Below, piece after piece: positions 1-64,000 of a DNA stretch of 64,000 bases (position 1 is its first letter; each line of letters opens with the position of its first letter). A program made the position numbers and the translations under genes. The DNA comes from Rufibacter immobilis (lineage in GTDB: Bacteria > Bacteroidota > Bacteroidia > Cytophagales > Hymenobacteraceae). The notes below the pieces were generated by a model. The model had not been told where the DNA came from. It did no database searches and saw only the letters and a program-made list of their open reading frames with translations. The stretch covers positions 682,001 to 746,000 of the forward strand of contig NZ_RJJE01000009.1 of the NCBI RefSeq assembly GCF_003721565.1, read 5' to 3'.

Positions 1-845
1 ATTTTACCGGCAATGTCCTGTTGGGTAGCTTTCTCAATGCCCTCCAGCCCCGGCGAGGAATTCACTTCCAGAATAAGCGGCCCGCGTTTAGATTGCAGCA
101 TGTCTACACCGGCCACGTCCAGCCCCAGAGACTTGGCAGCCATGAGCGCGGCGGCTTTCTCTGCGCGGGTAAGCTTAATGAGGCTGGCACTGCCGCCGCG
201 GTGCAGGTTAGACCTGAACTCGCCCTCTTTGCCCTGGCGCTTCATGGCGCCCACCACCTCGCCGTTCACCACAAACACACGTATGTCGGCGCCCTTGCTT
301 TCGGCAATGAACTCCTGCACAATGATACGGGCCTTGAGGTTGTGGAAGGCTTCAATCACAGACTCAGCGGCTTTCTGGGTTTCCGCGAGCACCACGCCCA
401 GACCTTGGGTACCTTCCAGCAACTTAATTACCAGCGGGGCACCGCCCACTTCCGTGATCAGTTCTTTGACTTGTTTGGAATAGTTGGTAAAGGCTGTCTT
501 GGGCATGCCCAGTCCCGCCCGTGCCATGATCTGGAGGCTGCGGAGTTTGTCTCTGGACCGCACAATAGACTGCGAGGCCACCACGCTTTTTACCTTCATC
601 ATCTCAAACTGGCGCACCACGGCCGTTCCGTAAAACGTAACCGAAGCCCCAATTCTGGGAATGATGGCATCTATGCCAGTAAGCAGTTCGCCTTTGTAGA
701 GAATATGCGGGTCGCCTTTCTCCATGACCAGGTCACAGCGCAAATGGTCAAGCACCACGGCCTCGTGCCCGCGCTGCTGGGCGGCTTCCACCAACCGGCG
801 GGTGGAATATAATTTGGGGTTGCGAGAAAGGATCGCAATTTTCAT
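1..845 (-). CDS. rimK: RimK-type ATP-grasp ligase (3' part cut by window edge)
   Basis: Reading leftward from the ATG at 845, about 281 codons are open and run off the window start, so the C-terminus is missing. The N-terminus [20 protein letters not shown] and the internal run of [33 protein letters not shown] and AGVDMLQS are typical of RimK. RimK is an ATP-grasp ligase that adds glutamate to the C-terminus of ribosomal protein S6 or makes related peptides. The start overlaps the stop of the upstream gene by ATGA (842-845), so the two are translationally coupled. A rimK next to a retropepsin-like (PF05618) gene is a familiar arrangement. The family is secure; the exact substrate is not known. 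Confidence 0.9.
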
Positions 846-1336
846 AAGGGCGGATTCTTGGGTGAATTACTTTTTTTCCTGGTTTTGTTTTTGGCCTTGA
901 GCGACAGGTTTTTCCTGGACACGTCTACAATGAAACGTTTCCGGAGCAGCGTACGGCCCAAAAGGACCGGATATTTAAGGTCGCTGCGGTCTGAGAGGGA
1001 GAACTCTGTCTCTACCTCCTGCCCATGGATAAGAATCTTGGTACGGATAACGTAGCGTTCCTGTACATCGCCAAACGAACTTTTTACACTCCGCAGATCA
1101 AAATCTGTGAACTGGAACGCTTTGTGGTTGTAAGCCGGGTGGTTCTCGTCCAGGAGTTCAAAGTGGATGGCGCGTTGCCCGTTGGGTAAATCTACCTCCC
1201 GGATGTTGTTGCAGTGGATGGAGGAGGTGTAGGCCCCGGTGTCTACCTTGGCTTCTATCTCATACAGCTCCAACTCCGGGAAATCTACCATCTCCCTTCT
1301 CCCAATGATACTTTTTTCAGCACGGTCTTTCTTCAT
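842..1336 (-). CDS. ATP-dependent zinc protease family / retropepsin-like protein (RimB-like)
   Basis: This 164-residue protein belongs to the PF05618 family, historically called ATP-dependent zinc protease and structurally a retropepsin-like aspartic protease. The active-site-like motif [11 protein letters not shown] lies near residue 31 and [14 protein letters not shown] near the C-terminus; the last ~20 residues are Lys/Arg/Asn-rich. No signal peptide is visible, so it is probably cytoplasmic. It overlaps rimK by four bases, which suggests joint action, perhaps trimming or regulating RimK-added tails (inference). The length is normal for the family. Confidence 0.85.
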
Positions 1337-1392
1337 ATGCCAATGCTTAGCTGTTTTTGAGCCAATTTGTGAAAAAGAAGCCAGAAACGGAA

Positions 1393-2604
1393 TTACTTGT
1401 TGCCGGTGTAGGTAATGCGGTAAATGGCATCGTTCATGTCATCAGAGACCAGCAGAGAGCCGTCTGGCATTACCTCCACGTCTACCGGGCGGCCCCATTC
1501 CTTGCCATTCTGCAGCCAACCGGCGGCAAACGGTACAAAACTGGACTTGCCCTGGGCATCGGTACGGAACAAGCTCACCCGGTACCCAATTTTCTCTGAA
1601 CGGTTCCAGGAGCCGTGCTCCGCAATGAAGATCTGGTTTTTATACATCTCCGGGAACATGTTGCCGGTATAGAACTCCATGCCCAAGGTACCGCCGTGTG
1701 GGTTCAGCTTCTGCACGGGCGCGGTGTAGTCGGCGCAGTTTTTCCCTTTGCCAAACTCAGGGTCTAGAGTCTCGCCGGCGTGGCAGAACGGGTACCCGAA
1801 GTGCATGCCCTTCTTAGGGGCGCGGTTCAGTTCATCTGGGGGCATGTTATCGCCCATGAGGTCACGGCCGTTGTCGGTGAACCAGAGCTCTTTGGTTTGC
1901 GGATGCCAGTCAAAGCCCACGGTATTGCGCACGCCGCTGGCAAACACCTCCAGGCCAGATCCGTCTGGGTTCATGCGGTTGATGGCTGCAAACACCGGTT
2001 CTTTTCTGAGGCAGATATTACAAGGCGCCCCCACCGGCACATACAGCTTATCATCTGGCCCAAAGGCGATGTATTTCCAGCCGTGGTGTTCTTCGGTAGG
2101 GAATTTATCATAAATGACTTTGGGCGCAGGCGGGTTCTTCAGGTTCTCCGCGATGTTGTCATAGCGGGTAATGCGGCTGATCTCAGCTACGTACAGCGCC
2201 CCGTTGCGCAGCGCTACGCCGTTGGGCATTTTAAGGCCGGAGGCAATGGTAATGATTTCGTCTACTTTGCCGTCTTTGTTTTTGTCTGGCAAGGCGTACA
2301 CGCTGCCCTTATCGCGGGAGCCCACATAGAGGGTACCGTCTGGCCCCAGAGCCATGGAACGGGCGTTTACCACGTTGCGGGCGTAATAGCTGATCTGGAA
2401 GCCATCTGGTAATGTGATCTTGGCCAGGTCAGCATCGGTGGCAGGCTGCTCGGTTACTTCTTCTGAAACCGTGTCTTGGGCGGCGGCGGAGGTACGCTCC
2501 CCCTCCTCCTGGGCATCTGGTTTACCAGAGTTAGACGAACAAGCCAGTTGGCCCAAGAGCACCAGCAGGCTGGCCCCCATTTTTAGAGATAAAGGAAATT
2601 TCAT
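1393..2604 (-). CDS. PQQ-dependent sugar dehydrogenase-like lipoprotein (sorbosone dehydrogenase family)
   Basis: The 403-residue product starts with a lipoprotein signal (hydrophobic [10 protein letters not shown], Cys near residue 22), then a low-complexity Ser/Glu/Thr linker, then a beta-propeller of the glucose/sorbosone dehydrogenase type. Diagnostic pieces are LPDGFQISYYARNVVNARSM, GLKMPNGVALRNGALYVAE, GVRNTVGFDWHP, GELWFTDNGRD-like WFTDNGRDLMGDNMPPDELN, IAEHGSWNRS and the closing DGSLLVSDDMNDAIYRI. Such proteins act in the periplasm or at the outer membrane and may oxidise sugars or aldehydes with PQQ. No PQQ synthesis gene is in view, so substrate and cofactor use are uncertain. It stands alone, with about 55 bp to the upstream Zn-protease-like gene. 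Confidence 0.85.
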   Translation of the reverse strand: MKFPLSLKMGASLLVLLGQLACSSNSGKPDAQEEGERTSAAAQDTVSEEVTEQPATDADLAKITLPDGFQISYYARNVVNARSMALGPDGTLYVGSRDKGSVYALPDKNKDGKVDEIITIASGLKMPNGVALRNGALYVAEISRITRYDNIAENLKNPPAPKVIYDKFPTEEHHGWKYIAFGPDDKLYVPVGAPCNICLRKEPVFAAINRMNPDGSGLEVFASGVRNTVGFDWHPQTKELWFTDNGRDLMGDNMPPDELNRAPKKGMHFGYPFCHAGETLDPEFGKGKNCADYTAPVQKLNPHGGTLGMEFYTGNMFPEMYKNQIFIAEHGSWNRSEKIGYRVSLFRTDAQGKSSFVPFAAGWLQNGKEWGRPVDVEVMPDGSLLVSDDMNDAIYRITYTGNK

Positions 2605-2735
2605 AGTGTTAGATTGTACTGTGTCTAGGTAGCAGAGAAGCTCCCGCCGCCAATTAGGCGCATCTAGCTCTGACCCGTTCTGGCAAAACTACGCTTAAAA
2701 CGGAACTCTCCCTTAAGCGGTATACGCAAAGAAAC

Positions 2736-3551
2736 TCAGTTGGCTGTCTGGGAAGTACGGTGCTTCCGGAGCCAGGTAGCTACCGTGTACAGCAAATTGG
2801 TGTGCCCGGTCTGCAACACCACCAGTTTATGCCGTTTTAAAGCGCTCAGGAATACCTGCAGCCGTTTCTGGGAGATGATCTGGTCATATTTCCCCAGGAA
2901 GATGGTAACCTGGATATTACTCTGGTTCAGGAGCCGCACTATGCTGCGGGTATCAAAGGTAAGTTTGCTGAAACCGGTCCAGCTGCGGTACACGCGCAGG
3001 CGCTTCTGGGGCGAGTCCATCTGCCAGTTGGCAAATTTAACCAACCCCGAGTTGACCCACTGTCTGCGTTCCAGCCAGCTAAGGGTCTTGAAAAAGCGGG
3101 TAGGCCGCAAAACAATACGTTTGAACAACCCCTGCAACCAGCCTGGGTAGGTGGCGATGCTGTAGAGCAGATGCGTTCTGATGCCGTCTGGGGCAATCAG
3201 GTACAATTCATCCATCTGCGCATGGAACCTCTCCAGCACCGTAAGCGCGAACTTACCGCCCATGCTGAACGCCATCACCGAGAACCGGTTTATTTCCTCC
3301 CTGGCCAGCAGTTCCTGGATAAACTCCTGCAGTTTCTTCTTAGACAGCGGCAGGTCTGCTTTGCTCAAGGTGCTTTGCCCATGGAAGAAAAGATCAACGG
3401 CATAAACGGTATACTCTGGGTGCAGGGTACGCGCCATGGCATCATAATAATGCCCCTCCTGCCCGTATCCATGAAACGCCAGCAGCGCCTTAGGCCCGTT
3501 GCCCATGACACGGTAATGCAGTTTGGAAGATTTCAGCTGGATGGTGGGCAC
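2736..3551 (-). CDS. alpha/beta hydrolase
   Basis: A 271-residue alpha/beta-hydrolase-fold protein with no signal peptide. The oxyanion-hole motif LLAFHGYGQEG is at about residues 23-33, the nucleophile elbow FSMGG places Ser96, and KYDQII (Asp223) and TGHTN (His250) complete a plausible catalytic triad. The middle section (about 125-200) is an aromatic, basic lid. Family members cleave esters, thioesters or lactones; nothing here shows the substrate. A repeat copy (3608-3647) separates it from the upstream GH20 gene, so it is probably transcribed on its own. Confidence 0.85.
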   Translation of the reverse strand: MPTIQLKSSKLHYRVMGNGPKALLAFHGYGQEGHYYDAMARTLHPEYTVYAVDLFFHGQSTLSKADLPLSKKKLQEFIQELLAREEINRFSVMAFSMGGKFALTVLERFHAQMDELYLIAPDGIRTHLLYSIATYPGWLQGLFKRIVLRPTRFFKTLSWLERRQWVNSGLVKFANWQMDSPQKRLRVYRSWTGFSKLTFDTRSIVRLLNQSNIQVTIFLGKYDQIISQKRLQVFLSALKRHKLVVLQTGHTNLLYTVATWLRKHRTSQTAN

Positions 3552-3607
3552 AGTTCTTTCGCTTTCAGATGGAAAATTACCTTTTACGTTTATCTGCAGA
3601 TGAAAAG

Positions 3608-3647
3608 CCGTTTAGGGGCTGCTTTTCTAAAAACAGCCCCTAAACGG
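3608..3647. repeat. intergenic palindromic repeat, copy 1 (symmetric)
   Basis: Arms CCGTTTAGGGGCTG and CAGCCCCTAAACGG are exact complements around a 12-base A/T-rich centre. It lies between two minus-strand genes and could end transcription of the GH20 gene. Confidence 0.9.
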
Positions 3648-3720
3648 TTAGGTAGATAAATTTTATTCAGGCCGATTTCATCACTCCTAAAGACCAGGAG
3701 CAAACACGGATAGCGAGTAC

Positions 3721-6285
3721 TTACTTGTTCTCCACCGTGGTTACCCTACTCATGCGTCCGGCGGGGTCAAACACAGCTAGTTTAATGGTTCCTTTCTGCG
3801 CGATGGGGCCTGTGTAGATTTTGCTTTTGGCCGTGGGTACTTCCCCGTTGGTAGTGTACCGGATGGTCATGCCCGGCAGCTGCACATTGGCCAGTACCTC
3901 CCCGTTCTGCACCACGGCCCCTGCCGTAGGAATGCGGTAGTTGAAGCCGCCCGCGTAGTAGTTCAACCTAGGCAGCTCGCGTTTGCCCAGCACGTTCACA
4001 AAAGCAGACCAGGCTTGCGCGTAGGCGGCTTTGCTTTGCGCCGACTCCGGGTTAGAAGCCCAGGCAGGATCCGGTGACCAGGCTCTCTCCGCTAACCCCA
4101 GCAGCTTGGGCAACAGCATGTACTCAAACCGTTCTGGCGTAGTGACCATTTCGCTCCATAGTGGGGCTTGCAGACCTACAATATTGGCGCGGGCTTCGGG
4201 TCTGAGTTGCTCTTTGTCAGAGAAGGCGGCGGTAGAGGTGAGCGGCTGGTTGTCATCGTTTACCTTAATGCTCTTCATGTAGTCAAAAGGAATGAAATAG
4301 AACCCTTTGTCTACGTCTGTGTAGCCGCCCCAGTACAGGCCGGGCTCATCGTATTCCTTCTGGTAAGCGAGGTCCAGGTAATAGTGGCTCACATTGGTCA
4401 AGACTACTTTATACCCAGCGTTGGCCATGCGGTACGGCAGATCTAGGTTGGCGCCCTGGTTGTTCCAGACATCTACGTGGAAATTCTCTTTCACGAAGTC
4501 TGGGTTGGCCACGTAGCTCAGTTTCCCGTTCGTTCTCACCTTGCTGAGGCCCACTTCCTCCCAACCGGACAGGTAAAGGCTCCGCGCCTTCAGCATGTCA
4601 TTCAATTTCCCGAAGAAATAGTACCACAGGTCATCAATGGTTTTCACCTTAGAATCTTTAGCCATCAACTGCTGCACCACCGGCGATTTTTCCCAGACCC
4701 CTCTGGGCACTTCATCGCCCCCGAAGTGGATGGTACTGATGGGCGCTCCGGCTTCTTTGTACATGGCCAGCAGCTCATCGGTCACTTTTTCCAGGAAGTT
4801 GTAGGTAGACGGCAGCGCCACGTTCATAACGTTGTCATTGAAGTACTGCACAGAGCGGTACACCGATTGGTCGTTCAGATCGCGGAGCAGATACTGTTCG
4901 GCCTCGGCTTTCTTGCCTTCCTTCATGAGGCGCTCGTAGCGGGCATCCATAGACTTGATGGCGGCGCGGGCGTGGCCGGGCGTTTCTACCTCGGGAATTA
5001 CTCTGATGTGGCGATCGCGGGCGTATTTCAGGATCTCCACAAAATCAGCTTTGGTATAAAAGCCGCTGCCGCTGCTCTTGTCTACCTCGGGCCCGGAACC
5101 GTAAGACGGTTGCAGGAAGTTCTTCTCGCCCTCTGAATGCCCTCTGCGGCCGCCTACCTGCGTCAGTTCCGGTAAGCCGGGAATCTCAATGCGCCAGCCT
5201 TCGTCGTCGTTCAGGTGGAAATGCAGCACGTTCAGTTTGTAGAGCGCCATGAGGTCCAGCACTTTCAGCACTTGGGCCTTCTTCTGGAAATTGCGGGCCA
5301 CATCCATCATGAACGCCCGGTGCCCGAACCTGGGCTCGTCTTTCACCTGCACTCCCGGTACCGCCACGGAAGTCTGCTTGCTGGCCAAGGCCGAAGCCGG
5401 TAGCAGCGACTGTAAAGACTGCGTGCCGTAGAAAGCACCCGCCGGGCCGGAGGCCGAGATCACAATTTCCTGCGGGCTAACCGTTAACTCATAGGCCTCG
5501 GGCCCGAGTCCTTCTTTCTTCTGCAAGCGGATAGCCTTTCCCGCGCCCGAGGTTTTCACTTCCGGCTTTTTCCCAAAAATGGTGTTCAGGCGGGTGGCCA
5601 GCAAGGACGCTTCACGTTGGAATGCCTGATCTGCTACCACCGGAACAGCCTCCGTAAGGGCAAAGGCTTGTCCGGTTTCTTTGTACTGCGCCGGCGTAGG
5701 AAACACTTTGGTAAGCTCATTGGCCGGCACGTCTTTTATACCGCTGTTGCGGCCGTAAATGTCTTGGGGGGTAGTCCAGCCCACCATGTTCTTGGAGGGT
5801 TTAATGATTTGGTTCTGGACGGTGTAGCCCTTGGATTTGTCTTTGTCCCAGACCAGGTAAAACCCTCTGGGTGCTCTTGATTCATTCACAATCTGTCCGG
5901 CAGCCACCAACTCCACTCTTAACGTTTCCCCGGCCGCCAATTCTTTGAACCCGGTGGTGGGCATTAGCTTGAGGTAATCTCCGTTGATAGGTTCTATTTG
6001 GATAGGGGCATTGGAGTCTTTCGGCTTGAAAGAAGGCGTGCCGTGGAAATAGATGGTCCAGCCGGTGGCGGGCAACGGAGATTTTCCCGTGTTTTTGAAC
6101 GTAAGTACGGAGAGCGTCTGGTTCTTGCCCTGGTGTTTTTCCTCTACCACTTCCCAGGTTAAGGCTACGGGGGCATCGGCACTGTTTTCAGCAGCGGCTT
6201 TGGTTGGCTCTTTTTTGGTTTGGGCGGTTGAACAGATGGAAAGGAAACTAAGGAAAGCAACAAGGAGGTGTTTCATAGGGGACAT
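3721..6285 (-). CDS. beta-N-acetylhexosaminidase, GH20 (secreted, multidomain)
   Basis: An 854-residue secreted glycoside hydrolase. A signal peptide is present (MKHLLVAFLSFLSICSTAQ; the true start may be this Met, three codons in, at 6276). Then come a CHB_HEX-like carbohydrate-binding domain (about 40-170), a GH20b domain (about 190-325), the GH20 barrel (about 330-740) and a small C-terminal Fn3/CHB_HEX_C-like domain. The Asp-Glu pair of substrate-assisted catalysis is in FGGDEVP near residue 521; FHLNDDEGWRIEIPGLPELT and VIPEVETPGHARAAI are further family blocks. It would remove terminal beta-GlcNAc/GalNAc from chitobiose, glycans or peptidoglycan fragments in the periplasm or outside. 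The layout resembles chitobiases. It stands alone, flanked by palindromic repeats on both sides. Confidence 0.93.
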   Translation of the reverse strand: MSPMKHLLVAFLSFLSICSTAQTKKEPTKAAAENSADAPVALTWEVVEEKHQGKNQTLSVLTFKNTGKSPLPATGWTIYFHGTPSFKPKDSNAPIQIEPINGDYLKLMPTTGFKELAAGETLRVELVAAGQIVNESRAPRGFYLVWDKDKSKGYTVQNQIIKPSKNMVGWTTPQDIYGRNSGIKDVPANELTKVFPTPAQYKETGQAFALTEAVPVVADQAFQREASLLATRLNTIFGKKPEVKTSGAGKAIRLQKKEGLGPEAYELTVSPQEIVISASGPAGAFYGTQSLQSLLPASALASKQTSVAVPGVQVKDEPRFGHRAFMMDVARNFQKKAQVLKVLDLMALYKLNVLHFHLNDDEGWRIEIPGLPELTQVGGRRGHSEGEKNFLQPSYGSGPEVDKSSGSGFYTKADFVEILKYARDRHIRVIPEVETPGHARAAIKSMDARYERLMKEGKKAEAEQYLLRDLNDQSVYRSVQYFNDNVMNVALPSTYNFLEKVTDELLAMYKEAGAPISTIHFGGDEVPRGVWEKSPVVQQLMAKDSKVKTIDDLWYYFFGKLNDMLKARSLYLSGWEEVGLSKVRTNGKLSYVANPDFVKENFHVDVWNNQGANLDLPYRMANAGYKVVLTNVSHYYLDLAYQKEYDEPGLYWGGYTDVDKGFYFIPFDYMKSIKVNDDNQPLTSTAAFSDKEQLRPEARANIVGLQAPLWSEMVTTPERFEYMLLPKLLGLAERAWSPDPAWASNPESAQSKAAYAQAWSAFVNVLGKRELPRLNYYAGGFNYRIPTAGAVVQNGEVLANVQLPGMTIRYTTNGEVPTAKSKIYTGPIAQKGTIKLAVFDPAGRMSRVTTVENK

Positions 6286-6447
6286 TTCTTTTAAACAAGA
6301 AGGGCCATGCCCAACAGTTGTTCAGCTTAGGGCTTCTTGTTCAGCACACAACATAGTTTGAGCGCTAAATATATTACAACCCCACGACTTTCCGGTTCTA
6401 ATAACCGCTTTATCTCCTGTTTAAAGACAAAGCCACCTGAAACACGT

Positions 6448-6493
6448 GAGCCGTTTAGGGGCTGTTTTTGGAAAAACAGCCCCTAAACGGCTC
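6448..6493. repeat. intergenic palindromic repeat, copy 2 (perfect palindrome)
   Basis: A perfect 46-base palindrome from GAGCCGTTTAGGGG to CCCCTAAACGGCTC with GG at the centre. It lies downstream of the DUF502 gene and upstream of GH20, both minus strand, so it could act as a terminator. Confidence 0.92.
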
Positions 6494-6545
6494 GCATGTT
6501 CTAACTAGAATATAGCTGATGGTGCTTACCCCCAGACCACCGGAA

Positions 6546-7088
6546 TTACAGCTTTGACACCCCGCCAGACACCACAAACTTCATAACTTCACTGCTAGGG
6601 ATCTCCAGATACGTCACGTTCTCGCGGGCCACCAGAAAAAGCTCCCCGGAGAAGTTGTAGGAGTGCGGAAAATACACCGCCACTTTATCTGGGAGGTGCA
6701 CCGATTCCATGGTAAGTTGTGTCACGAAGCCCAACTTGTACGTATCATTATACTGGGTCATTTTCACCAGCACCGGCTGGTTAAACTTCTGGTTCTCGCC
6801 CACAAAGGCATCAAACAGATCTCTGAGTGAAGAATAGATCATGTTTACCAGCGGCAGGCGGCTCAAGATGCGCTCTGTAAGCACCAGAAACGGTTTCACA
6901 AAGAAAGACGACCCAATGAACCCTACCAGCGTGACCAAAGCGATAATGAGTAGCAGCCCTAACCCGGGGTACTTCAGCCAGAAGAGTTCATCCAGCCAAT
7001 TGATGATGGCCACAATGATGTATACCGTGAGGCTGATGGGAGCTACAATCAGGAAGCCGTTCAGGAAATAGCGTAAGAGTTTTTTCAT
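6546..7088 (-). CDS. DUF502 family membrane protein
   Basis: I chose the ATG at 7088 (MKKLLRYFLNGFLIVAPIS; 180 residues). The 13 codons upstream in frame overlap the terminator-like hairpin at 7102-7125. Two hydrophobic helices (about 8-30 and 45-70) are followed by the DUF502 signature region VNMIYSSLRDLFDAFVG and a soluble C-terminal part with VYFPHSYNFSGELFLV. The function of this widespread family is unknown; in plants the related COV proteins act in membrane trafficking. It is therefore an inner-membrane protein of unknown role. Confidence 0.88.
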   Translation of the reverse strand: MKKLLRYFLNGFLIVAPISLTVYIIVAIINWLDELFWLKYPGLGLLLIIALVTLVGFIGSSFFVKPFLVLTERILSRLPLVNMIYSSLRDLFDAFVGENQKFNQPVLVKMTQYNDTYKLGFVTQLTMESVHLPDKVAVYFPHSYNFSGELFLVARENVTYLEIPSSEVMKFVVSGGVSKL

Positions 7089-7101
7089 ACACAGAGAATG
7101 G

Positions 7102-7125
7102 GAAAGCCCCGTTGCCGGGGCTTTC
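7102..7125 (-). terminator. hairpin downstream of ispH
   Basis: A perfect 10-bp stem GAAAGCCCCG/CGGGGCTTTC around TTGC, between ispH and the DUF502 gene. The T tract on the minus strand is weak, so termination is likely but not certain. Confidence 0.6.
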
Positions 7126-7160
7126 AAATATACTGGTTTTCTAATGTTTTAGTTTAAGGA

Positions 7161-8054
7161 TTACACCGCTACCGGGTGCTGGGCCTGAATGGCGTCCGCC
7201 ACCTGTTGCATGAGCCACATGGGGGTAGACGTGGCGCCGCAGATGCCTACAGAACTGGCGTTCTTAAACCATTCCATGTCCAGTTCATCGGCGTTCTCCA
7301 CAAAATAGCTCTGTGGGTTCACCCGTTGGCACACCGCGTACAGGGCTTTTCCGTTAGAGCTTTTCTTGCCGCTTACAAAGATGACCACATCATGCTGTTG
7401 GGCAAACTTGTCTAGCTGCGGCTCGCGGTTGGAAACCTGACGGCAGATGCTGTCATTGGCGTCAAGTTCCAGTACCTCTATGCCGCTTGCCTTAACCGCT
7501 GCCACCCGCTCCTCAATAAGCTCTTTCATGCGGTAAAAGCCTTTGGTGCTCTTGGTGGTCTGGCTAAACAGGGTGATTGGCCGGGTATAGTCCAATTGGT
7601 CCAAGTCTTCCTCTGTGGTAATCACAACAGCCTCATTACCGGTTTGCCCGGCCAGGCCAATGACTTCGGCGTGGCCCTGCTGCCCGTACAGCACAATTTG
7701 TCCGTTGTGGCTTTTGGCAGAGTCATAGGCGTGTTTTACCCGGTTCTGCAGTTTCAGAACCACGGGGCAGGAAGCGTCTATCAGTTCCAGATTATTTTTG
7801 AGGGCCGTCTCGTACGTTTCAGGGGGCTCCCCGTGGGCTCTGATCAGGACTTTGCAGTCACGCAGTTCCTGGAGCTGTTCCCGGTCAATGATGCGCAACC
7901 CTTTGTTATACAAACGCTGCACTTCCATGCTGTTGTGCACAATATCTCCCAGGCAATACAATTCAGGTACTTCCTCCAGCTCATCTTCCGCCATCTGGAT
8001 GGCAAACTCCACTCCAAAACAATAGCCTGAATTCTTATCTATGGTTACGTTCAT
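7161..8054 (-). CDS. ispH: 4-hydroxy-3-methylbut-2-enyl diphosphate reductase
   Basis: The last enzyme of the MEP isoprenoid pathway: it reduces HMBPP to IPP and DMAPP using a [4Fe-4S] cluster. The cluster cysteines are visible in GYCFGV near the N-terminus, in DASCPVV and in DSICRQ. Other family blocks are IRAHGEPPE and ICGATSTPMWLMQQV. The frame is open 15 codons further upstream, but MNVTIDKNSGYCFGV starting at 8054 matches the family N-terminus (297 residues). Cytoplasmic. About 87 bp separate it from cmk upstream on the same strand, so the two may be co-transcribed, as is common in Bacteroidota. Confidence 0.95.
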   Translation of the reverse strand: MNVTIDKNSGYCFGVEFAIQMAEDELEEVPELYCLGDIVHNSMEVQRLYNKGLRIIDREQLQELRDCKVLIRAHGEPPETYETALKNNLELIDASCPVVLKLQNRVKHAYDSAKSHNGQIVLYGQQGHAEVIGLAGQTGNEAVVITTEEDLDQLDYTRPITLFSQTTKSTKGFYRMKELIEERVAAVKASGIEVLELDANDSICRQVSNREPQLDKFAQQHDVVIFVSGKKSSNGKALYAVCQRVNPQSYFVENADELDMEWFKNASSVGICGATSTPMWLMQQVADAIQAQHPVAV

Positions 8055-8141
8055 ATAAAAGACACGAGTTCTAGTGTAAGTACAGAGCACCTCCCCCACA
8101 TGGGGAGACGTTTCTGTTTACTCTCTTTCTTAACAATCTGT

Positions 8142-8837
8142 TTAGTCAGCGAGTTCTTTTTGCAGTAAGGCAGAGGCCACTAAATCCAGCACGAAATCTA
8201 CCTGCTCGTCAATGGTGATGTGGGACGTATCCAGCAGATGGGCGTCTTCGGCGCGGCGCAGCGGGCTTTCGGCGCGGGTAGAATCAATATGGTCCCGCTT
8301 CTGCAGGTTCTCCACAATCTCATCATACGGCACCAGTTGGCCTTTCTCCAGCAACTCTTCCTGGCGGCGTTTGGCGCGGGTCTCCACATCGGCGGTCATG
8401 AACACTTTCACCTCGGCATCTGGGAAAACGGCGGTGCCAATGTCGCGGCCATCCATCACAATACCCCGGCGCTTGCCCATTTTCTTCTGCTCGGCCACCA
8501 TGGCGTGCCGCACAGGAGCCAGCACGCTTACCTCGCTCACTTTCTCGGAGATGTACATCTTCCTGATTTCGTCTTCCACGTTCAGGCCGTTCAGGAACAC
8601 TTCATTGCGGCCGGTTTTAGGATTTCTATGGAAGGTAACCTCAATGTTATCTAACGCTTCCTGCACTTTCTTAGGGTTGGTGAGGTCAACGTAATGCTCC
8701 AGGAAATAGAGGGTAACGGCCCGGTACATGGCGCCGGTGTCTATGTACGCGTAGCCCAGTTCTTGGGCCACTTGCTTGGCGGTGGTGCTTTTGCCGCACG
8801 AAGAGTGCCCGTCAAGGGCTACAACAATCTTCTTCAT
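8142..8837 (-). CDS. cmk: cytidylate kinase
   Basis: A 231-residue (d)CMP kinase that turns CMP/dCMP plus ATP into the diphosphates. The P-loop is GHSSCGKST near residue 10, followed by YIDTGAMYRAVTLYF, the CMP-site MDGRDIGTAVFPDAEVKVFM and the lid/R-rich REESPLRRAEDA-type region RAESPLRRAEDA. The length is standard. It is cytoplasmic and lies just upstream of ispH on the minus strand. Confidence 0.95.
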   Translation of the reverse strand: MKKIVVALDGHSSCGKSTTAKQVAQELGYAYIDTGAMYRAVTLYFLEHYVDLTNPKKVQEALDNIEVTFHRNPKTGRNEVFLNGLNVEDEIRKMYISEKVSEVSVLAPVRHAMVAEQKKMGKRRGIVMDGRDIGTAVFPDAEVKVFMTADVETRAKRRQEELLEKGQLVPYDEIVENLQKRDHIDSTRAESPLRRAEDAHLLDTSHITIDEQVDFVLDLVASALLQKELAD

Positions 8838-8861
8838 ACCAGTGCCTTAGGGTAATTTGGA

Positions 8862-9029
8862 TTAGCAATCTTTGGTAGGGCAGGGAATTCCCTTGCCCGA
8901 GCGCTGTTGGCGCTGGAAACTTTTGGTTTTCTTACTCAAGGACGTGGATTTACGCGTACAGGCCGGGCTTACCGCTCCCAGCAGCAAGCACCACAGCAAC
9001 CCTAGGGAAAAAATCTTTCTCAAAACCAT
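8862..9029 (-). CDS. small putative lipoprotein / secreted peptide (hypothetical)
   Basis: A 55-residue reading frame from the ATG at 9029 that I do not recognise. It begins MVLRKIFSLGLLWCLLLGAV, a good signal or lipoprotein-type helix, with a possible lipobox ending at the Cys of SPACTRK. The rest is short, Lys/Arg/Ser-rich and ends PCPTKDC. A Bacteroidota-type -7 box (TATCTTTG on the minus strand, 9042-9049) sits just upstream and would give a very short leader. An upstream TTG (9044) falls inside that box, so the ATG is preferred. Small Cys-containing lipoproteins of this shape are common in the group, but this may still be a chance frame. Confidence 0.5.
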   Translation of the reverse strand: MVLRKIFSLGLLWCLLLGAVSPACTRKSTSLSKKTKSFQRQQRSGKGIPCPTKDC

Positions 9030-9041
9030 TAACTTTGACGG

Positions 9042-9049
9042 CAAAGATA
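9042..9049 (-). promoter_or_regulatory. possible -7 promoter box (TAnnTTTG type)
   Basis: The minus-strand sequence TATCTTTG matches the Bacteroidota sigma-70 -7 consensus TAnnTTTG and lies 12 bases upstream of the small ORF start at 9029. No clear -33 element was confirmed. Confidence 0.4.
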
Positions 9050-9091
9050 CACGTATTCTGCCGGAACCGCTACGGGTTTTTACGCACCCGT

Positions 9092-9131
9092 CTGTTTCCG
9101 GCCTATTTTTTCAAAAACACCTCAGAAACGC
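9092..9131 (+). repeat. intergenic repeat, copy 3 (asymmetric, diverged)
   Basis: CTGTTTCCGGCC, then a T-run/A-run centre, then CAGAAACGC. It resembles the asymmetric subfamily and ends three bases before the ade ATG at 9135. It is diverged, so membership is probable rather than certain. Confidence 0.6.
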
Positions 9132-9134
9132 ACC

Positions 9135-10784
9135 ATGGCTACACCCAGATTCTTCAAAGTGAGCGGTAACATCATAGATGTCCTACGGCAGGAAATCTAC
9201 TCAGGCACCCTGGAAATCGCGGATGGGCATATTTCACGCGTTGTGCGGGAGCCTGTGGCCGAAACACAGTACCTGCTGCCGGGGTTCATAGACGCACACG
9301 TACACGTGGAAAGCTCCATGCTGGTGCCTTCTGAGTTTGCCCGCCTGGCCGTGCCGCACGGCACCGTGGCCACCGTCTCAGACCCGCACGAGATTGGCAA
9401 CGTGCTTGGGCTCAAAGGTGTGGAGTATATGCTGGAGAACGGCCGGAAAGTGCCTTTCAAATTCTACTTCGGGGCCCCTTCCTGCGTACCGGCCACTCCT
9501 TTTGAGACGGCCGGGGCCGAAATCACCCCTGAAGACATTGAGGAGCTGTTCCTGAAACCGGAGGTGAAATACCTGGCCGAGATGATGAACTGGCCCGGCG
9601 TCCTGAACCAGGATGAACTGGTGATGCGCAAAATCACCCTCGCCCAAAAGTTTGACAAGCAGATAGACGGCCACGCCCCCGGCCTCCGCGGCCAGGAAGC
9701 CCAGGCTTACGCCGCCGCCGGCATGACCACCGACCACGAATGTTTCACCGCCGATGAGGCCCGCGACAAACTGGCCGCCTGCATGAAGATCCTGATCCGG
9801 GAGGGGAGCGCTGCCAAAAACTTTGAGGCCCTCATAGAATTACTGGCCGAGCACCCCGACAAGATCATGTTCTGCTCAGATGACAAACACCCAGACAACC
9901 TGGTGGAAAGTCACATCAATGAGCTGGTGAAACGTGCGCTGGCCAAAGGGCATGACCTGTTCCACGTGCTACAGGCCGCCTGCGTCAACCCCGTGCAGCA
10001 TTATAGATTGGAAGTAGGCCTGCTCCAAGAAAAAGACCCCGCCGATTTTATCGTGGTTGACAATCTGGAAGATTTTACGGTCCTGAGAACCTACATTGAC
10101 GGGCAACTGGTGGCGGAGAACGGGCAAAGCAAGATTGCCTTCACCCCAAGTGACGTTATCAACAATTTCCAGGCGGAGCCTAAGACCGTGGCGCAGTTCA
10201 AATTACCGGCCCAGCATGCCACAAAAATACGCGTGATTGAACCTTATGACGGCCAACTAATTACCGGCGAGCTGTTTCTAGACCCAAAGGTGGAAGACGG
10301 CAACTTAGTCAGTGATGTGGCGCAGGATGTCCTGAAGATGACGGTAGTGAACCGCTACCAGAACACGGAGCCGGCCATTGCCTTCATCAAGAACTTCGGG
10401 CTGAAACGGGGGGCTATTGCTTCCAGCGTGGGGCATGACTCGCATAACATCATCGCCGTAGGCTGCGACGATGAAAGCCTGTGCCGCGCCGTGAACCTGC
10501 TCATTGCCGCCAAGGGCGGTATCTCTGCGGTAGACGGTGCCCGAGAAGAAGTGCTTCCGTTACCCGTGGCGGGCATCATGTCAGGTCAGGATGGCTATTG
10601 GGTGGCCCAGCAGTACAGCCAGCTAGACCGCGCCGCTAAAGAATTGGGCAGCACGCTCACCTCTCCCTTCATGACGCTCTCTTTTATGGCGCTGCTGGTG
10701 ATTCCGGCCCTCAAGCTCTCAGACAAAGGTCTGTTTGACGGGCAGCACTTCCGGTTTGCAGACGTCACCAGTGCGGAGAAATAA
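9135..10784 (+). CDS. ade: adenine deaminase
   Basis: A 549-residue amidohydrolase-superfamily enzyme that deaminates adenine to hypoxanthine for purine salvage. The metal-binding [13 protein letters not shown] (about 53-65), [33 protein letters not shown] and the C-terminal domain with [12 protein letters not shown] and [10 protein letters not shown] are all adenine deaminase signatures. Length is normal (E. coli Ade 588, B. subtilis 577). Cytoplasmic. It stands alone, with repeat copies just upstream of the start and just downstream of the stop. Confidence 0.95.
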
Positions 10785-10817
10785 CCATCTGTAAATTTCA
10801 GGACAGCAATTGTGCTT

Positions 10818-10862
10818 TTGCGTTTAGCGGCCGTTTTTTGAAAAAGAGGCCCTAAACGCAAA
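10818..10862. repeat. intergenic palindromic repeat, copy 4
   Basis: TTGCGTTTAGCGGCC and GGCCCTAAACGCAA frame a T-run/A-run centre, with a few mismatches. It lies 33 bp after the ade stop and could terminate it. Confidence 0.85.
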
Positions 10863-11059
10863 CGCTACCTTCGCTCAGGTCCGCTTTTCCCTATTGAGGA
10901 GGAACCGCAGCAACTATTCCCGTGGAAGACAGTAAGCATTAAGACGCCCCTGCCTCTCCCCTGGCGCACACTTTGCCTTTTGAGAGACTTTTAAAATACT
11001 TTATTGTCAATCTACTTACTTCAATACCGGCTCTGCCCTACCCATACCAACAGGAAAAC

Positions 11060-11896
11060 TTGCTAACAGAGATACTACTTTTTATAGTCGGGATTGTGGT
11101 GAGCACCTTTGGTACCCTCATCGGTTTTGGGGGCGGGGTATTCATGGTACCAATCCTGATCATCCTGTTTCAGTTTCCCATTGAATTGGCCATTGGCACC
11201 GCCATGACCGCCCTGCTGCCGGCGGCGCTAGTCTCCTCCTTTTTTAATTTCAGGGAGAAAAGCATTGATTATGTGGTGGCTTCCCTCCTGCAGTTCCCCG
11301 CCATGGTAGGAACCGTGATTGGGGCTTTTCTGGTAGCCTATACCCCGGTTCTGCAAATGCAGATCCTGTTCTCGGTGTTTGTGCTGGCGGTGGGAGTTTA
11401 CATGCTGGGCACTTATAAACAGGAGCAAAAACGCCAGCGGGGCATGATGTACCGCCTCAACCGGATGCCTACCTCCTTCATCAGGAAGAACCACCCGAAG
11501 CACCTGGCCTACCGATTGAATGGGGGCCTGATGGCTCTTTTCGGATTGTGCACGGGCACCATGGCGGGATTGTTCGGGATTGGCGGCGGCTTTCTACAGA
11601 CTCCCATCATGATCAGGGCCTTCAGAATTCCGTCCCAGATTGCCATCTCCACTTCGCTCTTCATACTGGTGATCACGAGCCTTTCCGGAATTTCCTCCCA
11701 CTACTGGCTGGGGCATATCAACTGGGACAAGAGCCTGCCGCTTATGCTGGCCTTTGCCATTGGCGCCTTACTGGGGAAAGCAGTCCGAAGCCGCAATAAC
11801 GCCACGCAGCAATCCTCTGAACGATTGATTGGCATTGGCCTGGTGCTGGCGGGCATGAGCGTGATGGTGCACATCTTCCTGAAGTACGACTTCTGA
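11060..11896 (+). CDS. sulfite exporter TauE/SafE family membrane permease
   Basis: A polytopic inner-membrane protein of the TauE/SafE family (exporters of sulfite, sulfoacetate or other organosulfur anions; some may be importers). Two homologous halves carry the family glycine motifs GTLIGFGGGVFMVPI near the start and GLFGIGGGFLQTPIMI near residue 170, with about eight predicted helices. The open frame begins at TTG 10973, but the 29 extra residues are unlike the family. The TTG at 11060, preceded by AGGAAA, gives the normal N-terminus TEILLFIVGIVVSTFGT, so I use it (278 residues). The substrate is not predictable. Confidence 0.85.
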   Translation: MLTEILLFIVGIVVSTFGTLIGFGGGVFMVPILIILFQFPIELAIGTAMTALLPAALVSSFFNFREKSIDYVVASLLQFPAMVGTVIGAFLVAYTPVLQMQILFSVFVLAVGVYMLGTYKQEQKRQRGMMYRLNRMPTSFIRKNHPKHLAYRLNGGLMALFGLCTGTMAGLFGIGGGFLQTPIMIRAFRIPSQIAISTSLFILVITSLSGISSHYWLGHINWDKSLPLMLAFAIGALLGKAVRSRNNATQQSSERLIGIGLVLAGMSVMVHIFLKYDF

Positions 11897-11917
11897 TCGC
11901 GCATAGCACTGGCAAGT

Positions 11918-11983
11918 AAAAAGACCAGGGGCGTTTAGGGGCTGTTTTTGGAAAAACAGCCCCTAAACGCCCCTGATCTTTTT
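11918..11983. terminator. palindromic repeat copy 5 acting as bidirectional terminator
   Basis: The repeat core (GGGCGTTTAGGGG to CCCCTAAACGCCC, centre GG) is extended by AAAAAGACCAG and CTGATCTTTTT. This makes a stem of about 30 bp with A and T tracts at either end. It sits between the convergent TauE and response regulator genes, the expected place for a bidirectional terminator. Confidence 0.85.
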
Positions 11984-12031
11984 CAATCAAGCTTGCTCCT
12001 CCTTTCTGGAGGAAGAACAAGCCTTGTTTGC

Positions 12032-12448
12032 TTAAAAATACATATCCAGCAACTGCTGCACCTTCTCTGTGGTGAGTGGTTTGGTGAGGTAGGCAATGTT
12101 GCTGGCGGCGGCGCGCTCGGTGTCCTGGTTGTGTTCTGAGGTGGTAAGCAACGCCAGCACCACGTCTTTGCGAAAGTCTTCGTTCAGTTTCTCAAACAAG
12201 GCCAGGAACTCAAATCCATCCATCACCGGCATGTTAATATCCAGTAGAATGAGCGCTGGCTTGAAATATTCTGGCGCATTAGTGTCATAGTGGTTCTGGC
12301 TAACGCTGTAGAGGTAGTCAAAAGCCTGTTTCCCGTTCCGGAACTCTCTGATCTTCTCCGTTACCTGCATTCTGGTGAGAAGGCGGTTGTTGAGAAAATT
12401 GTTTGTATCGTCGTCGTCAATGAGCAAAATGCCCTCTAATTTTTTCAT
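12032..12448 (-). CDS. single-domain response regulator (CheY/Rcp1-like)
   Basis: A 138-residue stand-alone receiver domain without an output domain. The acidic pocket is in ILLIDDDDTNN (residues 8-18), the phospho-acceptor Asp in ALILLDINMPVMDGFEF, the Thr/Ser in LLTTSE and the conserved Lys in YLTKPL. All key residues are present, so it should be phosphorylatable. Its ATG overlaps the stop of the upstream kinase gene by four bases (12445-12448), so the pair is one transcription and translation unit. The domain type resembles Rcp1-like regulators next to cyanobacterial and Cytophagales sensor kinases. Confidence 0.92.
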   Translation of the reverse strand: MKKLEGILLIDDDDTNNFLNNRLLTRMQVTEKIREFRNGKQAFDYLYSVSQNHYDTNAPEYFKPALILLDINMPVMDGFEFLALFEKLNEDFRKDVVLALLTTSEHNQDTERAAASNIAYLTKPLTTEKVQQLLDMYF

Positions 12449-13728
12449 ACCCGTTCTCCGGTGTCTTGATCATGGTTCACAAAGTACAGCAGAAAAGTAG
12501 TGCCTTCCCCTAAGGTGCTCTCTACCTCTACCTTGCCACGATTGTTGTCCATGATGCGTTTAATAATATAAAGTCCCACACCGCTGCCCTCCACGTGGTC
12601 ATGGAACCGCCGGAACAGCGAAAACAAATGCTGCCCGTACTGGCTCAGGTCCATGCCTATGCCGTTGTCCTGCACTTTCAAAACAAGGGATTTTGCCTGA
12701 AGCTCAGATGAGAGCGAAATGCGCAGCGGCCGCTGAGGCTCACGGTATTTGATTGAATTTGAAATGAGATTGCGGAGCAGGCTATAGAGGTTATCCCTGG
12801 AAAGGAAAACTTCCGGCGCAGCCGAGAAATCGGTCTCCAGCGAAACATCTGTGTCCCAATTCACCTCCGGCATTCTCCCTTTCACCTCTTCTAACACCTG
12901 GGCAAAGGAAATCATTCCCAACTGCCCGGGGTCTACCGGCTTCTGGATACGGCTCACCTCGGCCAGGTTGTTCAGCTTACGGTGAATACTGGACACAGAA
13001 TCATCTAACCGGGCGAATAAGTGGTTGAGTTCTTGGTGGTGCGGCGGAAGCTCTTCCCTAATGGCCTCTACCAGTCCGCTCACATTCAGCACGGGCCCTT
13101 TCAGGTCGCGGGAAGCGTAGTAGACAAAATCATCCAGATCTGCGTTTTTCTTGACGAGCTCGTAGTTCTTGAAGATCAGCTGTTTTTCTGCGCTTTTGCG
13201 GTTCTCTACCTCACGCTCCAGTTCGCGGTTGGCGGCAACCAGCTGGGCACTTCGGTCATGCACCCGCTGCTCCAGCTCCTGCTGGTGTTCGCGAAGCGCT
13301 ATCTGGGCTCTCTCTTTTTCCTCTATCTGTTCCCGCAAGCGGGCGTTTGTCATTTCAAGCTGCCGTTGGCTGGGAATAGCCAATAAACCTGGTATGGCTT
13401 TGAACAACAGAATGGCGGCCCCCAGCGCCACTACGCCATAAAATAACCGGAGCAAAAGCTGTAACTCACCAGAGATGTTATCTCCCAAAAAGCTGAGCAG
13501 GTGCACGCCTGCTCCCATCAAGGCGATGATCCCCAACAGAACGGTGATGAGCCTCCGCTCCTTGTCATCACGTTTCATGGCCAGATAAAACAGCGCCCCC
13601 GCCCCTAACAAGTAAGCGGTGACCACCAGTAGTTCTCCTACCAGCATCAGGCTCTGCAACCCAGAAATCTCCCCGGCATCACCGGCAGAGGTACGGAAAG
13701 GAATCTGAAAGAGTAGTGGTACTATCAT
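12445..13728 (-). CDS. membrane sensor histidine kinase-like protein with H-box His replaced by Arg
   Basis: I use the ATG at 13728 (427 residues); a longer frame exists only from a TTG at 13830. Three or four membrane helices (about 20-110) are followed by IPSQRQLEMTNARLREQIEEKERAQ, a coiled coil (about 130-195), the dimerisation/H-box region and an intact ATPase domain: N-box NLISNSIKYR, G1 DNGIGMD, G2 GSGVGLYIIKRIMD. The H-box reads YYASRDLKGPV, with Arg (CGC, 13108-13110, about residue 207) where kinases have His (SHDL). The membrane part resembles the ethylene-receptor-like sensor type, but the Cys of the usual ACGTTH copper motif is not seen (MGAGVH). It may be a pseudokinase, or act as a phosphatase or scaffold for the adjacent regulator. 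Confidence 0.85.
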   Translation of the reverse strand: MIVPLLFQIPFRTSAGDAGEISGLQSLMLVGELLVVTAYLLGAGALFYLAMKRDDKERRLITVLLGIIALMGAGVHLLSFLGDNISGELQLLLRLFYGVVALGAAILLFKAIPGLLAIPSQRQLEMTNARLREQIEEKERAQIALREHQQELEQRVHDRSAQLVAANRELEREVENRKSAEKQLIFKNYELVKKNADLDDFVYYASRDLKGPVLNVSGLVEAIREELPPHHQELNHLFARLDDSVSSIHRKLNNLAEVSRIQKPVDPGQLGMISFAQVLEEVKGRMPEVNWDTDVSLETDFSAAPEVFLSRDNLYSLLRNLISNSIKYREPQRPLRISLSSELQAKSLVLKVQDNGIGMDLSQYGQHLFSLFRRFHDHVEGSGVGLYIIKRIMDNNRGKVEVESTLGEGTTFLLYFVNHDQDTGERV

Positions 13729-13833
13729 CTTGTAACGCTCAATCTGCTTAAAACGACCATCGGTTTGTAAAGTTACCCGCCTCAAAACCCTTCCAGACAC
13801 AATAAACTCATCTTCAGACGGATGATTCAACTA

Positions 13834-13902
13834 AAACGGCCACCTGCTCTAAGCGCAAGTGGCCGTTTAGGGGCTGTTTTTCCAAAAACGAGCCAAAAAC
13901 AG
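13834..13902 (-). repeat. intergenic repeat, copy 6 (asymmetric) with an adjoining hairpin
   Basis: Read on the minus strand, 13902-13861 is an asymmetric copy: CTGTTTTTGGCTCG, then TTTTTGGAAAAACAG, then CCCCTAAACGGCC. Its conserved end also forms a second hairpin with AAACGGCCAC at 13834-13843 (pairing with 13859-13868). It follows the cysteine synthase stop (13907) and may terminate that gene. Confidence 0.8.
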
Positions 13903-13906
13903 AAAA

Positions 13907-14887
13907 TTAGTCTAGGTAACCTTGGGTCCGCATCCAGTCATCGTTGTAGATCTTGGCCAGGTAGCGGGTGCCGTGGTCAGGCAGAACAATCACTAGGGTA
14001 TCGTGCTCCGTGAGATGCTCCTTGGCGTACTCCAGGGCGCCGTGCACCGCCGAACCGCTGGACCAGCCCACAAACAGACCTTCCTCTTTGGCCAAGCGGC
14101 GGGTCATGATGGCCCCATCTTTATCAGTTACCTTAATGAAGGTATCAATAAGGTCGAAATTCACGTTTTTAGGCAAGATGTCTTCCCCAATACCCTCCGT
14201 GGCGTAAGGATAGATTTCCTCTTCGTCAAAGATGCCGGTCTCCTTGTATTTCTTGAACACGGAGCCGTAGGTGTCAATGCCTACTGCCTTGAGGTCTGGG
14301 TTTTGCTCTTTGAGGTATTTTGAGATCCCGCAGATGGTTCCTCCGGTACCTACCCCAGCGGCAAAACAGGTAATCTTTCCATCTGTCTGTTTCCAGATCT
14401 CGGGTCCGCTGGTGTCATAGTGGGCCGCGGAGTTGGAAAGGTTGTCGTACTGGTTGGGGTAGAACGAGTTGGGGATTTCCTGGTTCAGGCGCTTGGCTAC
14501 CGAGTAATAGGAATCCGGATGCTCGGGGGCCACGTTGGTAGGGCAAACCATCACCTCGGCACCCACCGCTTTGAGAATGTCTATCTTCTCTTTGCTCTGC
14601 TTGTCAGACATGGTGAAGATGCACTTGTACCCTTTGGCAATGGCGGCCAGGGCCAATCCCATCCCCGTGTTACCGGACGTTCCCTCTATGATGGTGCCAC
14701 CCGGCTTAAGAATACCCGCTTTCTCAGCGTCTTCAATCATGCGCAGGGCCATCCGGTCCTTTACAGAGTTGCCGGGGTTAAAGTATTCTACTTTGGCCAG
14801 CACCGTGGCTTTTACGCCATCTGTCACGCGGTTGAGTTTTACCAGCGGGGTATTGCCAATGGCCTCAATGATATTATTGATATACAT
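13907..14887 (-). CDS. PLP-dependent cysteine synthase / cystathionine beta-synthase family enzyme
   Basis: A 326-residue fold-type II PLP enzyme. The PLP lysine is in FNPGNSVKDRMA (Lys43), the phosphate/substrate loop is GTSGNTGMGLA near 70, and the glycine loop is GVGTGGTICG near 178. There are no C-terminal CBS domains. The sequence is closer to the cystathionine beta-synthase/OAS-dependent CBS branch than to CysK, so it may make cysteine from O-acetylserine or cystathionine from serine plus homocysteine; sequence alone does not settle this. Cytoplasmic. A TACCTTTG -7-type box (14927-14934, minus strand) lies about 40 bases upstream of the ATG. Apparently monocistronic. Confidence 0.88.
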   Translation of the reverse strand: MYINNIIEAIGNTPLVKLNRVTDGVKATVLAKVEYFNPGNSVKDRMALRMIEDAEKAGILKPGGTIIEGTSGNTGMGLALAAIAKGYKCIFTMSDKQSKEKIDILKAVGAEVMVCPTNVAPEHPDSYYSVAKRLNQEIPNSFYPNQYDNLSNSAAHYDTSGPEIWKQTDGKITCFAAGVGTGGTICGISKYLKEQNPDLKAVGIDTYGSVFKKYKETGIFDEEEIYPYATEGIGEDILPKNVNFDLIDTFIKVTDKDGAIMTRRLAKEEGLFVGWSSGSAVHGALEYAKEHLTEHDTLVIVLPDHGTRYLAKIYNDDWMRTQGYLD

Positions 14888-14974
14888 AGGTTATCTCTTG
14901 TGTGTTTGACTCCTTAGAATCAGGCACAAAGGTAGCCAAAAATTTTAAGACCTCCCGATTCCCCCTGTATCTGC

Positions 14975-15664
14975 TTACCACCTAGGGTCATAGAAACTGG
15001 TGGTGTCTCTGAAGAAGCGGTTGTACCGCAGCCGGGCCTGCCGGATGGAGTCTTGCCTGATGATGAGCCGTTCGGCGGCCTTTTGCCGTTCCCGCTCTTC
15101 CATGAGCTTTGCCACACGGCTGCGCTGCCGCCCTTCTTTGGAGAACTGCTCATACAGGAAACTGAGGGGGCTGGAGAACACATCTGGCGGACTAGGTACG
15201 CTGGGTGGAATGATAATGCGGGGCACCGTGGCGTTCATTCTGGGTTTGGGCGGCGCGGGGCGCGGCTTCATGTTCCGCAGCACGCGGTCCACTTTCTCCG
15301 GCGAGGCCGGCGACACTTTCACCTCCCGCAGTTGCACGCTCTCTTCTTTGAGCAGCACGTTTACCCGCAGTTCTGTGACACTGCGCAAGGCAGGCACGTA
15401 ATATTTCTGCTGAAACCCCAGCGCCCTGAACACCAGCGTATCTGTAGACGGCATCTTAATCCTGAAACTGCCCTGCGCGTCTGTGGCCAGGCCCTGCCCC
15501 GTGCTCTTCTGGTAAACCGATACTCCCGCAATTGGTTTTTTAGTGTCTTCGCGCAGCACCTGCCCACTTACCCATACGTGATGGACCGTTACCTGCGCCA
15601 AAGACTCTTGCCAAACCAGCAGAGCAACTACCAAAAAGAATATAAAGCAGAAACGCTTACTCAT
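14975..15664 (-). CDS. secreted carboxypeptidase-like regulatory domain protein
   Basis: A 229-residue exported protein. Signal peptide MSKRFCFIFFLVVALLVWQE.. ending near SLAQ is followed by one CarboxypepD_reg-like beta-sandwich (about 32-115: VSGQVLREDTKKPIAGVSVY, ATDAQGSFRIKMPS, LVFRALGFQQKYY). This is the domain usually found as the plug-proximal N-terminus of SusC proteins, here on its own. The remainder is Pro-rich (about 125-165) and then a highly charged Arg/Glu helix (about 170-225). Its role is unknown; similar stand-alone proteins occur widely in Bacteroidota. It lies downstream of a terminator following the repeat lipoprotein. Confidence 0.75.
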   Translation of the reverse strand: MSKRFCFIFFLVVALLVWQESLAQVTVHHVWVSGQVLREDTKKPIAGVSVYQKSTGQGLATDAQGSFRIKMPSTDTLVFRALGFQQKYYVPALRSVTELRVNVLLKEESVQLREVKVSPASPEKVDRVLRNMKPRPAPPKPRMNATVPRIIIPPSVPSPPDVFSSPLSFLYEQFSKEGRQRSRVAKLMEERERQKAAERLIIRQDSIRQARLRYNRFFRDTTSFYDPRW

Positions 15665-15695
15665 AGAAAACAGAAGGGGCAGAAAAGGCCATGAA

Positions 15696-15726
15696 AAAGG
15701 CTTGCCTTTCTTACGGGCAAGCCTTT
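15696..15726 (-). terminator. terminator after the repeat lipoprotein gene
   Basis: An 11-bp perfect stem AAAGGCTTGCC/GGCAAGCCTTT with a 9-base loop, flanked by A and T tracts, 20 bp past the stop of the minus-strand gene ending at 15747. Confidence 0.8.
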
Positions 15727-15746
15727 CAAAGATAGTTAGAGAACGG

Positions 15747-16556
15747 TTAGTTCTCCAGTTTTATTTTAGTGTCGCCTGACTTGTATTTCACTTCGTTGCT
15801 CTCCCGTTTCAGTTTGGCATCTTCGGTCTTGATTTTAGACTCGTCTCCGTCGCGCTTCACTTTGGTATCACCGGCTTTTAGTTTCGCCTCATCGCCGTCT
15901 CTCTTTACCTTGGTTTCACCAGCTTTCAGTTTGGCCTCGTCACCGTCTACTTTTAATTTAGAACCGTCCTGGGCCTTGTATTTGGCTTCTGAACCGTAGT
16001 ATTTTTGGCGGTTAGCCTCATACATCTTAAACTGCTGCGGGGTCAGGAATCCTTTGATCTCGGTGTCTACGTTAGAGTTGATGGACTCCATTTCCTCATA
16101 GTACTGGGTGGGATAATCACTGGGGTAACCGGTTACCTGCATGGTGCTTTGCATGGCCGCGCCGCTGTCCATCATGGAACCGCCCTCAGTAGACAAGTCT
16201 TCACTCATGTCGCTGCTACTGTCTGCGGCCATCCCCGCGCTGTTGTTGGTGCTGCTGAACCGGGTTTCCAGTTCATCCATCTGGCGGGCGCGGTTGTACA
16301 TCACCGTACGGATGCGGGCCTGGGTGGCCTCATCCAGACTTAGGTCCTGCGAGATCTGGGAAGACATGCGGTTCACTCTGTCGCGTGATTCTGCCTCGTA
16401 GTTGAAGGAGGTGGTGCTGTCACTGGTTTCGCCGGCGGCATTATCTGGGGTACTGCTATCGTTTTCCTGTGTTTCAGTGGAAGTGCCGGCATCTTCACGA
16501 CATGCGGAAAAAGCCAAGGCTCCTGCCGCCATCATCATTAACATCTGCTTTTTCAT
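15747..16556 (-). CDS. lipoprotein with C-terminal 16-residue tandem repeats (hypothetical)
   Basis: From the ATG at 16556 (269 residues) the product begins MKKQMLMMMAAGALAFSAC, a clear lipoprotein signal; a longer frame upstream has no support. A Ser/Thr/Glu-rich linker is followed by a helical middle: LSLDEATQARIRTVMYNRARQ and later YYEEMESINSNVDTEIKGFL, TPQQFKMYEANRQKYYG. This looks like the Spy/LTXXQ-type pattern of periplasmic helical proteins. The C-terminus (about 195-269) is about 4.5 copies of a 16-residue unit of the type KLKAGETKVKRDGDEA, with alternating basic and acidic stretches. Function unknown; it probably faces the periplasm. Confidence 0.75.
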   Translation of the reverse strand: MKKQMLMMMAAGALAFSACREDAGTSTETQENDSSTPDNAAGETSDSTTSFNYEAESRDRVNRMSSQISQDLSLDEATQARIRTVMYNRARQMDELETRFSSTNNSAGMAADSSSDMSEDLSTEGGSMMDSGAAMQSTMQVTGYPSDYPTQYYEEMESINSNVDTEIKGFLTPQQFKMYEANRQKYYGSEAKYKAQDGSKLKVDGDEAKLKAGETKVKRDGDEAKLKAGDTKVKRDGDESKIKTEDAKLKRESNEVKYKSGDTKIKLEN

Positions 16557-16707
16557 AGTATTCTTCTTTTGTTGGAACATTGACGCCAAGAGTATCAGCT
16601 TGTTCCCGCATTTGTACGCAGACGCAAAAGGCAGGTTATAGATCAATTGCATTTAACTAATACCAACCAAAATTCATCAATAGCCACAAAAACAACCTCA
16701 CCAGCAT

Positions 16708-16757
16708 AAAATCCTATTTAGGGGCTGTTTTTCGAAAAACAGCCCCTAAACAGGATT
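16708..16757. repeat. intergenic palindromic repeat, copy 7
   Basis: Nearly perfect: AAATCCTATTTAGGGGCTG and CAGCCCCTAAACAGGATTT around TTTTTCGAAAAA. It lies between the phosphoesterase stop and the lipoprotein gene, both minus strand, and is a plausible terminator. Confidence 0.88.
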
Positions 16758-16817
16758 TGTACTTAACCCAAAATACTTAGAGATGTTTTTTTATGACGGC
16801 CGGATTTCAACTGGCAG

Positions 16818-18047
16818 TTATCCTCTCCTGAACTCAAACACGGTGATTTCTGGCAGGAACCCCACCCGGCCATGATAGCCTAAGAAACCGAGCCCCACAT
16901 TCACGTACAGATACTGCCGTCCTTTCCGGTACAGGCCTGCCCACTGTTTGTATACGTACTGCACCGGGCTCCACTTAAAACCGGGGATGTTTACCCCAAA
17001 CTGCATGCCATGCGTGTGGCCAGACAGCGTAAGGTCAATGTCTTGGTAATGGGTATTCACCTCCCCGTCCCAGTGCGAGGGATCATGGGAGAGAAGCACT
17101 TTAAACGGCAACTCCTCTGTACCTGCATAGGCCCGTGAGAGGCTCCCGTACCGCGGAAAGTTCATGCGGGTGCTCCAGTTCTCTACACCCAACAGCGCAA
17201 TCAGCTGCCCGTTCCGCTCCAGGACCCGGTGCTCATTTAGCAGCAGGTCCCAGCCGGCGCGGCGGTGGTGTTCTTTGAGGGTGTTCAGGTTGTGGATCTT
17301 CGCGTCACGGCTGGGCCATTCCACGTAATCGCCGTAGTCATGGTTGCCTAAGATGGAATACACCCCGCCGGGGGCCTTTATTTTGGCCAGGGTTGGCACA
17401 TACGGCTCCACCTCTGAAGCCACATTGTTCACAATGTCCCCGGTAAACACCACCACATCGGCGGCCTGTTTGTTGATGAGCGCCACAGCTTCCTCCAGCG
17501 GCTCCCCCGAATGGAAACTCCCCGAGTGCATGTCTGTGATCTGCAGCAGCTTGAATCCGTCAAAGGCCGCCGGCAGATTAGGAAACCGCAGCGTTACCCG
17601 CTTCACCTGGTACGAGTAGGCTCCCTTCACCATACCCCAGATCAAGGTCCCCAGCGGAATGGCTCCCATGAAGAGGGCCAGTTGGCTCATGAATTTGTGA
17701 CGCGAGAGGTTAAACTTAGGCTGCTCCGGCCCCCGCAGGGCATTAGACAGCCACTGCGTGAGCCGCACCAGGTCATCCAGGAACAGGAAGAGCACCACCA
17801 CCAGCTTGGAGATAAACAGAATGAACAGCACGTTGGCCACCTGCATGCGCACCGGGTTGGGTGCCGTGCCGCGGGTAAGCAGGGCCAGCAGCAAGGTACC
17901 CAGCGTGAAAAGACTAATACCCCAGTAAACGACGTATGCGGCCTTGCGGGCACCCGGCGCCCAAGCCGCCGCCACCGTCCTTACGGCCTGAAAAACATAG
18001 ATATCTATTAATAATACTAATATAAGCGTGATGATCAATCGGGTCAT
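16818..18047 (-). CDS. membrane-anchored metallophosphoesterase
   Basis: A 409-residue protein with about four N-terminal membrane helices (residues 1-140) and a calcineurin-like phosphoesterase domain (about 155-400). The two-metal site is intact: ITDMHSG, FTGDIVNNV, LGNHDYGDY, LLSHDPSHW and LSGHTHGMQFG. The architecture matches the YkuE/YaeI-like membrane phosphoesterases, some of which hydrolyse UDP-diacylglucosamine or other phospholipid-linked substrates; the substrate here is unknown. The gene starts at 18047 and is divergent from radC. Confidence 0.9.
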   Translation of the reverse strand: MTRLIITLILVLLIDIYVFQAVRTVAAAWAPGARKAAYVVYWGISLFTLGTLLLALLTRGTAPNPVRMQVANVLFILFISKLVVVLFLFLDDLVRLTQWLSNALRGPEQPKFNLSRHKFMSQLALFMGAIPLGTLIWGMVKGAYSYQVKRVTLRFPNLPAAFDGFKLLQITDMHSGSFHSGEPLEEAVALINKQAADVVVFTGDIVNNVASEVEPYVPTLAKIKAPGGVYSILGNHDYGDYVEWPSRDAKIHNLNTLKEHHRRAGWDLLLNEHRVLERNGQLIALLGVENWSTRMNFPRYGSLSRAYAGTEELPFKVLLSHDPSHWDGEVNTHYQDIDLTLSGHTHGMQFGVNIPGFKWSPVQYVYKQWAGLYRKGRQYLYVNVGLGFLGYHGRVGFLPEITVFEFRRG

Positions 18048-18170
18048 ATAAAGAGCAGGAATTATGAAGGCTGAACAAAGGCGACAAATGTATGTAGCAA
18101 CAACGAGTCATGTACGGGAAATTCCCTTACCCCGATGAACTATTTACCCAGGATTAAGCTTGTACAGACA

Positions 18171-18207
18171 ATTTTAGCCTAATTCCCAGAAAACAAGCTC
18201 TAAACGC
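18171..18207 (+). repeat. intergenic repeat, copy 8 (asymmetric), abutting radC start
   Basis: ATTTTAGCCTAATTCCCAGA followed by AAACAAGCTCTAAACGC ends exactly one base before the radC ATG. It matches the asymmetric subfamily (TTTTAAGGCTAATTC, AAAACnnGCnCTAAACGC), so radC would have this element as its whole proximal leader. Confidence 0.75.
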
Positions 18208-18912
18208 ATGTCTACCGTTTACGCCGCCGCCCCGCTTTCCATCAAATCCTGGGCCGAAGAAGACCGCCCAAGGGAGAAGCTCCTGCTCAAAGGCCGCGCC
18301 GCCCTCTCAGACGCCGAGCTGATTGGCATCCTGATTGGTTCCGGCACGCCCAGCCTCAGTGCCGTAGACGTGGCCAAACTCATTCTGAAAGCCGTAGACC
18401 ATGATCTGAACGCGCTGGCCCGCCTCACGGTCAAGGAACTGCAGAAACACAAAGGCATCGGCGAAGCCAAGGCCATCTCCATTGTGGCCGCCCTGGAACT
18501 GGGCCGAAGACGCAAAGAGGCCGCCCCCGCCGTAAAAACCCGCATCACCTGCTCCACAGATATCTACGACTACATACGGCCGCACCTGCTGGATTTGCCC
18601 CACGAGGAGTTCTGGATCATTCTGCTCAACCGCGCCAACACCATCATGAAGAAAATCCAGATCAGCAGCGGTGGGGTGGCCGGCACCGTGGCAGATCCCA
18701 AGCTCATCTTCAAGCACGCCCTGGAGAACCTGGCCAGCGCCATTATTCTGGTGCACAACCACCCCTCGGGCCAGCTGAAACCCAGCGCCGCCGACATCTC
18801 GCTCACCAAGAAACTGCAGGAAGCCGGCAAAGTCTTGGACCTGCCCATCCTGGACCACCTCATCTTCACCGACAGCAGCTACTACAGCTTCGCTGATGAG
18901 GACCTTCTTTAG
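18208..18912 (+). CDS. radC: RadC family JAB/JAMM-domain protein
   Basis: A 234-residue RadC protein: N-terminal helix-hairpin-helix-like part (SIKSWAEEDRPREKLLLKG, LLIGSGT-like GILIGSGTPSLSAVDVAKLI, LQKHKGIGEAKA), then the JAMM/MPN metalloprotease-like domain. The metal motif is HNHPSGQLKPSAADISLTKKL (about 187-207). RadC is annotated as DNA repair, but its true role is unresolved. Cytoplasmic. It is followed by repeat copy 9 and a 700-bp stretch without genes. Confidence 0.93.
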   Translation: MSTVYAAAPLSIKSWAEEDRPREKLLLKGRAALSDAELIGILIGSGTPSLSAVDVAKLILKAVDHDLNALARLTVKELQKHKGIGEAKAISIVAALELGRRRKEAAPAVKTRITCSTDIYDYIRPHLLDLPHEEFWIILLNRANTIMKKIQISSGGVAGTVADPKLIFKHALENLASAIILVHNHPSGQLKPSAADISLTKKLQEAGKVLDLPILDHLIFTDSSYYSFADEDLL

Positions 18913-18970
18913 CCTCTGGTTATTTAATGTTTGTCTGATGAAAAGCAGTCCCTGAAAAGTGGCTGCTTTT

Positions 18971-19010
18971 CTGTTTAGCGCCTGTTTTTCCAAAAATAGC
19001 CCCTAAACGC
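18971..19010. repeat. intergenic palindromic repeat, copy 9 (diverged left arm)
   Basis: CTGTTTAGCGCCTGTTTTTCC and AAAAATAGCCCCTAAACGC, 58 bp after radC. Confidence 0.82.
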
Positions 19011-19492
19011 CTCCCTATAACCTTTGGGCATCTCGCACAGTTCTGGAACTCACCATTGGCAAAAGTTGACGCAGTCTAAGTTCTTTAGTAGAGAAGGCCA
19101 ATAACGGCTGGGAGATGGTTCAGCAGGAGTAGTCATCCCCCTACCCCCTTCAAAGGGGGACAAAATGCGCGCAGATCACGAAGGAAGCTTTAAGATGTAA
19201 GGAATCACCACAAAGGAGGCATCTTCTGTTTGCAGTCTAGAAAGCAGTATGAGCAATAAAGTCAAAGCAGCGCCTCCAAGTTAGAAGATCCCATTTCCAG
19301 TCTTTCCTTCGAGCGCCTCGCTTGTGGCTAAAGAAAGACGTACACCAAGAAGAAGCTGCATTCCTTGGCCGCAAGGGCTTGCGAGAGGGGAAGACGGGGC
19401 CCCGCGGCCGTGAGCGCTTACCGCCAAAGATGAAACAACTCAGCCCATAAAGCCACAGACAAGCCGCAAACCCAAGGCATCAGCCAAAAAAA
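19011..19492. other. gene-free stretch with a REP-like half element
   Basis: I find no credible gene, tRNA or hairpin terminator here. At 19134-19165 the sequence CATCCCCCTACCCCCTTC plus AAAGGGGGAC resembles one arm of the inverted repeat at 58351-58452. A G-rich portion (19370-19420) contains GGGGCCCCGCGGCC. The frame antisense to the next gene that extends in here is a shadow. Confidence 0.5.
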
Positions 19493-19532
19493 CCGTTTTA
19501 GGTCTAATTTCAAAAAAACAGCCCCTAAACGC
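19493..19532 (+). repeat. intergenic repeat, copy 10 (asymmetric)
   Basis: CCGTTTTAGGTCTAATTTC then AAAAAAACAGCCCCTAAACGC. Conserved arm faces the DUF1684 gene start 83 bp away. Confidence 0.8.
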
Positions 19533-19615
19533 CTATCTCCACCCTTCACTTTCAACAGCAGTAGCTGAGATATTAATTTCTTTGCGACCTTTGCCCCATT
19601 AACCTGCCTTAGTCC

Positions 19616-20224
19616 ATGAAAGGATTCAAATACATTATTCTGCTGGGGGTGCTGCTCATTGTGGGCTACCTGGTGAAAGACCTGTTTTTCAACGATGAAA
19701 GCTACAACCAGGCCGTCCTCAAATTCAGGGAAAGCAAAGACCTCACCTTCCGGAGTGTGACCCGTTCTCCCCTGCCAGACTCGGTGCGCCGGGCGTTCAA
19801 CAAGCTGGATTACTACGCCCCTGCCCGCGACTTTGAGATTTCCGCCGATTTCCAAGCCCAGGAAAGCGCAGAACCCGTGGCCATGCCCATGACTACCGGC
19901 ACCAAGGAACCCTACTACGTGAAAGGCAAGGCAACTTTTGAACTGGAGGGCCAGACCCACACCCTCACGCTGTTCCAGAAAGCCGGCGCCACCTCAGATT
20001 CCCTGTTCATCCCCTTCACTGACCAGACCAACGGCTTTGAGACCTACGGCGGCGGCCGCTATTTAGACGCCATCCCCAACGGCCAGACCATCGTGCTGGA
20101 CTTCAACAAGGCTTACAACCCTTTCTGCGCCTATAACCCCCAGTTCGCCTGCCCCATGCCGCCGGCAGAGAACCGCCTCAAGGTGAAAATACCCGCCGGC
20201 GAAAAGGCATTCGGCACAAAATAA
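19616..20224 (+). CDS. DUF1684 family protein
   Basis: A 202-residue protein with an N-terminal membrane anchor or signal (YIILLGVLLIVGYLVKDLFF) and a DUF1684 domain. Family blocks are PLPDSVRRAFNKLDYYAP, GKATFELEGQTHTLTLFQ, LFIPFTDQTNGFETYGGGRY and LDFNKAYNPFCAYNPQFACPMPPAENRL. The last, with its Asn-Pro-Cys-Ala-Tyr-Asn signature, is the family hallmark. Length and order are normal. Biochemical function unknown; it is probably on the periplasmic face. A GACCTTTG box (about 19585-19592) could be its -7 element. Confidence 0.9.
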   Translation: MKGFKYIILLGVLLIVGYLVKDLFFNDESYNQAVLKFRESKDLTFRSVTRSPLPDSVRRAFNKLDYYAPARDFEISADFQAQESAEPVAMPMTTGTKEPYYVKGKATFELEGQTHTLTLFQKAGATSDSLFIPFTDQTNGFETYGGGRYLDAIPNGQTIVLDFNKAYNPFCAYNPQFACPMPPAENRLKVKIPAGEKAFGTK

Positions 20225-20247
20225 GCGCTACCAGCACCCATGTTTAC

Positions 20248-20286
20248 CAGTTTTTGGTAATTTTGGAAATTGTAGCCCCTAAACGG
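20248..20286 (+). repeat. intergenic repeat, copy 11 (asymmetric)
   Basis: CAGTTTTTGGTAATTTTGG then AAATTGTAGCCCCTAAACGG; the conserved arm faces the pheT start 49 bp downstream. Confidence 0.75.
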
Positions 20287-20335
20287 CTTTGGGTGAGGCG
20301 CGGCCGCACCTGTCATACTCTGAGAGAAATACACC

Positions 20336-22750
20336 ATGCGTATATCACTTGATTGGCTCAAGACCTTAATTTCTATAGATAAACCCGCCCAGGAAGTGGG
20401 CAAACTCCTCACCGATGCCGGTCTGGAGGTGGAAGGCATTGAAACCTTTGACGTAGTGCCCGGCGGTTTGCAGGGCATGGTCATTGGGGAAGTGCTCACC
20501 TGCGCCAAACACCCAGACGCCGACAAGCTGAGCGTGACCACCGTAGACATCGGCGATGCCGAGCCCAAGCACATTGTCTGCGGTGCGCCTAACGTGGCGG
20601 CGGGCCAGAAAGTAGTCATCGCTACCGTGGGAGCTACTTTATATCCTGCCGGCGGCGAGCCCTTCCAGATCAAGAAATCGAAAATAAGAGGCGCCGTGTC
20701 TGAGGGCATGATCTGCGCCGAGGATGAGATTGGCCTGGGCACCGACCACGCCGGCATTATGGTACTGGACACTGACTTGCCCAACGGCACGCCGGCGGCC
20801 CAGTACTTCGGGTTAGCCTCTGACGAAGTGTTTGAGATTGGCTTAACGCCCAACCGCGCCGATGCCGCCTCACATTTAGGCGTAGCCCGCGACTTGCAGG
20901 CCCTACTAAAAACTCCGTACCAACTGCCAGACCTGAGCAGTTTCTCCGTAGCCAATACCAGCCTGCCCATCTCCGTGGAGATTGAGAACCCAGAGGCTTG
21001 CCCCCGGTACGCGGGCGTGACCATCTCTGGGGTGAAAGTGCAGGAGTCGCCTAAGTGGTTGCAGCAGCGGTTAAGAGCCATTGGCTTGTCACCTATCAAT
21101 AATGTGGTAGACGTGACCAACTATGTGCTGCATGAACTGGGCCAGCCGCTGCACGCCTTTGACGCGGCCACCATCAAAGGCGGTAAAATTATCGTGAAAA
21201 ACGCCTCTGAGGGCGCTAAGTTCACCACCTTAGACAGCGTAGAGCGCACGCTTCGCGCCGAAGACTTGACCATCAGTAACGCTGAGGAGCCGATGGTGCT
21301 GGCAGGCGTGTTCGGGGGGCTGAACTCTGGGGTGACCGCTGAGACGCAGAACATCTTCCTGGAGAGCGCCTACTTTTCCCCAGCCGGAATCCGGAAAACT
21401 AGCCAGACGCACGGGATTAAAACCGATTCTTCGTTCCGGTTTGAGCGGGGAACAGACCCTAACATGGTTATTACAGCCCTGAAGCGGGCGGCTTTGCTTA
21501 TTCAGGAAGTGACCGGTGGCGTGGTTTCCTCTGAGATTGTGGATGTATACCCCACCCCAGTGGAGCCTACCCAGATCAGAGTAAGTTACGCCCGCGTGCA
21601 CCAACTCATCGGTCAGCACATCGGCGAAGCCAGAATCAAAGAAATCCTGACTGATTTAGGCATTGCCATAGCCGAGGAAACCGCAGAAGACTTGCTCTTG
21701 ACTATTCCGCCGTTCAAGGTAGACGTGACCCGTGAGGCCGATGTGGTAGAGGAAATCCTGCGCATCTACGGGTACAACAACATTGCGCTGAGCGAAAACT
21801 TAGCTGCCAGCTATCTGGCGCAGTTCCCCAACCCAGACCCGGAGGTGATCACCAAACGCATCGCCGATGCCTTGGCCGCTAACGGGTATCTGGAAATCAT
21901 CACCAACTCGCTCACCAACTCCAACTACTACAAAGACGCCGAGGGCAACACCCCGGCTGAACTGGTGCCTATCCTGAACTACAATTCAGAGGATCTGGAT
22001 GCCATGCGCCTCACGCTGGTGTACTCCGGTCTGGAAGTGCTGCGCCACAACATCAACCGCCGTCAGCGCGACCTGAAAGTGTTTGAGATGGGCAAAGTGT
22101 ACCGCAAAGACGGTGAGAAATACAAGGAGAACAACTACCTGGCCCTGTTCCTGACCGGCAACAAAGCCGCCGAGAGCTGGCAGCAGGCCACCGCCAAAGC
22201 CACCTTCCATGATCTGGCGGGGCAGGTGCAGCAGGTGCTCACGCTTTGCCGCCAACCCAACTACACTACCAAACCCACCGAGCACCCCTACCTGGCCGGC
22301 GGCGTGACCTATCAGAAAGGAGATGTGGTTTTAGGCCACATAGGGCTTCTGAAAGACAGCGTGTGCAAACAGGTAGACGTGAAGGAGGCCGTGTGGTACG
22401 CCGAGCTGAACTGGGATTACCTACTGCGCAACTACAAAGACAAACTGGTGTTTGAGGAGCTCTCCAAGTTCCCGGAAGTACGCCGCGACCTGTCTCTGGT
22501 GGTTGACAAAGCAGTGACGTTTGACCAGATGAAACAGGTGGCCCAGCGCGTGGAGCGGAAACTTCTGCAGGACATAAACGTGTTTGACGTGTATGAAGGC
22601 GACAAGATTGAGGCCGGCAAGAAAGCCATTGCCATCAGCTTCACCCTACAGGACAAGAACCAGACACTTACCGACAAAGTGATTGATTCTACCATGAGCC
22701 GCCTCATGCAACAGTTTGAGCACCAGCTAGGAGCCGTAATCCGGAAGTAA
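20336..22750 (+). CDS. pheT: phenylalanine--tRNA ligase beta subunit
   Basis: An 804-residue beta subunit of the alpha2beta2 synthetase that charges tRNA-Phe. The N-terminal MRISLDWLKTLI and the tRNA-binding OB domain (about 40-150: HPDADKLSVTTVDIGD, IVCGAPNVAAGQKV) are followed by the B3/B4 editing domain (GLTPNRADAASHLGVARDL, INNVVDVTNYVLHELGQPLHAFD), the B5 domain, the catalytic-like core (EEILRIYGYNNI, FEMGKVY) and the C-terminal FDX-ACB domain (FPEVRRDLSLVVDKAVTF). The partner pheS is not in the window, as is usual in Bacteroidota. The coiled-coil gene begins one base after the stop, so pheT may head an operon with zapA. Confidence 0.97.
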   Translation: MRISLDWLKTLISIDKPAQEVGKLLTDAGLEVEGIETFDVVPGGLQGMVIGEVLTCAKHPDADKLSVTTVDIGDAEPKHIVCGAPNVAAGQKVVIATVGATLYPAGGEPFQIKKSKIRGAVSEGMICAEDEIGLGTDHAGIMVLDTDLPNGTPAAQYFGLASDEVFEIGLTPNRADAASHLGVARDLQALLKTPYQLPDLSSFSVANTSLPISVEIENPEACPRYAGVTISGVKVQESPKWLQQRLRAIGLSPINNVVDVTNYVLHELGQPLHAFDAATIKGGKIIVKNASEGAKFTTLDSVERTLRAEDLTISNAEEPMVLAGVFGGLNSGVTAETQNIFLESAYFSPAGIRKTSQTHGIKTDSSFRFERGTDPNMVITALKRAALLIQEVTGGVVSSEIVDVYPTPVEPTQIRVSYARVHQLIGQHIGEARIKEILTDLGIAIAEETAEDLLLTIPPFKVDVTREADVVEEILRIYGYNNIALSENLAASYLAQFPNPDPEVITKRIADALAANGYLEIITNSLTNSNYYKDAEGNTPAELVPILNYNSEDLDAMRLTLVYSGLEVLRHNINRRQRDLKVFEMGKVYRKDGEKYKENNYLALFLTGNKAAESWQQATAKATFHDLAGQVQQVLTLCRQPNYTTKPTEHPYLAGGVTYQKGDVVLGHIGLLKDSVCKQVDVKEAVWYAELNWDYLLRNYKDKLVFEELSKFPEVRRDLSLVVDKAVTFDQMKQVAQRVERKLLQDINVFDVYEGDKIEAGKKAIAISFTLQDKNQTLTDKVIDSTMSRLMQQFEHQLGAVIRK

Positions 22751-22751
22751 G

Positions 22752-23048
22752 ATGGCAGATCAATCATACCTTCAGCAGATACAGGCCATTGAGGGCAAAG
22801 TGCACCTCTTGGTACAACAGTACCAGGCGGGCCAGGAGCGGCTACAGGAAGCCCACCAGGAAATTGCGCGCCTACAGCAACTGATTCAGGAAAAAGACGC
22901 TGAGATAAAAAATTTTCAGAATCAAGATAATATTAGTAAAATTGTACAAACCATAGCAGTAGACACTACCAATTCAACGGAGTTGAAGCTAAAAATAAAC
23001 GAGTACCTGCGCGAGATAGACAAGTGCATCGCTTATTTAAGGGAATAG
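22752..23048 (+). CDS. small coiled-coil protein upstream of zapA (hypothetical)
   Basis: A 98-residue protein, almost wholly helical. A heptad-rich coiled coil (about 10-58: VHLLVQQYQAGQERLQEAHQ and onward) is followed by NQDNISKIVQTIAVDTTNST and a short C-terminal helix ending DKCIAYLRE. It starts one base after pheT and precedes zapA. Small coiled-coil proteins of this type regularly sit beside zapA in Bacteroidota, so a divisome link (ZapB-like role) is possible, but that is inference. No signal peptide or enzyme motif. Confidence 0.8.
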   Translation: MADQSYLQQIQAIEGKVHLLVQQYQAGQERLQEAHQEIARLQQLIQEKDAEIKNFQNQDNISKIVQTIAVDTTNSTELKLKINEYLREIDKCIAYLRE

Positions 23049-23224
23049 TAGAACGGGTTGTCTGGATGCGATTGTTGTTTGTTCTCTCTTAACACGCGTG
23101 CCCGCACGCGGCTATACCAATTTAGAACTCTTAGGCTTGACATGCGATATTTTTACCTTACTACAACGCAAGGCAACCTTCTAACAAACAAACGCGCCAC
23201 GGCAGCACTTAAAAGCATTTGGAC

Positions 23225-23515
23225 ATGAGTGAGTTATCTATACGCATCAAGATAGCCGACCGCGAATATCCAATGCGGGTAAACGAGGACGAGGAAGAAA
23301 GGCTACGGCAAGCCGGGAAATATCTGAATGAGCGCCTGAGAATGTTCAGGGAGCAGTTTGGCATCCATGACAAGCAGGATCTGCTGGCCATGATTGCCCT
23401 GGAAACCGCCGCAGATAAAATTAAGACCGAAGACGCCGCCGTAGAAACCCAACTTACGTTGGAGCAGAAACTCTCTTCCTTAAACCAATTGCTCTCTTCC
23501 CTGCAGCTGGGGTAA
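23225..23515 (+). CDS. zapA: cell division protein ZapA
   Basis: A 96-residue ZapA that binds and bundles FtsZ at the Z-ring. SIRIKIADREYPMRVNEDEE at the N-terminus forms the small globular domain, then LNERLRMFREQFGIHDKQD and LAMIALETAADKIK lead into the C-terminal coiled coil. The start MSELSIRIK at 23225 is preferred over the one two codons upstream (23219). It lies between the coiled-coil gene and the probable 6S RNA, the arrangement known for many bacteria. Confidence 0.9.
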   Translation: MSELSIRIKIADREYPMRVNEDEEERLRQAGKYLNERLRMFREQFGIHDKQDLLAMIALETAADKIKTEDAAVETQLTLEQKLSSLNQLLSSLQLG

Positions 23516-23530
23516 TCCACTCCGCTTCTT

Positions 23531-23690
23531 GAGCTTATTTTGGCTTTGCTTTTGTAAGCGAAATTGGCTAGGCAAAGGTTCTGCGAAGCGTTTTTAGAGT
23601 CTCGTAGTGGTACTACGGAACGAGAAAAAGGCGAACGCAGGTTCTTTGATTAGCTTATTGCAGCTCAAAAGGCAAAGGTAAAACAAGCTC
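23531..23690 (+). ncRNA. ssrS: probable 6S RNA (SsrS)
   Basis: The roughly 160 bases between zapA and rny fold into one long, interrupted rod. The ends pair (GAGCTTATTTTGGCTTTGCT with GGCAAAGGTAAAACAAGCTC), a large central bubble follows (about 23560-23578 opposite 23641-23665), and an upper arm closes (CTGCG/CGCAG, TTTTT/AAAAA, TCTCG/CGAGA, tip GTAGTGGTACTAC). A rod with a central bubble that mimics an open promoter is the 6S design, and a location just after zapA is typical for ssrS. 6S RNA binds housekeeping RNA polymerase in stationary phase. Strand is taken from synteny, as the fold is nearly symmetric. Not checked against a covariance model. Confidence 0.75.
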
Positions 23691-23740
23691 TAAATTGGCT
23701 AAGTGTCATTGCTATACTTTAACCCCTTAAAGTTATAGTC

Positions 23741-25333
23741 ATGACCATTTATATCATTTTAGCAGCCTTAATTGGCGCAGGCGCAGGCTTCTACGCTGGT
23801 AGAGTGCTGCTTCTGAAGCTCTTCAAGGAGCAGGAGGAGCAGGCCAAAGAGCGTGCCCGCCTCATCATCCGCGAAGCGGAGGCCAAAGCCGAAACCCAGA
23901 AGAAAGACAAGATGCTGGAGGCCAAGGAGCACTTCCTGAAGCTCAAGGCAGAGCATGAGGAGGAGGCCAACCGCAAGAAGAACATCATCATCCAGAACGA
24001 GAACAAGGTGAAGCAGCGCGAGCAGCTGGTAACCAAGCAACAGGAAGACCTGAAGAAGAAAGAGCAGGAAAACGACGTTCTCAAAGATAAGCTCAACCAG
24101 CAGCTGGAAGGCTTCAACAAACGCAAGGAAGATCTGGAAAGCCAGTACCGCGACAAAATGGCCAAGGCCGAGAAGGATCACCATGAAATCCTGAGCCGTC
24201 TGGAGCGCATTGCTAACCTGAGCGCCGAGGAAGCCCGCGAGCAACTGGTGGAGAGCCTGAAGTCTGAAGCCTCTACCCGCGCCTCTTCCTACATCAAAGA
24301 TATTGTGGCCGAGGCCAAACTCACCGCTACCAAAGAAGCCAAAAAGGTAGTGATTGAGACCATTCAGCGTACCGCCGCTGAGCATGCCATTGAAAACTGC
24401 GTGTCTATCTTCAACATTGAGTCTGACGATATCAAAGGCAAGATCATTGGTCGTGAGGGCCGTAACATCCGGGCGCTGGAAGCCGCCACTGGCGTGGAGA
24501 TCATCGTGGATGACACCCCAGAGGCCATCATCATCTCCGGTTTTGACCCTGTACGCCGCGAGATTGCCCGTCTTTCCCTGCACCGCCTGGTGGCCGATGG
24601 CCGGATTCACCCGGCCCGTATTGAGGAAGTGGTGGCCAAAACCAAGAAGAGCATTGAAGAGGAGATTGTGGAGATTGGTGAGCGCACCGCCATTGACCTG
24701 GGCATCCACGGCCTGCACCCTGAGTTGATCAAAATGGTGGGCCGCATGCGTTTCAGGTCTTCATACGGTCAGAACCTGCTGCAACACTCCAGAGAAGTAG
24801 CCAACCTCTGCGCCACCATGGCCGCCGAACTAGGCCTAAACGTGAAACACGCCAAACGTGCCGGTCTGTTGCACGATATTGGAAAAGTAACCACCGAGGA
24901 ACCAGAACTGCCGCACGCCATCATTGGGATGCAGCTGGCCCAGCAGTACAAGGAGCACCCAGATGTGTGCAACGCCATTGGTGCTCACCACGACGAGATT
25001 GAGATGACCGCCATGATCTCTCCCATCATCCAGTCTTGTGATGCCATCTCCGGCTCCCGCCCTGGTGCCCGCCGCGAGATCATGGAGTCGTACATCAAAC
25101 GTCTGAAAGAACTGGAAGAGACGGCGCATTCGTTTGAAGGTGTGAACCAGTGCTACGCCATTCAGGCCGGTCGTGAGCTCCGCGTGATGGTAGACGCTGA
25201 CAACGTAACTGATGAGCGCGCTTCGCAGCTGTCTTATGACATCTCGCAGAAGATTGAGAAAGAAATGCAGTATCCAGGACAAATCAAGATCACTGTTATC
25301 CGGGAAATGCGCTCTGTTTCCTACGCCAAGTAA
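23741..25333 (+). CDS. rny: ribonuclease Y
   Basis: A 530-residue membrane-anchored endoribonuclease that initiates mRNA decay. It has one N-terminal membrane helix ([17 protein letters not shown]), a long charged coiled coil (about 25-200), a KH domain (about 220-285: [20 protein letters not shown]) and an HD domain (about 350-440: [38 protein letters not shown]). The C-terminal part with [17 protein letters not shown] is standard. Length and order are normal. It ends at a strong terminator shared with the convergent glycosyltransferase operon. Confidence 0.97.
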
Positions 25334-25350
25334 GTCCAGCTCCAGAGTTT

Positions 25351-25390
25351 GCGTTTAGCGGCTCTTTTTCTGGAATTAAGTCGAAAACGC
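25351..25390 (-). repeat. intergenic repeat, copy 12 (asymmetric, reversed)
   Basis: GCGTTTAGCGGCTCTTTTTC, then TGGAATTAAGTCGAAAACGC. The conserved arm lies 17 bp after the rny stop; the other arm runs into the terminator stem. Confidence 0.8.
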
Positions 25391-25420
25391 CCTCCGCTTC
25401 ATGAAGCGGAGGGCGTTTTC
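25383..25420. terminator. bidirectional terminator between rny and the glycosyltransferase operon
   Basis: An 18-bp perfect stem, GAAAACGCCCTCCGCTTC and its complement, with a two-base centre and A/T tracts at both ends. It sits between convergent genes. Confidence 0.92.
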
Positions 25421-25495
25421 ATTTGAACGAAAATATAGCCTTGACCGGCAGTAGCCGCCACAGAGCTTTCATAGGTCGCTAAGCTATTGCGCTTC

Positions 25496-25535
25496 CTGTT
25501 TTGAGGCTAATTTCAGAAAAACGGCCGCTAAACGC
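25496..25535 (+). repeat. intergenic repeat, copy 13 (asymmetric), overlapping a stop codon
   Basis: CTGTTTTGAGGCTAATTTCAG then AAAAACGGCCGCTAAACGC. The last eight bases overlap the 3' end of the minus-strand glycosyltransferase gene and supply its final Ser-Val codons and TAG. Confidence 0.82.
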
Positions 25536-26661
25536 TTGCCATAAGCTGGTGCTCTTGGTGCCTGATTGCCTCCTGGAATGTTTCCTCAAAGGCCGTCACC
25601 ATGGCAGCCAAGGTAAAACGGGATGCCTGGCTAAACCCTTTCTGTCTTAGCTGCTCCCTATATGGCTCACTTTCCACTACCGCCCGTACGCCCGCCAGAA
25701 TGGAACTTTGATCATGGGGATCAACATATTGTACCGCTTCGCCTCCTACTTCTTGGAGAGCGCCGCAGGCAGAGGTAATCACCGGGCACCCTACCGCCAT
25801 CGCCTCCAAGGCAGGCAACCCGAATCCTTCATAGAGCGATGGATACACCAAGGCCAAGGCATTCTTATACAGGTCCACTAAAACGGTATCAGGGGCATCT
25901 ACAAACAGGACTCTATCTTTCAATCCTAAGGTATGCAGCAAGTCGGCCTCCCAAACATTGCTCTTGCCGGTGCAGACCAGAAACAAATCCTTTTGCGCAC
26001 GCATCCATTCGGCAACAGATAGAATAAAGAAACGAAAGTTCTTCCGGCCTGTTCGGTCTCCCACAAAAGCCAGATAGCGCTCAGGCAACTTCAAGCTAGC
26101 CGTAGACACTTCTGACACGTTCAGCAAATTACCAGTGTGTATCACGGTAGTTTGCCCCTCGGGCACCAGCGAGAGTTGCAGCACATCCCGTTGGGTAGCG
26201 TTTGAAATGCAGATGGCTTTTGCCGCTCTTCTGATCAAGTAAGCCAACCTATCTGCGTTACTGCCTGCCGGGTCAAATAATCCATCAGGGCCTAACACAC
26301 AGCGCATGGTGTCATGCACCACCATTACAAAGGGTTTGCCGGTAGGTAAGAACTTTAGGAACTCATCTTCAAACACAGGCGAAGTGATCAGCACCACATC
26401 ATATTGCCCTCCGCGCACTCTCTGAAAATACTGCCGCTTAGATAAGACATCTACCTTATTCAACACCTTCCGGCCGAGGGGCAGTCTGGACAAAGCGGTC
26501 AGCCTCTGCCATTTCCCACTGATGAAATCACTGTTAGAGCGGACCAAAGGCAGGTCAATGGTATGGCCTCTCTTCTCAAGTTCCTCACACAGGCGGCTGT
26601 AATACCGCACCATTCCGCATCTTCCGTAGAAGAATATTTCTGGGTCTACTAAGATCTTCAT
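25528..26661 (-). CDS. glycosyltransferase family 4 (GT-B fold)
   Basis: I use the ATG at 26661 (377 residues), which overlaps the stop of the upstream gene by ATGA; the longer frame from 26799 lies inside that gene. The N-terminus MKILVDPEIFFYGRCGMVRYYSRLCEELEK is typical of sugar transferases. The donor-binding half has YLAFVGDRTGRKNFRFFILS, LALVYPSLYEGFGLPALEAMAVGCPVITS (the E-x7-E motif) and ALQEVGGEAVQYVDP. Retaining GT4 enzymes transfer a sugar from a nucleotide sugar to a lipid-linked or protein acceptor on the cytoplasmic side. It is the last gene of the operon; repeat copy 13 forms its terminal codons. Confidence 0.9.
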   Translation of the reverse strand: MKILVDPEIFFYGRCGMVRYYSRLCEELEKRGHTIDLPLVRSNSDFISGKWQRLTALSRLPLGRKVLNKVDVLSKRQYFQRVRGGQYDVVLITSPVFEDEFLKFLPTGKPFVMVVHDTMRCVLGPDGLFDPAGSNADRLAYLIRRAAKAICISNATQRDVLQLSLVPEGQTTVIHTGNLLNVSEVSTASLKLPERYLAFVGDRTGRKNFRFFILSVAEWMRAQKDLFLVCTGKSNVWEADLLHTLGLKDRVLFVDAPDTVLVDLYKNALALVYPSLYEGFGLPALEAMAVGCPVITSACGALQEVGGEAVQYVDPHDQSSILAGVRAVVESEPYREQLRQKGFSQASRFTLAAMVTAFEETFQEAIRHQEHQLMASV

Positions 26662-27878
26662 GCTGTGTTTGTCTTCTTGTCTGCCACCCAAATCTGAGGA
26701 GCGGCATGTGCCCCGTAACTGAACTTTTCCTGCACCAATGCGCCCGCCTGCGCCACTAGCCTGTGGTAGAGGGCGGGAGAGGTTGCCAACTTTACGCATT
26801 GTTGCATATGCTCCTCCGCTGTTTCGGCGGGTAAATAATGGACTTCTGGAACCAACTCTAACCCATACACAGACTCAGATGTGGCAATCACCGGCCGGCC
26901 GTACCACATGGCCTCAATCACTTTTAATTTAGTGCCTCCCCCCGCGTGTAAGGGGGCCACTACCATCCCGGCTTCTGCGTAGGCAGCCTCTAGAGAGGGA
27001 ATAGCTCCTAGAAATTGCACCCCTTTCTCCCTACGCAGGAAGCTCTGCAATTGCTCAGAAGCCTCATACCCCACCACCTGAAAAACCCAATCAGGATCAT
27101 TGCGGCGTAAAGGGCGGAGCACCTGCTGCACGAACCATGTCACGGCTTCTTCATTGGGGTAATGGTTAAGACTTCCTACAAACAGCACCTTTTTGTTAGC
27201 AGTGCTTTTGGGCAGTGGCTGGATAACACCAAACATCCGGTTGGGAAAAACCTGCACCTCAGCCCCTGGGAAACGCTCGTTTACAAGCCGTTGGTCTTCC
27301 CGGGAGCAGATATAGATTCTCTTGCACTGCGGCAACCTCTCCTGCTCCATCAATTTGAACTGTACCGCAGACATGTACCGTTGGAAGGCTTCCTTGTAAC
27401 GCCCTCCCTCAAAGAGCACGCGCGCTATTTTCTCAAACGTGGAGGATTCAATATCATCCAGATCCAGTTCTAGCAGGCGGGTCTGCGTAAGCTGTTGCAC
27501 ATAAAGAGCAAAATCACTGGTGTACAACCTGAAAGCTAAAATCTTGTCATAGGTTTTATCCTGAAACCGGCGCTGAAGGAATTCTTTATGCTCTGGACGC
27601 AAAGGCATCCAAAACAACACAAAAGCGCCTTTTACCGGCCTCACCACAAAGGACAACAGTGCTTTGCCCCATTCCACCCATCTCTGCCACTTGCGGTACC
27701 GCAACACCAGCTTTTCTGCTTTGCCTCCTGCTGCTGGGTGAGGAGAGATCAAGAAAAGTTCTACTGTATTTTCCTCTGAAAGCAAGGTCATCCATTGGTG
27801 GGCTCTTTTCTCCCTTCCCCCTCCATTCGCGTCTGGTAAGACCGGCGTAATAAACAGCACCTTTCCTTTTTTCTTCAT
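26658..27878 (-). CDS. glycosyltransferase (GT4-like)
   Basis: A 406-residue GT-B transferase. The N-terminal KVLFITPVLPDANGGGREKRAHQWMTLL carries the glycine-rich loop after the first strand; the C-terminal half shows KVLFVGSLNHYPNEEAVTWF, VQFLGAIPSLEAAYAEAGMVVAPLHAGGGTKLKVIEAMWYGRPVIAT and a closing VPEVHYLPAETAEEH. The pattern matches the family of PEP-CTERM/sugar transferases that handle surface polysaccharides. No signal peptide. It overlaps the next gene by four bases and lies 8 bp after the ABC exporter gene, so it is firmly in the operon. Specific sugar and acceptor unknown. Confidence 0.87.
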   Translation of the reverse strand: MKKKGKVLFITPVLPDANGGGREKRAHQWMTLLSEENTVELFLISPHPAAGGKAEKLVLRYRKWQRWVEWGKALLSFVVRPVKGAFVLFWMPLRPEHKEFLQRRFQDKTYDKILAFRLYTSDFALYVQQLTQTRLLELDLDDIESSTFEKIARVLFEGGRYKEAFQRYMSAVQFKLMEQERLPQCKRIYICSREDQRLVNERFPGAEVQVFPNRMFGVIQPLPKSTANKKVLFVGSLNHYPNEEAVTWFVQQVLRPLRRNDPDWVFQVVGYEASEQLQSFLRREKGVQFLGAIPSLEAAYAEAGMVVAPLHAGGGTKLKVIEAMWYGRPVIATSESVYGLELVPEVHYLPAETAEEHMQQCVKLATSPALYHRLVAQAGALVQEKFSYGAHAAPQIWVADKKTNTA

Positions 27879-27886
27879 ATGCTGCT

Positions 27887-29560
27887 TTATAACCGGCAGA
27901 ATTTAGTAGCATGCTGCTCTGCGGTAGACTGACGATGGGTAATGAATATTACTGCTCCTTGGCCCATGACTTGATTGATGTTAGCCATTACGGCTAACTC
28001 AGTACTCTCATCCAGAGCAGAGGTGGCTTCATCCAGGAACAATAAGAATGGCTGCCGGTAAAGAGCTCTGGCAATTCCGATGCGCTGCCTCTGACCTCCA
28101 GAAAACAAGACTCCGTTGTCCCCAATGGGAGTATCCAGACCCAGTGTTAGCTCCCCCACAAATTTATCTAACTGTGTAGCGGCTAATACCTGCCAAGCTA
28201 ACGCTTCATCAAATGCCTCCTGCCCAAACCGGATATTGTCCCGTACGCTGCCGCTCAACAAGGTAACTTCTTGCGGCACATAGGCCACAGGTAACTGATC
28301 TTTGCCAAGTGCAGGAGTTACCAGCACCTCTCCTTGGGTAGGCGGGATAAACCCAGCCGCCATCATTAAAAGGGTACTTTTCCCCCTACCGGTAGGACCC
28401 AACACTGCTATCCGATCTCCCTGGGCAATATCTAAAGAAACATTCTCCAGAATCATTTCTTCCGGGCGGTATCCAAAGCTCACCTGTTTGAGGTGCATCA
28501 GCAACTCAGGATGCTGCAAAACGGGTTTGTAGTAATTTTCCCTTTCCGCTCCCTGGTTAAGTTCCTTCCGGATAAGGGCAATGTTCATTACGCTGCCATC
28601 TAACTCTGTGAAGGTAGACATCAGCATAGCCATGGCCGGCACTATTCTTCTGGCCAGAATGGCAACTGTAGCCAGATTGGCAATTAGTTCATCTGAGGTA
28701 TAGTTGCCTACCACCACCGTTGCCAGCAGCCCCAGGGCAATGGCCAGAGTAAGGATCAATTCCAATACTATTCTGGGTATCTGGGGAAAAACCGACAGGT
28801 CTACCTTTGCCTTGCTTAGGCGGTTCAGCTCCATGTTGATCTCTTCCAGGAAATACGGGTTGACCTGGAAAATCTTCATCTCCCTGGACAGGCTGAAGCT
28901 CTCGTATAGTTTCTGGTAGAAGTTCTTCTGATGGTAGTCATGCCCTTTCACCGCCGTCTGCAACTTCCGTTTAAGATAACTTTTGGAGGTATAGGTGAAG
29001 AAAACCATGAGCGCAGCGCCGGTAATAGCCAGCACCGGTACTTTTACCACCGTAGCCGTTCCTAAGACGATCAATGTCACCAAAGCGCCAATCAGGTTAA
29101 ACAATACCTGGAAAGAGTAAGCCCCATCCAAGGCCGTGGCAGTGCAATGTTTTATACGTATGGCTTTCGTTTCTTTGGTATAGTCCAGCCACGGCAACGA
29201 CAGGTACTTTTCAATTAACCGCAGGGAAAAAGCCTGGAAGATGTCTTGGGTAAGGGTGCGGGTAGTTTTAATGGACAGGTATTCTACTCCCTGCCTTGCC
29301 AGCGTGAGCAAAACAAACACTGCAATGGTTATTCCCAGACTCCCTTCTCCTAGTTGTACTCCCAAGACAGCAGAAGTCCCGCCCTGCAAAACCATTAGCA
29401 TCACAAACAGCCAATAGGCTAATGCCAGATCCAGCAGGGGCATCATCACTACAAAGAGAATCGCCCAATACAGCTTCGCGTGCAGCGCCTCAGGAACGCC
29501 CTTGAGGATAGTGGCCAGCTTATCCAGCAAATTAAAATAAGGCTTCAATGAGAAAAACAT
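27887..29560 (-). CDS. ABC exporter half-transporter (fused permease and ATPase)
   Basis: A 557-residue type IV ABC exporter subunit. The six-helix membrane domain (about 20-320) is followed by an ATPase: Walker A GPTGRGKSTLL near 388, Q-loop AYVPQEV, signature LFSGGQRQRIGIARAL, Walker B FLLFLDEATSALD and switch His in FITHRQS. It would work as a homodimer. Among glycosyltransferases the best guess is a flippase for a lipid-linked oligosaccharide (PglK/MsbA-like), by context. It begins 6 bp after the OCH1-like gene and precedes two GT4 genes. Confidence 0.92.
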   Translation of the reverse strand: MFFSLKPYFNLLDKLATILKGVPEALHAKLYWAILFVVMMPLLDLALAYWLFVMLMVLQGGTSAVLGVQLGEGSLGITIAVFVLLTLARQGVEYLSIKTTRTLTQDIFQAFSLRLIEKYLSLPWLDYTKETKAIRIKHCTATALDGAYSFQVLFNLIGALVTLIVLGTATVVKVPVLAITGAALMVFFTYTSKSYLKRKLQTAVKGHDYHQKNFYQKLYESFSLSREMKIFQVNPYFLEEINMELNRLSKAKVDLSVFPQIPRIVLELILTLAIALGLLATVVVGNYTSDELIANLATVAILARRIVPAMAMLMSTFTELDGSVMNIALIRKELNQGAERENYYKPVLQHPELLMHLKQVSFGYRPEEMILENVSLDIAQGDRIAVLGPTGRGKSTLLMMAAGFIPPTQGEVLVTPALGKDQLPVAYVPQEVTLLSGSVRDNIRFGQEAFDEALAWQVLAATQLDKFVGELTLGLDTPIGDNGVLFSGGQRQRIGIARALYRQPFLLFLDEATSALDESTELAVMANINQVMGQGAVIFITHRQSTAEQHATKFCRL

Positions 29561-29566
29561 AGTACG

Positions 29567-30481
29567 CTAAAACTTAGATTTCAGGTAAAGCCACACCTTC
29601 TCCACTTGACCCTTCAGGTATTCTTTTCTGTATGCGGCCAATGAAACCTTCACCTCTGGAGGCATAAACTTGCGGGCAATGCGGGCGTACGTGGTATCTG
29701 CGAAGGCTACATACTCAGGAGTTAGCCGCCGATGGTGGAAATAGGTAAAGTCTGTCCGGCTGGGGCTCCACCAGAGATGGTTCCAGAGGTGCATGCTGTA
29801 CACCCCTTCTACATCTGTTACCTTATTGACAAATAGATCTCTGATGCCCTTCTTACTCCAGTCAAAAAAGAAGAAGGAGCGTTCAGGTTCCACATGTATG
29901 AGATTAACGTTCTCCTGGCTCAGCCGATAAGGCAGGAACGTAGAATGGGCGCTCCAGGTACCGTCAAACTCTTTCAGGGTTTGGTCTAGCCAAAGACGGA
30001 TAAAAGCGGAATCTTTTTCGGCCAGAATCCAGGCATTGCACAGAGAGCCTCCGGCTCTCACGGCTGCTTCCTGCCCCCAGTCTACTTTCTCCTTTCCCAT
30101 GACACAAGGTTTAGTGAAAAGATGCTCCGGGAGCCTGTTCACAAAAAGGGAGTCAATATCGGCGTAAACACCGCCATACTTGAGCAGCACCTCCAGCCGG
30201 ACGATGTCTGCTAAATGCGCATACCTGAAGCTTTCAATTTGCTGGTTCTGGTAAGAGAACTGTTTCACAAAATCACTCTCCTCCACCGGGTTCAGGATCA
30301 GGAAAGGCTTGATTCTGTCCCACCACTCACCGTAAGGCAGGTGTTTGAAGTGAAAATAGATAGCTTCTGGTTTATTTACTTCTAGACAGGAAGCCAGGCA
30401 GAGGTAATAAGCCAGATGAAAGGGCTCAGTTTGCGGGCGCAAGCCAAAGACAAAGTGATATATGTTAGGTACTCTATTCAT
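29567..30481 (-). CDS. glycosyltransferase with DXD motif (GT32/OCH1-like)
   Basis: The ATG at 30481 (MNRVPNIYHFVFGLRPQTEPF; 304 residues) matches the family; the longer frame would overlap the upstream transferase. The catalytic block ADIVRLEVLLKYGGVYADID.. contains the YADID DXD motif that binds the metal and the nucleotide sugar. HSTFLPYRLSQENVNLIHVEPERSFFFFDW and YSMHLWNHLWW follow. GT32 enzymes are inverting or retaining GT-A transferases that often add hexoses or phosphosugars to surface glycans. Third gene of the operon; substrate unknown. Confidence 0.87.
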   Translation of the reverse strand: MNRVPNIYHFVFGLRPQTEPFHLAYYLCLASCLEVNKPEAIYFHFKHLPYGEWWDRIKPFLILNPVEESDFVKQFSYQNQQIESFRYAHLADIVRLEVLLKYGGVYADIDSLFVNRLPEHLFTKPCVMGKEKVDWGQEAAVRAGGSLCNAWILAEKDSAFIRLWLDQTLKEFDGTWSAHSTFLPYRLSQENVNLIHVEPERSFFFFDWSKKGIRDLFVNKVTDVEGVYSMHLWNHLWWSPSRTDFTYFHHRRLTPEYVAFADTTYARIARKFMPPEVKVSLAAYRKEYLKGQVEKVWLYLKSKF

Positions 30482-30500
30482 AAAAGGAAGAAACTCTCCG

Positions 30501-31727
30501 TTAATCTGAGAGTTTAAATGATTTCTTTTCTGGAGCGGCAACACCCAGTGCCCGCAAACATCTGGCAGCAATTGCCTCCGCACTGAAATTGGAAGAAACA
30601 TGCTGCCGCAGTTGCTTTCCTTGTTCCCGGGCGCTACTTGCCTGCTCAAAGATGTGGCGCATGGTCTTACGGGCCGCCGGTAGATTCACGTTTGCCCACT
30701 TTTGGTTTGAACTGTAAGACTCCTGCCCAAACGCAGTCTGCACCGGTACCAAACTACAGTCTAGTAGATAGGACATATGAGGAGGAAGATAGTCTAAAGC
30801 CCCTCCATAGGCGGTGATGGCTACCGGTTTGCCAAACCAGGCAGCTTCATAGGCTCCCATTCCCCAGCCCTCGCCACGGGTAAACGAAATAAAGCAGTCT
30901 CCTCTCTTATGCAGCAGCGCTACTTCCTGGCTGGTTAATTCTTTACATAAGTGGTAGATTTTGGCTCCTTGAGGTGAAACCAGGTTCTTGAAGGCGGCGG
31001 AGGCTTCTCCAAAACCTTTCCGGAACAATTTATTCCATCTTCTTTTGTAAGCGCTGGTCCAGTCTATCCGGCCAGTCTTTACAAGTAAAGCCACTTTCTC
31101 GTGTTTGGAAAATTCCTGCTTGAATGCCTCAATCAATAACCAGGGAGCTTTCCGTTCATTCCATACCCCAATACTGTAGAACAGGAAATCATCTTGCACT
31201 TTCTCCAAAACGTGTTCCAATGCTCTGGAGGCCTTACCTTCTGCAACTCCTTCAAACTCTGAAACGTGTGGCAATACTTCTATCTGGACGGTAACTCCGC
31301 TTTTCTGAAAGACTTCTTTGTTCCAGTGGCTCGTGACAAATAAACCGTCCAGTTGATTTAGCAGCGCAGGCCAATGCACGGGAAGCTGGTCTGTCTCCCA
31401 GGTGGTATACCCCCATACTTTGGCCTGTTGGCTTCTCTGCTTGGCAGCCCTAATCCAATAAGGGTAATATTCAGGAACCGTGTGAATGATGTGGAACTCA
31501 GAAGGAGAAGCAGATTGGGCAGGCTCTGAAGTGACCTGGATACCCCCTTCTTCTGGCTTACCCGGCAAAATACCCGTAAAATGCACAGGAACGCCCGCCC
31601 GCCGCAAGGCCTGTACCATTGAATGGGCTGCCACGCCATATCCGGTTGATTCGCTAAAACCAATATAGTGAACTTCGGGAAACGCTTCTTGCCGCTGTTC
31701 GGCCGCCTTATTGCTGATTAGTCCCAC
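30501..31727 (-). CDS. glycosyltransferase (GT-B, family 1/4-like)
   Basis: A 408-residue GT-B transferase. VHYIGFSESTGYGVAAHSMVQALRRAGV near the N-terminus is the acceptor-side glycine loop. YTTWETDQLPVHWPALLNQLDGLFVTSHWNKEVF, PHVSEFEG, FYSIGVWNERKAPWLLIEAF and the donor-side CFISFTRGEGWGMGAYEAAWFGKPVAITAYGG complete the fold. The C-terminus ends EKKSFKLSD. The annotated start overlaps the upstream GT2 gene by ten bases. Role: one sugar addition in the glycan built by this operon. Confidence 0.87.
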   Translation of the reverse strand: MGLISNKAAEQRQEAFPEVHYIGFSESTGYGVAAHSMVQALRRAGVPVHFTGILPGKPEEGGIQVTSEPAQSASPSEFHIIHTVPEYYPYWIRAAKQRSQQAKVWGYTTWETDQLPVHWPALLNQLDGLFVTSHWNKEVFQKSGVTVQIEVLPHVSEFEGVAEGKASRALEHVLEKVQDDFLFYSIGVWNERKAPWLLIEAFKQEFSKHEKVALLVKTGRIDWTSAYKRRWNKLFRKGFGEASAAFKNLVSPQGAKIYHLCKELTSQEVALLHKRGDCFISFTRGEGWGMGAYEAAWFGKPVAITAYGGALDYLPPHMSYLLDCSLVPVQTAFGQESYSSNQKWANVNLPAARKTMRHIFEQASSAREQGKQLRQHVSSNFSAEAIAARCLRALGVAAPEKKSFKLSD

Positions 31728-32659
31728 GATTTCGACTTAAGAATGACAGGTTCGTCAAAGAAAGATTCAGAGGGGGCTGGCGCTGGAAACGGCTTCTGGG
31801 GTAATTGAAAGCCATGCTTTGCTGCATTACCCCATAAACCGTCACATAGGCCCAAACCTGTCAGTAAAGCATGCTGCCTGCGGGTTCCGGAAAACCGAAA
31901 GAACTTGGAAATGAAGGCTACCCAGTACCGGGTAAGGTAAAAGATGGCCCACACCCCGAAGTGCGTCTGTATCACTTTCCCAAATCCATAGGAATAGCCG
32001 TATTCCCGCCTCAGGTAGGCTGCGGAGTAAGGAGGATTTACCCTTGGGTGCAGAATCTGTACATCGGCATCAAACAAGATAGTGATGTTCTGTTTTAACG
32101 CACGGATGGCTAGTTCATAGGATTCAGAAGAGAAATTCTTTCCACCGGGACCAAAGTCTTCATTGAAGCCAGCCAACTTTTGAAAAACCTCCCGTTTCAC
32201 GAAAAAGGCCGGCTCAGACACTTTCCCAATCAGGTTGAATAAATTTACCTTACATCGTTTCTGGTAAAACCTGTTGAGAGGAACTCCCTCAAAATCCAGC
32301 ACCGTACCCGTGATTACCTCAGGTCCCGAACGCCCGAATGCTTCCTGCACTTTAAGCAGTGTATCAGGTGTATAGACACAATCATCATCTGGGAAACCAA
32401 TCCACCTGCCCGCTGCATGGCTGGCTCCTACATTGCGGGCTTTACTGGCATTCTTCTGCTTTATCTTAAGGTGCTTGAGCCTGATGCGGTTGGAGTAAGA
32501 ATGGATTATAGGAACAAGCCTGTCATCTTCATTTTGGTCCACCACTATCACTTCAAAGGTTATTCCGGATAGATGAACCACTGACTGCAAGAACTTCCTG
32601 ACCTCCTCTTTTCTTCCCACGGTAGCCATCACCAATGAGAAGAGTACTTCTTCCTTCAT
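31718..32659 (-). CDS. glycosyltransferase family 2
   Basis: A 313-residue GT-A transferase, first gene of the operon. FSLVMATVGRKEEVRKFLQSV starts the Rossmann-like fold; FEVIVVDQNEDDRL, NASKARNVGASHAAGRWIGFPDDDCVYTP (with the DDD/DXD metal motif) and the acceptor region ETSYELAIRALKQ-like SESYELAIRALKQNITILFD follow. The C-terminal part holds an amphipathic or membrane-associated segment (GVWAIFYLTRYWVAFISKFF). It is likely to work at the cytoplasmic membrane. The gene-free 410 bp upstream should contain the operon promoter. Confidence 0.9.
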   Translation of the reverse strand: MKEEVLFSLVMATVGRKEEVRKFLQSVVHLSGITFEVIVVDQNEDDRLVPIIHSYSNRIRLKHLKIKQKNASKARNVGASHAAGRWIGFPDDDCVYTPDTLLKVQEAFGRSGPEVITGTVLDFEGVPLNRFYQKRCKVNLFNLIGKVSEPAFFVKREVFQKLAGFNEDFGPGGKNFSSESYELAIRALKQNITILFDADVQILHPRVNPPYSAAYLRREYGYSYGFGKVIQTHFGVWAIFYLTRYWVAFISKFFRFSGTRRQHALLTGLGLCDGLWGNAAKHGFQLPQKPFPAPAPSESFFDEPVILKSKSWD

Positions 32660-33010
32660 TTAAGGTAATATTCACAAAGTAAATCAGGCTGCAAATTAAT
32701 GGAAAGCTCTCTGGTAAACTAGTTAAACCGTTCTAAAGCAGGAAGCTTTTCCTAAAGAGCGCCCTCCCACACCATTGGTTGGCCTCCCATTTTCCACAAC
32801 GTTCCAATGCATCACATTCTAACTTCTGAGTCAGAGCTATTGGTACCCAGCAGGAAACACAGAAGCCACTCGTTCGTGCTTGAGGAGCAACGGCTGCTTG
32901 ATGCAACCTGAAAACTCAGTACAGGCCCGTGGTGGTTTTACACTTCTGTTTTAAGGCAAATTCTGGAAAAAGAGCCGCTAAACGCATCTTTGTGTTTTTG
33001 GATACATACA
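32660..33010. other. intergenic region upstream of the glycosyltransferase operon
   Basis: No gene seen. It should carry the operon promoter on the minus strand; I could not pick a convincing -33/-7 pair. Repeat copy 14 (32946-32985) lies in it. Confidence 0.5.
32946..32985 (+). repeat. intergenic repeat, copy 14 (asymmetric)
   Basis: CTGTTTTAAGGCAAATTCTGG then AAAAAGAGCCGCTAAACGC, upstream of copy 15 and in the same orientation. Confidence 0.8.
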
Positions 33011-33050
33011 AAAGCAAGGGGCTTCTCTTTCTGGAGAAGCCCCTTGCTTT
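33011..33050 (-). terminator. terminator after the VOC/SnoaL gene
   Basis: A 17-bp perfect stem, AAAGCAAGGGGCTTCTC and its complement, with loop TTTCTG. It lies just past the minus-strand gene that ends at 33074, and between two asymmetric repeat copies. Confidence 0.9.
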
Positions 33051-33062
33051 ATACTGATACTT

Positions 33063-33102
33063 CTGTTTTAAGCCTAATTCTTGGAAAACACCCCCGAAAC
33101 GC
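33063..33102 (+). repeat. intergenic repeat, copy 15 (asymmetric), forming a gene's C-terminus
   Basis: CTGTTTTAAGCCTAATTCTTGG then AAAACACCCCCGAAACGC. Its right part is translated on the minus strand as the last residues of the VOC/SnoaL protein. Confidence 0.8.
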
Positions 33103-33874
33103 TCTTCAGCATTACGGCTCTGGAAAGGGTTGGCCCGCCCCAGACCGCTATCTCAGTGCAAAGGCCGGCAGGATTGAACCGCAGAGCTAACATGGCGCTA
33201 TACACTACGTTTTCTGAGACACCCCAGGCACCTTCTACCTGGGCGTACCCCACATTGCCCTGCACTCCCACCAAGGAATAGGAGATATTAGCGTAAACGC
33301 CTAACGCTATCTCCAGGTGCTGCCTTACCTTGGCAGGGCCAAAGACCGGCGCAGCAAACGGCGATTCCAGCAGCCGCACGTCTGCCGAGAACAGTTCTTG
33401 CAGAGAAGCCGTATCATTGTCTCCTAAAGCCGTTTGTACGGCGTCTAACCAAGAGGTGAAACGGACTTCTGTGAGAAAATGCTTGTATTTGCTCTCCGCC
33501 AGGCGCCAGTCTGGATTTACGCGGCTTTCACCGGCATGGTACAGACAGATACGGTTCCCCGACGAATCCCGCAGATAGGCTTCCCGCCACCCCCACGGCT
33601 GGTCTTTAGGATCCTGCTCAAAGGCATAGCCCTGCTCCTTGAGGGACGCCACCTGGCCATCTAGCCGGGCGCACTCAAAATATACCGTAGTGCCAGTAGT
33701 GGAATTCACGTCCTCCCGCAAGTGCACAGAGAACGTAGAGAGCCCGTCTGGGCAAACAAAACGGGCGTAATGGGGGCTCTGCACAATCAGGTGCAACCCC
33801 AGCCCTTTGTAGAAAGCAACCGCTTCCGCTACATTCTGCACAGAAACCATTACTTGATTCAATGCCAAACTCAT
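33074..33874 (-). CDS. VOC (glyoxalase-like) plus SnoaL-like fusion protein
   Basis: A 266-residue two-domain protein with no signal. Residues 1-118 form a VOC/glyoxalase-bleomycin resistance domain (LNQVMVSVQNVAEAVAFYKGLGLHL, VYFECARLDGQVASLKEQGYAF, AYLRDSSGNRICLYHAGE). Residues about 125-255 form a SnoaL/NTF2-like domain (FTSWLDAVQTALGDNDTASLQ, LFSADVRLLESPFAAPVFGP). The function is unclear; such fusions are usually annotated as glyoxalase family proteins. It starts 18 bp after the ahpD-like gene, which suggests a role in oxidative stress. The last residues SVSGVFSKN come from repeat copy 15, where a TAG present in other copies reads TCG. Confidence 0.82.
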   Translation of the reverse strand: MSLALNQVMVSVQNVAEAVAFYKGLGLHLIVQSPHYARFVCPDGLSTFSVHLREDVNSTTGTTVYFECARLDGQVASLKEQGYAFEQDPKDQPWGWREAYLRDSSGNRICLYHAGESRVNPDWRLAESKYKHFLTEVRFTSWLDAVQTALGDNDTASLQELFSADVRLLESPFAAPVFGPAKVRQHLEIALGVYANISYSLVGVQGNVGYAQVEGAWGVSENVVYSAMLALRFNPAGLCTEIAVWGGPTLSRAVMLKSVSGVFSKN

Positions 33875-33892
33875 GGCCTAAAAATTAAAATA

Positions 33893-34477
33893 TTAACGGA
33901 TGACCTTGCTCACCCCCACCACCACGGCGGCAATGCGCACGGCATCAAATATACGCTGCTCAGAAGCGCCCAGCTTGCGCACGCTCTCCTCATGCGAGGT
34001 CACGCAACGCTCACAGCCATTGATGGCCGAGATTGCCAGACTCACCAGCTCAAAGAATTCTTTGCCGGTCACGGGGTTCATCATGATGTTCATCTTTACT
34101 TTAGCTGGGGCCGACTCATAGAAGTCTGTGTGCATGAAGTGCTTGAAGCGGTACAGAATATTGTTGGTGCTTAACAAAGAAGTAACCGCTACAGCCTCGG
34201 CCAGCTCCGCATCAGTAGCGCCCTGGGCAGCCGCCAGGGTTCTAAACGCCTCGGTCAACGTGTTGTTCTCTTCGTTCACCGCCGCAGACAGCGCAATCAG
34301 GTAGGCCTCCTTGGGCGTCAGGTTCTCAGACTGAAGAGAAGTTTTGAGGTTGATGCGGAGGTCTTTCAGATATTTGGAGTCGCCGGTTACCAGTTGGTCC
34401 AGGCGTGCGAAAGCTTGGCCGGAAAGACCTAAGTCTCTCAGGAAATCTTGTTGGGTTTCTTGGATTACAGAAAGCAT
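33893..34477 (-). CDS. ahpD: alkyl hydroperoxide reductase AhpD-like (carboxymuconolactone decarboxylase family)
   Basis: A 194-residue AhpD-type protein. The redox motif is NGCERCVTSHEESV with Cys155, Cys158 and His162, and Glu143 lies 12 residues before the first Cys. This is the same E-x11-C-x2-C-x3-H spacing as M. tuberculosis AhpD. AhpD regenerates AhpC via lipoamide in that organism. It follows ahpC on the minus strand by 139 bp and is followed by the VOC/SnoaL gene 18 bp on, so the three likely share a transcript under oxidative control. Cytoplasmic. Confidence 0.88.
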   Translation of the reverse strand: MLSVIQETQQDFLRDLGLSGQAFARLDQLVTGDSKYLKDLRINLKTSLQSENLTPKEAYLIALSAAVNEENNTLTEAFRTLAAAQGATDAELAEAVAVTSLLSTNNILYRFKHFMHTDFYESAPAKVKMNIMMNPVTGKEFFELVSLAISAINGCERCVTSHEESVRKLGASEQRIFDAVRIAAVVVGVSKVIR

Positions 34478-34616
34478 GGTTGGAGTAGATGGTTGGGCCG
34501 AAGGGCAGACAGAGAAACCTCGCCTGCCTTTCAGACCAGAGAAGTAGATTGCCTTTGGAGGCCGGGGACAGCAACCGCCGCCGCCCGGCCATCCGCAGGC
34601 TCCCCTTTATGAAAAC

Positions 34617-35174
34617 TTAAGCAGTGAGAGTGGCTTCGCCTTTTTTCCAGTTGCAAGGGCAGAGCTCATCGGTTTGCAGGGCATCCAGCACGCGCAGCAC
34701 CTCGGCTACGTTACGCCCAACGTTCAGGTCGTTCACGCTCACCCATCTAATGATGCCTTGCGGGTCTACAATGTAGGTAACACGGTACGCTACTTTCTCC
34801 TCTTCGCTCAGGATACCCAGATCTTCGGCCAGCGATTTAGAAGTATCTGCCAACATGGGGAACCGAAGGCCGCGCAGGTCTTCATGGTCGCGGCGCCAGG
34901 CTACGTGCACAAACTCAGAGTCAGTGGAGGCGCCAATCAGTTGGGCGTCGCGGTCACGGAACTCGTCATAGTTTTTGTTGAATTCGGCAATCTCAGTGGG
35001 GCACACAAAGGTGAAATCTTTGGGCCACCAGAACATCACCAGCCACTGGTCGTTCTCGCGGTGCTCTTGCTCGGTGATGGTTCTAAACTCTTGGTCCTTC
35101 TCTAAAGAAACAACAGCTTTTTTGGAAAAGGCAGGGAATTCTGCCCCAACAGATAGTACTCGGTTAAGTGACAT
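34617..35174 (-). CDS. ahpC: peroxiredoxin AhpC (mycobacterial-type, three cysteines)
   Basis: A 185-residue 2-Cys peroxiredoxin that reduces H2O2 and organic hydroperoxides. The peroxidatic Cys58 is in DFTFVCPTEIAEF, and the C-terminal DELCPCNWKKGE holds Cys172 and Cys174. Three cysteines in these positions, without an AhpF gene nearby but with an AhpD-like partner, is the M. tuberculosis pattern. VGASTDS-like IGASTDSEFVHVAWRR and FPMLADTSKSLAEDLGIL are standard blocks. It follows dps on the minus strand with about 52 bp between. Confidence 0.93.
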   Translation of the reverse strand: MSLNRVLSVGAEFPAFSKKAVVSLEKDQEFRTITEQEHRENDQWLVMFWWPKDFTFVCPTEIAEFNKNYDEFRDRDAQLIGASTDSEFVHVAWRRDHEDLRGLRFPMLADTSKSLAEDLGILSEEEKVAYRVTYIVDPQGIIRWVSVNDLNVGRNVAEVLRVLDALQTDELCPCNWKKGEATLTA

Positions 35175-35226
35175 TATGTAGAAATTAAAAGGTAATAAAG
35201 GGTTGTAGTAGTGCTTTGGGTATGGG

Positions 35227-35703
35227 TTAGGAAGCTTGGAACGCGTTCAGCATCCAGAGCGTTTTCTCCAGGGTATTCAGGTCATCTGAGATGAGGCCTT
35301 GGGTTCCTTCGTCACCGTGCTCGGCGGCCAGGGCCAGCACATCTCGCTCCAGCTGAATGATCTGCCCAATGTTTTCCACAGTGGCTCCCACGGTGTCTAC
35401 ATCAGAAGAAAGATTTTTTCTCTCCTGCACGGTAGAAGTAGCCAGGAAGTCTGAGAAGCTGTGCATGGGCGTGTGCCGAAGCGTTAAGATGCGCTCCGCG
35501 ATCTCGTCAATGGTCTCAAAGGCAGCGGTATAGAGTTCTTCAAATTTGGCGTGCAGCGCGAAGAAGTTGCCGCCTTTTATGTTCCAGTGGAAGGCCCGCA
35601 GGTTCTGGTAGTACACGTGGTAGTTCGCCAGCAGCTCGTTCAGTTTAATGGCCAGGTCTTTAGTGTCTTTGCGCTCCAATCCTAATTCGTTGTGTGATTC
35701 CAT
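35227..35703 (-). CDS. dps: Dps family DNA-binding ferritin-like protein
   Basis: A 158-residue mini-ferritin that oxidises Fe(II) with H2O2, stores iron and protects DNA. The inter-subunit ferroxidase ligands are in FHWNIKGGNFFALHAKFEELY and the following ETIDEIAERI. The helical pattern and length fit Dps. No Lys-rich tail is visible, so direct DNA binding is uncertain. First gene of the minus-strand stress group; its promoter overlaps the OxyR-like operator. Confidence 0.92.
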   Translation of the reverse strand: MESHNELGLERKDTKDLAIKLNELLANYHVYYQNLRAFHWNIKGGNFFALHAKFEELYTAAFETIDEIAERILTLRHTPMHSFSDFLATSTVQERKNLSSDVDTVGATVENIGQIIQLERDVLALAAEHGDEGTQGLISDDLNTLEKTLWMLNAFQAS

Positions 35704-35752
35704 AGTTGTGTAGAAAGGTTAGAAATTTATATTGCTCTGTCTAACCATACGG

Positions 35753-35784
35753 CAAAGGTGGCGGAAACGATTTTATAGTTCAAA
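35753..35784 (-). promoter_or_regulatory. probable dps promoter (-33 TTTG, -7 CACCTTTG)
   Basis: On the minus strand TTTG (35784-35781) is followed after 20 bases by CACCTTTG (35760-35753). The spacing and sequence fit the Bacteroidota -33 TTTG / -7 TAnnTTTG promoter, 50 bases before the dps ATG. The -33 element lies inside the left half of the OxyR-like site. Confidence 0.6.
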
Positions 35785-35819
35785 TTGATACTTACTATAA
35801 AATAATAGATTTAAACTAT
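35775..35819. promoter_or_regulatory. OxyR-like operator between dps and oxyR
   Basis: The order is ATAG (35775), CTAT (35795), ATAG (35805), CTAT (35816). The right pair ATAG-ATTTAAA-CTAT has exactly the E. coli OxyR tetranucleotide spacing and the T/A pattern ATAGnTnnnAnCTAT. The left pair has looser spacing (16 bases). It overlaps the probable dps -33 element. Confidence 0.6.
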
Positions 35820-35844
35820 TACCTTTACCCCTGCTCCTGAAAGG

Positions 35845-35884
35845 CTGTTTTGGCTCTGTTTTTGGAAAAACGGCCGCTAAACGC
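35845..35884 (+). repeat. intergenic repeat, copy 16 (asymmetric)
   Basis: CTGTTTTGGCTCTGTTTTTGG then AAAAACGGCCGCTAAACGC, ending 27 bp before the oxyR ATG. A well-conserved example of the asymmetric form. Confidence 0.88.
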
Positions 35885-35911
35885 AAAGAAGAATCAACAT
35901 ACGCTCCTGAC

Positions 35912-36847
35912 ATGACCCTTACCCAACTGGAATACCTGCTCGCCGTGGACACGTACCGCCACTTTGCCACCGCCGCTGAGAAATGCTTTGTCACGCAGCC
36001 CACCTTGAGTATGCAGTTGCAGAAACTGGAAGAGGAACTGGGCGTGCAGGTCTTTGACCGTAGCCGCGTGCCCGTGCGCCCCACAGAACTAGGCAAAGAC
36101 GTGATCGCCCAGGCCCGGGTAGCCGTGGCCGAATTCAAGAAAATAGAGGAGTTAGTGAAAGTGCAGCGCGACGGCATCAGCGGGGAGTTGCGCATTGGCA
36201 TTATCCCTACCCTGGCACCTTACCTGGTGCCGCTGTTCATCACAGACTTCATCAAGAAATACCCGCAGGTGCGCATCACCATCCAGGAATTGGTTACCAA
36301 CACCATAGTGGAGAAGCTCAAGCTGGAGTTGCTGGATGTAGGCCTGCTGGTGACCCCGCTGCACGACAAAACCATTGTAGAGGTGCCGCTTTTCTACGAG
36401 GCCTTTGTAGGCTACCTGCACCCCTCACACCCGCTGTCTTCCCTAAAGGAAATTACCGCCGAGGCCATTGACCCCGCCGAGCTCTGGCTCCTCAACGACG
36501 GCCATTGCTTCAGAAGCCAGGTCCTCCAGCTCTGCAACCGCGCCAAAGACACCCGCAATGTGCACCTTGATTATGAGAGCGGCTCACTGGAAACCCTGAA
36601 ACGGATTGTGGAAACCCAAAGCGGCATGACCCTGCTGCCGGAACTGTCCGTGCAGGAACTCCCCGCCGATAAGACAGCCATGGTGCGGCCATTCGCGGAG
36701 CCCCAGCCGCTGCGTGAGGTGAGCCTGGTAGTGCACCGCAGCTTCCTCAAGAGGAAAACCATAGAAGCCCTCCGCGATGAGATTGTGACCCACCTGCCCC
36801 AAGGTCTGCGGGAACGCCACCCGGTGCGGGTGGTCAAGATTAAGTAA
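35912..36847 (+). CDS. oxyR: LysR-family peroxide regulator OxyR
   Basis: A 311-residue LysR regulator. The winged-helix DNA-binding part is MTLTQLEYLLAVDTYRHFAT, AAEKCFVTQPTLSMQLQKLE; the ligand domain (about 90-300) carries LLNDGHCFRSQVLQLCNR with Cys199 and Cys208. These are the same residue numbers as the H2O2-sensing disulfide of E. coli OxyR. It would activate dps, ahpC and ahpD on oxidation. It is divergent from dps with the ATAG/CTAT operator between them. The stop codon TAA is the first triplet of repeat copy 17. Confidence 0.94.
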   Translation: MTLTQLEYLLAVDTYRHFATAAEKCFVTQPTLSMQLQKLEEELGVQVFDRSRVPVRPTELGKDVIAQARVAVAEFKKIEELVKVQRDGISGELRIGIIPTLAPYLVPLFITDFIKKYPQVRITIQELVTNTIVEKLKLELLDVGLLVTPLHDKTIVEVPLFYEAFVGYLHPSHPLSSLKEITAEAIDPAELWLLNDGHCFRSQVLQLCNRAKDTRNVHLDYESGSLETLKRIVETQSGMTLLPELSVQELPADKTAMVRPFAEPQPLREVSLVVHRSFLKRKTIEALRDEIVTHLPQGLRERHPVRVVKIK

Positions 36848-36894
36848 ATGCGTTTAGGGGCTGTTTTTGGAAAAACAGCCCCTAAACGCATTTA
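36845..36894. terminator. palindromic repeat copy 17 between convergent oxyR and glpR
   Basis: A perfect 50-base palindrome from TAAATGCGTTTAGGGG to CCCCTAAACGCATTTA, centre GG. It starts with the oxyR stop codon and lies between convergent genes, so it is probably a bidirectional terminator. Confidence 0.9.
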
Positions 36895-36903
36895 AGCCGA
36901 GCC

Positions 36904-37674
36904 TTAAACGATGGTTACTTTCACGCCCATCCCCTGCAGGGCCTTATGGGTATGCTCAGAAATGCCTTTGTCAGTGATGATCTGATCAATGTCTTCAAAA
37001 CCGCAGATCCGGCCGAAACCCCTCTTGCCAAACTTGGAGGAATCTGCCAGTACAATGGTTTTCTGGGAGATATTGATCATCTGCCGGTTCAGGTGCGCCT
37101 CCATCACATTGGTAGTGGTAAACCCGAACTCCAGGTCAATGCCATCTACGCCCAGAAACAATTTACTGCACGAAAAATCTGTGAGGATATTCTCTGAGTA
37201 AGGTCCCGTCACGGACGAGGAACTGCGCCGCAACAAGCCCCCCAACTGCATAATCTCTATCTCCGGGTGCCGGATCAACTCCAACGCCACATTAAGCGCC
37301 GAAGTAATCACCGTCAGGTTCTTGAGCGCCGCCGGCTGAATGTTTTTCGCCAACGCCATGACAGTGGTTCCCGAGGCAATCAGAATGGAGTCATTGGGTT
37401 CTATCAATTTGGCCGCCGCCACCCCAATACGGTGCTTTTCATTGATCTGCATGTGCTCTTTCTCATTGACAGGCCTATCAATGGTATAAGGATTGTTCTG
37501 GGTAGCGCCGCCATGCGTCCTGAAAAGGAGCCCCTTGTCTTCCAGAAGCTTAAGATCTTTTCTGATGGTCACGGAGGAGACGCTCAGTTCATCGCACAAA
37601 TCCAAGACGGCTACCTGCCCCTTCTGCTGCAGTTTATTGATTATATGTTGATGCCTTTCGGTGATGTTAATCAT
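36904..37674 (-). CDS. glpR: DeoR/GlpR family transcriptional regulator
   Basis: A 256-residue DeoR-family repressor: N-terminal winged helix (MINITERHQHIINKLQQKGQ, VSSVTIRKDLKLLEDKGLL, FRTHGGATQ) and C-terminal sugar-phosphate-sensing domain (ILIASGTTVMALAKNI, LTVITSALNVALELI, FLGVDGIDLEFGFTT, VLADSSKFGKRGFGRI). Being divergent from glpD-glpK-glpF-glpT, it most likely senses glycerol-3-phosphate and represses the regulon. A shared 11-base motif lies before both glpR and glpD. GlpR is named by context; other DeoR members look alike. Confidence 0.85.
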   Translation of the reverse strand: MINITERHQHIINKLQQKGQVAVLDLCDELSVSSVTIRKDLKLLEDKGLLFRTHGGATQNNPYTIDRPVNEKEHMQINEKHRIGVAAAKLIEPNDSILIASGTTVMALAKNIQPAALKNLTVITSALNVALELIRHPEIEIMQLGGLLRRSSSSVTGPYSENILTDFSCSKLFLGVDGIDLEFGFTTTNVMEAHLNRQMINISQKTIVLADSSKFGKRGFGRICGFEDIDQIITDKGISEHTHKALQGMGVKVTIV

Positions 37675-37685
37675 TAGAACAACTA

Positions 37686-37696
37686 TTAAAACGAAA
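37686..37696 (+). promoter_or_regulatory. candidate GlpR operator, copy near glpR
   Basis: TTAAAACGAAA, 11 bases before the glpR start; identical to the motif at 38076-38086. DeoR-type regulators often bind such AAACGAAA/TTTCGTTT sequences, so this is a candidate only. Confidence 0.4.
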
Positions 37697-38075
37697 TCAA
37701 ATGAAATATATAAAATTTTATATCAATATACTATCCTCGCCGTCAACTCTCCCCCGTTCCTACTCCTTCCTCTCTTAGGAGACACCTGCTAAAAGACCTC
37801 TTTATGTCTGAAAAGCAAGGTTTTACTATAAAGAGACTCTTCTAAAGCTGAAATTCACTTCTTGACCAGTTCCTTAAAGATATAAGAAAATTTCTTGAAT
37901 AAGCCTTTCACTTTCCTCCCCTCCATAGCCTAATGAATTTTATTCTATAGATAGTGATTCTATACGAATTGACCAGAAAAGCACCTCACTGCTTATTAAA
38001 TTTCTAAAATACCTATACAGCAGGATAATTCTTTTATGTAATTTCTTTTGCTTTTCTTATTTCAGTAACATAATT

Positions 38076-38086
38076 TTAAAACGAAA
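38076..38086 (+). promoter_or_regulatory. candidate GlpR operator, copy near glpD
   Basis: TTAAAACGAAA, 36 bases before the glpD GTG; the second copy of the motif at 37686-37696. Confidence 0.4.
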
Positions 38087-38122
38087 CAAAAAGCAACCAT
38101 CTACTCACCAATAATAAGTTAC

Positions 38123-39775
38123 GTGAAAGAAAAAGAACTTAACCCTTCGTTTTTCAAGAGAGAGTTATTCTTACAGAAGATACAGGATGACACGTCTGTA
38201 TGGGATATGATTGTAATTGGAGGGGGTGCCACTGGATTAGGAGTTGCTTTGGACGCAGCATCAAGAGGTTTTAAGACTTTACTGGTAGAGCAGGCAGATT
38301 TCGCGAAAGGAACTTCCAGCCGCAGCACAAAACTAGTCCATGGCGGGGTACGCTATTTAGCCCAGGGAGACATCAAACTGGTGTACGAAGCACTCTATGA
38401 ACGTGGCTTATTATTACAGAATGCCCCCCACCTGGTAAACGTGCAGTCGTTTGTGATCCCCAACTACACCTGGTGGAACGAAATGATGTACGGCGTAGGC
38501 TTAACCGTCTATGACTTAATGGCAGGCCGTTACCGGTTCAACAAAACTACCCTGCTTTCTGGCAAAAAAGTAGCCCGCCTTCTCCCTAACATCAGGACCA
38601 GCGGCCTGAAGGGAGGCGTGCAGTATTTTGACGGACAATTTGACGATGCCCGCCTGGCCCTTAACCTTGCCCAAACCTGTGCTGAGCAGGGCGGCGTGCT
38701 GTTGAATTACATGCAGGTAAGTAATCTCCTTAAAGACAGCCAAGGCAAAGTGGCCGGGGTTACCGCCAAAGATCTTGAGTCTGGGCAGGAATACCACCTA
38801 AAAGCCAAAACGGTAGTGAACGCCACCGGCGTTTTTGTGAACGAAGTATTGCAGATGAACGCTCCCGCGCAACATCCGCTGGTTAGGCCAAGCCAGGGAG
38901 TACACGTGGTATTGGACAGCTCCTTCCTGGAGGGAAGCAATGCCCTGATGATTCCTAAAACCTCAGACGGACGCGTTTTATTCGCGGTGCCGTGGCACAA
39001 GCATTTGCTGGTAGGCACCACTGACACGCCTCTGGACAAGAATAGCCTGGAGCCGCTGGCGCTTGACAAGGAAATAGACTTCATCTTGGAAACGGCCGGT
39101 CAGTACATGGTGCGCAAACCTACCCGCGCCGATGTATTAAGCGTTTTTGCCGGACTACGTCCCTTGGCTGCCCCTACCAAGAACACGAACAGTACCAAAG
39201 AAATCTCCAGAAGCCATAAACTGTTGGTAGCTCCTTCGGGCCTTGTCACCATTACGGGTGGCAAATGGACTACGTACCGCAGAATGGCACAGGATACGGT
39301 AGACAAAGCCATTGAAGTAGGTGCTTTACCGGCTAAGCCCTGCGTGACCTCTTCCCTGAAAATCCACGGATTCTCTGCCCCGCAGGCTACCGCGGCTCCG
39401 CTTTCCATTTACGGCTCAGACAAACGGTACATCCAGGAATTAGCCAACCAGTTCCCAGAGTTGAACCTCCCGCTGCATGAGCAGTTCTCCCATATTGGCG
39501 CAGAGGTCATTTGGGCAGTTAGAAATGAAATGGCCCGCACCGTGGAAGATGTCTTAGCCAGGAGAATGCGGGTTCTGTTCCTGAACGCCCGGGCCGCCAT
39601 GGACATGGCTCCCAAGGTAGCAAGCCTCATGGCAGAAGAACTAGGCCTAGACGAACAGTGGCAGCAAGAGCAAGTGCAGGCTTTCTTCAGTCTGGCTTCC
39701 AATTACCTGCTGGAAGCCTATACCCCCTCCGTTGCCAATCCTGTACAGAAGCAATCTTTGAGCTACAAAAACTAA
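38123..39775 (+). CDS. glpD: glycerol-3-phosphate dehydrogenase (FAD, aerobic)
   Basis: A 550-residue flavoprotein that oxidises glycerol-3-phosphate to dihydroxyacetone phosphate and passes electrons to quinone at the membrane. The start is GTG at 38123. The FAD fold begins [22 protein letters not shown] near 30; [45 protein letters not shown] and [12 protein letters not shown] are all GlpD blocks, and a C-terminal helical domain follows. First gene of the glp operon; glpK starts 5 bp after its stop. Confidence 0.96.
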
Positions 39776-39780
39776 CGACT

Positions 39781-41304
39781 ATGGCTGAATATATACTTTC
39801 ATTTGACCAGGGCACTACCAGCTCCCGTGCCATTGTATTTAATCAGCAGGGGAACATCGTCTCCCTGGCCCAGAAGGAGTTCACCCAATTCTATCCGCAT
39901 CCGGGCTGGGTGGAGCATGATCCTAATGAAATCTGGTCTACGCAAATTGGTGTAGCCGCCGAGGCCATTTCCAAAGCAGGTTTACGGGCTGAGCACATTG
40001 CCGCTATCGGGATCACGAACCAACGGGAAACCACCGTGGTATGGGACCGCCGAACCGGGGCCGCCATTCACAATGCCATCGTCTGGCAAGACCGCCGCAC
40101 CGCCGCCTACTGCGACCACCTGAAAGAACAGGGACTGGAAGAGATGATCCAGCAGAAAACCGGCTTGGTGATTGACGCTTACTTCTCTGCCACTAAAGTG
40201 AAATGGATACTGGAGACCGTAGCTGGTGCGCGCGAAAAAGCAGAAGCTGGCCATCTAGCTTTTGGCACCATAGACTCCTGGCTTATCTGGAACCTGACCG
40301 GTGGTAAAGTACACGCCACCGACGTGACCAACGCCTCCCGCACGCTGCTGTTCAACATCCATACCCTGGCGTGGGACCCTGAACTGCTGGAACTGTTTGA
40401 TATACCGGCCAGCATGCTGCCACAGGTCACTTCTTCCAGTGAAGTGGTGGGCGAGACTTCAGCCTCCATTTTTGCCACCCGCATACCAATTGCAGGCATT
40501 GCTGGCGATCAGCAGGCGGCTCTGTTCGGGCAGATGTGCACCAAGCCAGGCATGGTCAAAAACACCTATGGGACCGGCTGCTTCATGCTGATGAACATCG
40601 GCGAAAAGCCTATTCTCTCCACCCATAAGTTAGTCACCACCGTGGCCTGGAAGATCAAGAATCAGGTGCATTATGCGTTGGAAGGCAGTATTTTCATTGC
40701 CGGCGCGGTAGTGCAATGGCTACGGGACGGCTTGGGAATTATTTCCACCTCTTCTGAGGTAGAGGCTCTGGCTCAGAAAGTAGACAGCAGCGAAGGCGTT
40801 TACTTTGTTCCCGCCTTCGCTGGTTTGGGTGCCCCCCACTGGGACCAGCACTCCCGGGGCACGCTGGTGGGCATGACCCGCGGCACCACCTCCGCCCACA
40901 TCGCCCGGGCGGGTTTGGAAAGCATCGCCTTCCAGACCATGGAAGTCCTGAAAGCCATGGAGGCAGATGCCGGCATAGAAATCAAGGAACTTCGGGTAGA
41001 TGGCGGCGCAACAGACAACAACCTGCTCATGCAGTTTCAAGCTGACATTCTGCAGGCAAGCGTGGTAAAACCAGCCATTACCGAAGTCACCGCCATAGGA
41101 GCCGCTTACCTGGCCGGTTTAGCGGTTGGCTTCTGGGAAAGTGTAGACCAAATTCAGGAGCAATGGAATATCCATGAGCACTTTGAGGCCAGCAGCGAAG
41201 CGCACAATACCAAAGCGCTTACTGCCGGATGGTTACGAGCGGTACGAGCCGCGAAGGCCTGGGCCCAGGATGATCAATTAGAACCAGCTTCTATCTTAAC
41301 CTAA
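39781..41304 (+). CDS. glpK: glycerol kinase
   Basis: A 507-residue FGGY kinase that phosphorylates glycerol to glycerol-3-phosphate. I use the ATG at 39781 ([20 protein letters not shown]), since the longer frame overlaps glp[38 protein letters not shown] and [11 protein letters not shown] form the glycerol site; [26 protein letters not shown] and the FGGY signature [19 protein letters not shown] follow. It lies between glpD and glpF with gaps of 5 and 7 bp. Cytoplasmic. Confidence 0.97.
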
Positions 41305-41311
41305 GCCAGCC

Positions 41312-42040
41312 ATGTCAGCATTTACAGCCGAAGTAATAGGAACCATGTTCCTGATTATTCTGGGAGGCGGCGTGGTCGCGAATGTGGTGTTAAAAGGCAC
41401 CAAAGGCAATAACGCCGGCTGGATGGTGATTACCACGGGTTGGGCTTTGTCTGTGTTTGCCGGAGTGGTGATTGCGGGCCCATATAGCGGCGCGCACCTG
41501 AACCCGGCCGTAACCCTGGCCCTGGCCATTGTGGGAAAGTTCGCTTGGGATCAGGTGAGCCTCTACATCGCCGCCCAAATGTTGGGGGCTATCTTGGGCG
41601 CATTACTTGTCTGGCTTATCTATAAGCCTCATTTTGACACCACGGAAGACTCTCTGGCGCAACTAGCCGTGTTTAGCACCGGGCCTGCCATCCGGCACCC
41701 GTTTGCCAACTTGTTCAGTGAAGCACTAGGTACTTTCGTGCTGATCTTCGTCATCCTGTACATCACTACCCCAGAAATGGGCGAACAGAAGACTCCTATC
41801 GGTATGGGATCCCTGGGTGCTCTACCGGTTACTTTCCTGGTGTGGGCCATTGGCTTATCCTTAGGCGGTACTACCGGCTATGCCATCAATCCGGCCCGGG
41901 ACTTAGGCCCCAGAATCGTGCACAGCCTCATACCCATCAAGAACAAATGCCACAGTGACTGGCGCTATGCCTGGGTACCAGTGCTTGGCCCTCTGGCAGG
42001 GGCTACCGTTGCAGCGCTTCTGTTTATGATTTTACAATAA
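41312..42040 (+). CDS. glpF: glycerol facilitator (aquaglyceroporin)
   Basis: A 242-residue MIP-family channel for passive glycerol entry. Six helices and the two NPA half-helices are present: GAHLNPAVTLAL and GYAINPARDLGPR (the Asp after Arg is the glycerol-channel marker). FTAEVIGTMFLIILGGGVVANVVL is the typical N-terminus. It lies 7 bp after glpK and 162 bp before glpT. Confidence 0.95.
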   Translation: MSAFTAEVIGTMFLIILGGGVVANVVLKGTKGNNAGWMVITTGWALSVFAGVVIAGPYSGAHLNPAVTLALAIVGKFAWDQVSLYIAAQMLGAILGALLVWLIYKPHFDTTEDSLAQLAVFSTGPAIRHPFANLFSEALGTFVLIFVILYITTPEMGEQKTPIGMGSLGALPVTFLVWAIGLSLGGTTGYAINPARDLGPRIVHSLIPIKNKCHSDWRYAWVPVLGPLAGATVAALLFMILQ

Positions 42041-42202
42041 TTCTTGGTCTCCACGCTCCGAATGCAGGATTATTAAGCTTTTGTTAAGTTATGCGGAACT
42101 TAATGTTTCAAGAGAAAACCACAGTAATTTTGAAGGATGCATCAACTGCCTTCCAAGGATAGTGTGCTCTATTTCGCTTCACCTGATAGAACTATTTAAA
42201 CT

Positions 42203-43585
42203 TTGAAAGTTTCAAACAAAACAAACATTTCCTCCTCAGCGCCTACAAAAAAGGGCCTGTTCCCGCCTGCCCCTCACATTGAGCAATTGCCCATTGAGAG
42301 GATTGACCCTGAATATAAAAAATTACGCACCCAGGTATTCCTGGGCATTTTCCTGGGATATGCAGGCTATTACCTGGTCCGCAAGAACTTCTCGCTGGTG
42401 ATGCCCGACTTGATTGAACAAGGCTACTCCAAAGCCGATTTAGGCTTTGCATTGTCTGGCGTTTCCATTGCCTATGGTTTGAGCAAGTTCCTGATGGGAA
42501 ATGTCTCTGACCGAAGCAACGCCCGCACTTTCCTGAGCGTGGGACTGCTGCTCTCGGCGCTTACCATGATCTTGATGGGAGTTGCCCCGCTTGCCACCAG
42601 TTCCATCACCATCATGTTCATTCTGCTGTTCCTGAACGGTTGGTTTCAGGGAATGGGCTGGCCTCCCTGCGGCCGGGTAATGGTGCATTGGTTCTCCACG
42701 AAGGAAAGAGGCACCAAAATGTCTATCTGGAACGTGGCCCATAATGTGGGTGGCGGATTAGTAGGCCCTATCGCTATTGCGGCGGTTGCCATCTTCGGTT
42801 CCTGGGAAAGTAAATTCTATTTCCCAGGCTTGGTAGCGTTGGTGTTTGCCGCTATTGCTTATATGCTGGTTAGAGATACGCCTCAGTCTTGCGGTTTGCC
42901 TACCATTGAGGCTTATAAAAATGACTATCCAGCCAATTATTCCGCCGCCCAAGAGCAGGAACTCACCGCCAAGCAGATTTTCTTTGAGTACGTCTTCAAC
43001 AACCGGGTACTCTGGTACATCGCTTTCGCGAATGCTTTTGTGTACTTGGTGCGCTACGGCATTCTGGACTGGGCGCCTACTTATCTGGAAGAAGCCAAGG
43101 GTTTCTCGGTGAAAGAGAGCGGCTGGGCTTATTTCGCTTATGAATATGCGGGTATTCCCGGCACCCTGCTTTGCGGCTGGATCAGTGACAAGGTATTCAG
43201 AGGTCGCCGCGCCCCGGCTACCATTATCTACATGGTGCTGGTCTTGATTGCGGTACTGGTGTATTGGAAAAATCCGGCGGGCAACCTCTGGATCGACAAT
43301 GTGGCCCTGATCTCTATCGGCTTCCTGATTTACGGCCCCGTGATGCTGATTGGAGTACAGGCGCTGGATCTGGTACCTAAGAAAGCTGCCGGTACTGCGG
43401 CCGGACTCACAGGCTTGTTCGGTTACCTGGGGGGGGCGCTCTTTGCCAATATCGCCATGGGTTTCATTGTAGACCACTGGGGCTGGGATGGAGGATTCAC
43501 CATGCTGGTAGCCGCCTGTCTGCTTTCCATTCTATTCACTGCTTTTACTTGGAAACGGGAGAAACTGCATCTTAATCTTCAATAA
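42203..43585 (+). CDS. glpT: glycerol-3-phosphate transporter (MFS, organophosphate:Pi antiporter)
   Basis: A 460-residue 12-helix MFS permease. The start appears to be TTG at 42203, because no in-frame ATG lies before the first helix. [38 protein letters not shown], the GlpT/UhpT YYxVRKNFxLxMP signature, identifies the organophosphate:phosphate antiporter family; [28 protein letters not shown] is another block. In this operon glycerol-3-phosphate is the obvious substrate. SusC starts 41 bp downstream, so the transport gene connects the glp operon with the SusCD locus. Confidence 0.93.
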
Positions 43586-43625
43586 TATCCTCAATAGTAT
43601 CCATAGAAAACAACACGAAAATCGT

Positions 43626-46600
43626 ATGACAACACTTTTACAGCAACCTCCTATCCGCAGGAATACCCTCAGGAAAGGTCTGCTCATTGGCTCCTGCCTA
43701 CTCATGATGGGCACTACCCTACTGCCATTGCCTGCCGCAGCGGCTGTTTTTTTCCAACAGACACCGCAGGCCAATAAAGTGCCCGTGAAGGGAAAGATAG
43801 TTGACAAAACAGATGGCTCAGTCATGCCAGGAGTAACAGTTTTTGTCAATGGCCAAGCAATGGGCATGTCCAATGCCGACGGAACATTTCAGGTGAGCGC
43901 AGAAACTGGCTCAGTCCTCTCTTTCACGTTTATTGGCTATCTACAGCAAAAGATCACTATTACCAAAGCTGAAGACAATCTTACAGTTACCATGACTTCA
44001 GATGCCAAGCAACTGAACGAGGTAGTAGTGACAGCCTTGGGTATTGAGCGGGAAGAAAAAGCCTTAGGCTATTCTACCGCCACGGTACAAGGAGATGAAC
44101 TCACCAATGCCATGTCCAATAACTGGACCGATGCCCTTTCAGGAAGAGTGGCAGGTTTGAACATGACCAAGTCAGGCGGTGGACCTGCTGGCTCAAACAA
44201 AGTGCTTCTAAGAGGTCAAAGTCAACTTGATGGAGGTGGCGAGGCCCTAATTGTAGTGGACGGTGTGATTGTAAGTTCCAGAATCACGGGGACAGGAAGC
44301 GGTTCATATCTTAGTAATGATTCACCTGTTGACTTTGGCAACGGTCTAAGTGATATCAACCCAGACGATATTGAAAGTGTTTCTGTCTTAAAAGGGCCAG
44401 GTGCCGCCGCCCTTTATGGTAACCGTGGGGCTAACGGTGCTATTGTCATCACTACCAAGTCAGGGAAACCCACCCAAAAAGGCATTGGGGTTTCCTTCAA
44501 CTCAAACACAACCATCTCGCCTATCTCAAGATGGCCTGATTATCAGTATGAATACGGCCAAGGTGCTGCTGGTCAAGACACTTGGTACTCTTATAATTCC
44601 TCTGTGGACGGAGCCAGTACCCGTAGCACCAGCTCTGCCTGGGGTGCCAAGTTTGATGGCCAGGAATATTTCCAGTATGACCCTGTTACCAACACCAGAG
44701 GTTTAGAGAGAACCCCATGGGTACCCTACAAAAACAACAGGAAGGACTTCTTTGAAACTGCCAAGACCTTTACCAACAGTATATCAGTTGAAGGTGGCAC
44801 CGCCAAAACTACAGCTCGTCTTTCATTTACTAACCTTACCAATACCTGGATCATTCCTAATACTGGTTATAACCGCAACACCGTTTCTTTATCTGCCAGT
44901 CAAAAAGTCACAGATAAACTCCAGATTGCCACAAAAATTAACTATACCAATAAGTATAGTGACAATTTGCCTTCTACAGGCTATAACAACCAAACTATCA
45001 TGTATTTCATGATAGGGATGGTACCAAACGCTGATATTAACTGGTATAAGAACTACTGGGTACCGGGCAAAGAAGGTGTGACCCAAATCAGCCCATTCAG
45101 CTCTTTGGTAGACAACCCTTATTTGATGGCCTATGAAATGCTGAACAAGTCTAACCGCAATGAGTTGGTAGGAAACGTAACCGCTACCTACAACTTTACC
45201 AAAGACTTAAGTTTAATGGTACGTTCTTCCATGAACCTTTCTCATGAGGCTCGTTCCCAGCAGCGGCCTAAAGACACTGAGAAATACAAAGACGGGATGT
45301 ACCGTACCCAGAATATATTCTCTCAGGAAATGAACAGTGACTTCCTATTGCGTTATGGCCGCACCTTAACTGACAAGTTTGAGGTGAATGCATCAGTTGG
45401 AGGAAGCCGCATGGAAAATAAATATAATAGAGATGAGGTCAGAGCAGAAAAACTGATGTACCCAGGCATTTTCACGTTTGCCAACAGCCGGAACTTGCTT
45501 CTTACCCTCCCTTATCGTAGCGGGTTTTCAGTCAATAGTTTATACGGTCTTGCTCAATTCAGCTTCAATGATTATTTGTTCCTTGATTTAACAGGGCGTA
45601 ATGACTGGAGTAGTACTCTGGCCACTAAGACTTCTGTGAAGAATACTTCTTTCTTCTACCCATCAGTAAACCTTAGTGCTATTATTTCTGAAATTACAAA
45701 TATGCCTAGCCAAGTATCTCTCTTAAAATTGAGAGGCTCTTGGGCGCAGGTAGGTAGTGGTGGTACTACTCCGTATTATACTTCGTATGGCTATAACTCC
45801 ACAGATTTCCCTTCTGGCTTAGCTAACCCAACGGTCATTCCTAATCAAGACTTACAAGCGTTGTTAACAACTAGCGTGGAAGTAGGCCTTGACCTGCGTT
45901 TATTCAAAAGCAGATTAGGAATAGACGTTACCTTGTACAACAATAATACTGATAAGCAAATTGTACAAGCACCCCTAGACAGATCTACCGGTTATAATTC
46001 TATTATCCTCAACTCAGGTCTGGTACGAAATAAAGGTATTGAGATACAAGCCAATGGTACGCCCATCAAAAACCTAAAAGGCTTTACCTGGAACCTCTTT
46101 GGAACGTTTGCTGCCAACCGTAGCACCATTGTCTCTCTGGCAGATAGCATTAATACCCTTGTCATGCAAACAGGACCAAGAGGTACCATGGAAGCCAGAC
46201 CAGGCGGACGTATGGGTGACCTGTATGGTTTAGGTTATGAGCGCTCTCCAGATGGCCAGATTGTGTATAATCAACTAGGTTATCCTATTTTGGGCGAAAC
46301 CGCCATTTATTTGGGTAATAGCACCCCAGACTTTACAGGGAGCTTAGGAACTGAACTGCGCTATAAACAATTTAAATTTAATGTTCTCTTTGATGCCCAA
46401 TACGGTGCAGTTGCTTACTCATTATCAGAGTCTGCGCTTGCAGACGGTGGCAAACTCAAGAAGACGCTGCCTGGCCGCTACAATGGTATTATTGGTAATG
46501 GGGTTGTTAAAAATGATGATGGCACCTACCGTAAGAACGACATCATTGCCACCAACATTCAAGCCTATTATTCTGAGCACTTTAAACGTGATAACGTGGA

Positions 46601-46862
46601 GGGTAACATGCACAGCACGGACTTCATCAAATTCAGAGAAGCCCGTTTAGATTATACCTTACCTTCAAAATACCTGAAGAAACTCAAGCTTCAACGGGCC
46701 ACTATTGGGGTATACGGACGGGACTTGTTCATGTTCACCAACTGGCCAGGATTTGACCCAGAATTTGGTACACTAGGTAACGGTGATATTGAGAGAGGTT
46801 TTGAAGTTGGTCAGTTCCCTTCTACCAGATCTTTTGGCCTTAACCTAAGCATTGGTATTTAA
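43626..46862 (+). CDS. SusC/RagA-family TonB-dependent outer-membrane transporter
   Basis: A 1078-residue TonB-linked transporter. A long signal (about 1-45, ending LPLPAAAA), a carboxypeptidase-regulatory-like domain (about 57-140, KVPVKGKIVDKTDGSVMPGV), the plug (about 145-280: LNEVVVTALGIEREEKALGYS, LLRGQSQLDGGGEALIVVDG, DIESVSVLKGPGAAALYGNRGANGAIVITT) and a 22-strand barrel follow. With SusD it imports oligosaccharides or other large ligands. The ligand cannot be read from sequence, but being 41 bp after glpT it may relate to glycerophosphate-bearing glycans. Confidence 0.95.
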   Translation: MTTLLQQPPIRRNTLRKGLLIGSCLLMMGTTLLPLPAAAAVFFQQTPQANKVPVKGKIVDKTDGSVMPGVTVFVNGQAMGMSNADGTFQVSAETGSVLSFTFIGYLQQKITITKAEDNLTVTMTSDAKQLNEVVVTALGIEREEKALGYSTATVQGDELTNAMSNNWTDALSGRVAGLNMTKSGGGPAGSNKVLLRGQSQLDGGGEALIVVDGVIVSSRITGTGSGSYLSNDSPVDFGNGLSDINPDDIESVSVLKGPGAAALYGNRGANGAIVITTKSGKPTQKGIGVSFNSNTTISPISRWPDYQYEYGQGAAGQDTWYSYNSSVDGASTRSTSSAWGAKFDGQEYFQYDPVTNTRGLERTPWVPYKNNRKDFFETAKTFTNSISVEGGTAKTTARLSFTNLTNTWIIPNTGYNRNTVSLSASQKVTDKLQIATKINYTNKYSDNLPSTGYNNQTIMYFMIGMVPNADINWYKNYWVPGKEGVTQISPFSSLVDNPYLMAYEMLNKSNRNELVGNVTATYNFTKDLSLMVRSSMNLSHEARSQQRPKDTEKYKDGMYRTQNIFSQEMNSDFLLRYGRTLTDKFEVNASVGGSRMENKYNRDEVRAEKLMYPGIFTFANSRNLLLTLPYRSGFSVNSLYGLAQFSFNDYLFLDLTGRNDWSSTLATKTSVKNTSFFYPSVNLSAIISEITNMPSQVSLLKLRGSWAQVGSGGTTPYYTSYGYNSTDFPSGLANPTVIPNQDLQALLTTSVEVGLDLRLFKSRLGIDVTLYNNNTDKQIVQAPLDRSTGYNSIILNSGLVRNKGIEIQANGTPIKNLKGFTWNLFGTFAANRSTIVSLADSINTLVMQTGPRGTMEARPGGRMGDLYGLGYERSPDGQIVYNQLGYPILGETAIYLGNSTPDFTGSLGTELRYKQFKFNVLFDAQYGAVAYSLSESALADGGKLKKTLPGRYNGIIGNGVVKNDDGTYRKNDIIATNIQAYYSEHFKRDNVEGNMHSTDFIKFREARLDYTLPSKYLKKLKLQRATIGVYGRDLFMFTNWPGFDPEFGTLGNGDIERGFEVGQFPSTRSFGLNLSIGI

Positions 46863-46887
46863 TATTTCCATTTTACAGAAATCTCTT

Positions 46888-48351
46888 ATGAAACATATAA
46901 GATTATTCACCTTAACCTTAGCCACCGCAGCTAGCCTTATAGCCAGTTCTTGTAATGATGGCTTTGAGGAACTCAATCAGAACCCTAATACCAGCGAGGC
47001 GGCAACCCCAGAAACGCTTCTGGCCTCTGCTTTTTACAATGTTGTTACCCGTAATCAGAATAGAGCGCTGAGACTGACCAATGAGTTAATGCAGGTACAC
47101 GTAACCACCAATAACTCAGATGAGATCCACAGATATGTGATTCGGCCAAGTGAGTCTGACTATATGTGGAATGGTTGGTACTTGCAACGCACCAACTTTC
47201 TGGACATGTACCAAAGTGCAGCCTCTACCAACGTGAGCGCGGTACAGAACAGAAACTTTATGGGTATTGCCCTCATTGGCGAAGTCTGGGTCATGTCTCA
47301 GTTGACCGATATGTTTGGAGATGTTCCTTACACAGAGGCCAACAGAGGCCGTGAATTTCTTTTACAGCCAAAATTTGATGCTCAGAAAGATATTTACGTT
47401 GACCTTTTCAGAAAACTGGAAGAAGCTAACCAGCACTTTAAAGCTAACCAGACTTTTGAGCCAGATTTCAAACCGCTAGACCCCATTTACAATGGTGACA
47501 TCACTAAGTGGAGAAAGTTTGGCAACTCATTATACCTTAGATTATTAATGCGTGCCTCTGGCAAACCAGAAGTAAACGCAGCCGCTAAGATTAATGAAAT
47601 TTATACTAAACCGGCAGAGTACCCAATTTTCCAGAACAATGATGAGTCTGCCATGTTCAGATTCACCACTACTCCACCTTATACTTCAGGCTTCTTTAAT
47701 TACCGTGACTTTGACTTTAACGGTGATAACAGCTTAAGTGAATTCTTTATAGATAACCTTAATAACTGGAATGACCCAAGGCTTCCGCTTTGGGCCACTA
47801 AATCTGAAGGTATCTTTCAGGGAATCCCTAGTGGGTATAAAGTAGGGGAAGTACCGCCAGCCAAGTCTCGCTATCTGCCGGCATTGAAAGAAGAAGCCCG
47901 TTTGGGTAACATCATTAACTATGCAGAGGTGCAATTTATTCTGGCAGAAGCGGCAGTAGAAGGATTTATTTCCGCAGACCCTAAAACTTTCTATGACAAA
48001 GGAGTGGAAGCAGGTATTACCATGTGGGGTGTACCCATGCCCGCGGATTACCTCACTAACCCTATGGTGGCTTGGGACGCTGGCGCGAATAAGTTCATGA
48101 TGTTAGAAGCAATCATGCTCCATAAATACTATGCCTTGTTCTTTACAGACTTCCAGCAGTGGCATGAATACCGACGTACCGGTCACCCGGTTTTACCAAA
48201 AGGAGAAGGATTACAGAATGGGGGGGTAATGCCATCTAGGTTCAAATACCCAGTAATTGTGCAGTCATTGAATGGGGCTAATTACAATCAAGCTGTAATA
48301 GACATGGGGGGTGATGACCTCAATACCAAAGTTTGGTGGAATAAACCTTAA
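46888..48351 (+). CDS. SusD/RagB-family nutrient-binding lipoprotein
   Basis: A 487-residue outer-membrane lipoprotein starting at the ATG 46888 (MKHIRLFTLTLATAASLIAS, lipobox SSC). FEELNQNPNTSEAATPETLLASAFYNVV and NRALRLTNELMQVHVT are SusD-like; the TPR-helical core and WHEYRRTGHPVLP near the C-terminus are typical of the SusD/RagB (SusD-like_2) group. It would form the lid over the SusC channel and bind the glycan. It lies 25 bp after SusC in the same transcript. Confidence 0.93.
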   Translation: MKHIRLFTLTLATAASLIASSCNDGFEELNQNPNTSEAATPETLLASAFYNVVTRNQNRALRLTNELMQVHVTTNNSDEIHRYVIRPSESDYMWNGWYLQRTNFLDMYQSAASTNVSAVQNRNFMGIALIGEVWVMSQLTDMFGDVPYTEANRGREFLLQPKFDAQKDIYVDLFRKLEEANQHFKANQTFEPDFKPLDPIYNGDITKWRKFGNSLYLRLLMRASGKPEVNAAAKINEIYTKPAEYPIFQNNDESAMFRFTTTPPYTSGFFNYRDFDFNGDNSLSEFFIDNLNNWNDPRLPLWATKSEGIFQGIPSGYKVGEVPPAKSRYLPALKEEARLGNIINYAEVQFILAEAAVEGFISADPKTFYDKGVEAGITMWGVPMPADYLTNPMVAWDAGANKFMMLEAIMLHKYYALFFTDFQQWHEYRRTGHPVLPKGEGLQNGGVMPSRFKYPVIVQSLNGANYNQAVIDMGGDDLNTKVWWNKP

Positions 48352-48411
48352 TGCGTCCAAATTGTGCTGAAACTATTTCAAGTACTGTATCAAAACCTTT
48401 ATTATAAGAAA

Positions 48412-49704
48412 ATGAAAAATAAATATTTCACATATATAGCTTCGGTGGTAGGTGCCTTAACCCTATCAGGCTGTTTGGAAGAAATTCCTAACCCCGCTGA
48501 AGGGACCTTAAGCCCAGTAGTTGCCATTAAGTATGTACGTGAACTGTACAACGGAGATGACATTGTCCTGCAGAAAGAAATGCTCATGGACGCCTACCTA
48601 ATCTCTGGTATAGTTATTTCAGATGCGGCCGGTAAAAACGTATCCGGCAATACCTTGGTGCTACAGAACATGAACAAGGGGAATATGCGTGGCTTAACCA
48701 TTGCCCTTAAAGAAGATGTAGCAAACCAATATAAGATTGGTGACTCTATTACGGTAGATGTTACTGGAGGCACCTTGACCAAAGTAGCCGGCACTTTGCA
48801 GATCACCGGTATTGATGCCGGTGATGTTAGAAAAGTAGCCCCAGGTGCCAAAGTCATGGTACAGCCTGTTACCTTGGGTAACCTCTTTACCAACTTTGCT
48901 AATTATGAAAGCACATTGGTACAAGTAACCAGCGCAAGCGTGACACCAGCAGCTACAGCTGGCACTCCTTTGGCAGGTGAGAAAACCTTGGATGATGGCA
49001 CCGGTGGTAACATTCAATTAGCTGTTTCGCCAACTGCTGCTTTTGCAAGCGAGAAGACACCGCTTACCGCTAATTTCATAGGAATACCTACTTATTTCAA
49101 CACTGATAGAAATTCCAGCATTGGTGCAGCTATGCAGTTGCGTATACGCAATGAGGTCGATATTACAGACCCAGTAGGCGCAAAGTATGCTGCTTTCCCA
49201 GAAACGTTTGAATCTCCGGTTGCAACGGCAAAGGGTAACTACAACATGACTGAGATTGACAATAATATTGACCTAGCTTCAGGAAACTGGAAATTGTATC
49301 AATCTATTTTGGCTTCTACTTTTGGTAGTGACCGGTTTAACCCATCTGGTTTACAATCTATTCGGGTGCAGCAAAACCTTTCTGAAAATGCATATATCCA
49401 AATGAACTTTGATGTACCAAACGGAGCATCTATGGTAACGGTTTCTTATGGTTCTTATGGTTCTGACGCCAGCAGCACATTTCGGTTAGAGTATTCACAG
49501 GACGGCGGGGTGACTTGGACTCAGATTGGGCCAGATATCAGCAACGCTGCCTCAGTGCCTAAGTTGGCTACTTTTCCTATGAACATTCAAGGGCCCGTTC
49601 GTTTCAGAATAAATAAACTGGGTTTGGGCACAACAGATAACAAAGACATTCTGAACGGCCGATTGAGTATTGATGATTTCACCATCTATGAAAGCGTAGA
49701 ATAA
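48412..49704 (+). CDS. DUF5689 surface lipoprotein
   Basis: A 430-residue lipoprotein from the ATG at 48412 (MKNKYFTYIASVVGALTLSGC). The N-terminal half is a DUF5689 OB-like domain (LSPVVAIKYVRELYNGDDIVLQ, LISGIVISDAAGKNVSGNTLVLQN, KIGDSITVDVTGG). The C-terminal half (about 285-430) resembles choice-of-anchor/jelly-roll sandwich domains (LASGNWKLYQSILAS, YGSDASSTFRLEYSQDGGVTW, GRLSIDDFTIYE). In SusCD loci such proteins serve as extra surface glycan-binding lipoproteins. Third gene of the operon. Confidence 0.83.
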   Translation: MKNKYFTYIASVVGALTLSGCLEEIPNPAEGTLSPVVAIKYVRELYNGDDIVLQKEMLMDAYLISGIVISDAAGKNVSGNTLVLQNMNKGNMRGLTIALKEDVANQYKIGDSITVDVTGGTLTKVAGTLQITGIDAGDVRKVAPGAKVMVQPVTLGNLFTNFANYESTLVQVTSASVTPAATAGTPLAGEKTLDDGTGGNIQLAVSPTAAFASEKTPLTANFIGIPTYFNTDRNSSIGAAMQLRIRNEVDITDPVGAKYAAFPETFESPVATAKGNYNMTEIDNNIDLASGNWKLYQSILASTFGSDRFNPSGLQSIRVQQNLSENAYIQMNFDVPNGASMVTVSYGSYGSDASSTFRLEYSQDGGVTWTQIGPDISNAASVPKLATFPMNIQGPVRFRINKLGLGTTDNKDILNGRLSIDDFTIYESVE

Positions 49705-49717
49705 CCAGTTAAAGAAT

Positions 49718-51049
49718 ATGAAAAGCATTAATTTGAAGAAGAACTTCCTGGTTCTAGTCGCATTCTTGGGAATCTTAGCAGTTGCTTGCAATGATGAGGA
49801 AGACACCACGCCAAGCAACCCAGTTATTGAGCAATTAAGTCCTAACCGCGGCCCGGCGGGCACTGTAGTTACTTTTATTGGTAAAAGATTCAGCAAGGTA
49901 CCAGCAGAGAATATTGTCAAGTTTGACGGTATCAACGCAGAGGTGATTAGTGCCACAGATACTACCCTACAGGTAAAGGCGCCCCAAGACGGCGGGTCTG
50001 GCACAGTGACTATCTCTGTTAACAACAGATTCTCTAAAGGGCCTGTTTACACCTACGGTCCTTCTTATGGTGAGTTCGTAGTTAACAGTCTAGCCGGAGA
50101 CACCATAGGGGCTGGAAACGTGAACGGAACAGGTACCGCAGCCCGTTTAAGAAATCCTGAGGGAGTGGCCTTTGACGCTGCCGGTAACATTATCTTCGCA
50201 GATAGAGGAAACCACAGCATTAAGAAAGTGACGCCAGATGGTGTAGTGACTACTATTGCCGGTAATGGTTCTTCTGGGGCCATAGATGGGCCGGTAGATG
50301 TTGCTAGATTCAATGGTCCCTGGAAAGTTGCCGTTGACCACTTAGGTAATATCATTGTGGCAGATGCCACGCACCACCGCATTAGAAAGATTACCCCAGA
50401 CGGAGTTGTGAGCACTGTGGCAGGTGGTACTTCAGGGTATGTGAACGCCAAAGGCACCGCGGCTAGATTCAATGGCCCTATTGCTGTAGCCACAGATTTA
50501 CAGGGAAACATCTTTGTAGCCGACAATAACAACCACGCTGTTCGGAAGATTGCGCCAGATGGTACGGTTACCACCTTGGCCGGAAACGGTGCCGGGTTTG
50601 GAGACGGAGTATGGCCTAACGCTAAATTAAGAAACCCCTCTGGCGTGTTTGTGGACCCACAAGGCAATGTGTTGGTTGCAGACCGTGGTAACCACCGCAT
50701 TAGAAAGATCACCCAAGACGGGGTAGTATCAACTATTGCTGGTAGTGGTGTAAAAGGAGTAACAGACGGGGTTGGTTTAACAGCCCGTTTCTCAGACCCA
50801 TATGGCGTCTCCATTGATTCCAGAGGCTACATGTATGTGGCAGACCTTACCAGCCATAACATCCGGCAAATCTCCCCTACTGGAGACGTCACCACTATTG
50901 CAGGAAAAGGAATTCTAGGTTTTGCGAACGGACCGGGCAGTGAAGCCATGTTCAACCAGCCTACTGATGCTATCTCTGACGGCAAAGGCAATGTGTATGT
51001 GGCAGACTTGTCAAACCACGTGCTTAGAAAGCTCACCATAAAACAATAA
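49718..51049 (+). CDS. IPT/TIG plus NHL-repeat lipoprotein
   Basis: A 443-residue surface lipoprotein: signal MKSINLKKNFLVLVAFLGIL with lipobox VAC, one IPT/TIG domain (about 35-115: IEQLSPNRGPAGTVVTFIGK), then an NHL beta-propeller of about six blades. Each blade repeats a pattern like LRNPEGVAFDAAGNIIFADRGNHSIKKV, with VTTIAGNG between. NHL/IPT proteins occur beside SusCD and may bind glycans or act as lyases; no catalytic site is obvious. Last gene of the operon, before the hairpin at 51061-51092. Confidence 0.88.
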   Translation: MKSINLKKNFLVLVAFLGILAVACNDEEDTTPSNPVIEQLSPNRGPAGTVVTFIGKRFSKVPAENIVKFDGINAEVISATDTTLQVKAPQDGGSGTVTISVNNRFSKGPVYTYGPSYGEFVVNSLAGDTIGAGNVNGTGTAARLRNPEGVAFDAAGNIIFADRGNHSIKKVTPDGVVTTIAGNGSSGAIDGPVDVARFNGPWKVAVDHLGNIIVADATHHRIRKITPDGVVSTVAGGTSGYVNAKGTAARFNGPIAVATDLQGNIFVADNNNHAVRKIAPDGTVTTLAGNGAGFGDGVWPNAKLRNPSGVFVDPQGNVLVADRGNHRIRKITQDGVVSTIAGSGVKGVTDGVGLTARFSDPYGVSIDSRGYMYVADLTSHNIRQISPTGDVTTIAGKGILGFANGPGSEAMFNQPTDAISDGKGNVYVADLSNHVLRKLTIKQ

Positions 51050-51060
51050 GTTGGGCATAG

Positions 51061-51092
51061 AGGGGGGAGTTTCATAACCGTAGCTCCCCCCT
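51061..51092 (+). terminator. terminator after the SusCD operon
   Basis: A 9-bp G/C stem AGGGGGGAG/CTCCCCCCT with a 14-base loop, followed by TTTCC, just past the NHL gene stop. Confidence 0.75.
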
Positions 51093-51463
51093 TTCCAAGC
51101 CAAGCTCTAGGTGATACCTTCCTCAGAAAACGGGTTATATGAATACGCCTGGGCAAGACTAAAAACTTCTGTCTTTAGCAGAAACAATGTACAATAACAA
51201 AACCGGGACTTTCATAAGCAATGTCTCGCAGAGAGAAGCATCAATTAGTATATACCAGTATAAACAAGTACCTATTAGCGGCCCTTTTTGTTGAAAGCAT
51301 GTCAAAGTAGAGAGGAGCGATTTTGTCATGAGGCTCTTTTTTCTATGGATTGTAAAGCATACTACCTTCTAATTTTACCGCATTAATATTACTCGCTATA
51401 TCCGCAATACAGGTTTTCTTCAGCTCAAAATGAAGAAATGATGTCATCTTACTCTTTAAGCAA
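51093..51463. other. intergenic region between SusCD operon and PLD gene
   Basis: No gene recognised. It contains one short, diverged repeat fragment (51272-51298). A promoter for the PLD/GH89 genes should lie here. Confidence 0.5.
51272..51298. repeat. possible repeat fragment, copy 18
   Basis: CCTATTAGCGGCCCTTTTTG resembles one arm of the repeat; the other arm is lost. Confidence 0.35.
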
Positions 51464-52750
51464 ATGCAACTGGCACCAATCTCCTTCCCCCAGCAAAAAA
51501 AATTAAAGTCATCTGGAGTTACTTGCAGTTGGCTCCCTTTTGGTGTCTTGTACAAAAGTGTAAGCATCTTTTTTCTCTTTTTCATTCTTTCTGCCTGTAG
51601 TAAAGACGAAGATCCTGTTAAGATTGATCCTCCTACCAAGAAAGACCTTACAACCACCTACACCGCCCCGGTAAATGATCTTCTCTTCACCAATATTGAC
51701 AAAGTTGGCGGCGGTGCAGCCTCTCCCATCATCATGGACCGGTTGGTCTCTATGATCAATGCCGCACCCCAGAACTCATCATTGCACCTATGTATTTTCG
51801 GGTTTACCCATGCGGGGGTTATTCAAGCCTTAAAAAAAGCCAGTGACCGCGGCGTGAACCTGCACCTCATGATAGACATGAGCCGGGAAGAAACCCAAGA
51901 GGAAAACCCTCCTACCATTGCTGAATTGAGAAGCTTCTTGAAGCCCAATTCAGAAGTAGTGGTCGTGACCAGTGATGCTGGCAACTCCTCCATTAACCAC
52001 AACAAATTTGTGATTTTCTCTGAACTGAAGACTCAAGATGGCAAGGCAGAGAATGTCATTTTCCAAACCTCCCACAACTTTACTGAAGCCGATACCAAGA
52101 AGATCCAAGAAGCCACAGTTCTTACTAATAAAGGTTTATATAACGCTTATCTCAACTATTGGAATGATATGAAGGCCAAAGCGGCCAGCGGCATGAAAAA
52201 CTTTGAGTATCGCGAGTTTGAAGACCTAAACGCGGGTATCAAAGCTTATTTCTTCCCCAAGAGAAAAGATGGCAAAAATTATGGCACAGATACTATAATA
52301 GATATCCTTAACCAAATCACGGAGCCTTCCACTGCACTTATCAGAGTAGGCATGTCTGACTGGAGTGCGGCTCGTACAAATGTGGTAAACAAACTGGAAA
52401 CTTTGCTTGACCAAGGCGCCACAGTAGAGATAATAGCCAAAAGCAGTGCCGCACCAGAAATACAGTCCGCTTTGGAAAACCTTAAGAGAAAAGGCGCTTA
52501 CGTCAAAATTTACAACATCAGCCTATCTAACCAGGTCAGAATTAACAACCATGCCAAGTTCATGCTCATCAAAGGCAAAGTAAATGGTGCACAAACTTCT
52601 CTTGTGCTAACAGGCACGCATAACTATACCGGCAACACGGTTTACTATAACAATGAAGTAATCCTCTTATTTAAAAACAACGTCGCCTTCTTTGATTCCT
52701 TTATGAGCTACTATAATGAGATGAAGAAACTCCCCGGTATCCAAAGGTAA
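51464..52750 (+). CDS. phospholipase D-like domain lipoprotein
   Basis: Up to 428 residues from the ATG at 51464. A TTG at 51548 would give MYKSVSIFFLFFILSAC, a compact lipoprotein signal (400 residues), and may be the real start. Two PLDc_2-type halves follow. Half one has LHLCIFGFTHAGVIQALKKA, GVNLHLMIDMSREE and INHNKFVIFSE with VIFQTSHNFTE; half two has STALIRVGMSDWSAA and NNHAKFMLIKG with LVLTGTHNYTG. Both HxK pairs are present, but the Asp four residues after each Lys in the classic HKD motif is Ser and Lys here. It might cleave phosphodiesters at the cell surface, which fits the neighbours. Confidence 0.82.
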   Translation: MQLAPISFPQQKKLKSSGVTCSWLPFGVLYKSVSIFFLFFILSACSKDEDPVKIDPPTKKDLTTTYTAPVNDLLFTNIDKVGGGAASPIIMDRLVSMINAAPQNSSLHLCIFGFTHAGVIQALKKASDRGVNLHLMIDMSREETQEENPPTIAELRSFLKPNSEVVVVTSDAGNSSINHNKFVIFSELKTQDGKAENVIFQTSHNFTEADTKKIQEATVLTNKGLYNAYLNYWNDMKAKAASGMKNFEYREFEDLNAGIKAYFFPKRKDGKNYGTDTIIDILNQITEPSTALIRVGMSDWSAARTNVVNKLETLLDQGATVEIIAKSSAAPEIQSALENLKRKGAYVKIYNISLSNQVRINNHAKFMLIKGKVNGAQTSLVLTGTHNYTGNTVYYNNEVILLFKNNVAFFDSFMSYYNEMKKLPGIQR

Positions 52751-52845
52751 AACTATTAGCTCCGGATTATTTTTAGCCCATTAGCCTCATACCCAAAAGT
52801 TTACTCAAATCCTTTCACCGCTTCACCTGATTAAAAAACGCTTTC

Positions 52846-55086
52846 ATGAGATCCTCCCATAGAGTTTTAAGTTTTATCATCACCCTCTTCCTATGCGGCT
52901 GGCAAGCTTCAGCAGCGGGCACCTCGCCTACTGCATCGGATAAAGAAGTACAAACCAAAGCTACCCTCGCCCTCATCAAACGCGTGGTGCCCAAACATGC
53001 CAATCAGTTTGAAATTGCTTTTATTCCAAAAGAGGGCAATAATGATGTATTTGAAGTAGAGGGTAATAAAGGTAAAATCATCTTACGTGGCAACAATGGT
53101 ATTTCTGTCGCAAGTGCCTTGAATCACTACTTGAAAACCTACATCAATTCTCATATCTCTTGGAACGGCTCAAACCTAAAGCTTCCTAAGAAACTACCGG
53201 CGGTAACGCAGAAAGAACGCAAGGTTACCCCTTACAAATACCGCTACTATCTCAATTACTGCACCTTCAACTACTCTATGAGCTGGTGGGATTGGGAGCG
53301 CTGGCAGTGGGAAATTGACTGGATGGCTATGAATGGCATCAATATGCCACTCGCAGTTACTGGGCAGAATTCCATCTGGGATAGAGTGTACAAAAAAATG
53401 GGCTTTACTGATAAAGACCTGTCTACTTTTTATAGTGGCCCAGCTTACTTTAATTGGTTCTGGATGGGGAACCTGGACGGCTGGGGCGGCCCTCTCCCGC
53501 AATCATTCATGAAACGCCATGAAGAGCTGCAAAAACAGATCCTGAAGCAAGAGCGTGACTTGGGTATGACTCCTATCCTGCCGGCTTTTACAGGTCACGT
53601 CCCCCCTGCTTTTAAAGACAAGTTCCCTAACGCTAAATTGAAGAAAACCCGCTGGCAAGGGTTTGAAGAGGTGTACATCCTTGATCCAGATGATCCTATG
53701 TTCACTACCGTAGGGAAAGAATTTCTTCAGGAAGAAATCAACACCTTCGGGACAGACCATTTTTACTCGGCAGATACCTTCAATGAAAATACGCCCCCTA
53801 CCAATGATTCTACCTATCTGAATGACATCAGCAAAAAGGTGTACCAGTCTATGGCCGCCGTAGACCCTAAAGCCACCTGGATCATGCAAGGCTGGATGTT
53901 CTCCTACTCTGCCAAGTTCTGGCAACCTACCCAGATCCAAGCCTTGCTCAATGCTGTGCCAAATGATAAAATGATTGTGCTGGACCTATACAGCGAAAGT
54001 AAGCCGGTCTGGAACCGCACAGATGCTTATTATGGCAAACCCTGGATTTGGAACATGCTCCACAACTTCGGGGGCAACGTGAGCATGTACGGCCGCATGA
54101 ACAGCGTAGCCAATGGTCCGGCCAACGCCTTGCAAGACCCTACTTCTGGGAGCATGGTGGGCATTGGCCTAACGCCTGAGGCCATTGAGCAAAACCCCGT
54201 TATGTATGAGCTTATGCTGGAGAACGTATGGCGCACCACACCTATTCAGCTAGACGCCTGGCTACCAAACTATGTACAGAGACGCTACGGCCAGAAAAAC
54301 TCCAGTGCTGAAAAAGCTTGGGAGATTCTACGTACTACGGTATATGACGGGGCCATCAAATCGGGTGGGCCGGAATCTATCATAACCGGTAGACCCACCT
54401 TTAACAAGACCAACCGCTGGACCGATACCGAGAAAGCCTATCGTCCGGCAGATCTGATCCCGGCTTGGGAGGCGCTGCTTCACGCATCCAAAGACTTAAA
54501 AGACAGCGAAGGGTTCAAGTACGATCTGGTAGATGTAACCCGCCAGATTCTGGCGAACTACGCAGACACTCTTCAACAGCAGTTTGCCTTGGACTATAAA
54601 AACAAAGACGCCGCGGCCTTCCAGAAGCGTAGCCAACAGTTCCTGACGGTGATAGAGGACATGGATCGGCTGCTTGCCTCGCATCAGGACTTTTTGCTGG
54701 GTAAATGGTTGAACTCTGCCAAGGCCCTGGGTACCACAGACGCAGAGCAAAAACTCTATGAGCAAAATGCCCGCAACCTCATTACCCTCTGGGGTGATAA
54801 GAATAGCCGGCTGCATGATTATTCCTGCCGCCAGTGGTCAGGGATGTTAACAGGTTTCTACAGGCCACGCTGGAACCAATTCATTGAGGAGGTAAATGCG
54901 GCCATGGCGCAGGGCAAAAACTTCAGCCAGAAAGATTTTGATGCAAAGATAAAGGACTGGGAGTGGCAGTGGGTAAACAGCCATGAGTCATACCCAGACA
55001 AGCCAAAAGGAAATCCTCTTGAAGAAGCCAGAAAGCTTTACCAGAAATACCAGACGGTATTAAAAGGCCAGTACGCACGACTGTAG
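52846..55086 (+). CDS. alpha-N-acetylglucosaminidase, GH89
   Basis: A 746-residue secreted enzyme. Signal peptide (about 1-25, ending SAAG), NAGLU N-domain (about 30-115), catalytic barrel (about 120-450) and helical C-domain (about 460-735). YKYRYYLNYCTFNYSMSWWD and DWMAMNGINMPLAVTGQ open the barrel. The catalytic acids match human NAGLU: Glu314 in ADTFNENTPP and Glu384 in LDLYSESKPV, the latter followed by the diagnostic WNMLHNFGGNVSMYG. It releases terminal alpha-linked GlcNAc, which occurs on heparan sulfate, on some mucins and on Gram-positive teichoic acids. It lies 95 bp after the PLD gene, probably in the same unit. Confidence 0.95.
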   Translation: MRSSHRVLSFIITLFLCGWQASAAGTSPTASDKEVQTKATLALIKRVVPKHANQFEIAFIPKEGNNDVFEVEGNKGKIILRGNNGISVASALNHYLKTYINSHISWNGSNLKLPKKLPAVTQKERKVTPYKYRYYLNYCTFNYSMSWWDWERWQWEIDWMAMNGINMPLAVTGQNSIWDRVYKKMGFTDKDLSTFYSGPAYFNWFWMGNLDGWGGPLPQSFMKRHEELQKQILKQERDLGMTPILPAFTGHVPPAFKDKFPNAKLKKTRWQGFEEVYILDPDDPMFTTVGKEFLQEEINTFGTDHFYSADTFNENTPPTNDSTYLNDISKKVYQSMAAVDPKATWIMQGWMFSYSAKFWQPTQIQALLNAVPNDKMIVLDLYSESKPVWNRTDAYYGKPWIWNMLHNFGGNVSMYGRMNSVANGPANALQDPTSGSMVGIGLTPEAIEQNPVMYELMLENVWRTTPIQLDAWLPNYVQRRYGQKNSSAEKAWEILRTTVYDGAIKSGGPESIITGRPTFNKTNRWTDTEKAYRPADLIPAWEALLHASKDLKDSEGFKYDLVDVTRQILANYADTLQQQFALDYKNKDAAAFQKRSQQFLTVIEDMDRLLASHQDFLLGKWLNSAKALGTTDAEQKLYEQNARNLITLWGDKNSRLHDYSCRQWSGMLTGFYRPRWNQFIEEVNAAMAQGKNFSQKDFDAKIKDWEWQWVNSHESYPDKPKGNPLEEARKLYQKYQTVLKGQYARL

Positions 55087-55140
55087 GAGTAATCTTAATA
55101 ATAACTGGTAGATTCTCCTTCTGCAGATAAACCCACAACC

Positions 55141-55184
55141 TTGCGTTTAGGGGCTCTTTTTCCAAAAACAGCCCCTAAACGCAA
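55141..55184. repeat. intergenic palindromic repeat, copy 19
   Basis: TTGCGTTTAGGGGCTC and CAGCCCCTAAACGCAA around TTTTTCCAAAAA; nearly perfect. Located 54 bp after the GH89 stop. Confidence 0.9.
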
Positions 55185-55245
55185 AGCTGCTAACTTTTAA
55201 ACAAATTACTTCCTTCATCTATCTCCCATTAACAAACTTAACCCC

Positions 55246-56640
55246 ATGAACCGCCGCAAACTCCTCAAATCCCTGGGCCTGAGCATCGGCGCCGCCGTGA
55301 TCAGCACGGAGGCCCTGGCCAAGCTGGCAGACAACAAGTACGCCTACTCCATCCCGCCCAACCCGGCGCACAAGCCGCTCAGCAAAGCCGTGACGGCCAT
55401 CACCATAGGGGCGGGCAGCCGGGGCACGGTCTACGGGAACTACGCCGCCAAGTTCCCCGACCAGCTCGACATCATCGGGGTGGCCGAGCCCAACGCGTTC
55501 CGGAACGAGAAGTACGCCACCCAGCACAACATCGCCGCAGAGAACCGCTTCAAGACCTGGGAGGACGTGTTCAGCCGCCCCAAGTTCGCGGACGCGGTCA
55601 TCATCTCCACCCCGGACAACCTGCACTACGCGCCCTGCATGAAGGCCCTGGCCATGGGCTACGACATCCTGCTGGAGAAACCCATCGCGCCCACCGAGAA
55701 GGAGTGCCGCGATATTCTCAAGCTGGCCAAGAAGAACAACCGCATCGTGGCCGTGTGCCACGTGCTGCGCTACGCCCCGTACTTCGTGAAGATGCGCGAG
55801 CTCATCCAGCAGGGCGCCATCGGGGACATCGTGAGCGTGCAGCACTTCGAGCCCATTGAGCACCTGCACATGGCCCACTCCTACGTGCGCGGCAACTGGC
55901 ACAACTCCAAGGAGACCACCCCCATCATCCTGGCCAAGTCCTGCCACGACCTGGACATCCTCCGCTGGGTGGTGGGCAAGCCCAGCCAGCGCATCGCGGC
56001 CATGGGCGACCTGAAACTGTTCCGCAGGGAGAACGCCCCCGCCGGCAGCACCGCCCGCTGCACCGACGGCTGCAAGGTGGAGCGCGAGTGCCCGTACTCG
56101 GCCATCAAGCACTACTACGAGGGCCGCAAGCGCACCGCCGTGCTGGACCTGCCCGCCGACAAGGCCAAGCACCCCGAGGTGATCATGGAGAAGCTCAAAA
56201 CCACCAACTACGGCCGCTGCGTGTACCGCATGGAGAACGACCAGCCCGACCACTACGTGGCCAGCATCCAGTTCGCCGACAGCGTGACGGCCAGCTTCTC
56301 CATGGAGGCCTTCACCTCCTACCACGGCCGCCGCACCCGCGTCATGGGCACCATGGGCGACATGGTGGGCGACATGACCGAGCTGGTGGTAAACGACTTC
56401 CGGACCCGCAAGGAGCTGAAGCTGGTGCCCAAGGCCGAGGACGTGGACGGCTACAAGAACAGCGGCCACGGCGGCGGAGACTGGCTCCTGGTGCGCGACT
56501 TCGTGCAGGCCGTGGGCCAGCAGAACCCCAAGCTGCTCACCTCCACCATCGACGAGTCCATCGAGGCGCACCTCATGGGCTTCATGGCCGAGGAGAGCCG
56601 CAAGAAAGGCAAGATCATGGACATCAGCATGAGCGTGTAA
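55246..56640 (+). CDS. Gfo/Idh/MocA family oxidoreductase or NAD-dependent glycosidase, Tat-exported
   Basis: A 464-residue protein with a twin-arginine signal (NRRKLLKSLGLSIGAAVIST). The NAD-binding Rossmann part has ITIGAGSRGTVYGNYAAKFP and the catalytic Lys block LEKPIAPTEKECRDIL; KSCHDLDILRWVVG holds the catalytic His/Asp region. A Cys cluster (about 272, 276, 283: RCTDGCKVERECPYSA) may bind a metal. Relatives include periplasmic sugar oxidoreductases and redox-dependent glycosidases (GH109-like). Codon third positions are almost all G or C, unlike every neighbour, and a 505-codon frame is open on the other strand as a result. This suggests different ancestry. Confidence 0.85.
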   Translation: MNRRKLLKSLGLSIGAAVISTEALAKLADNKYAYSIPPNPAHKPLSKAVTAITIGAGSRGTVYGNYAAKFPDQLDIIGVAEPNAFRNEKYATQHNIAAENRFKTWEDVFSRPKFADAVIISTPDNLHYAPCMKALAMGYDILLEKPIAPTEKECRDILKLAKKNNRIVAVCHVLRYAPYFVKMRELIQQGAIGDIVSVQHFEPIEHLHMAHSYVRGNWHNSKETTPIILAKSCHDLDILRWVVGKPSQRIAAMGDLKLFRRENAPAGSTARCTDGCKVERECPYSAIKHYYEGRKRTAVLDLPADKAKHPEVIMEKLKTTNYGRCVYRMENDQPDHYVASIQFADSVTASFSMEAFTSYHGRRTRVMGTMGDMVGDMTELVVNDFRTRKELKLVPKAEDVDGYKNSGHGGGDWLLVRDFVQAVGQQNPKLLTSTIDESIEAHLMGFMAEESRKKGKIMDISMSV

Positions 56641-56744
56641 GGCAGCCGTTCCATTCACTTTCTGCCTGGTTTCCCTAGGTGGGGAGCTATTCAGGGAAAG
56701 CAATTCATACGTCAGAAACTTCCTCAGTAAGCTCAAATCAAATA

Positions 56745-56788
56745 TTCTGTTTAGGGGCTGTTTTCAGAAAAACGGCTCCTAAACAGAA
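56745..56788. repeat. intergenic palindromic repeat, copy 20
   Basis: TTCTGTTTAGGGGCTG and CGGCTCCTAAACAGAA around TTTTCAGAAAAA, with few mismatches, between two plus-strand genes. Confidence 0.87.
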
Positions 56789-56834
56789 AACAAAAAATAT
56801 ATAGCAAAGAATATATTTCCCTCTTCACAACCTC

Positions 56835-58253
56835 ATGAAAAGAAGAACCTTTCTCCAGAGCCTTGCTTTATTTTCGGGCGGTCTGGTCTTAGCTGGCCCC
56901 AGTGTCTTCGCCAGAAGCAAAAAGGCTGCGCAAACCCTCAGCGGCACCGTGAAAGCCAAAGGCAAGAAATTAGCCAAGGTGGTGGTATCAGACGGCTTCT
57001 CCGTGGTGCAAACCAACAAGCGTGGCCAGTTTGAACTGCCGGTGAATGATCGGGCCAAGTTTGTCTTTGTCTCCATTCCGGCAGGCTACGAGTTCCCGCA
57101 GGAGAAAGGATTGGCCCGCCATTACCAGCCCATCGGCAACGGCAAGAAAGACAAGTATGATTTTGAGCTGCAACCGCTGGGCAAAGACGATTCCAAGCAC
57201 TCGTTCATTGTGTGGGCAGACCCGCAGGTGAAAGACGCCAAAGACGTAGCCCTCATGATGCAGGACTCCGTGCCCGATGCCCAGAAACTGGTGCAGAGCC
57301 TAGGCAAAGACGCGCTGGTGCACGGCATTGGCGTGGGCGATCTGGTGTGGGACAACCACAAACTCTTCCCAGACTACAGCAAAGCCGTGGGCGCCATTGG
57401 CGTTCCGTTCTTCCAGGCCCTGGGCAACCATGACATGGACTACCGCCTGGGCGGCGATGAAACCTCAGACGCCACCTTCCAGAAGATCTTCGGGCCTACG
57501 TACTACTCGTTCAACCGCGGCAAAGCCCATTACATTGTGCTGGATGATGTGCGGTATCTGGGCAAGGAGCGCGAGTATGACGGCCACCTCAATGAGCAGC
57601 AACTAGCTTGGATCAAGCAGGACCTGAGCTTCGTGCCCAAAGACCATCTGGTGATCATCAGCGCGCACATTCCCATCTCCAGTGCCGTGAAGAACCGGGA
57701 AGACCTGTTTGCGCTCCTGAAGGGCTATCAGGTGCATATCATGACCGGCCACACGCACACCAACTACAACATGCTGCGCGAAGGCGTGTATGAGCACGTG
57801 CACGGCACGGTGTGCGGCGCCTGGTGGTCTGGTTCTATCTGCACCGACGGTACACCCAACGGCTACGGCGTATACGAGGTCAACGGCAACCAATTGCAGT
57901 GGTACTACAAATCAACGGGCAAAGACAAATCGTACCAGATCAGCCTGGACATTGAGAAACTCACCGGCCAGAACCGCTTCATCGCCAACGTCTGGAACTG
58001 GGATCCTGCCTGGAAAGTGGAGTGGTACGCCGACGGCAAAGCCATGGGCGCGCTGCAAAACACCAAAGGCTATGACCCCGAGGCGGTGCGCACCATGAAA
58101 GGCGACAAACTGCCTGCCCGCCGCGCCTTCGCCGAACCCGCCAGAACCGAGCACCTCTTCATGAGCCACTTCGGGCCCGAGGTGAAACAGGTGAAAGTGG
58201 TGGCCACCGACCGCTTCGGGAATCAGTTTGAGGCGGTTTCGGCTTCAGCCTAA
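56835..58253 (+). CDS. Tat-exported calcineurin-like phosphoesterase with MetallophosN/C domains
   Basis: A 472-residue exported phosphoesterase. Twin-arginine signal KRRTFLQSLALFSGGLVLAG, an N-terminal MetallophosN beta-sandwich (about 35-105: LSGTVKAKGKKLAKVVVSDG), the calcineurin-like domain (about 115-330) and a MetallophosC domain (about 335-472). Metal ligands are in VWADPQV, GIGVGDLVWDN, LGNHDMDYR, IISAHIPIS and IMTGHTHTNY. It would hydrolyse phosphomono- or diesters in the periplasm. In this locus a glycerophosphate or sugar phosphate product is plausible (inference). Confidence 0.92.
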   Translation: MKRRTFLQSLALFSGGLVLAGPSVFARSKKAAQTLSGTVKAKGKKLAKVVVSDGFSVVQTNKRGQFELPVNDRAKFVFVSIPAGYEFPQEKGLARHYQPIGNGKKDKYDFELQPLGKDDSKHSFIVWADPQVKDAKDVALMMQDSVPDAQKLVQSLGKDALVHGIGVGDLVWDNHKLFPDYSKAVGAIGVPFFQALGNHDMDYRLGGDETSDATFQKIFGPTYYSFNRGKAHYIVLDDVRYLGKEREYDGHLNEQQLAWIKQDLSFVPKDHLVIISAHIPISSAVKNREDLFALLKGYQVHIMTGHTHTNYNMLREGVYEHVHGTVCGAWWSGSICTDGTPNGYGVYEVNGNQLQWYYKSTGKDKSYQISLDIEKLTGQNRFIANVWNWDPAWKVEWYADGKAMGALQNTKGYDPEAVRTMKGDKLPARRAFAEPARTEHLFMSHFGPEVKQVKVVATDRFGNQFEAVSASA

Positions 58254-58259
58254 TGTCTC

Positions 58260-58299
58260 CTGTTTAGGGGCTCTTTTTCTGAAAAGAGCCCCTAAACGC
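58260..58299. repeat. intergenic palindromic repeat, copy 21
   Basis: CTGTTTAGGGGCTCTTTTT and AAAAGAGCCCCTAAACGC, 6 bp after the phosphoesterase stop; terminator-like. Confidence 0.9.
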
Positions 58300-58350
58300 A
58301 ACTGTTGAACCTTACGAAAGCAGGCGGACGCTTAGATCAGGAATGTGTAA

Positions 58351-58452
58351 AACCCACCCCTACCCCTCCGAGGAGGGGAGTTTTCTACTCCAGTAGTATC
58401 TCTGAAGTTTAAAATGATTGCATTCCCCTCCTGGGAGGCGTAGGGGTGGGTC
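58351..58452. repeat. REP/MITE-like inverted repeat
   Basis: Two 32-base arms in opposite orientation, about 27 of 32 bases identical. They start AACCCACCCCTACCCCTCC (58351-58382) and return as GGAGGCGTAGGGGTGGGT (58421-58452). Each arm also folds on itself (CCCCTCC/GGAGGGG). The 38-base spacer codes for nothing. It looks like a small non-autonomous mobile repeat (REP/BIME type). A single similar arm occurs at 19134-19165. Confidence 0.7.
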
Positions 58453-58466
58453 CAACGGCTTTTCTC

Positions 58467-58506
58467 CTGTTTAGCGGCCGTTTTTCTGAAAACAGCCCCT
58501 AAACGG
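58467..58506. repeat. intergenic palindromic repeat, copy 22
   Basis: CTGTTTAGCGGCCGTTTTTC and AAAACAGCCCCTAAACGG, just after the REP-like element. Confidence 0.87.
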
Positions 58507-58590
58507 AACGAAACAACCAATAAGCTTGAGGTCCCTCTCGCGTAGGTCTGCCTCGCCCGTGGGCGAATAATTTCAATGTCTCACCCCAAC

Positions 58591-60753
58591 ATGAAGTATA
58601 CATTAGTTCTCTTTGCGGTAGTCCTGTTCGCCTTCGGGCAGCCGGTACGGGCGCAGCAAAATACCAAGCAGATTCTGGTCCAGACCGACAAAGTCACGCT
58701 GGCGTTTACCGTGGGCAAAAACCAGAAACTGTACCAAAGCTATCTGGGTCCGAAACTCAGCAACGCCCAGGACAACGGCCAACTCTCCGGTACCAAGCAC
58801 GAGGCGTACGCGCCTTCGGGCACCGATAATCTCTTTGAGCCTGCCATCCGGGTACTGCACAACGACGGGAATCCTTCGCTGGAGCTGAAATACGCGCAAC
58901 ATACCGCCCAGCAGCCCGAGGCCAACGTGACGCAGACCGCTATTCACCTGAAAGATCCCAAGTACCCCGTGGAGGTGATTCTGCACTTCAGCGCGTACCA
59001 GAAGGAAAACATCATCAAGGCCTGGACCGAGATCAAGCACCAAGAGAAGAAGCCGGTGGTGCTGGGCAACTTCGCCTCGGCGATGCTGCACTTTGACGCG
59101 CCCAACTACTGGCTCTCGCAGTTTCACGGCGATTGGGCCGGGGAGATGCAGTTGCAGGAGCACCAGCTTACCAGCGGCATCAAGGTCATTGACAGTAAAC
59201 TGGGCACCCGCGCCCACAAGTTCCAGAGTCCTACGTTTCTGCTGTCTTTAGACAAACCAGCCGGTGAAAACCACGGCGAGGTCATTGCCGGTACGCTGGC
59301 ATGGTCGGGGAATTTTCAATTTGCCTTTGAGCTGGATGAGCAGAACAGCCTGCGCGTGCTGGCGGGCATGAACCCCCACGCCTCAGAATATCACTTGCCC
59401 GCCAATAAACCCTTCGTGACGCCCGCCTTCATTTTCACTTACAGCCAGCAGGGCAAAGGCGAGGCCAGCCGGAGCTTCCACCGTTGGGCCCGCAACTATG
59501 GCATTCTGGACGGAAACAAACCGCGCCTCACGCTGCTCAACAACTGGGAAGCCACCTACTTTGATTTTGATCAGCAGAAACTGGTGGGGCTCTTTGACGG
59601 TGCCGCGCAACTGGGCGTGGATTTGTTTTTGCTGGACGATGGCTGGTTCGGGAATAAATACCCAAGAAACGCCGCCAACGCCGGTCTGGGCGACTGGCAG
59701 GAAAACAAAACCAAACTGCCCAGCGGCATTGGCTATCTGGTGGAGGAAGCCGAGAAGAAAGGCGTGAAATTTGGCATCTGGCTGGAACCCGAGATGGTGA
59801 ACCCCAAAAGCGAACTCTACGAGAAGCACCCCGACTGGATTCTGAAACTGCCCAACCGCGACGAGCATTACCAGCGCAACCAGCTCATTCTGGACCTCAC
59901 CAACCCCAAAGTGCAGGACTTCATCTTCAAACTGGTAGATGATCTGCTCACCAAAAATCCGCGGCTGGCCTATATCAAATGGGACTGCAACCGCACGTTC
60001 ACCAACGCGTTTTCGCCCAACCTCAAGGTACAGTCGCATTTGCCCATTGACTACGTGAACAGCCTGTATAAGACGCTGGCCAGAATACGCCAGAAGCACC
60101 CGCATCTGCCCATCATGCTCTGCTCCGGCGGCGGCGGACGGGTAGACTACGGTGCCCTCCCCTACTTCACGGAGTTCTGGCCCAGCGACAACACTGATGG
60201 TCTGGAGCGCATCTTCATCCAGTGGGGCTATTCGCAGTTCTTCCCGGCGGTGGCTATGTCGGGGCACGTGACCAGCTGGGGCAAGCAGACTGTGAAGTTC
60301 CGGACCGATGTGGCCATGATGGGCAAACTGGGCTATGACATTCAGGTGAGCGAGTTCAGTGAGCAAGAGCTGCAGTTCAGCAAGCAGGCCGTGGCCAATT
60401 ACAAGCGGCTAAGTGACGTGATCTGGTTTGGCGACCAGTACCGCTTGGTGTCGCCGTACGAGGAGAAGCGCGCCGTGCTCCTATACGTGAACGAGGCGCA
60501 GAGCAAAGCCGTGCTGTTCTCCTATAACCTGCAAACCCGCCACCGCGACCGCTTTACGCCGGTTCGGCTGCAAGGCCTCAATCCGCAGAAGCAGTACCTG
60601 GTGCAGGAAACCAACCTTATGCCTGAGACCAAATCCGCGTACGCGGCCAACGGCAAAACCTATTCCGGCGACTACCTCATGAAAGTGGGCATTGCCGTGT
60701 CGCCTACCACCGCGCTCACCAGCGCCGTGTTTGAAATCACCGAGAAACCTTAA
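58591..60753 (+). CDS. alpha-galactosidase, GH36
   Basis: A 720-residue secreted enzyme, starting at MKYTLVLFAVVLFAFGQPVRAQ (58591); a frame start at 58576 adds five codons. It has an N-terminal beta-supersandwich (about 25-300), the TIM barrel (about 310-640) and a C-terminal beta domain. Barrel blocks are NNWEATYFDFDQQKLVGLFD, FLLDDGWFGNKY and FGIWLEPEMVNPKSELY. The nucleophile is the Asp of YIKWDCNR (about 465) and the acid/base Asp lies in WPSDNTDGLERI (about 533). It removes terminal alpha-galactose from oligosaccharides, glycolipids or teichoic acids. Its periplasmic location fits the neighbouring phosphoesterase and GH89. Confidence 0.95.
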   Translation: MKYTLVLFAVVLFAFGQPVRAQQNTKQILVQTDKVTLAFTVGKNQKLYQSYLGPKLSNAQDNGQLSGTKHEAYAPSGTDNLFEPAIRVLHNDGNPSLELKYAQHTAQQPEANVTQTAIHLKDPKYPVEVILHFSAYQKENIIKAWTEIKHQEKKPVVLGNFASAMLHFDAPNYWLSQFHGDWAGEMQLQEHQLTSGIKVIDSKLGTRAHKFQSPTFLLSLDKPAGENHGEVIAGTLAWSGNFQFAFELDEQNSLRVLAGMNPHASEYHLPANKPFVTPAFIFTYSQQGKGEASRSFHRWARNYGILDGNKPRLTLLNNWEATYFDFDQQKLVGLFDGAAQLGVDLFLLDDGWFGNKYPRNAANAGLGDWQENKTKLPSGIGYLVEEAEKKGVKFGIWLEPEMVNPKSELYEKHPDWILKLPNRDEHYQRNQLILDLTNPKVQDFIFKLVDDLLTKNPRLAYIKWDCNRTFTNAFSPNLKVQSHLPIDYVNSLYKTLARIRQKHPHLPIMLCSGGGGRVDYGALPYFTEFWPSDNTDGLERIFIQWGYSQFFPAVAMSGHVTSWGKQTVKFRTDVAMMGKLGYDIQVSEFSEQELQFSKQAVANYKRLSDVIWFGDQYRLVSPYEEKRAVLLYVNEAQSKAVLFSYNLQTRHRDRFTPVRLQGLNPQKQYLVQETNLMPETKSAYAANGKTYSGDYLMKVGIAVSPTTALTSAVFEITEKP

Positions 60754-60783
60754 CCCTAATAACAGCCTATCACCCAAAGTACT

Positions 60784-61692
60784 ATGAACAAAACCATTTC
60801 TGCCCTTTTACTTTCCACAGTCTTGTTTGCGGGTTGCAAAAGCTCCCAGCAAAGCAGCTCTAAGTTGCCGGATTTACCTAAATATGACACCCAGGGCCAT
60901 CGAGGTGGCCGTGGCCTCATGCCCGAAAACTCCATTCCGGCCATGCGCAAAGCCATTGACTTGGGCGTGACTACCCTGGAAATGGACTGCCACATCACCA
61001 AAGACGGCCAGGTGGTGGTGACGCATGACCCGCACATCAATTACCTGTACGCCCGCACCCCAGAAGGCAAAGACATTCCCAAAGCCGATGCCAAGAAATA
61101 CGCCATTTACCAGATGCCGTATGACCAGGTGCGCACGTTTGAGATGGGTACCAAAGAGTACAAGGCGTTTCCGCAGCAGACCAAGGTGAAAACCTACATT
61201 CCGTTGCTTTCTGAATTGGTTGACTCGGCGCAGGCGTACCTCAAAGCCACCGGCAAACCGCAGGTGTTCTACAACATTGAGGTGAAAGCCAAAGCCACCG
61301 GCGACAATGAACTGCACCCCGCCCCAGAACAGTTTGTGACCGCCATGATGACGGTTTTGGAAGCCAAAGGCATTGTTCCGTATCTCACCATCCAGTCGTT
61401 TGACCTGCGTGCCCTGAAGGTGCTGCACAAGAAATACCCGCACGTGCGCAGCTCTTTCCTGGTGGACAACAAGAAGACGTTGGAGGAAAACCTGCAGGAA
61501 CTCGGTTTCAAGCCCACGGTGTACAGCCCCAACTACAAACTGGTCACGGCAGAACTGGTGAAGAAGTGCCACAACCGCGGCATCAAAGTCATTCCCTGGA
61601 CGGTGAACACCAAAGACGAGATAGAGTATGTCAAAGGCCTGGGCGTAGATGGCATCATTTCTGATTACCCCAACCTGTTTTCGCAGAAATAA
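60784..61692 (+). CDS. glpQ: glycerophosphodiester phosphodiesterase lipoprotein
   Basis: A 302-residue GDPD lipoprotein (signal NKTISALLLSTVLFAGC). The GDPD barrel shows GHRGGRGLMPENSIPAM (catalytic HR and Glu-Asn), LEMDCHITKDGQVVVTHDP (metal Glu/Asp and second His), VFYNIEVKAK, TIQSFDLRAL and VIPWTVNTKDEIEYV with DGIISDYPNLF at the C-terminus. The enzyme releases glycerol-3-phosphate from glycerophosphodiesters and, in some bacteria, from teichoic acid chain ends. It starts 30 bp after GH36. Its product is just what GlpT, GlpK and GlpD in this window handle. The symbol is by analogy. Confidence 0.93.
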   Translation: MNKTISALLLSTVLFAGCKSSQQSSSKLPDLPKYDTQGHRGGRGLMPENSIPAMRKAIDLGVTTLEMDCHITKDGQVVVTHDPHINYLYARTPEGKDIPKADAKKYAIYQMPYDQVRTFEMGTKEYKAFPQQTKVKTYIPLLSELVDSAQAYLKATGKPQVFYNIEVKAKATGDNELHPAPEQFVTAMMTVLEAKGIVPYLTIQSFDLRALKVLHKKYPHVRSSFLVDNKKTLEENLQELGFKPTVYSPNYKLVTAELVKKCHNRGIKVIPWTVNTKDEIEYVKGLGVDGIISDYPNLFSQK

Positions 61693-61700
61693 ATGGCTTG

Positions 61701-61744
61701 GTCTGTTTAGGGGCTCTTTTTCTGAAATCAGCCCCTAAACAGAC
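61701..61744. repeat. intergenic palindromic repeat, copy 23
   Basis: GTCTGTTTAGGGGCTC and CAGCCCCTAAACAGAC around TTTTTCTGAAAT; 8 bp after the GDPD stop. Confidence 0.9.
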
Positions 61745-61785
61745 GGCTTTGTTTTCATTATCATCGCAATCAAACTAACCTCATC

Positions 61786-62478
61786 ATGAAACTGAAATTC
61801 GCTTTTGCGGCCGCCCTTTGTGCTTTGTTCGCGGGCTATCAGGCGCAGGCCCAAACCCAGCCCGCCAAGTATGACAGCACCTACCGGCCCGCGGCGTATG
61901 AACTGAAAGTAGCCCAGTTCAAGTCGTACCCCAACTCTTCCAATGACATTATTTTCCTGGGCAACAGCCTCACCGCCAACACTGACTGGGCCGAGCTCCT
62001 GGGCATGCCCAACGTGAAAAACCGCGGCATCTCCGGCGACATCACCTACGGCGTACTGGAGCGTCTGGACGAGGTCATTGAAGGCAAACCGGCCAAAGTG
62101 TTCATCCTGATCGGGATCAATGACATTTCGCGCAACATCCCAGACCAGTTGATTGTGGCCAACTACCAGAAGATGATCTCACGCATCAAGGCGGGTTCGC
62201 CTAAGACCAAAATTTACTTCCAAACCCTGCTGCCCACCAATGAGGCTTTTGACAAGTTCAAGAACCACTACCACAAAGAAGAGCACATTCTGTGGGTGAA
62301 CAACGCCCTCAAAGAGCTGGCCAAAAAAGAGAAAATCGAGTTGATTGACCTGTACCCCAACTTTCTGGACACCAACAAGAAGCTGGTGAAAGAATACACC
62401 CATGACGGCCTGCACCTCACCGTGGCCGGTTACCAGAAATGGGTAGAAGTCCTGAAGAAAGGGAATTACCTGAAATAA
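61786..62478 (+). CDS. SGNH/GDSL-family hydrolase
   Basis: A 230-residue secreted esterase: signal peptide to about QAQAQ, block I FLGNSLTANTDW (nucleophile Ser with Asn where many have Asp), block II NRGISGDITYGVLERL (Gly), block III LIGINDISRNI (Asn) and block V DGLHLTVAGYQKW (Asp, His). The oxyanion and catalytic residues are complete. SGNH enzymes remove acetyl or acyl esters from sugars or lipids. Here it could deacylate a decorated glycan before glycosidase action. It lies between the GDPD and the GH20 gene. Confidence 0.9.
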   Translation: MKLKFAFAAALCALFAGYQAQAQTQPAKYDSTYRPAAYELKVAQFKSYPNSSNDIIFLGNSLTANTDWAELLGMPNVKNRGISGDITYGVLERLDEVIEGKPAKVFILIGINDISRNIPDQLIVANYQKMISRIKAGSPKTKIYFQTLLPTNEAFDKFKNHYHKEEHILWVNNALKELAKKEKIELIDLYPNFLDTNKKLVKEYTHDGLHLTVAGYQKWVEVLKKGNYLK

Positions 62479-62493
62479 GCGTTCCCCTTATTT

Positions 62494-62535
62494 CCTGTTT
62501 AGGGGCTGTTTTTAGAAAAATAGCCCCTAAATAGG
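62494..62535. repeat. intergenic palindromic repeat, copy 24
   Basis: CCTGTTTAGGGGCTGTTTTT and AAAAATAGCCCCTAAATAGG, 15 bp after the SGNH stop; terminator-like. Confidence 0.88.
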
Positions 62536-62630
62536 GTCCTTTTGGGCGGCCCTTCCGCGTCACGTCAATGAGTAGAAACTATCCGCAGTGAATTCAAGAA
62601 GTTTGAGTTGCCGATAGAAAAATGGCGCGA

Positions 62631-62678
62631 AAAAAGCTCTCCTGTTTCCTCTCTGGCTTAGGAACAGGAGAGCTTTTT
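62631..62678. terminator. terminator-like hairpin before the second GH20 gene
   Basis: AAAAAGCTCTCCTGTTTCC and GGAACAGGAGAGCTTTTT pair with one bulged base around an 11-base loop, with A and T tracts at the ends. This makes a second stop after copy 24. Confidence 0.85.
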
Positions 62679-62795
62679 CATTTTTAGAATAAGGCGCTTA
62701 ATCTTACTATAATTTATTAAGTTAGCCCAACCACATGGTAAAGCACAGAAGACCTGTGTGTTTCCTCTCTCCCAAACTCCTTACCTCACCAACCT

Positions 62796-64000
62796 ATGCG
62801 CAAACGTCTCCCCTTTCAACTCCTGTTTTTGCTGGCAGGAGCCTTCTTCCTCCACCTGACCGTGCAGGCGCAGGATGCCAGCCGCTACGCCATCATCCCT
62901 AAGCCTGTAAAACTCACACCTGCCAAAGGTGAATTCACCCTTACTTCCAAAACTAAGCTGATCTTGGGCAGCTCCGTGCCTGAGCTTAAAACCGCCACTG
63001 ATTTTTTGGTGAACCTGGTGGAGAGCTCCGCCGGCTACAAGATGGAATACGGCACCCAGGCTAAGAAAAACACCATCGCCTTTACCTTAGATAACACCAT
63101 CTCAAACGAGGAAGGGTACCGGCTGGAAGTGACAACGAAGAAAATCACGGTGGCCGCTAAAACCCCTAAAGGCGCTTTTCTGGCCATCCAGACGCTGCGC
63201 CAGCTCCTGCCAACCACCATTGAAACCAAAAACTCCGGCCAAAAGAGCTTTAAGATACCGGCCGTCAGTATTGAAGATGCGCCCCGCTTCGCCTACCGCG
63301 GCATGATGCTGGACGTAGCCCGCCACTTTCAGCCCATTGATTTCGTGAAGAAATACATAGACCTGCTGGCCTTCTACAAGATCAACACGTTCCACTTTCA
63401 CCTCACCGAGGATCAGGGCTGGCGCATTGAGATCAAGAAATACCCCAAATTACAGGAGATAGCCGCTTGGCGCAATGAAACCAAAGTAGGTCACCGCCGC
63501 GAAACCGAAAAAGGCTATGACGGCAAACGCCACGGCGGTTACTACACCCAGGAAGAGCTGAAAGACCTGGTGAAATACGCCCAGAACCGGTTCATTACCG
63601 TGATTCCCGAGATTGAGATGCCGGGCCATTCCATGGCCGCGCTGGCCGCTTACCCAGAGTTGGGCTGCAAAGACACCACCTATCAGGTAGCCGGTACCTG
63701 GGGAGTTTTCAAAGACATTTACTGCCCCAATGAAGTCACCTTCAAATTTCTGGAAGACGTGCTCACCGAGGTGATGGCCATTTTTCCCAGCAAGTACATC
63801 CACATTGGCGGCGATGAAGCCCCTAAAGACGTCTGGAAACAATCTGCGCGCGCGCAGGAAGTGATGCAGCGGGAAGGCCTGAAAGACGAGCACGAGTTGC
63901 AGAGTTACTTCATCCAGCGCATGGAGAAATTCCTTAACGCCAAAGGCCGCGCCATCATTGGCTGGGACGAGATTCTGGAGGGCGGCCTGGCTCCTAATGC
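62796..64000 (+). CDS. beta-N-acetylhexosaminidase, GH20 (cut by window end)
   Basis: 401 codons are visible from the ATG at 62796; the C-terminus lies beyond the window. Signal peptide (about 1-26, ending VQAQ), GH20b domain (about 30-160: YAIIPKPVKLTPAKGEFTL, TPKGAFLAIQTLRQLLP) and the start of the GH20 barrel (RFAYRGMMLDVARHFQP, NTFHFHLTEDQGWRIEIKKY, VIPEIEMPGHSMAALAAYPEL). The catalytic Asp-Glu pair is Asp340-Glu341 in HIGGDEAP. It should release terminal beta-HexNAc. It follows the SGNH gene on the same strand and probably extends the glycan-degradation locus. Confidence 0.93.
   Translation, partial: MRKRLPFQLLFLLAGAFFLHLTVQAQDASRYAIIPKPVKLTPAKGEFTLTSKTKLILGSSVPELKTATDFLVNLVESSAGYKMEYGTQAKKNTIAFTLDNTISNEEGYRLEVTTKKITVAAKTPKGAFLAIQTLRQLLPTTIETKNSGQKSFKIPAVSIEDAPRFAYRGMMLDVARHFQPIDFVKKYIDLLAFYKINTFHFHLTEDQGWRIEIKKYPKLQEIAAWRNETKVGHRRETEKGYDGKRHGGYYTQEELKDLVKYAQNRFITVIPEIEMPGHSMAALAAYPELGCKDTTYQVAGTWGVFKDIYCPNEVTFKFLEDVLTEVMAIFPSKYIHIGGDEAPKDVWKQSARAQEVMQREGLKDEHELQSYFIQRMEKFLNAKGRAIIGWDEILEGGLAPN

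Follow-up and report, generated by a model that had tools for sequence, protein, structure and literature searches.

A glycerol-3-phosphate regulon joined to a SusCD importer in Rufibacter immobilis, a candidate glycerophosphodiester-utilisation cassette

SusCD systems are known chiefly as importers of sugar polymers, and in E. coli GlpQ is the periplasmic glycerophosphodiester phosphodiesterase (GDPD) that partners the transporter GlpT. The substituents of teichoic acids are alpha-GlcNAc, beta-GlcNAc, alpha-Gal and esters. The E. coli Glp system is described as serving glycerol-3-phosphate (G3P), glycerol and glycerophosphodiesters (PMC2648988). In Flavobacterium, PUS loci (PusCD clusters) place a SusCD-like pair near phosphodiesterases, phosphatases and inner-membrane organic-phosphorus transporters; they are induced by low phosphate and contrasted with CAZyme-bearing PULs, in a main text that, figures aside, contains neither “glp” nor “glycerol” (PMC8115612). 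B. subtilis GlpQ is described as an exo-acting enzyme, halted by glycosyl or alanyl substituents, that breaks down wall teichoic acid of the sn-glycerol-3-phosphate type but cuts lipoteichoic acid only once this has been pre-cleaved (PMC7086022). Among the open-access titles listed, none dealt with a linkage of SusCD to glp genes or with a SusCD locus acting on teichoic acid.

The locus described here lies in a window of 64,000 nucleotides from Rufibacter immobilis (Table 1). Like the E. coli glp regulon with its glpTQ pair, it clusters GlpT with a GDPD and holds glpD, glpK, glpF and a DeoR-type regulator; unlike that regulon, it adds SusCD, a PLD-fold lipoprotein, a metallophosphoesterase, an SGNH esterase and glycosidases, and is gained and lost as a single unit. 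As in the PUS loci, phosphodiesterases or phosphatases (the PLD-fold protein, the metallophosphoesterase and the GDPD) lie next to an adjoining susC and susD (TIGR04056, PF12771), whereas co-localised CAZymes (GH89, GH36 and GH20), the DeoR-type regulator and GlpT set the window's island apart; all 16 Pontibacter islands are without GH89, GH36 and GH20. The block is probably a self-contained glycerophosphodiester-utilisation cassette wired into the glp regulon.

Table 1. Features of the locus, in window positions; island counts refer to the 23 islands of the family
Feature	Position	Strand	Evidence
DeoR-family regulator oriented away from glpD, GlpR-type by context	36904..37674	-	Pfam DeoRC + HTH_DeoR
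Second AAACGAAA box copy	37689		
AAACGAAA box, putative regulator-binding half-site	38079..38086	+	ends 36 nt before glpD start
glpD, glycerol-3-phosphate dehydrogenase	38123..39775	+	Pfam DAO + DAO_C; 23/23 islands
glpK, glycerol kinase (FGGY), start corrected	39781..41304	+	Pfam FGGY_N/C; 17/23 islands
glpF, glycerol channel (MIP)	41312..42040	+	Pfam MIP; 17/23 islands
glpT, glycerol-3-phosphate transporter	42203..43585	+	TIGR00712, 1pw4; 23/23 islands
susC, TonB-dependent outer-membrane channel	43626..46862	+	TIGR04056 590.7 vs 368 bits; 23/23 islands
susD, SusD-like_2 lipoprotein	46888..48351	+	PF12771 367 bits; 23/23 islands
DUF5689 lipoprotein	48412..49704	+	PF18942 84 bits; 15/23 islands
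IPT/TIG + NHL-repeat lipoprotein	49718..51049	+	Pfam; 1/23 islands (the window's only)
PLD-fold lipoprotein, both HxK half-sites, predicted surface-facing	51464..52750	+	PLDc_2; 22/23 islands
GH89 alpha-N-acetylglucosaminidase family, accessory	52846..55086	+	Pfam NAGLU_N, NAGLU, NAGLU_C; 4/23 islands
Gfo/Idh/MocA oxidoreductase, Tat-like signal, accessory	55246..56640	+	Pfam; 6/23 islands
Calcineurin-like metallophosphoesterase (MetallophosN-core-C), Tat-like signal	56835..58253	+	PF16371/PF00149/PF16370; 23/23 islands
GH36 alpha-galactosidase family, accessory	58576..60753	+	Pfam Melibiase, GH36N, GH36C; 4/23 islands
GDPD, glycerophosphodiester phosphodiesterase lipoprotein	60784..61692	+	PF03009 133.6 bits; 23/23 islands
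SGNH (GDSL) esterase	61786..62478	+	PF13472; 23/23 islands
GH20 beta-hexosaminidase family, accessory	62796..64000, continuing to ~64469	+	Pfam GH20; 3/23 islands

Every gene named in an earlier, sequence-only reading of the window was found at its given position by Pfam or NCBIfam profile matches; the gap between glpT and susC, put there at 41 bp, is 40 bp, and that between susC and susD is 25 bp. The start of glpK is probably near 39781 rather than 39658, since the match including the extension has stop codons in four relatives. GH20 runs beyond the window edge (complete ORF L006:797-2470, equal to window 62796-64469), with sucD 3' of it on the opposite strand. Tat and lipoprotein signals were judged by eye from the translations; scanning the window for Rfam families and tRNA genes gave no matches. 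GlpT exceeds the NCBIfam equivalog cut-off for glpT (TIGR00712, 745.6 vs 632.6 bits) and its alignment with E. coli GlpT (1pw4) spans residues 19-448 at 639 bits. GlpD reaches 291.8 bits against an equivalog cut-off of 360 and has the DAO and DAO_C domains.

Do the glp genes and the SusCD locus belong together? In the window's genus, glpK and glpT (both E 1e-100) and the GDPD orthologue (E 1e-50) co-occur in 7/16 genomes, and none of the three is found at these thresholds in the remaining nine; glpD (E 1e-60) is present in the seven island genomes and two more. In the nine island-less genomes the lysR and sucD flanks adjoin and the site between them is empty or nearly so: six have no island gene and no frame above 105 aa (lysR-sucD gaps of about 90-550 bp), one (G011) holds a 665-aa MBG-domain protein, and in two glpD is the only island gene present. 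Across 150 genomes of the family, all 23 with glpT (seven from this genus and 16 Pontibacter) have a GDPD 7.5-17.2 kb away on the same strand. With five GDPD genes in the 4.77 Mb of the window genome, any one gene would be expected to have a GDPD within 20 kb in about 4% of cases, against the 23/23 seen for glpT, although the 23 genomes are related to one another and are not 23 independent draws. The Pontibacter islands have different flanks and glpR at the opposite end, with the core order the same; this core consists of the glpR-type regulator, glpD, glpT, susC, susD, the PLD-fold lipoprotein, the metallophosphoesterase, GDPD and the SGNH esterase. Outside the family, eight further GlpT genomes occur among 395 of the phylum, all with a GDPD within about 3 kb (four called by Pfam, the rest by tblastn) and two with SusCD as well, so that glpT and GDPD share one cluster, a glpTQ-type coupling, in 23/23 family and 8/8 other phylum genomes. 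The block is one cassette that is gained, lost and relocated as a whole. Co-occurrence, linkage and empty sites thus bear out the proposal that glp regulon and SusCD locus form one unit, and synteny beyond glpT and susC, whose lack in relatives was to have counted against it, is present.

The regulator scores below every NCBIfam equivalog cut-off, GlpR included (nearest AgaR, 258 vs 260 bits). It is found in 22/23 islands, and the sequence examined for the other (G146) stops short of the site. The AAACGAAA box, which we take to resemble DeoR-family sites, or its reverse complement lies in the 150 nt before glpD in 20/23 islands (6/7 in the genus and 14/16 in Pontibacter, where resampled sequence would give 0.07 and 0.49). 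It is absent before glpR in Pontibacter (0/15), and the glpR matches in the genus fall in the same intergenic region as those of glpD. Upstream of the PLD, GH and metallophosphoesterase genes the box is not enriched; exact strays occur before PLD (1/7) in the genus and before susC and susD (1/16 each) in Pontibacter. The gaps before the PLD, GH and metallophosphoesterase genes are wider, and five 3' gaps contain hairpins. Because the box, strays aside, is confined to the glpD region and the 3' gaps hold hairpins, a single GlpR-controlled transcript for the whole block is not supported. The suggestion that GlpR is the controlling sensor is plausible for the glpD-led operon, and unsupported by the box for the PLD, GH and metallophosphoesterase genes.

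The absence of ECF sigma and anti-sigma genes noted in the window extends to the family, as two ECF and two FecR queries found no match in any of the 23 islands; an STN domain in SusC was likewise not detected, by Pfam in the window or by tblastn in the 23 islands. For hybrid sensors the coverage is the Pfam scan of the window genes. Hymenobacter has nine distinct loci with related SusC, SusD and DUF5689 (metallophosphoesterase in 9/9, GDPD in 7/9), and all nine carry ECF and FecR, as do the related SusCD loci tested in Chitinophaga (5/5) and Belliella (2/2), whereas the islands carry a DeoR-type regulator and the glp operon. A strict coupling of ECF loss with glp gain was rejected, as a SusCD-DUF5689-GDPD locus without glp genes, in G011, likewise had no detectable ECF pair. 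Biosynthesis-type genes lie upstream of that locus.

The PLD-fold lipoprotein (E 1e-30) is found in 22/150 family genomes, all with an island, and in none of the 127 without one, nor in any other of the 395 phylum genomes searched. Its H179/K181 and H363/K365 are invariant in 20 aligned sequences, and its bilobal predicted model matches PLD 7e0m and the PLD3/PLD4 structures. Its predicted surface-facing position presumes that the lipoprotein surface-export rule applies. The metal-site motifs of the metallophosphoesterase are invariant in 34 relatives; assigning its function from structure was abandoned, as the fold matches of its model, itself of fair confidence (pLDDT 81), are weak (TM ~0.36 by query length in the best rows). 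The nearest structure to the GDPD is 3ch0 (234.6 bits), and the SGNH esterase matches 6njc (179 bits), named lysophospholipase L1/sialate O-acetylesterase. One study of DUF5689 reportedly concerns natural transformation.

The glycosidases are less constant. GH89, GH36 and GH20 occur in 4/7, 4/7 and 3/7 genus islands, and six of the seven have at least one; G005 has none, and in the G007 island GH116 and DUF2961 genes adjoin. Given this and their absence from Pontibacter, the glycosidases do not define the substrate, and since they lie outside the conserved core, the core substrate may be undecorated by sugar. This qualifies the earlier reading of sugar stripping as part of the pathway. A GH109 assignment for the Gfo/Idh/MocA protein was dropped, with no alpha-N-acetylgalactosaminidase entry among the best 60 of 73 PDB matches.

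Beyond the observed gene content, linkage, all-or-none presence, conserved box at glpD and lack of ECF matches, we infer enzyme activities, locations, step order, regulator ligand and substrate as follows. The surface PLD-fold lipoprotein would cut a phosphodiester polymer outside the cell, SusD and DUF5689 would bind the fragments and SusC would bring them in. In the periplasm, glycosidases and the SGNH esterase may remove substituents that would obstruct an exo-enzyme, the metallophosphoesterase may trim ends, and GDPD would liberate sn-glycerol-3-phosphate. GlpT would take this up against phosphate exchange and GlpD pass it to glycolysis, with free glycerol handled by GlpF and GlpK. The GlpR-type repressor may sense intracellular G3P and govern the glpD-led operon; related SusCD loci have an ECF sigma/anti-sigma switch instead. 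The candidate endo-enzyme presumably differs in fold from B. subtilis PhoD. The proposed division between exo-acting (GDPD) and endo-acting (PLD-fold) enzymes on poly-glycerol-phosphate otherwise resembles that of GlpQ and PhoD, although those teichoicases are described for own-wall turnover in a Gram-positive (PMC7086022), whereas here a Gram-negative is proposed to consume polymer of foreign origin. The block of GlpQ by glycosyl and alanyl groups gives a rationale for glycosidases and an esterase in the island. In members with glycosidases, the likeliest candidate substrate is a decorated, teichoic-acid-like poly(glycerol phosphate), though we stop short of calling this probable. Lipoteichoic acid, part of the earlier proposal, is the less easy version, as GlpQ needs it pre-cut, and the wall type fits more easily (PMC7086022). 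That the whole is a teichoic-acid utilisation PUL for Gram-positive poly-glycerol-phosphate, with sugar-strippers and SusCD receptor swapped between strains according to prey decorations, is a more doubtful extension.

Other readings account for parts of this pattern. Two unrelated neighbours, housekeeping glycerol genes beside a mucin or glycolipid utilisation locus, would suit the wide, hairpin-bearing 3' gaps and the varying glycosidase content; all-or-none presence, linkage in 23/23 and the shared Pontibacter core order between other flanks make this very improbable, and the glp genes are not housekeeping here, since glpK was not found (E 1e-100) in the nine island-less genomes. A phosphate-scavenging PUS locus, induced by phosphate starvation and with the glp genes processing leftover carbon, would fit the Flavobacterium gene pairing described above and the simpler SusCD-GDPD-metallophosphoesterase loci also present in the window's genus. 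It is nonetheless quite unlikely: glpD, glpK and glpT belong to the gain/loss unit, the regulator is of the DeoR type and a conserved box precedes glpD, glp and glycerol do not figure in the PUS main text (PMC8115612), and G3P uptake by GlpT is said to lead to phosphate counterflow and a net loss of phosphate (PMC2648988).

Membrane phospholipid debris is a serious alternative, though less likely than not. SGNH would deacylate it, SusCD import the glycerophosphodiesters (head group plus glycerol phosphate) and GDPD release G3P for GlpT, with the glycosidases incidental. The core of all 23 islands is without a glycosidase and always has SGNH, GDPD and GlpT; these three also cluster in the distant genomes G383 and G520, with no SusC or SusD match in 20 kb, the structures closest to SGNH bear the name lysophospholipase L1, and E. 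coli Glp, as noted, serves glycerophosphodiesters. This would leave unexplained the GH89, GH36 or GH20 genes of six genus islands and the GH116/DUF2961 pair of G007, and small glycerophosphodiesters would not obviously need SusCD and a surface PLD.

To return to the glycerophosphodiester cassette, SusCD and GDPD diverge sharply within its otherwise conserved chassis. The window genome also has a second SusCD-DUF5689 locus, a sister to this one, which combines a separate DeoR regulator with a GDPD, a type I phosphodiesterase, a PafA phosphatase, a pentitol-type transporter, two FGGY kinases and a split transketolase, a gene set that would suit pentitol-phosphate (ribitol-type) polymers. With glycerol-phosphate genes and a DeoR-type regulator beside it in an operon-like run, the SusCD importer looks designed for supplying G3P. 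That related loci have another switch, together with SusCD divergence in a conserved chassis, offers a natural experiment in how a nutrient locus is re-aimed. If the polymer reading is true, the island would provide a testable route by which Bacteroidota might recycle a wall polymer of Gram-positive bacteria.

In Rufibacter, the window's genus, the glycerol-phosphate pathway is gained or lost along with the SusCD genes. The same seven of 16 genomes hold glpT, glpK (both at E 1e-100) and GDPD (E 1e-50), and the remaining nine lack all three at these thresholds, with more distant GDPDs elsewhere in some. At the homologous site in these nine, lysR and sucD stand together. Their interval contains no island gene and no frame above 105 aa in six genomes (gaps of ~90-550 bp), a 665-aa MBG-domain protein in G011, and glpD as the only island gene in two, either a relict or an ancestral seed of the island; glpD was not found in the other seven (E 1e-60). 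It is this shared presence and absence, with the near-empty site, that indicates joint arrival or departure. Of 150 genomes of the family, to which Pontibacter and Hymenobacter also belong, 23 have glpT (7 Rufibacter, 16 Pontibacter), always with GDPD on the same strand 7.5-17.2 kb away, as measured from match coordinates. The all-or-none pattern and this linkage bear out the proposal of the sequence-only reading that the glp and SusCD genes form one unit. In Pontibacter the regulator is oriented towards the block from its 3' end in all 15 islands where it is seen, and neither lysR nor sucD occurs in any of the 16 stretches (20 kb each); the island therefore has different surroundings there.

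Positions of the island, its palindromes and related loci
Feature	Position	Remark
Window	G000:C1:682001-746000	genome 4.77 Mb
Island	36904 to ~64469	DeoR-type regulator to GH20 end, slightly beyond window edge
GTTTAGGGGCT...AGCCCCTAAAC palindromes, intergenic	55136-55189, 56745-56788, 58262-58297, 61701-61744, 62494-62535	
Lone glpD, G006 and G013	L138:3496-5079, L139:3715-5298	
Sister locus, DeoR-SusC-SusD-DUF5689	G000:C8 ~460.8-487.3 kb (L091:10841 to L092:17356)	window's own genome
SusC-SusD-metallophosphoesterase locus	L141:531-8335	equivalents in G002, G003, G008, G010, G014, G015
SusC-SusD-DUF5689-GDPD-metallophosphoesterase locus	L083/L084 (G011:C111 ~1503-1512 kb)	window's SusCD type, island-less genome

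All genes named from sequence were confirmed with Pfam, GlpT scoring above the glpT equivalog cut-off; sucD follows the GH20 end on the opposite strand. Gene content was mapped in all 23 islands. Each has glpD, glpT, susC, susD, metallophosphoesterase, GDPD and SGNH esterase genes; the DeoR-type regulator is found in 22 (the sequence of the 23rd stops before its place), the PLD-fold lipoprotein in 22 (absent in G084), glpK and glpF in 17, the DUF5689 lipoprotein in 15, and the IPT/TIG-NHL lipoprotein (49718-51049) in the window's island only. A screen of 395 phylum genomes (GlpT at E 1e-100) found window-type GlpT in eight besides the window's, all with GDPD within ~3 kb (identified by Pfam in G291, G383, G520 and G523, and by tblastn in G526, G460, G492 and G499). 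SusCD also lies upstream in G291 and G526, and an SGNH esterase is present in G291, G383 and G520. The PLD-fold lipoprotein (E 1e-30) is found in 22 of the 150 family genomes, all with islands, and has no match in the 394 remaining phylum genomes.

The glycosidases vary. Rufibacter islands carry GH89 in 4/7, GH36 in 4/7, GH20 in 3/7 and a Gfo/Idh/MocA oxidoreductase in 4/7; Pontibacter islands have none of the three glycosidases (0/16) and the oxidoreductase in 2/16. The G005 island lacks GH89, GH36 and GH20; in G007, GH116 and DUF2961 genes separate SGNH from sucD, while G009 has a shortened GH116 frame. Tandem GH89 genes of relatives at other loci (L093, L094, L095; 34-68% identical to the window's), flanked in G001 and G009 by a Gfo/Idh/MocA gene, probably belong to a different glycan system. 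Nucleotide identity between the window and the Rufibacter island genome G010, in 250-nt bins, is 77-89% over most of the left flank, 88-99% in the glpD-glpT genes (79% in the glpF-glpT gap), 56-73% in susC-susD-DUF5689, 75-87% over most of PLD-GH89, 90-96% in the metallophosphoesterase, 90-97% in GH36, 88-92% in SGNH and 75-79% in GDPD. Divergence is sharp at 43500-49700 (susC-DUF5689) and 60780-61700 (GDPD), beside neighbours at ~90% or more. The SusD tree requires four label changes for Rufibacter islands and five for Pontibacter islands, under a long-branch warning that flags the window's row among others, and the window's SusD has its best identity (67%) to a Chitinophaga SusD. These patterns can be read as exchange of receptor genes and GDPD within a conserved chassis, though the GDPD divergence may instead reflect fast change in place.

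The reported absence of an ECF sigma/anti-sigma pair holds for all 23 islands, the window's included (two ECF and two FecR queries), and two STN queries likewise matched none. Among related SusCD loci, all nine distinct Hymenobacter loci tested (12 rows, three being second copies of named loci) and 5/5 Chitinophaga loci carry an ECF sigma and a FecR-type anti-sigma, and their SusC is extended at the N-terminus by an STN-like stretch; the two Belliella loci also carry ECF and FecR, with no STN match. Pfam confirms ECF and FecR in loci L057 and L050, the STN of L057 falling under the cut-off and that of L050 being absent from the Pfam listing. The Hymenobacter loci continue with a metallophosphoesterase (9/9) and GDPD (7/9). 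A simple swap of ECF for glp control is argued against by the G011 locus L083/L084, where glp genes and an ECF match are both absent; genes of biosynthetic look lie upstream of it. Four simple SusCD loci are uninformative on ECF, since their sequence reaches only ~0.5-1.1 kb upstream of susC. L141-type loci show no glp matches within the stretches read, and have GDPD between SusC-SusD and the metallophosphoesterase in G004 and G010 (Pfam) and G002 (tblastn).

A putative regulator box (AAACGAAA/TTTCGTTT) is found no more than 150 nt from glpD in 6/7 Rufibacter and 14/16 Pontibacter islands, where resampled sequence would give 0.07 and 0.49. It precedes glpR in 6/7 Rufibacter islands, in the intergenic region shared with glpD, and in 0/15 from Pontibacter; exact copies before other island genes are stray (1/7 PLD, 1/16 susC, 1/16 susD, otherwise 0). 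The spacing from glpD to the NHL gene (5, 7, 162, 40, 25, 60 and 13 bp) allows a single transcript. From PLD onward, gaps of up to 414 bp, five with GTTTAGGGGCT/AGCCCCTAAAC-type hairpins, suggest further transcripts; the palindromes are either terminator-like or a dispersed element.

How might the island work? Metallophosphoesterase motifs are invariant across 34 relatives, both HxK half-sites of PLD are kept in 20/20 aligned sequences, and its bilobal model has fold matches to a PLD and to the exonucleases PLD3/PLD4. Acidic residues soon after the lipid cysteine direct lipoproteins to the surface, others staying in the periplasm; such residues occur in most PLD and DUF5689 rows and fewer GDPD rows, which predicts surface and periplasmic placement, respectively. 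In E. coli, G3P, glycerol and glycerophosphodiesters are all handled by the Glp system, which includes glpTQ (PMC2648988). In the Flavobacterium PUS, SusCD, phosphodiesterases and inner-membrane organic-P transporters act under phosphate starvation (PMC8115612). The main text of that paper, figures apart, mentions neither 'glp' nor 'glycerol'; the open-access literature matches listed include no description of a SusCD locus joined to glp genes. According to Walter et al. (PMC7086022), B. subtilis GlpQ breaks down wall teichoic acid as an exo-enzyme, is halted by glycosylated or alanylated units, and attacks LTA only once this has been pre-cleaved, behaviour that would offer a place for each island part. 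By this analogy, PLD would be the endo-cutter, the glycosidases and SGNH would unblock the polymer, and GDPD would release G3P for use via GlpT and GlpD. A diet of phospholipid head-groups is a live alternative, given that the Pontibacter islands lack glycosidases and that SGNH, GDPD and GlpT cluster in G383 and G520.

The window's own genome has seven SusD matches and five GDPD genes, with GDPD within 20 kb only for the island and sister SusD. The sister locus, whose orthologue in G001 has its start on a 7.6-kb contig, encodes Exo_endo_phos, type I phosphodiesterase, GDPD, FAD oxidoreductase and PafA phosphatase (above cut-off), an MFS and an RbtT/DalT/CsbX-family transporter (above cut-off), two FGGY kinases and a split transketolase. 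It looks like a candidate counterpart of the island for a pentitol-phosphate (ribitol-type) polymer, an annotation-based hint towards alditol-phosphate polymers.
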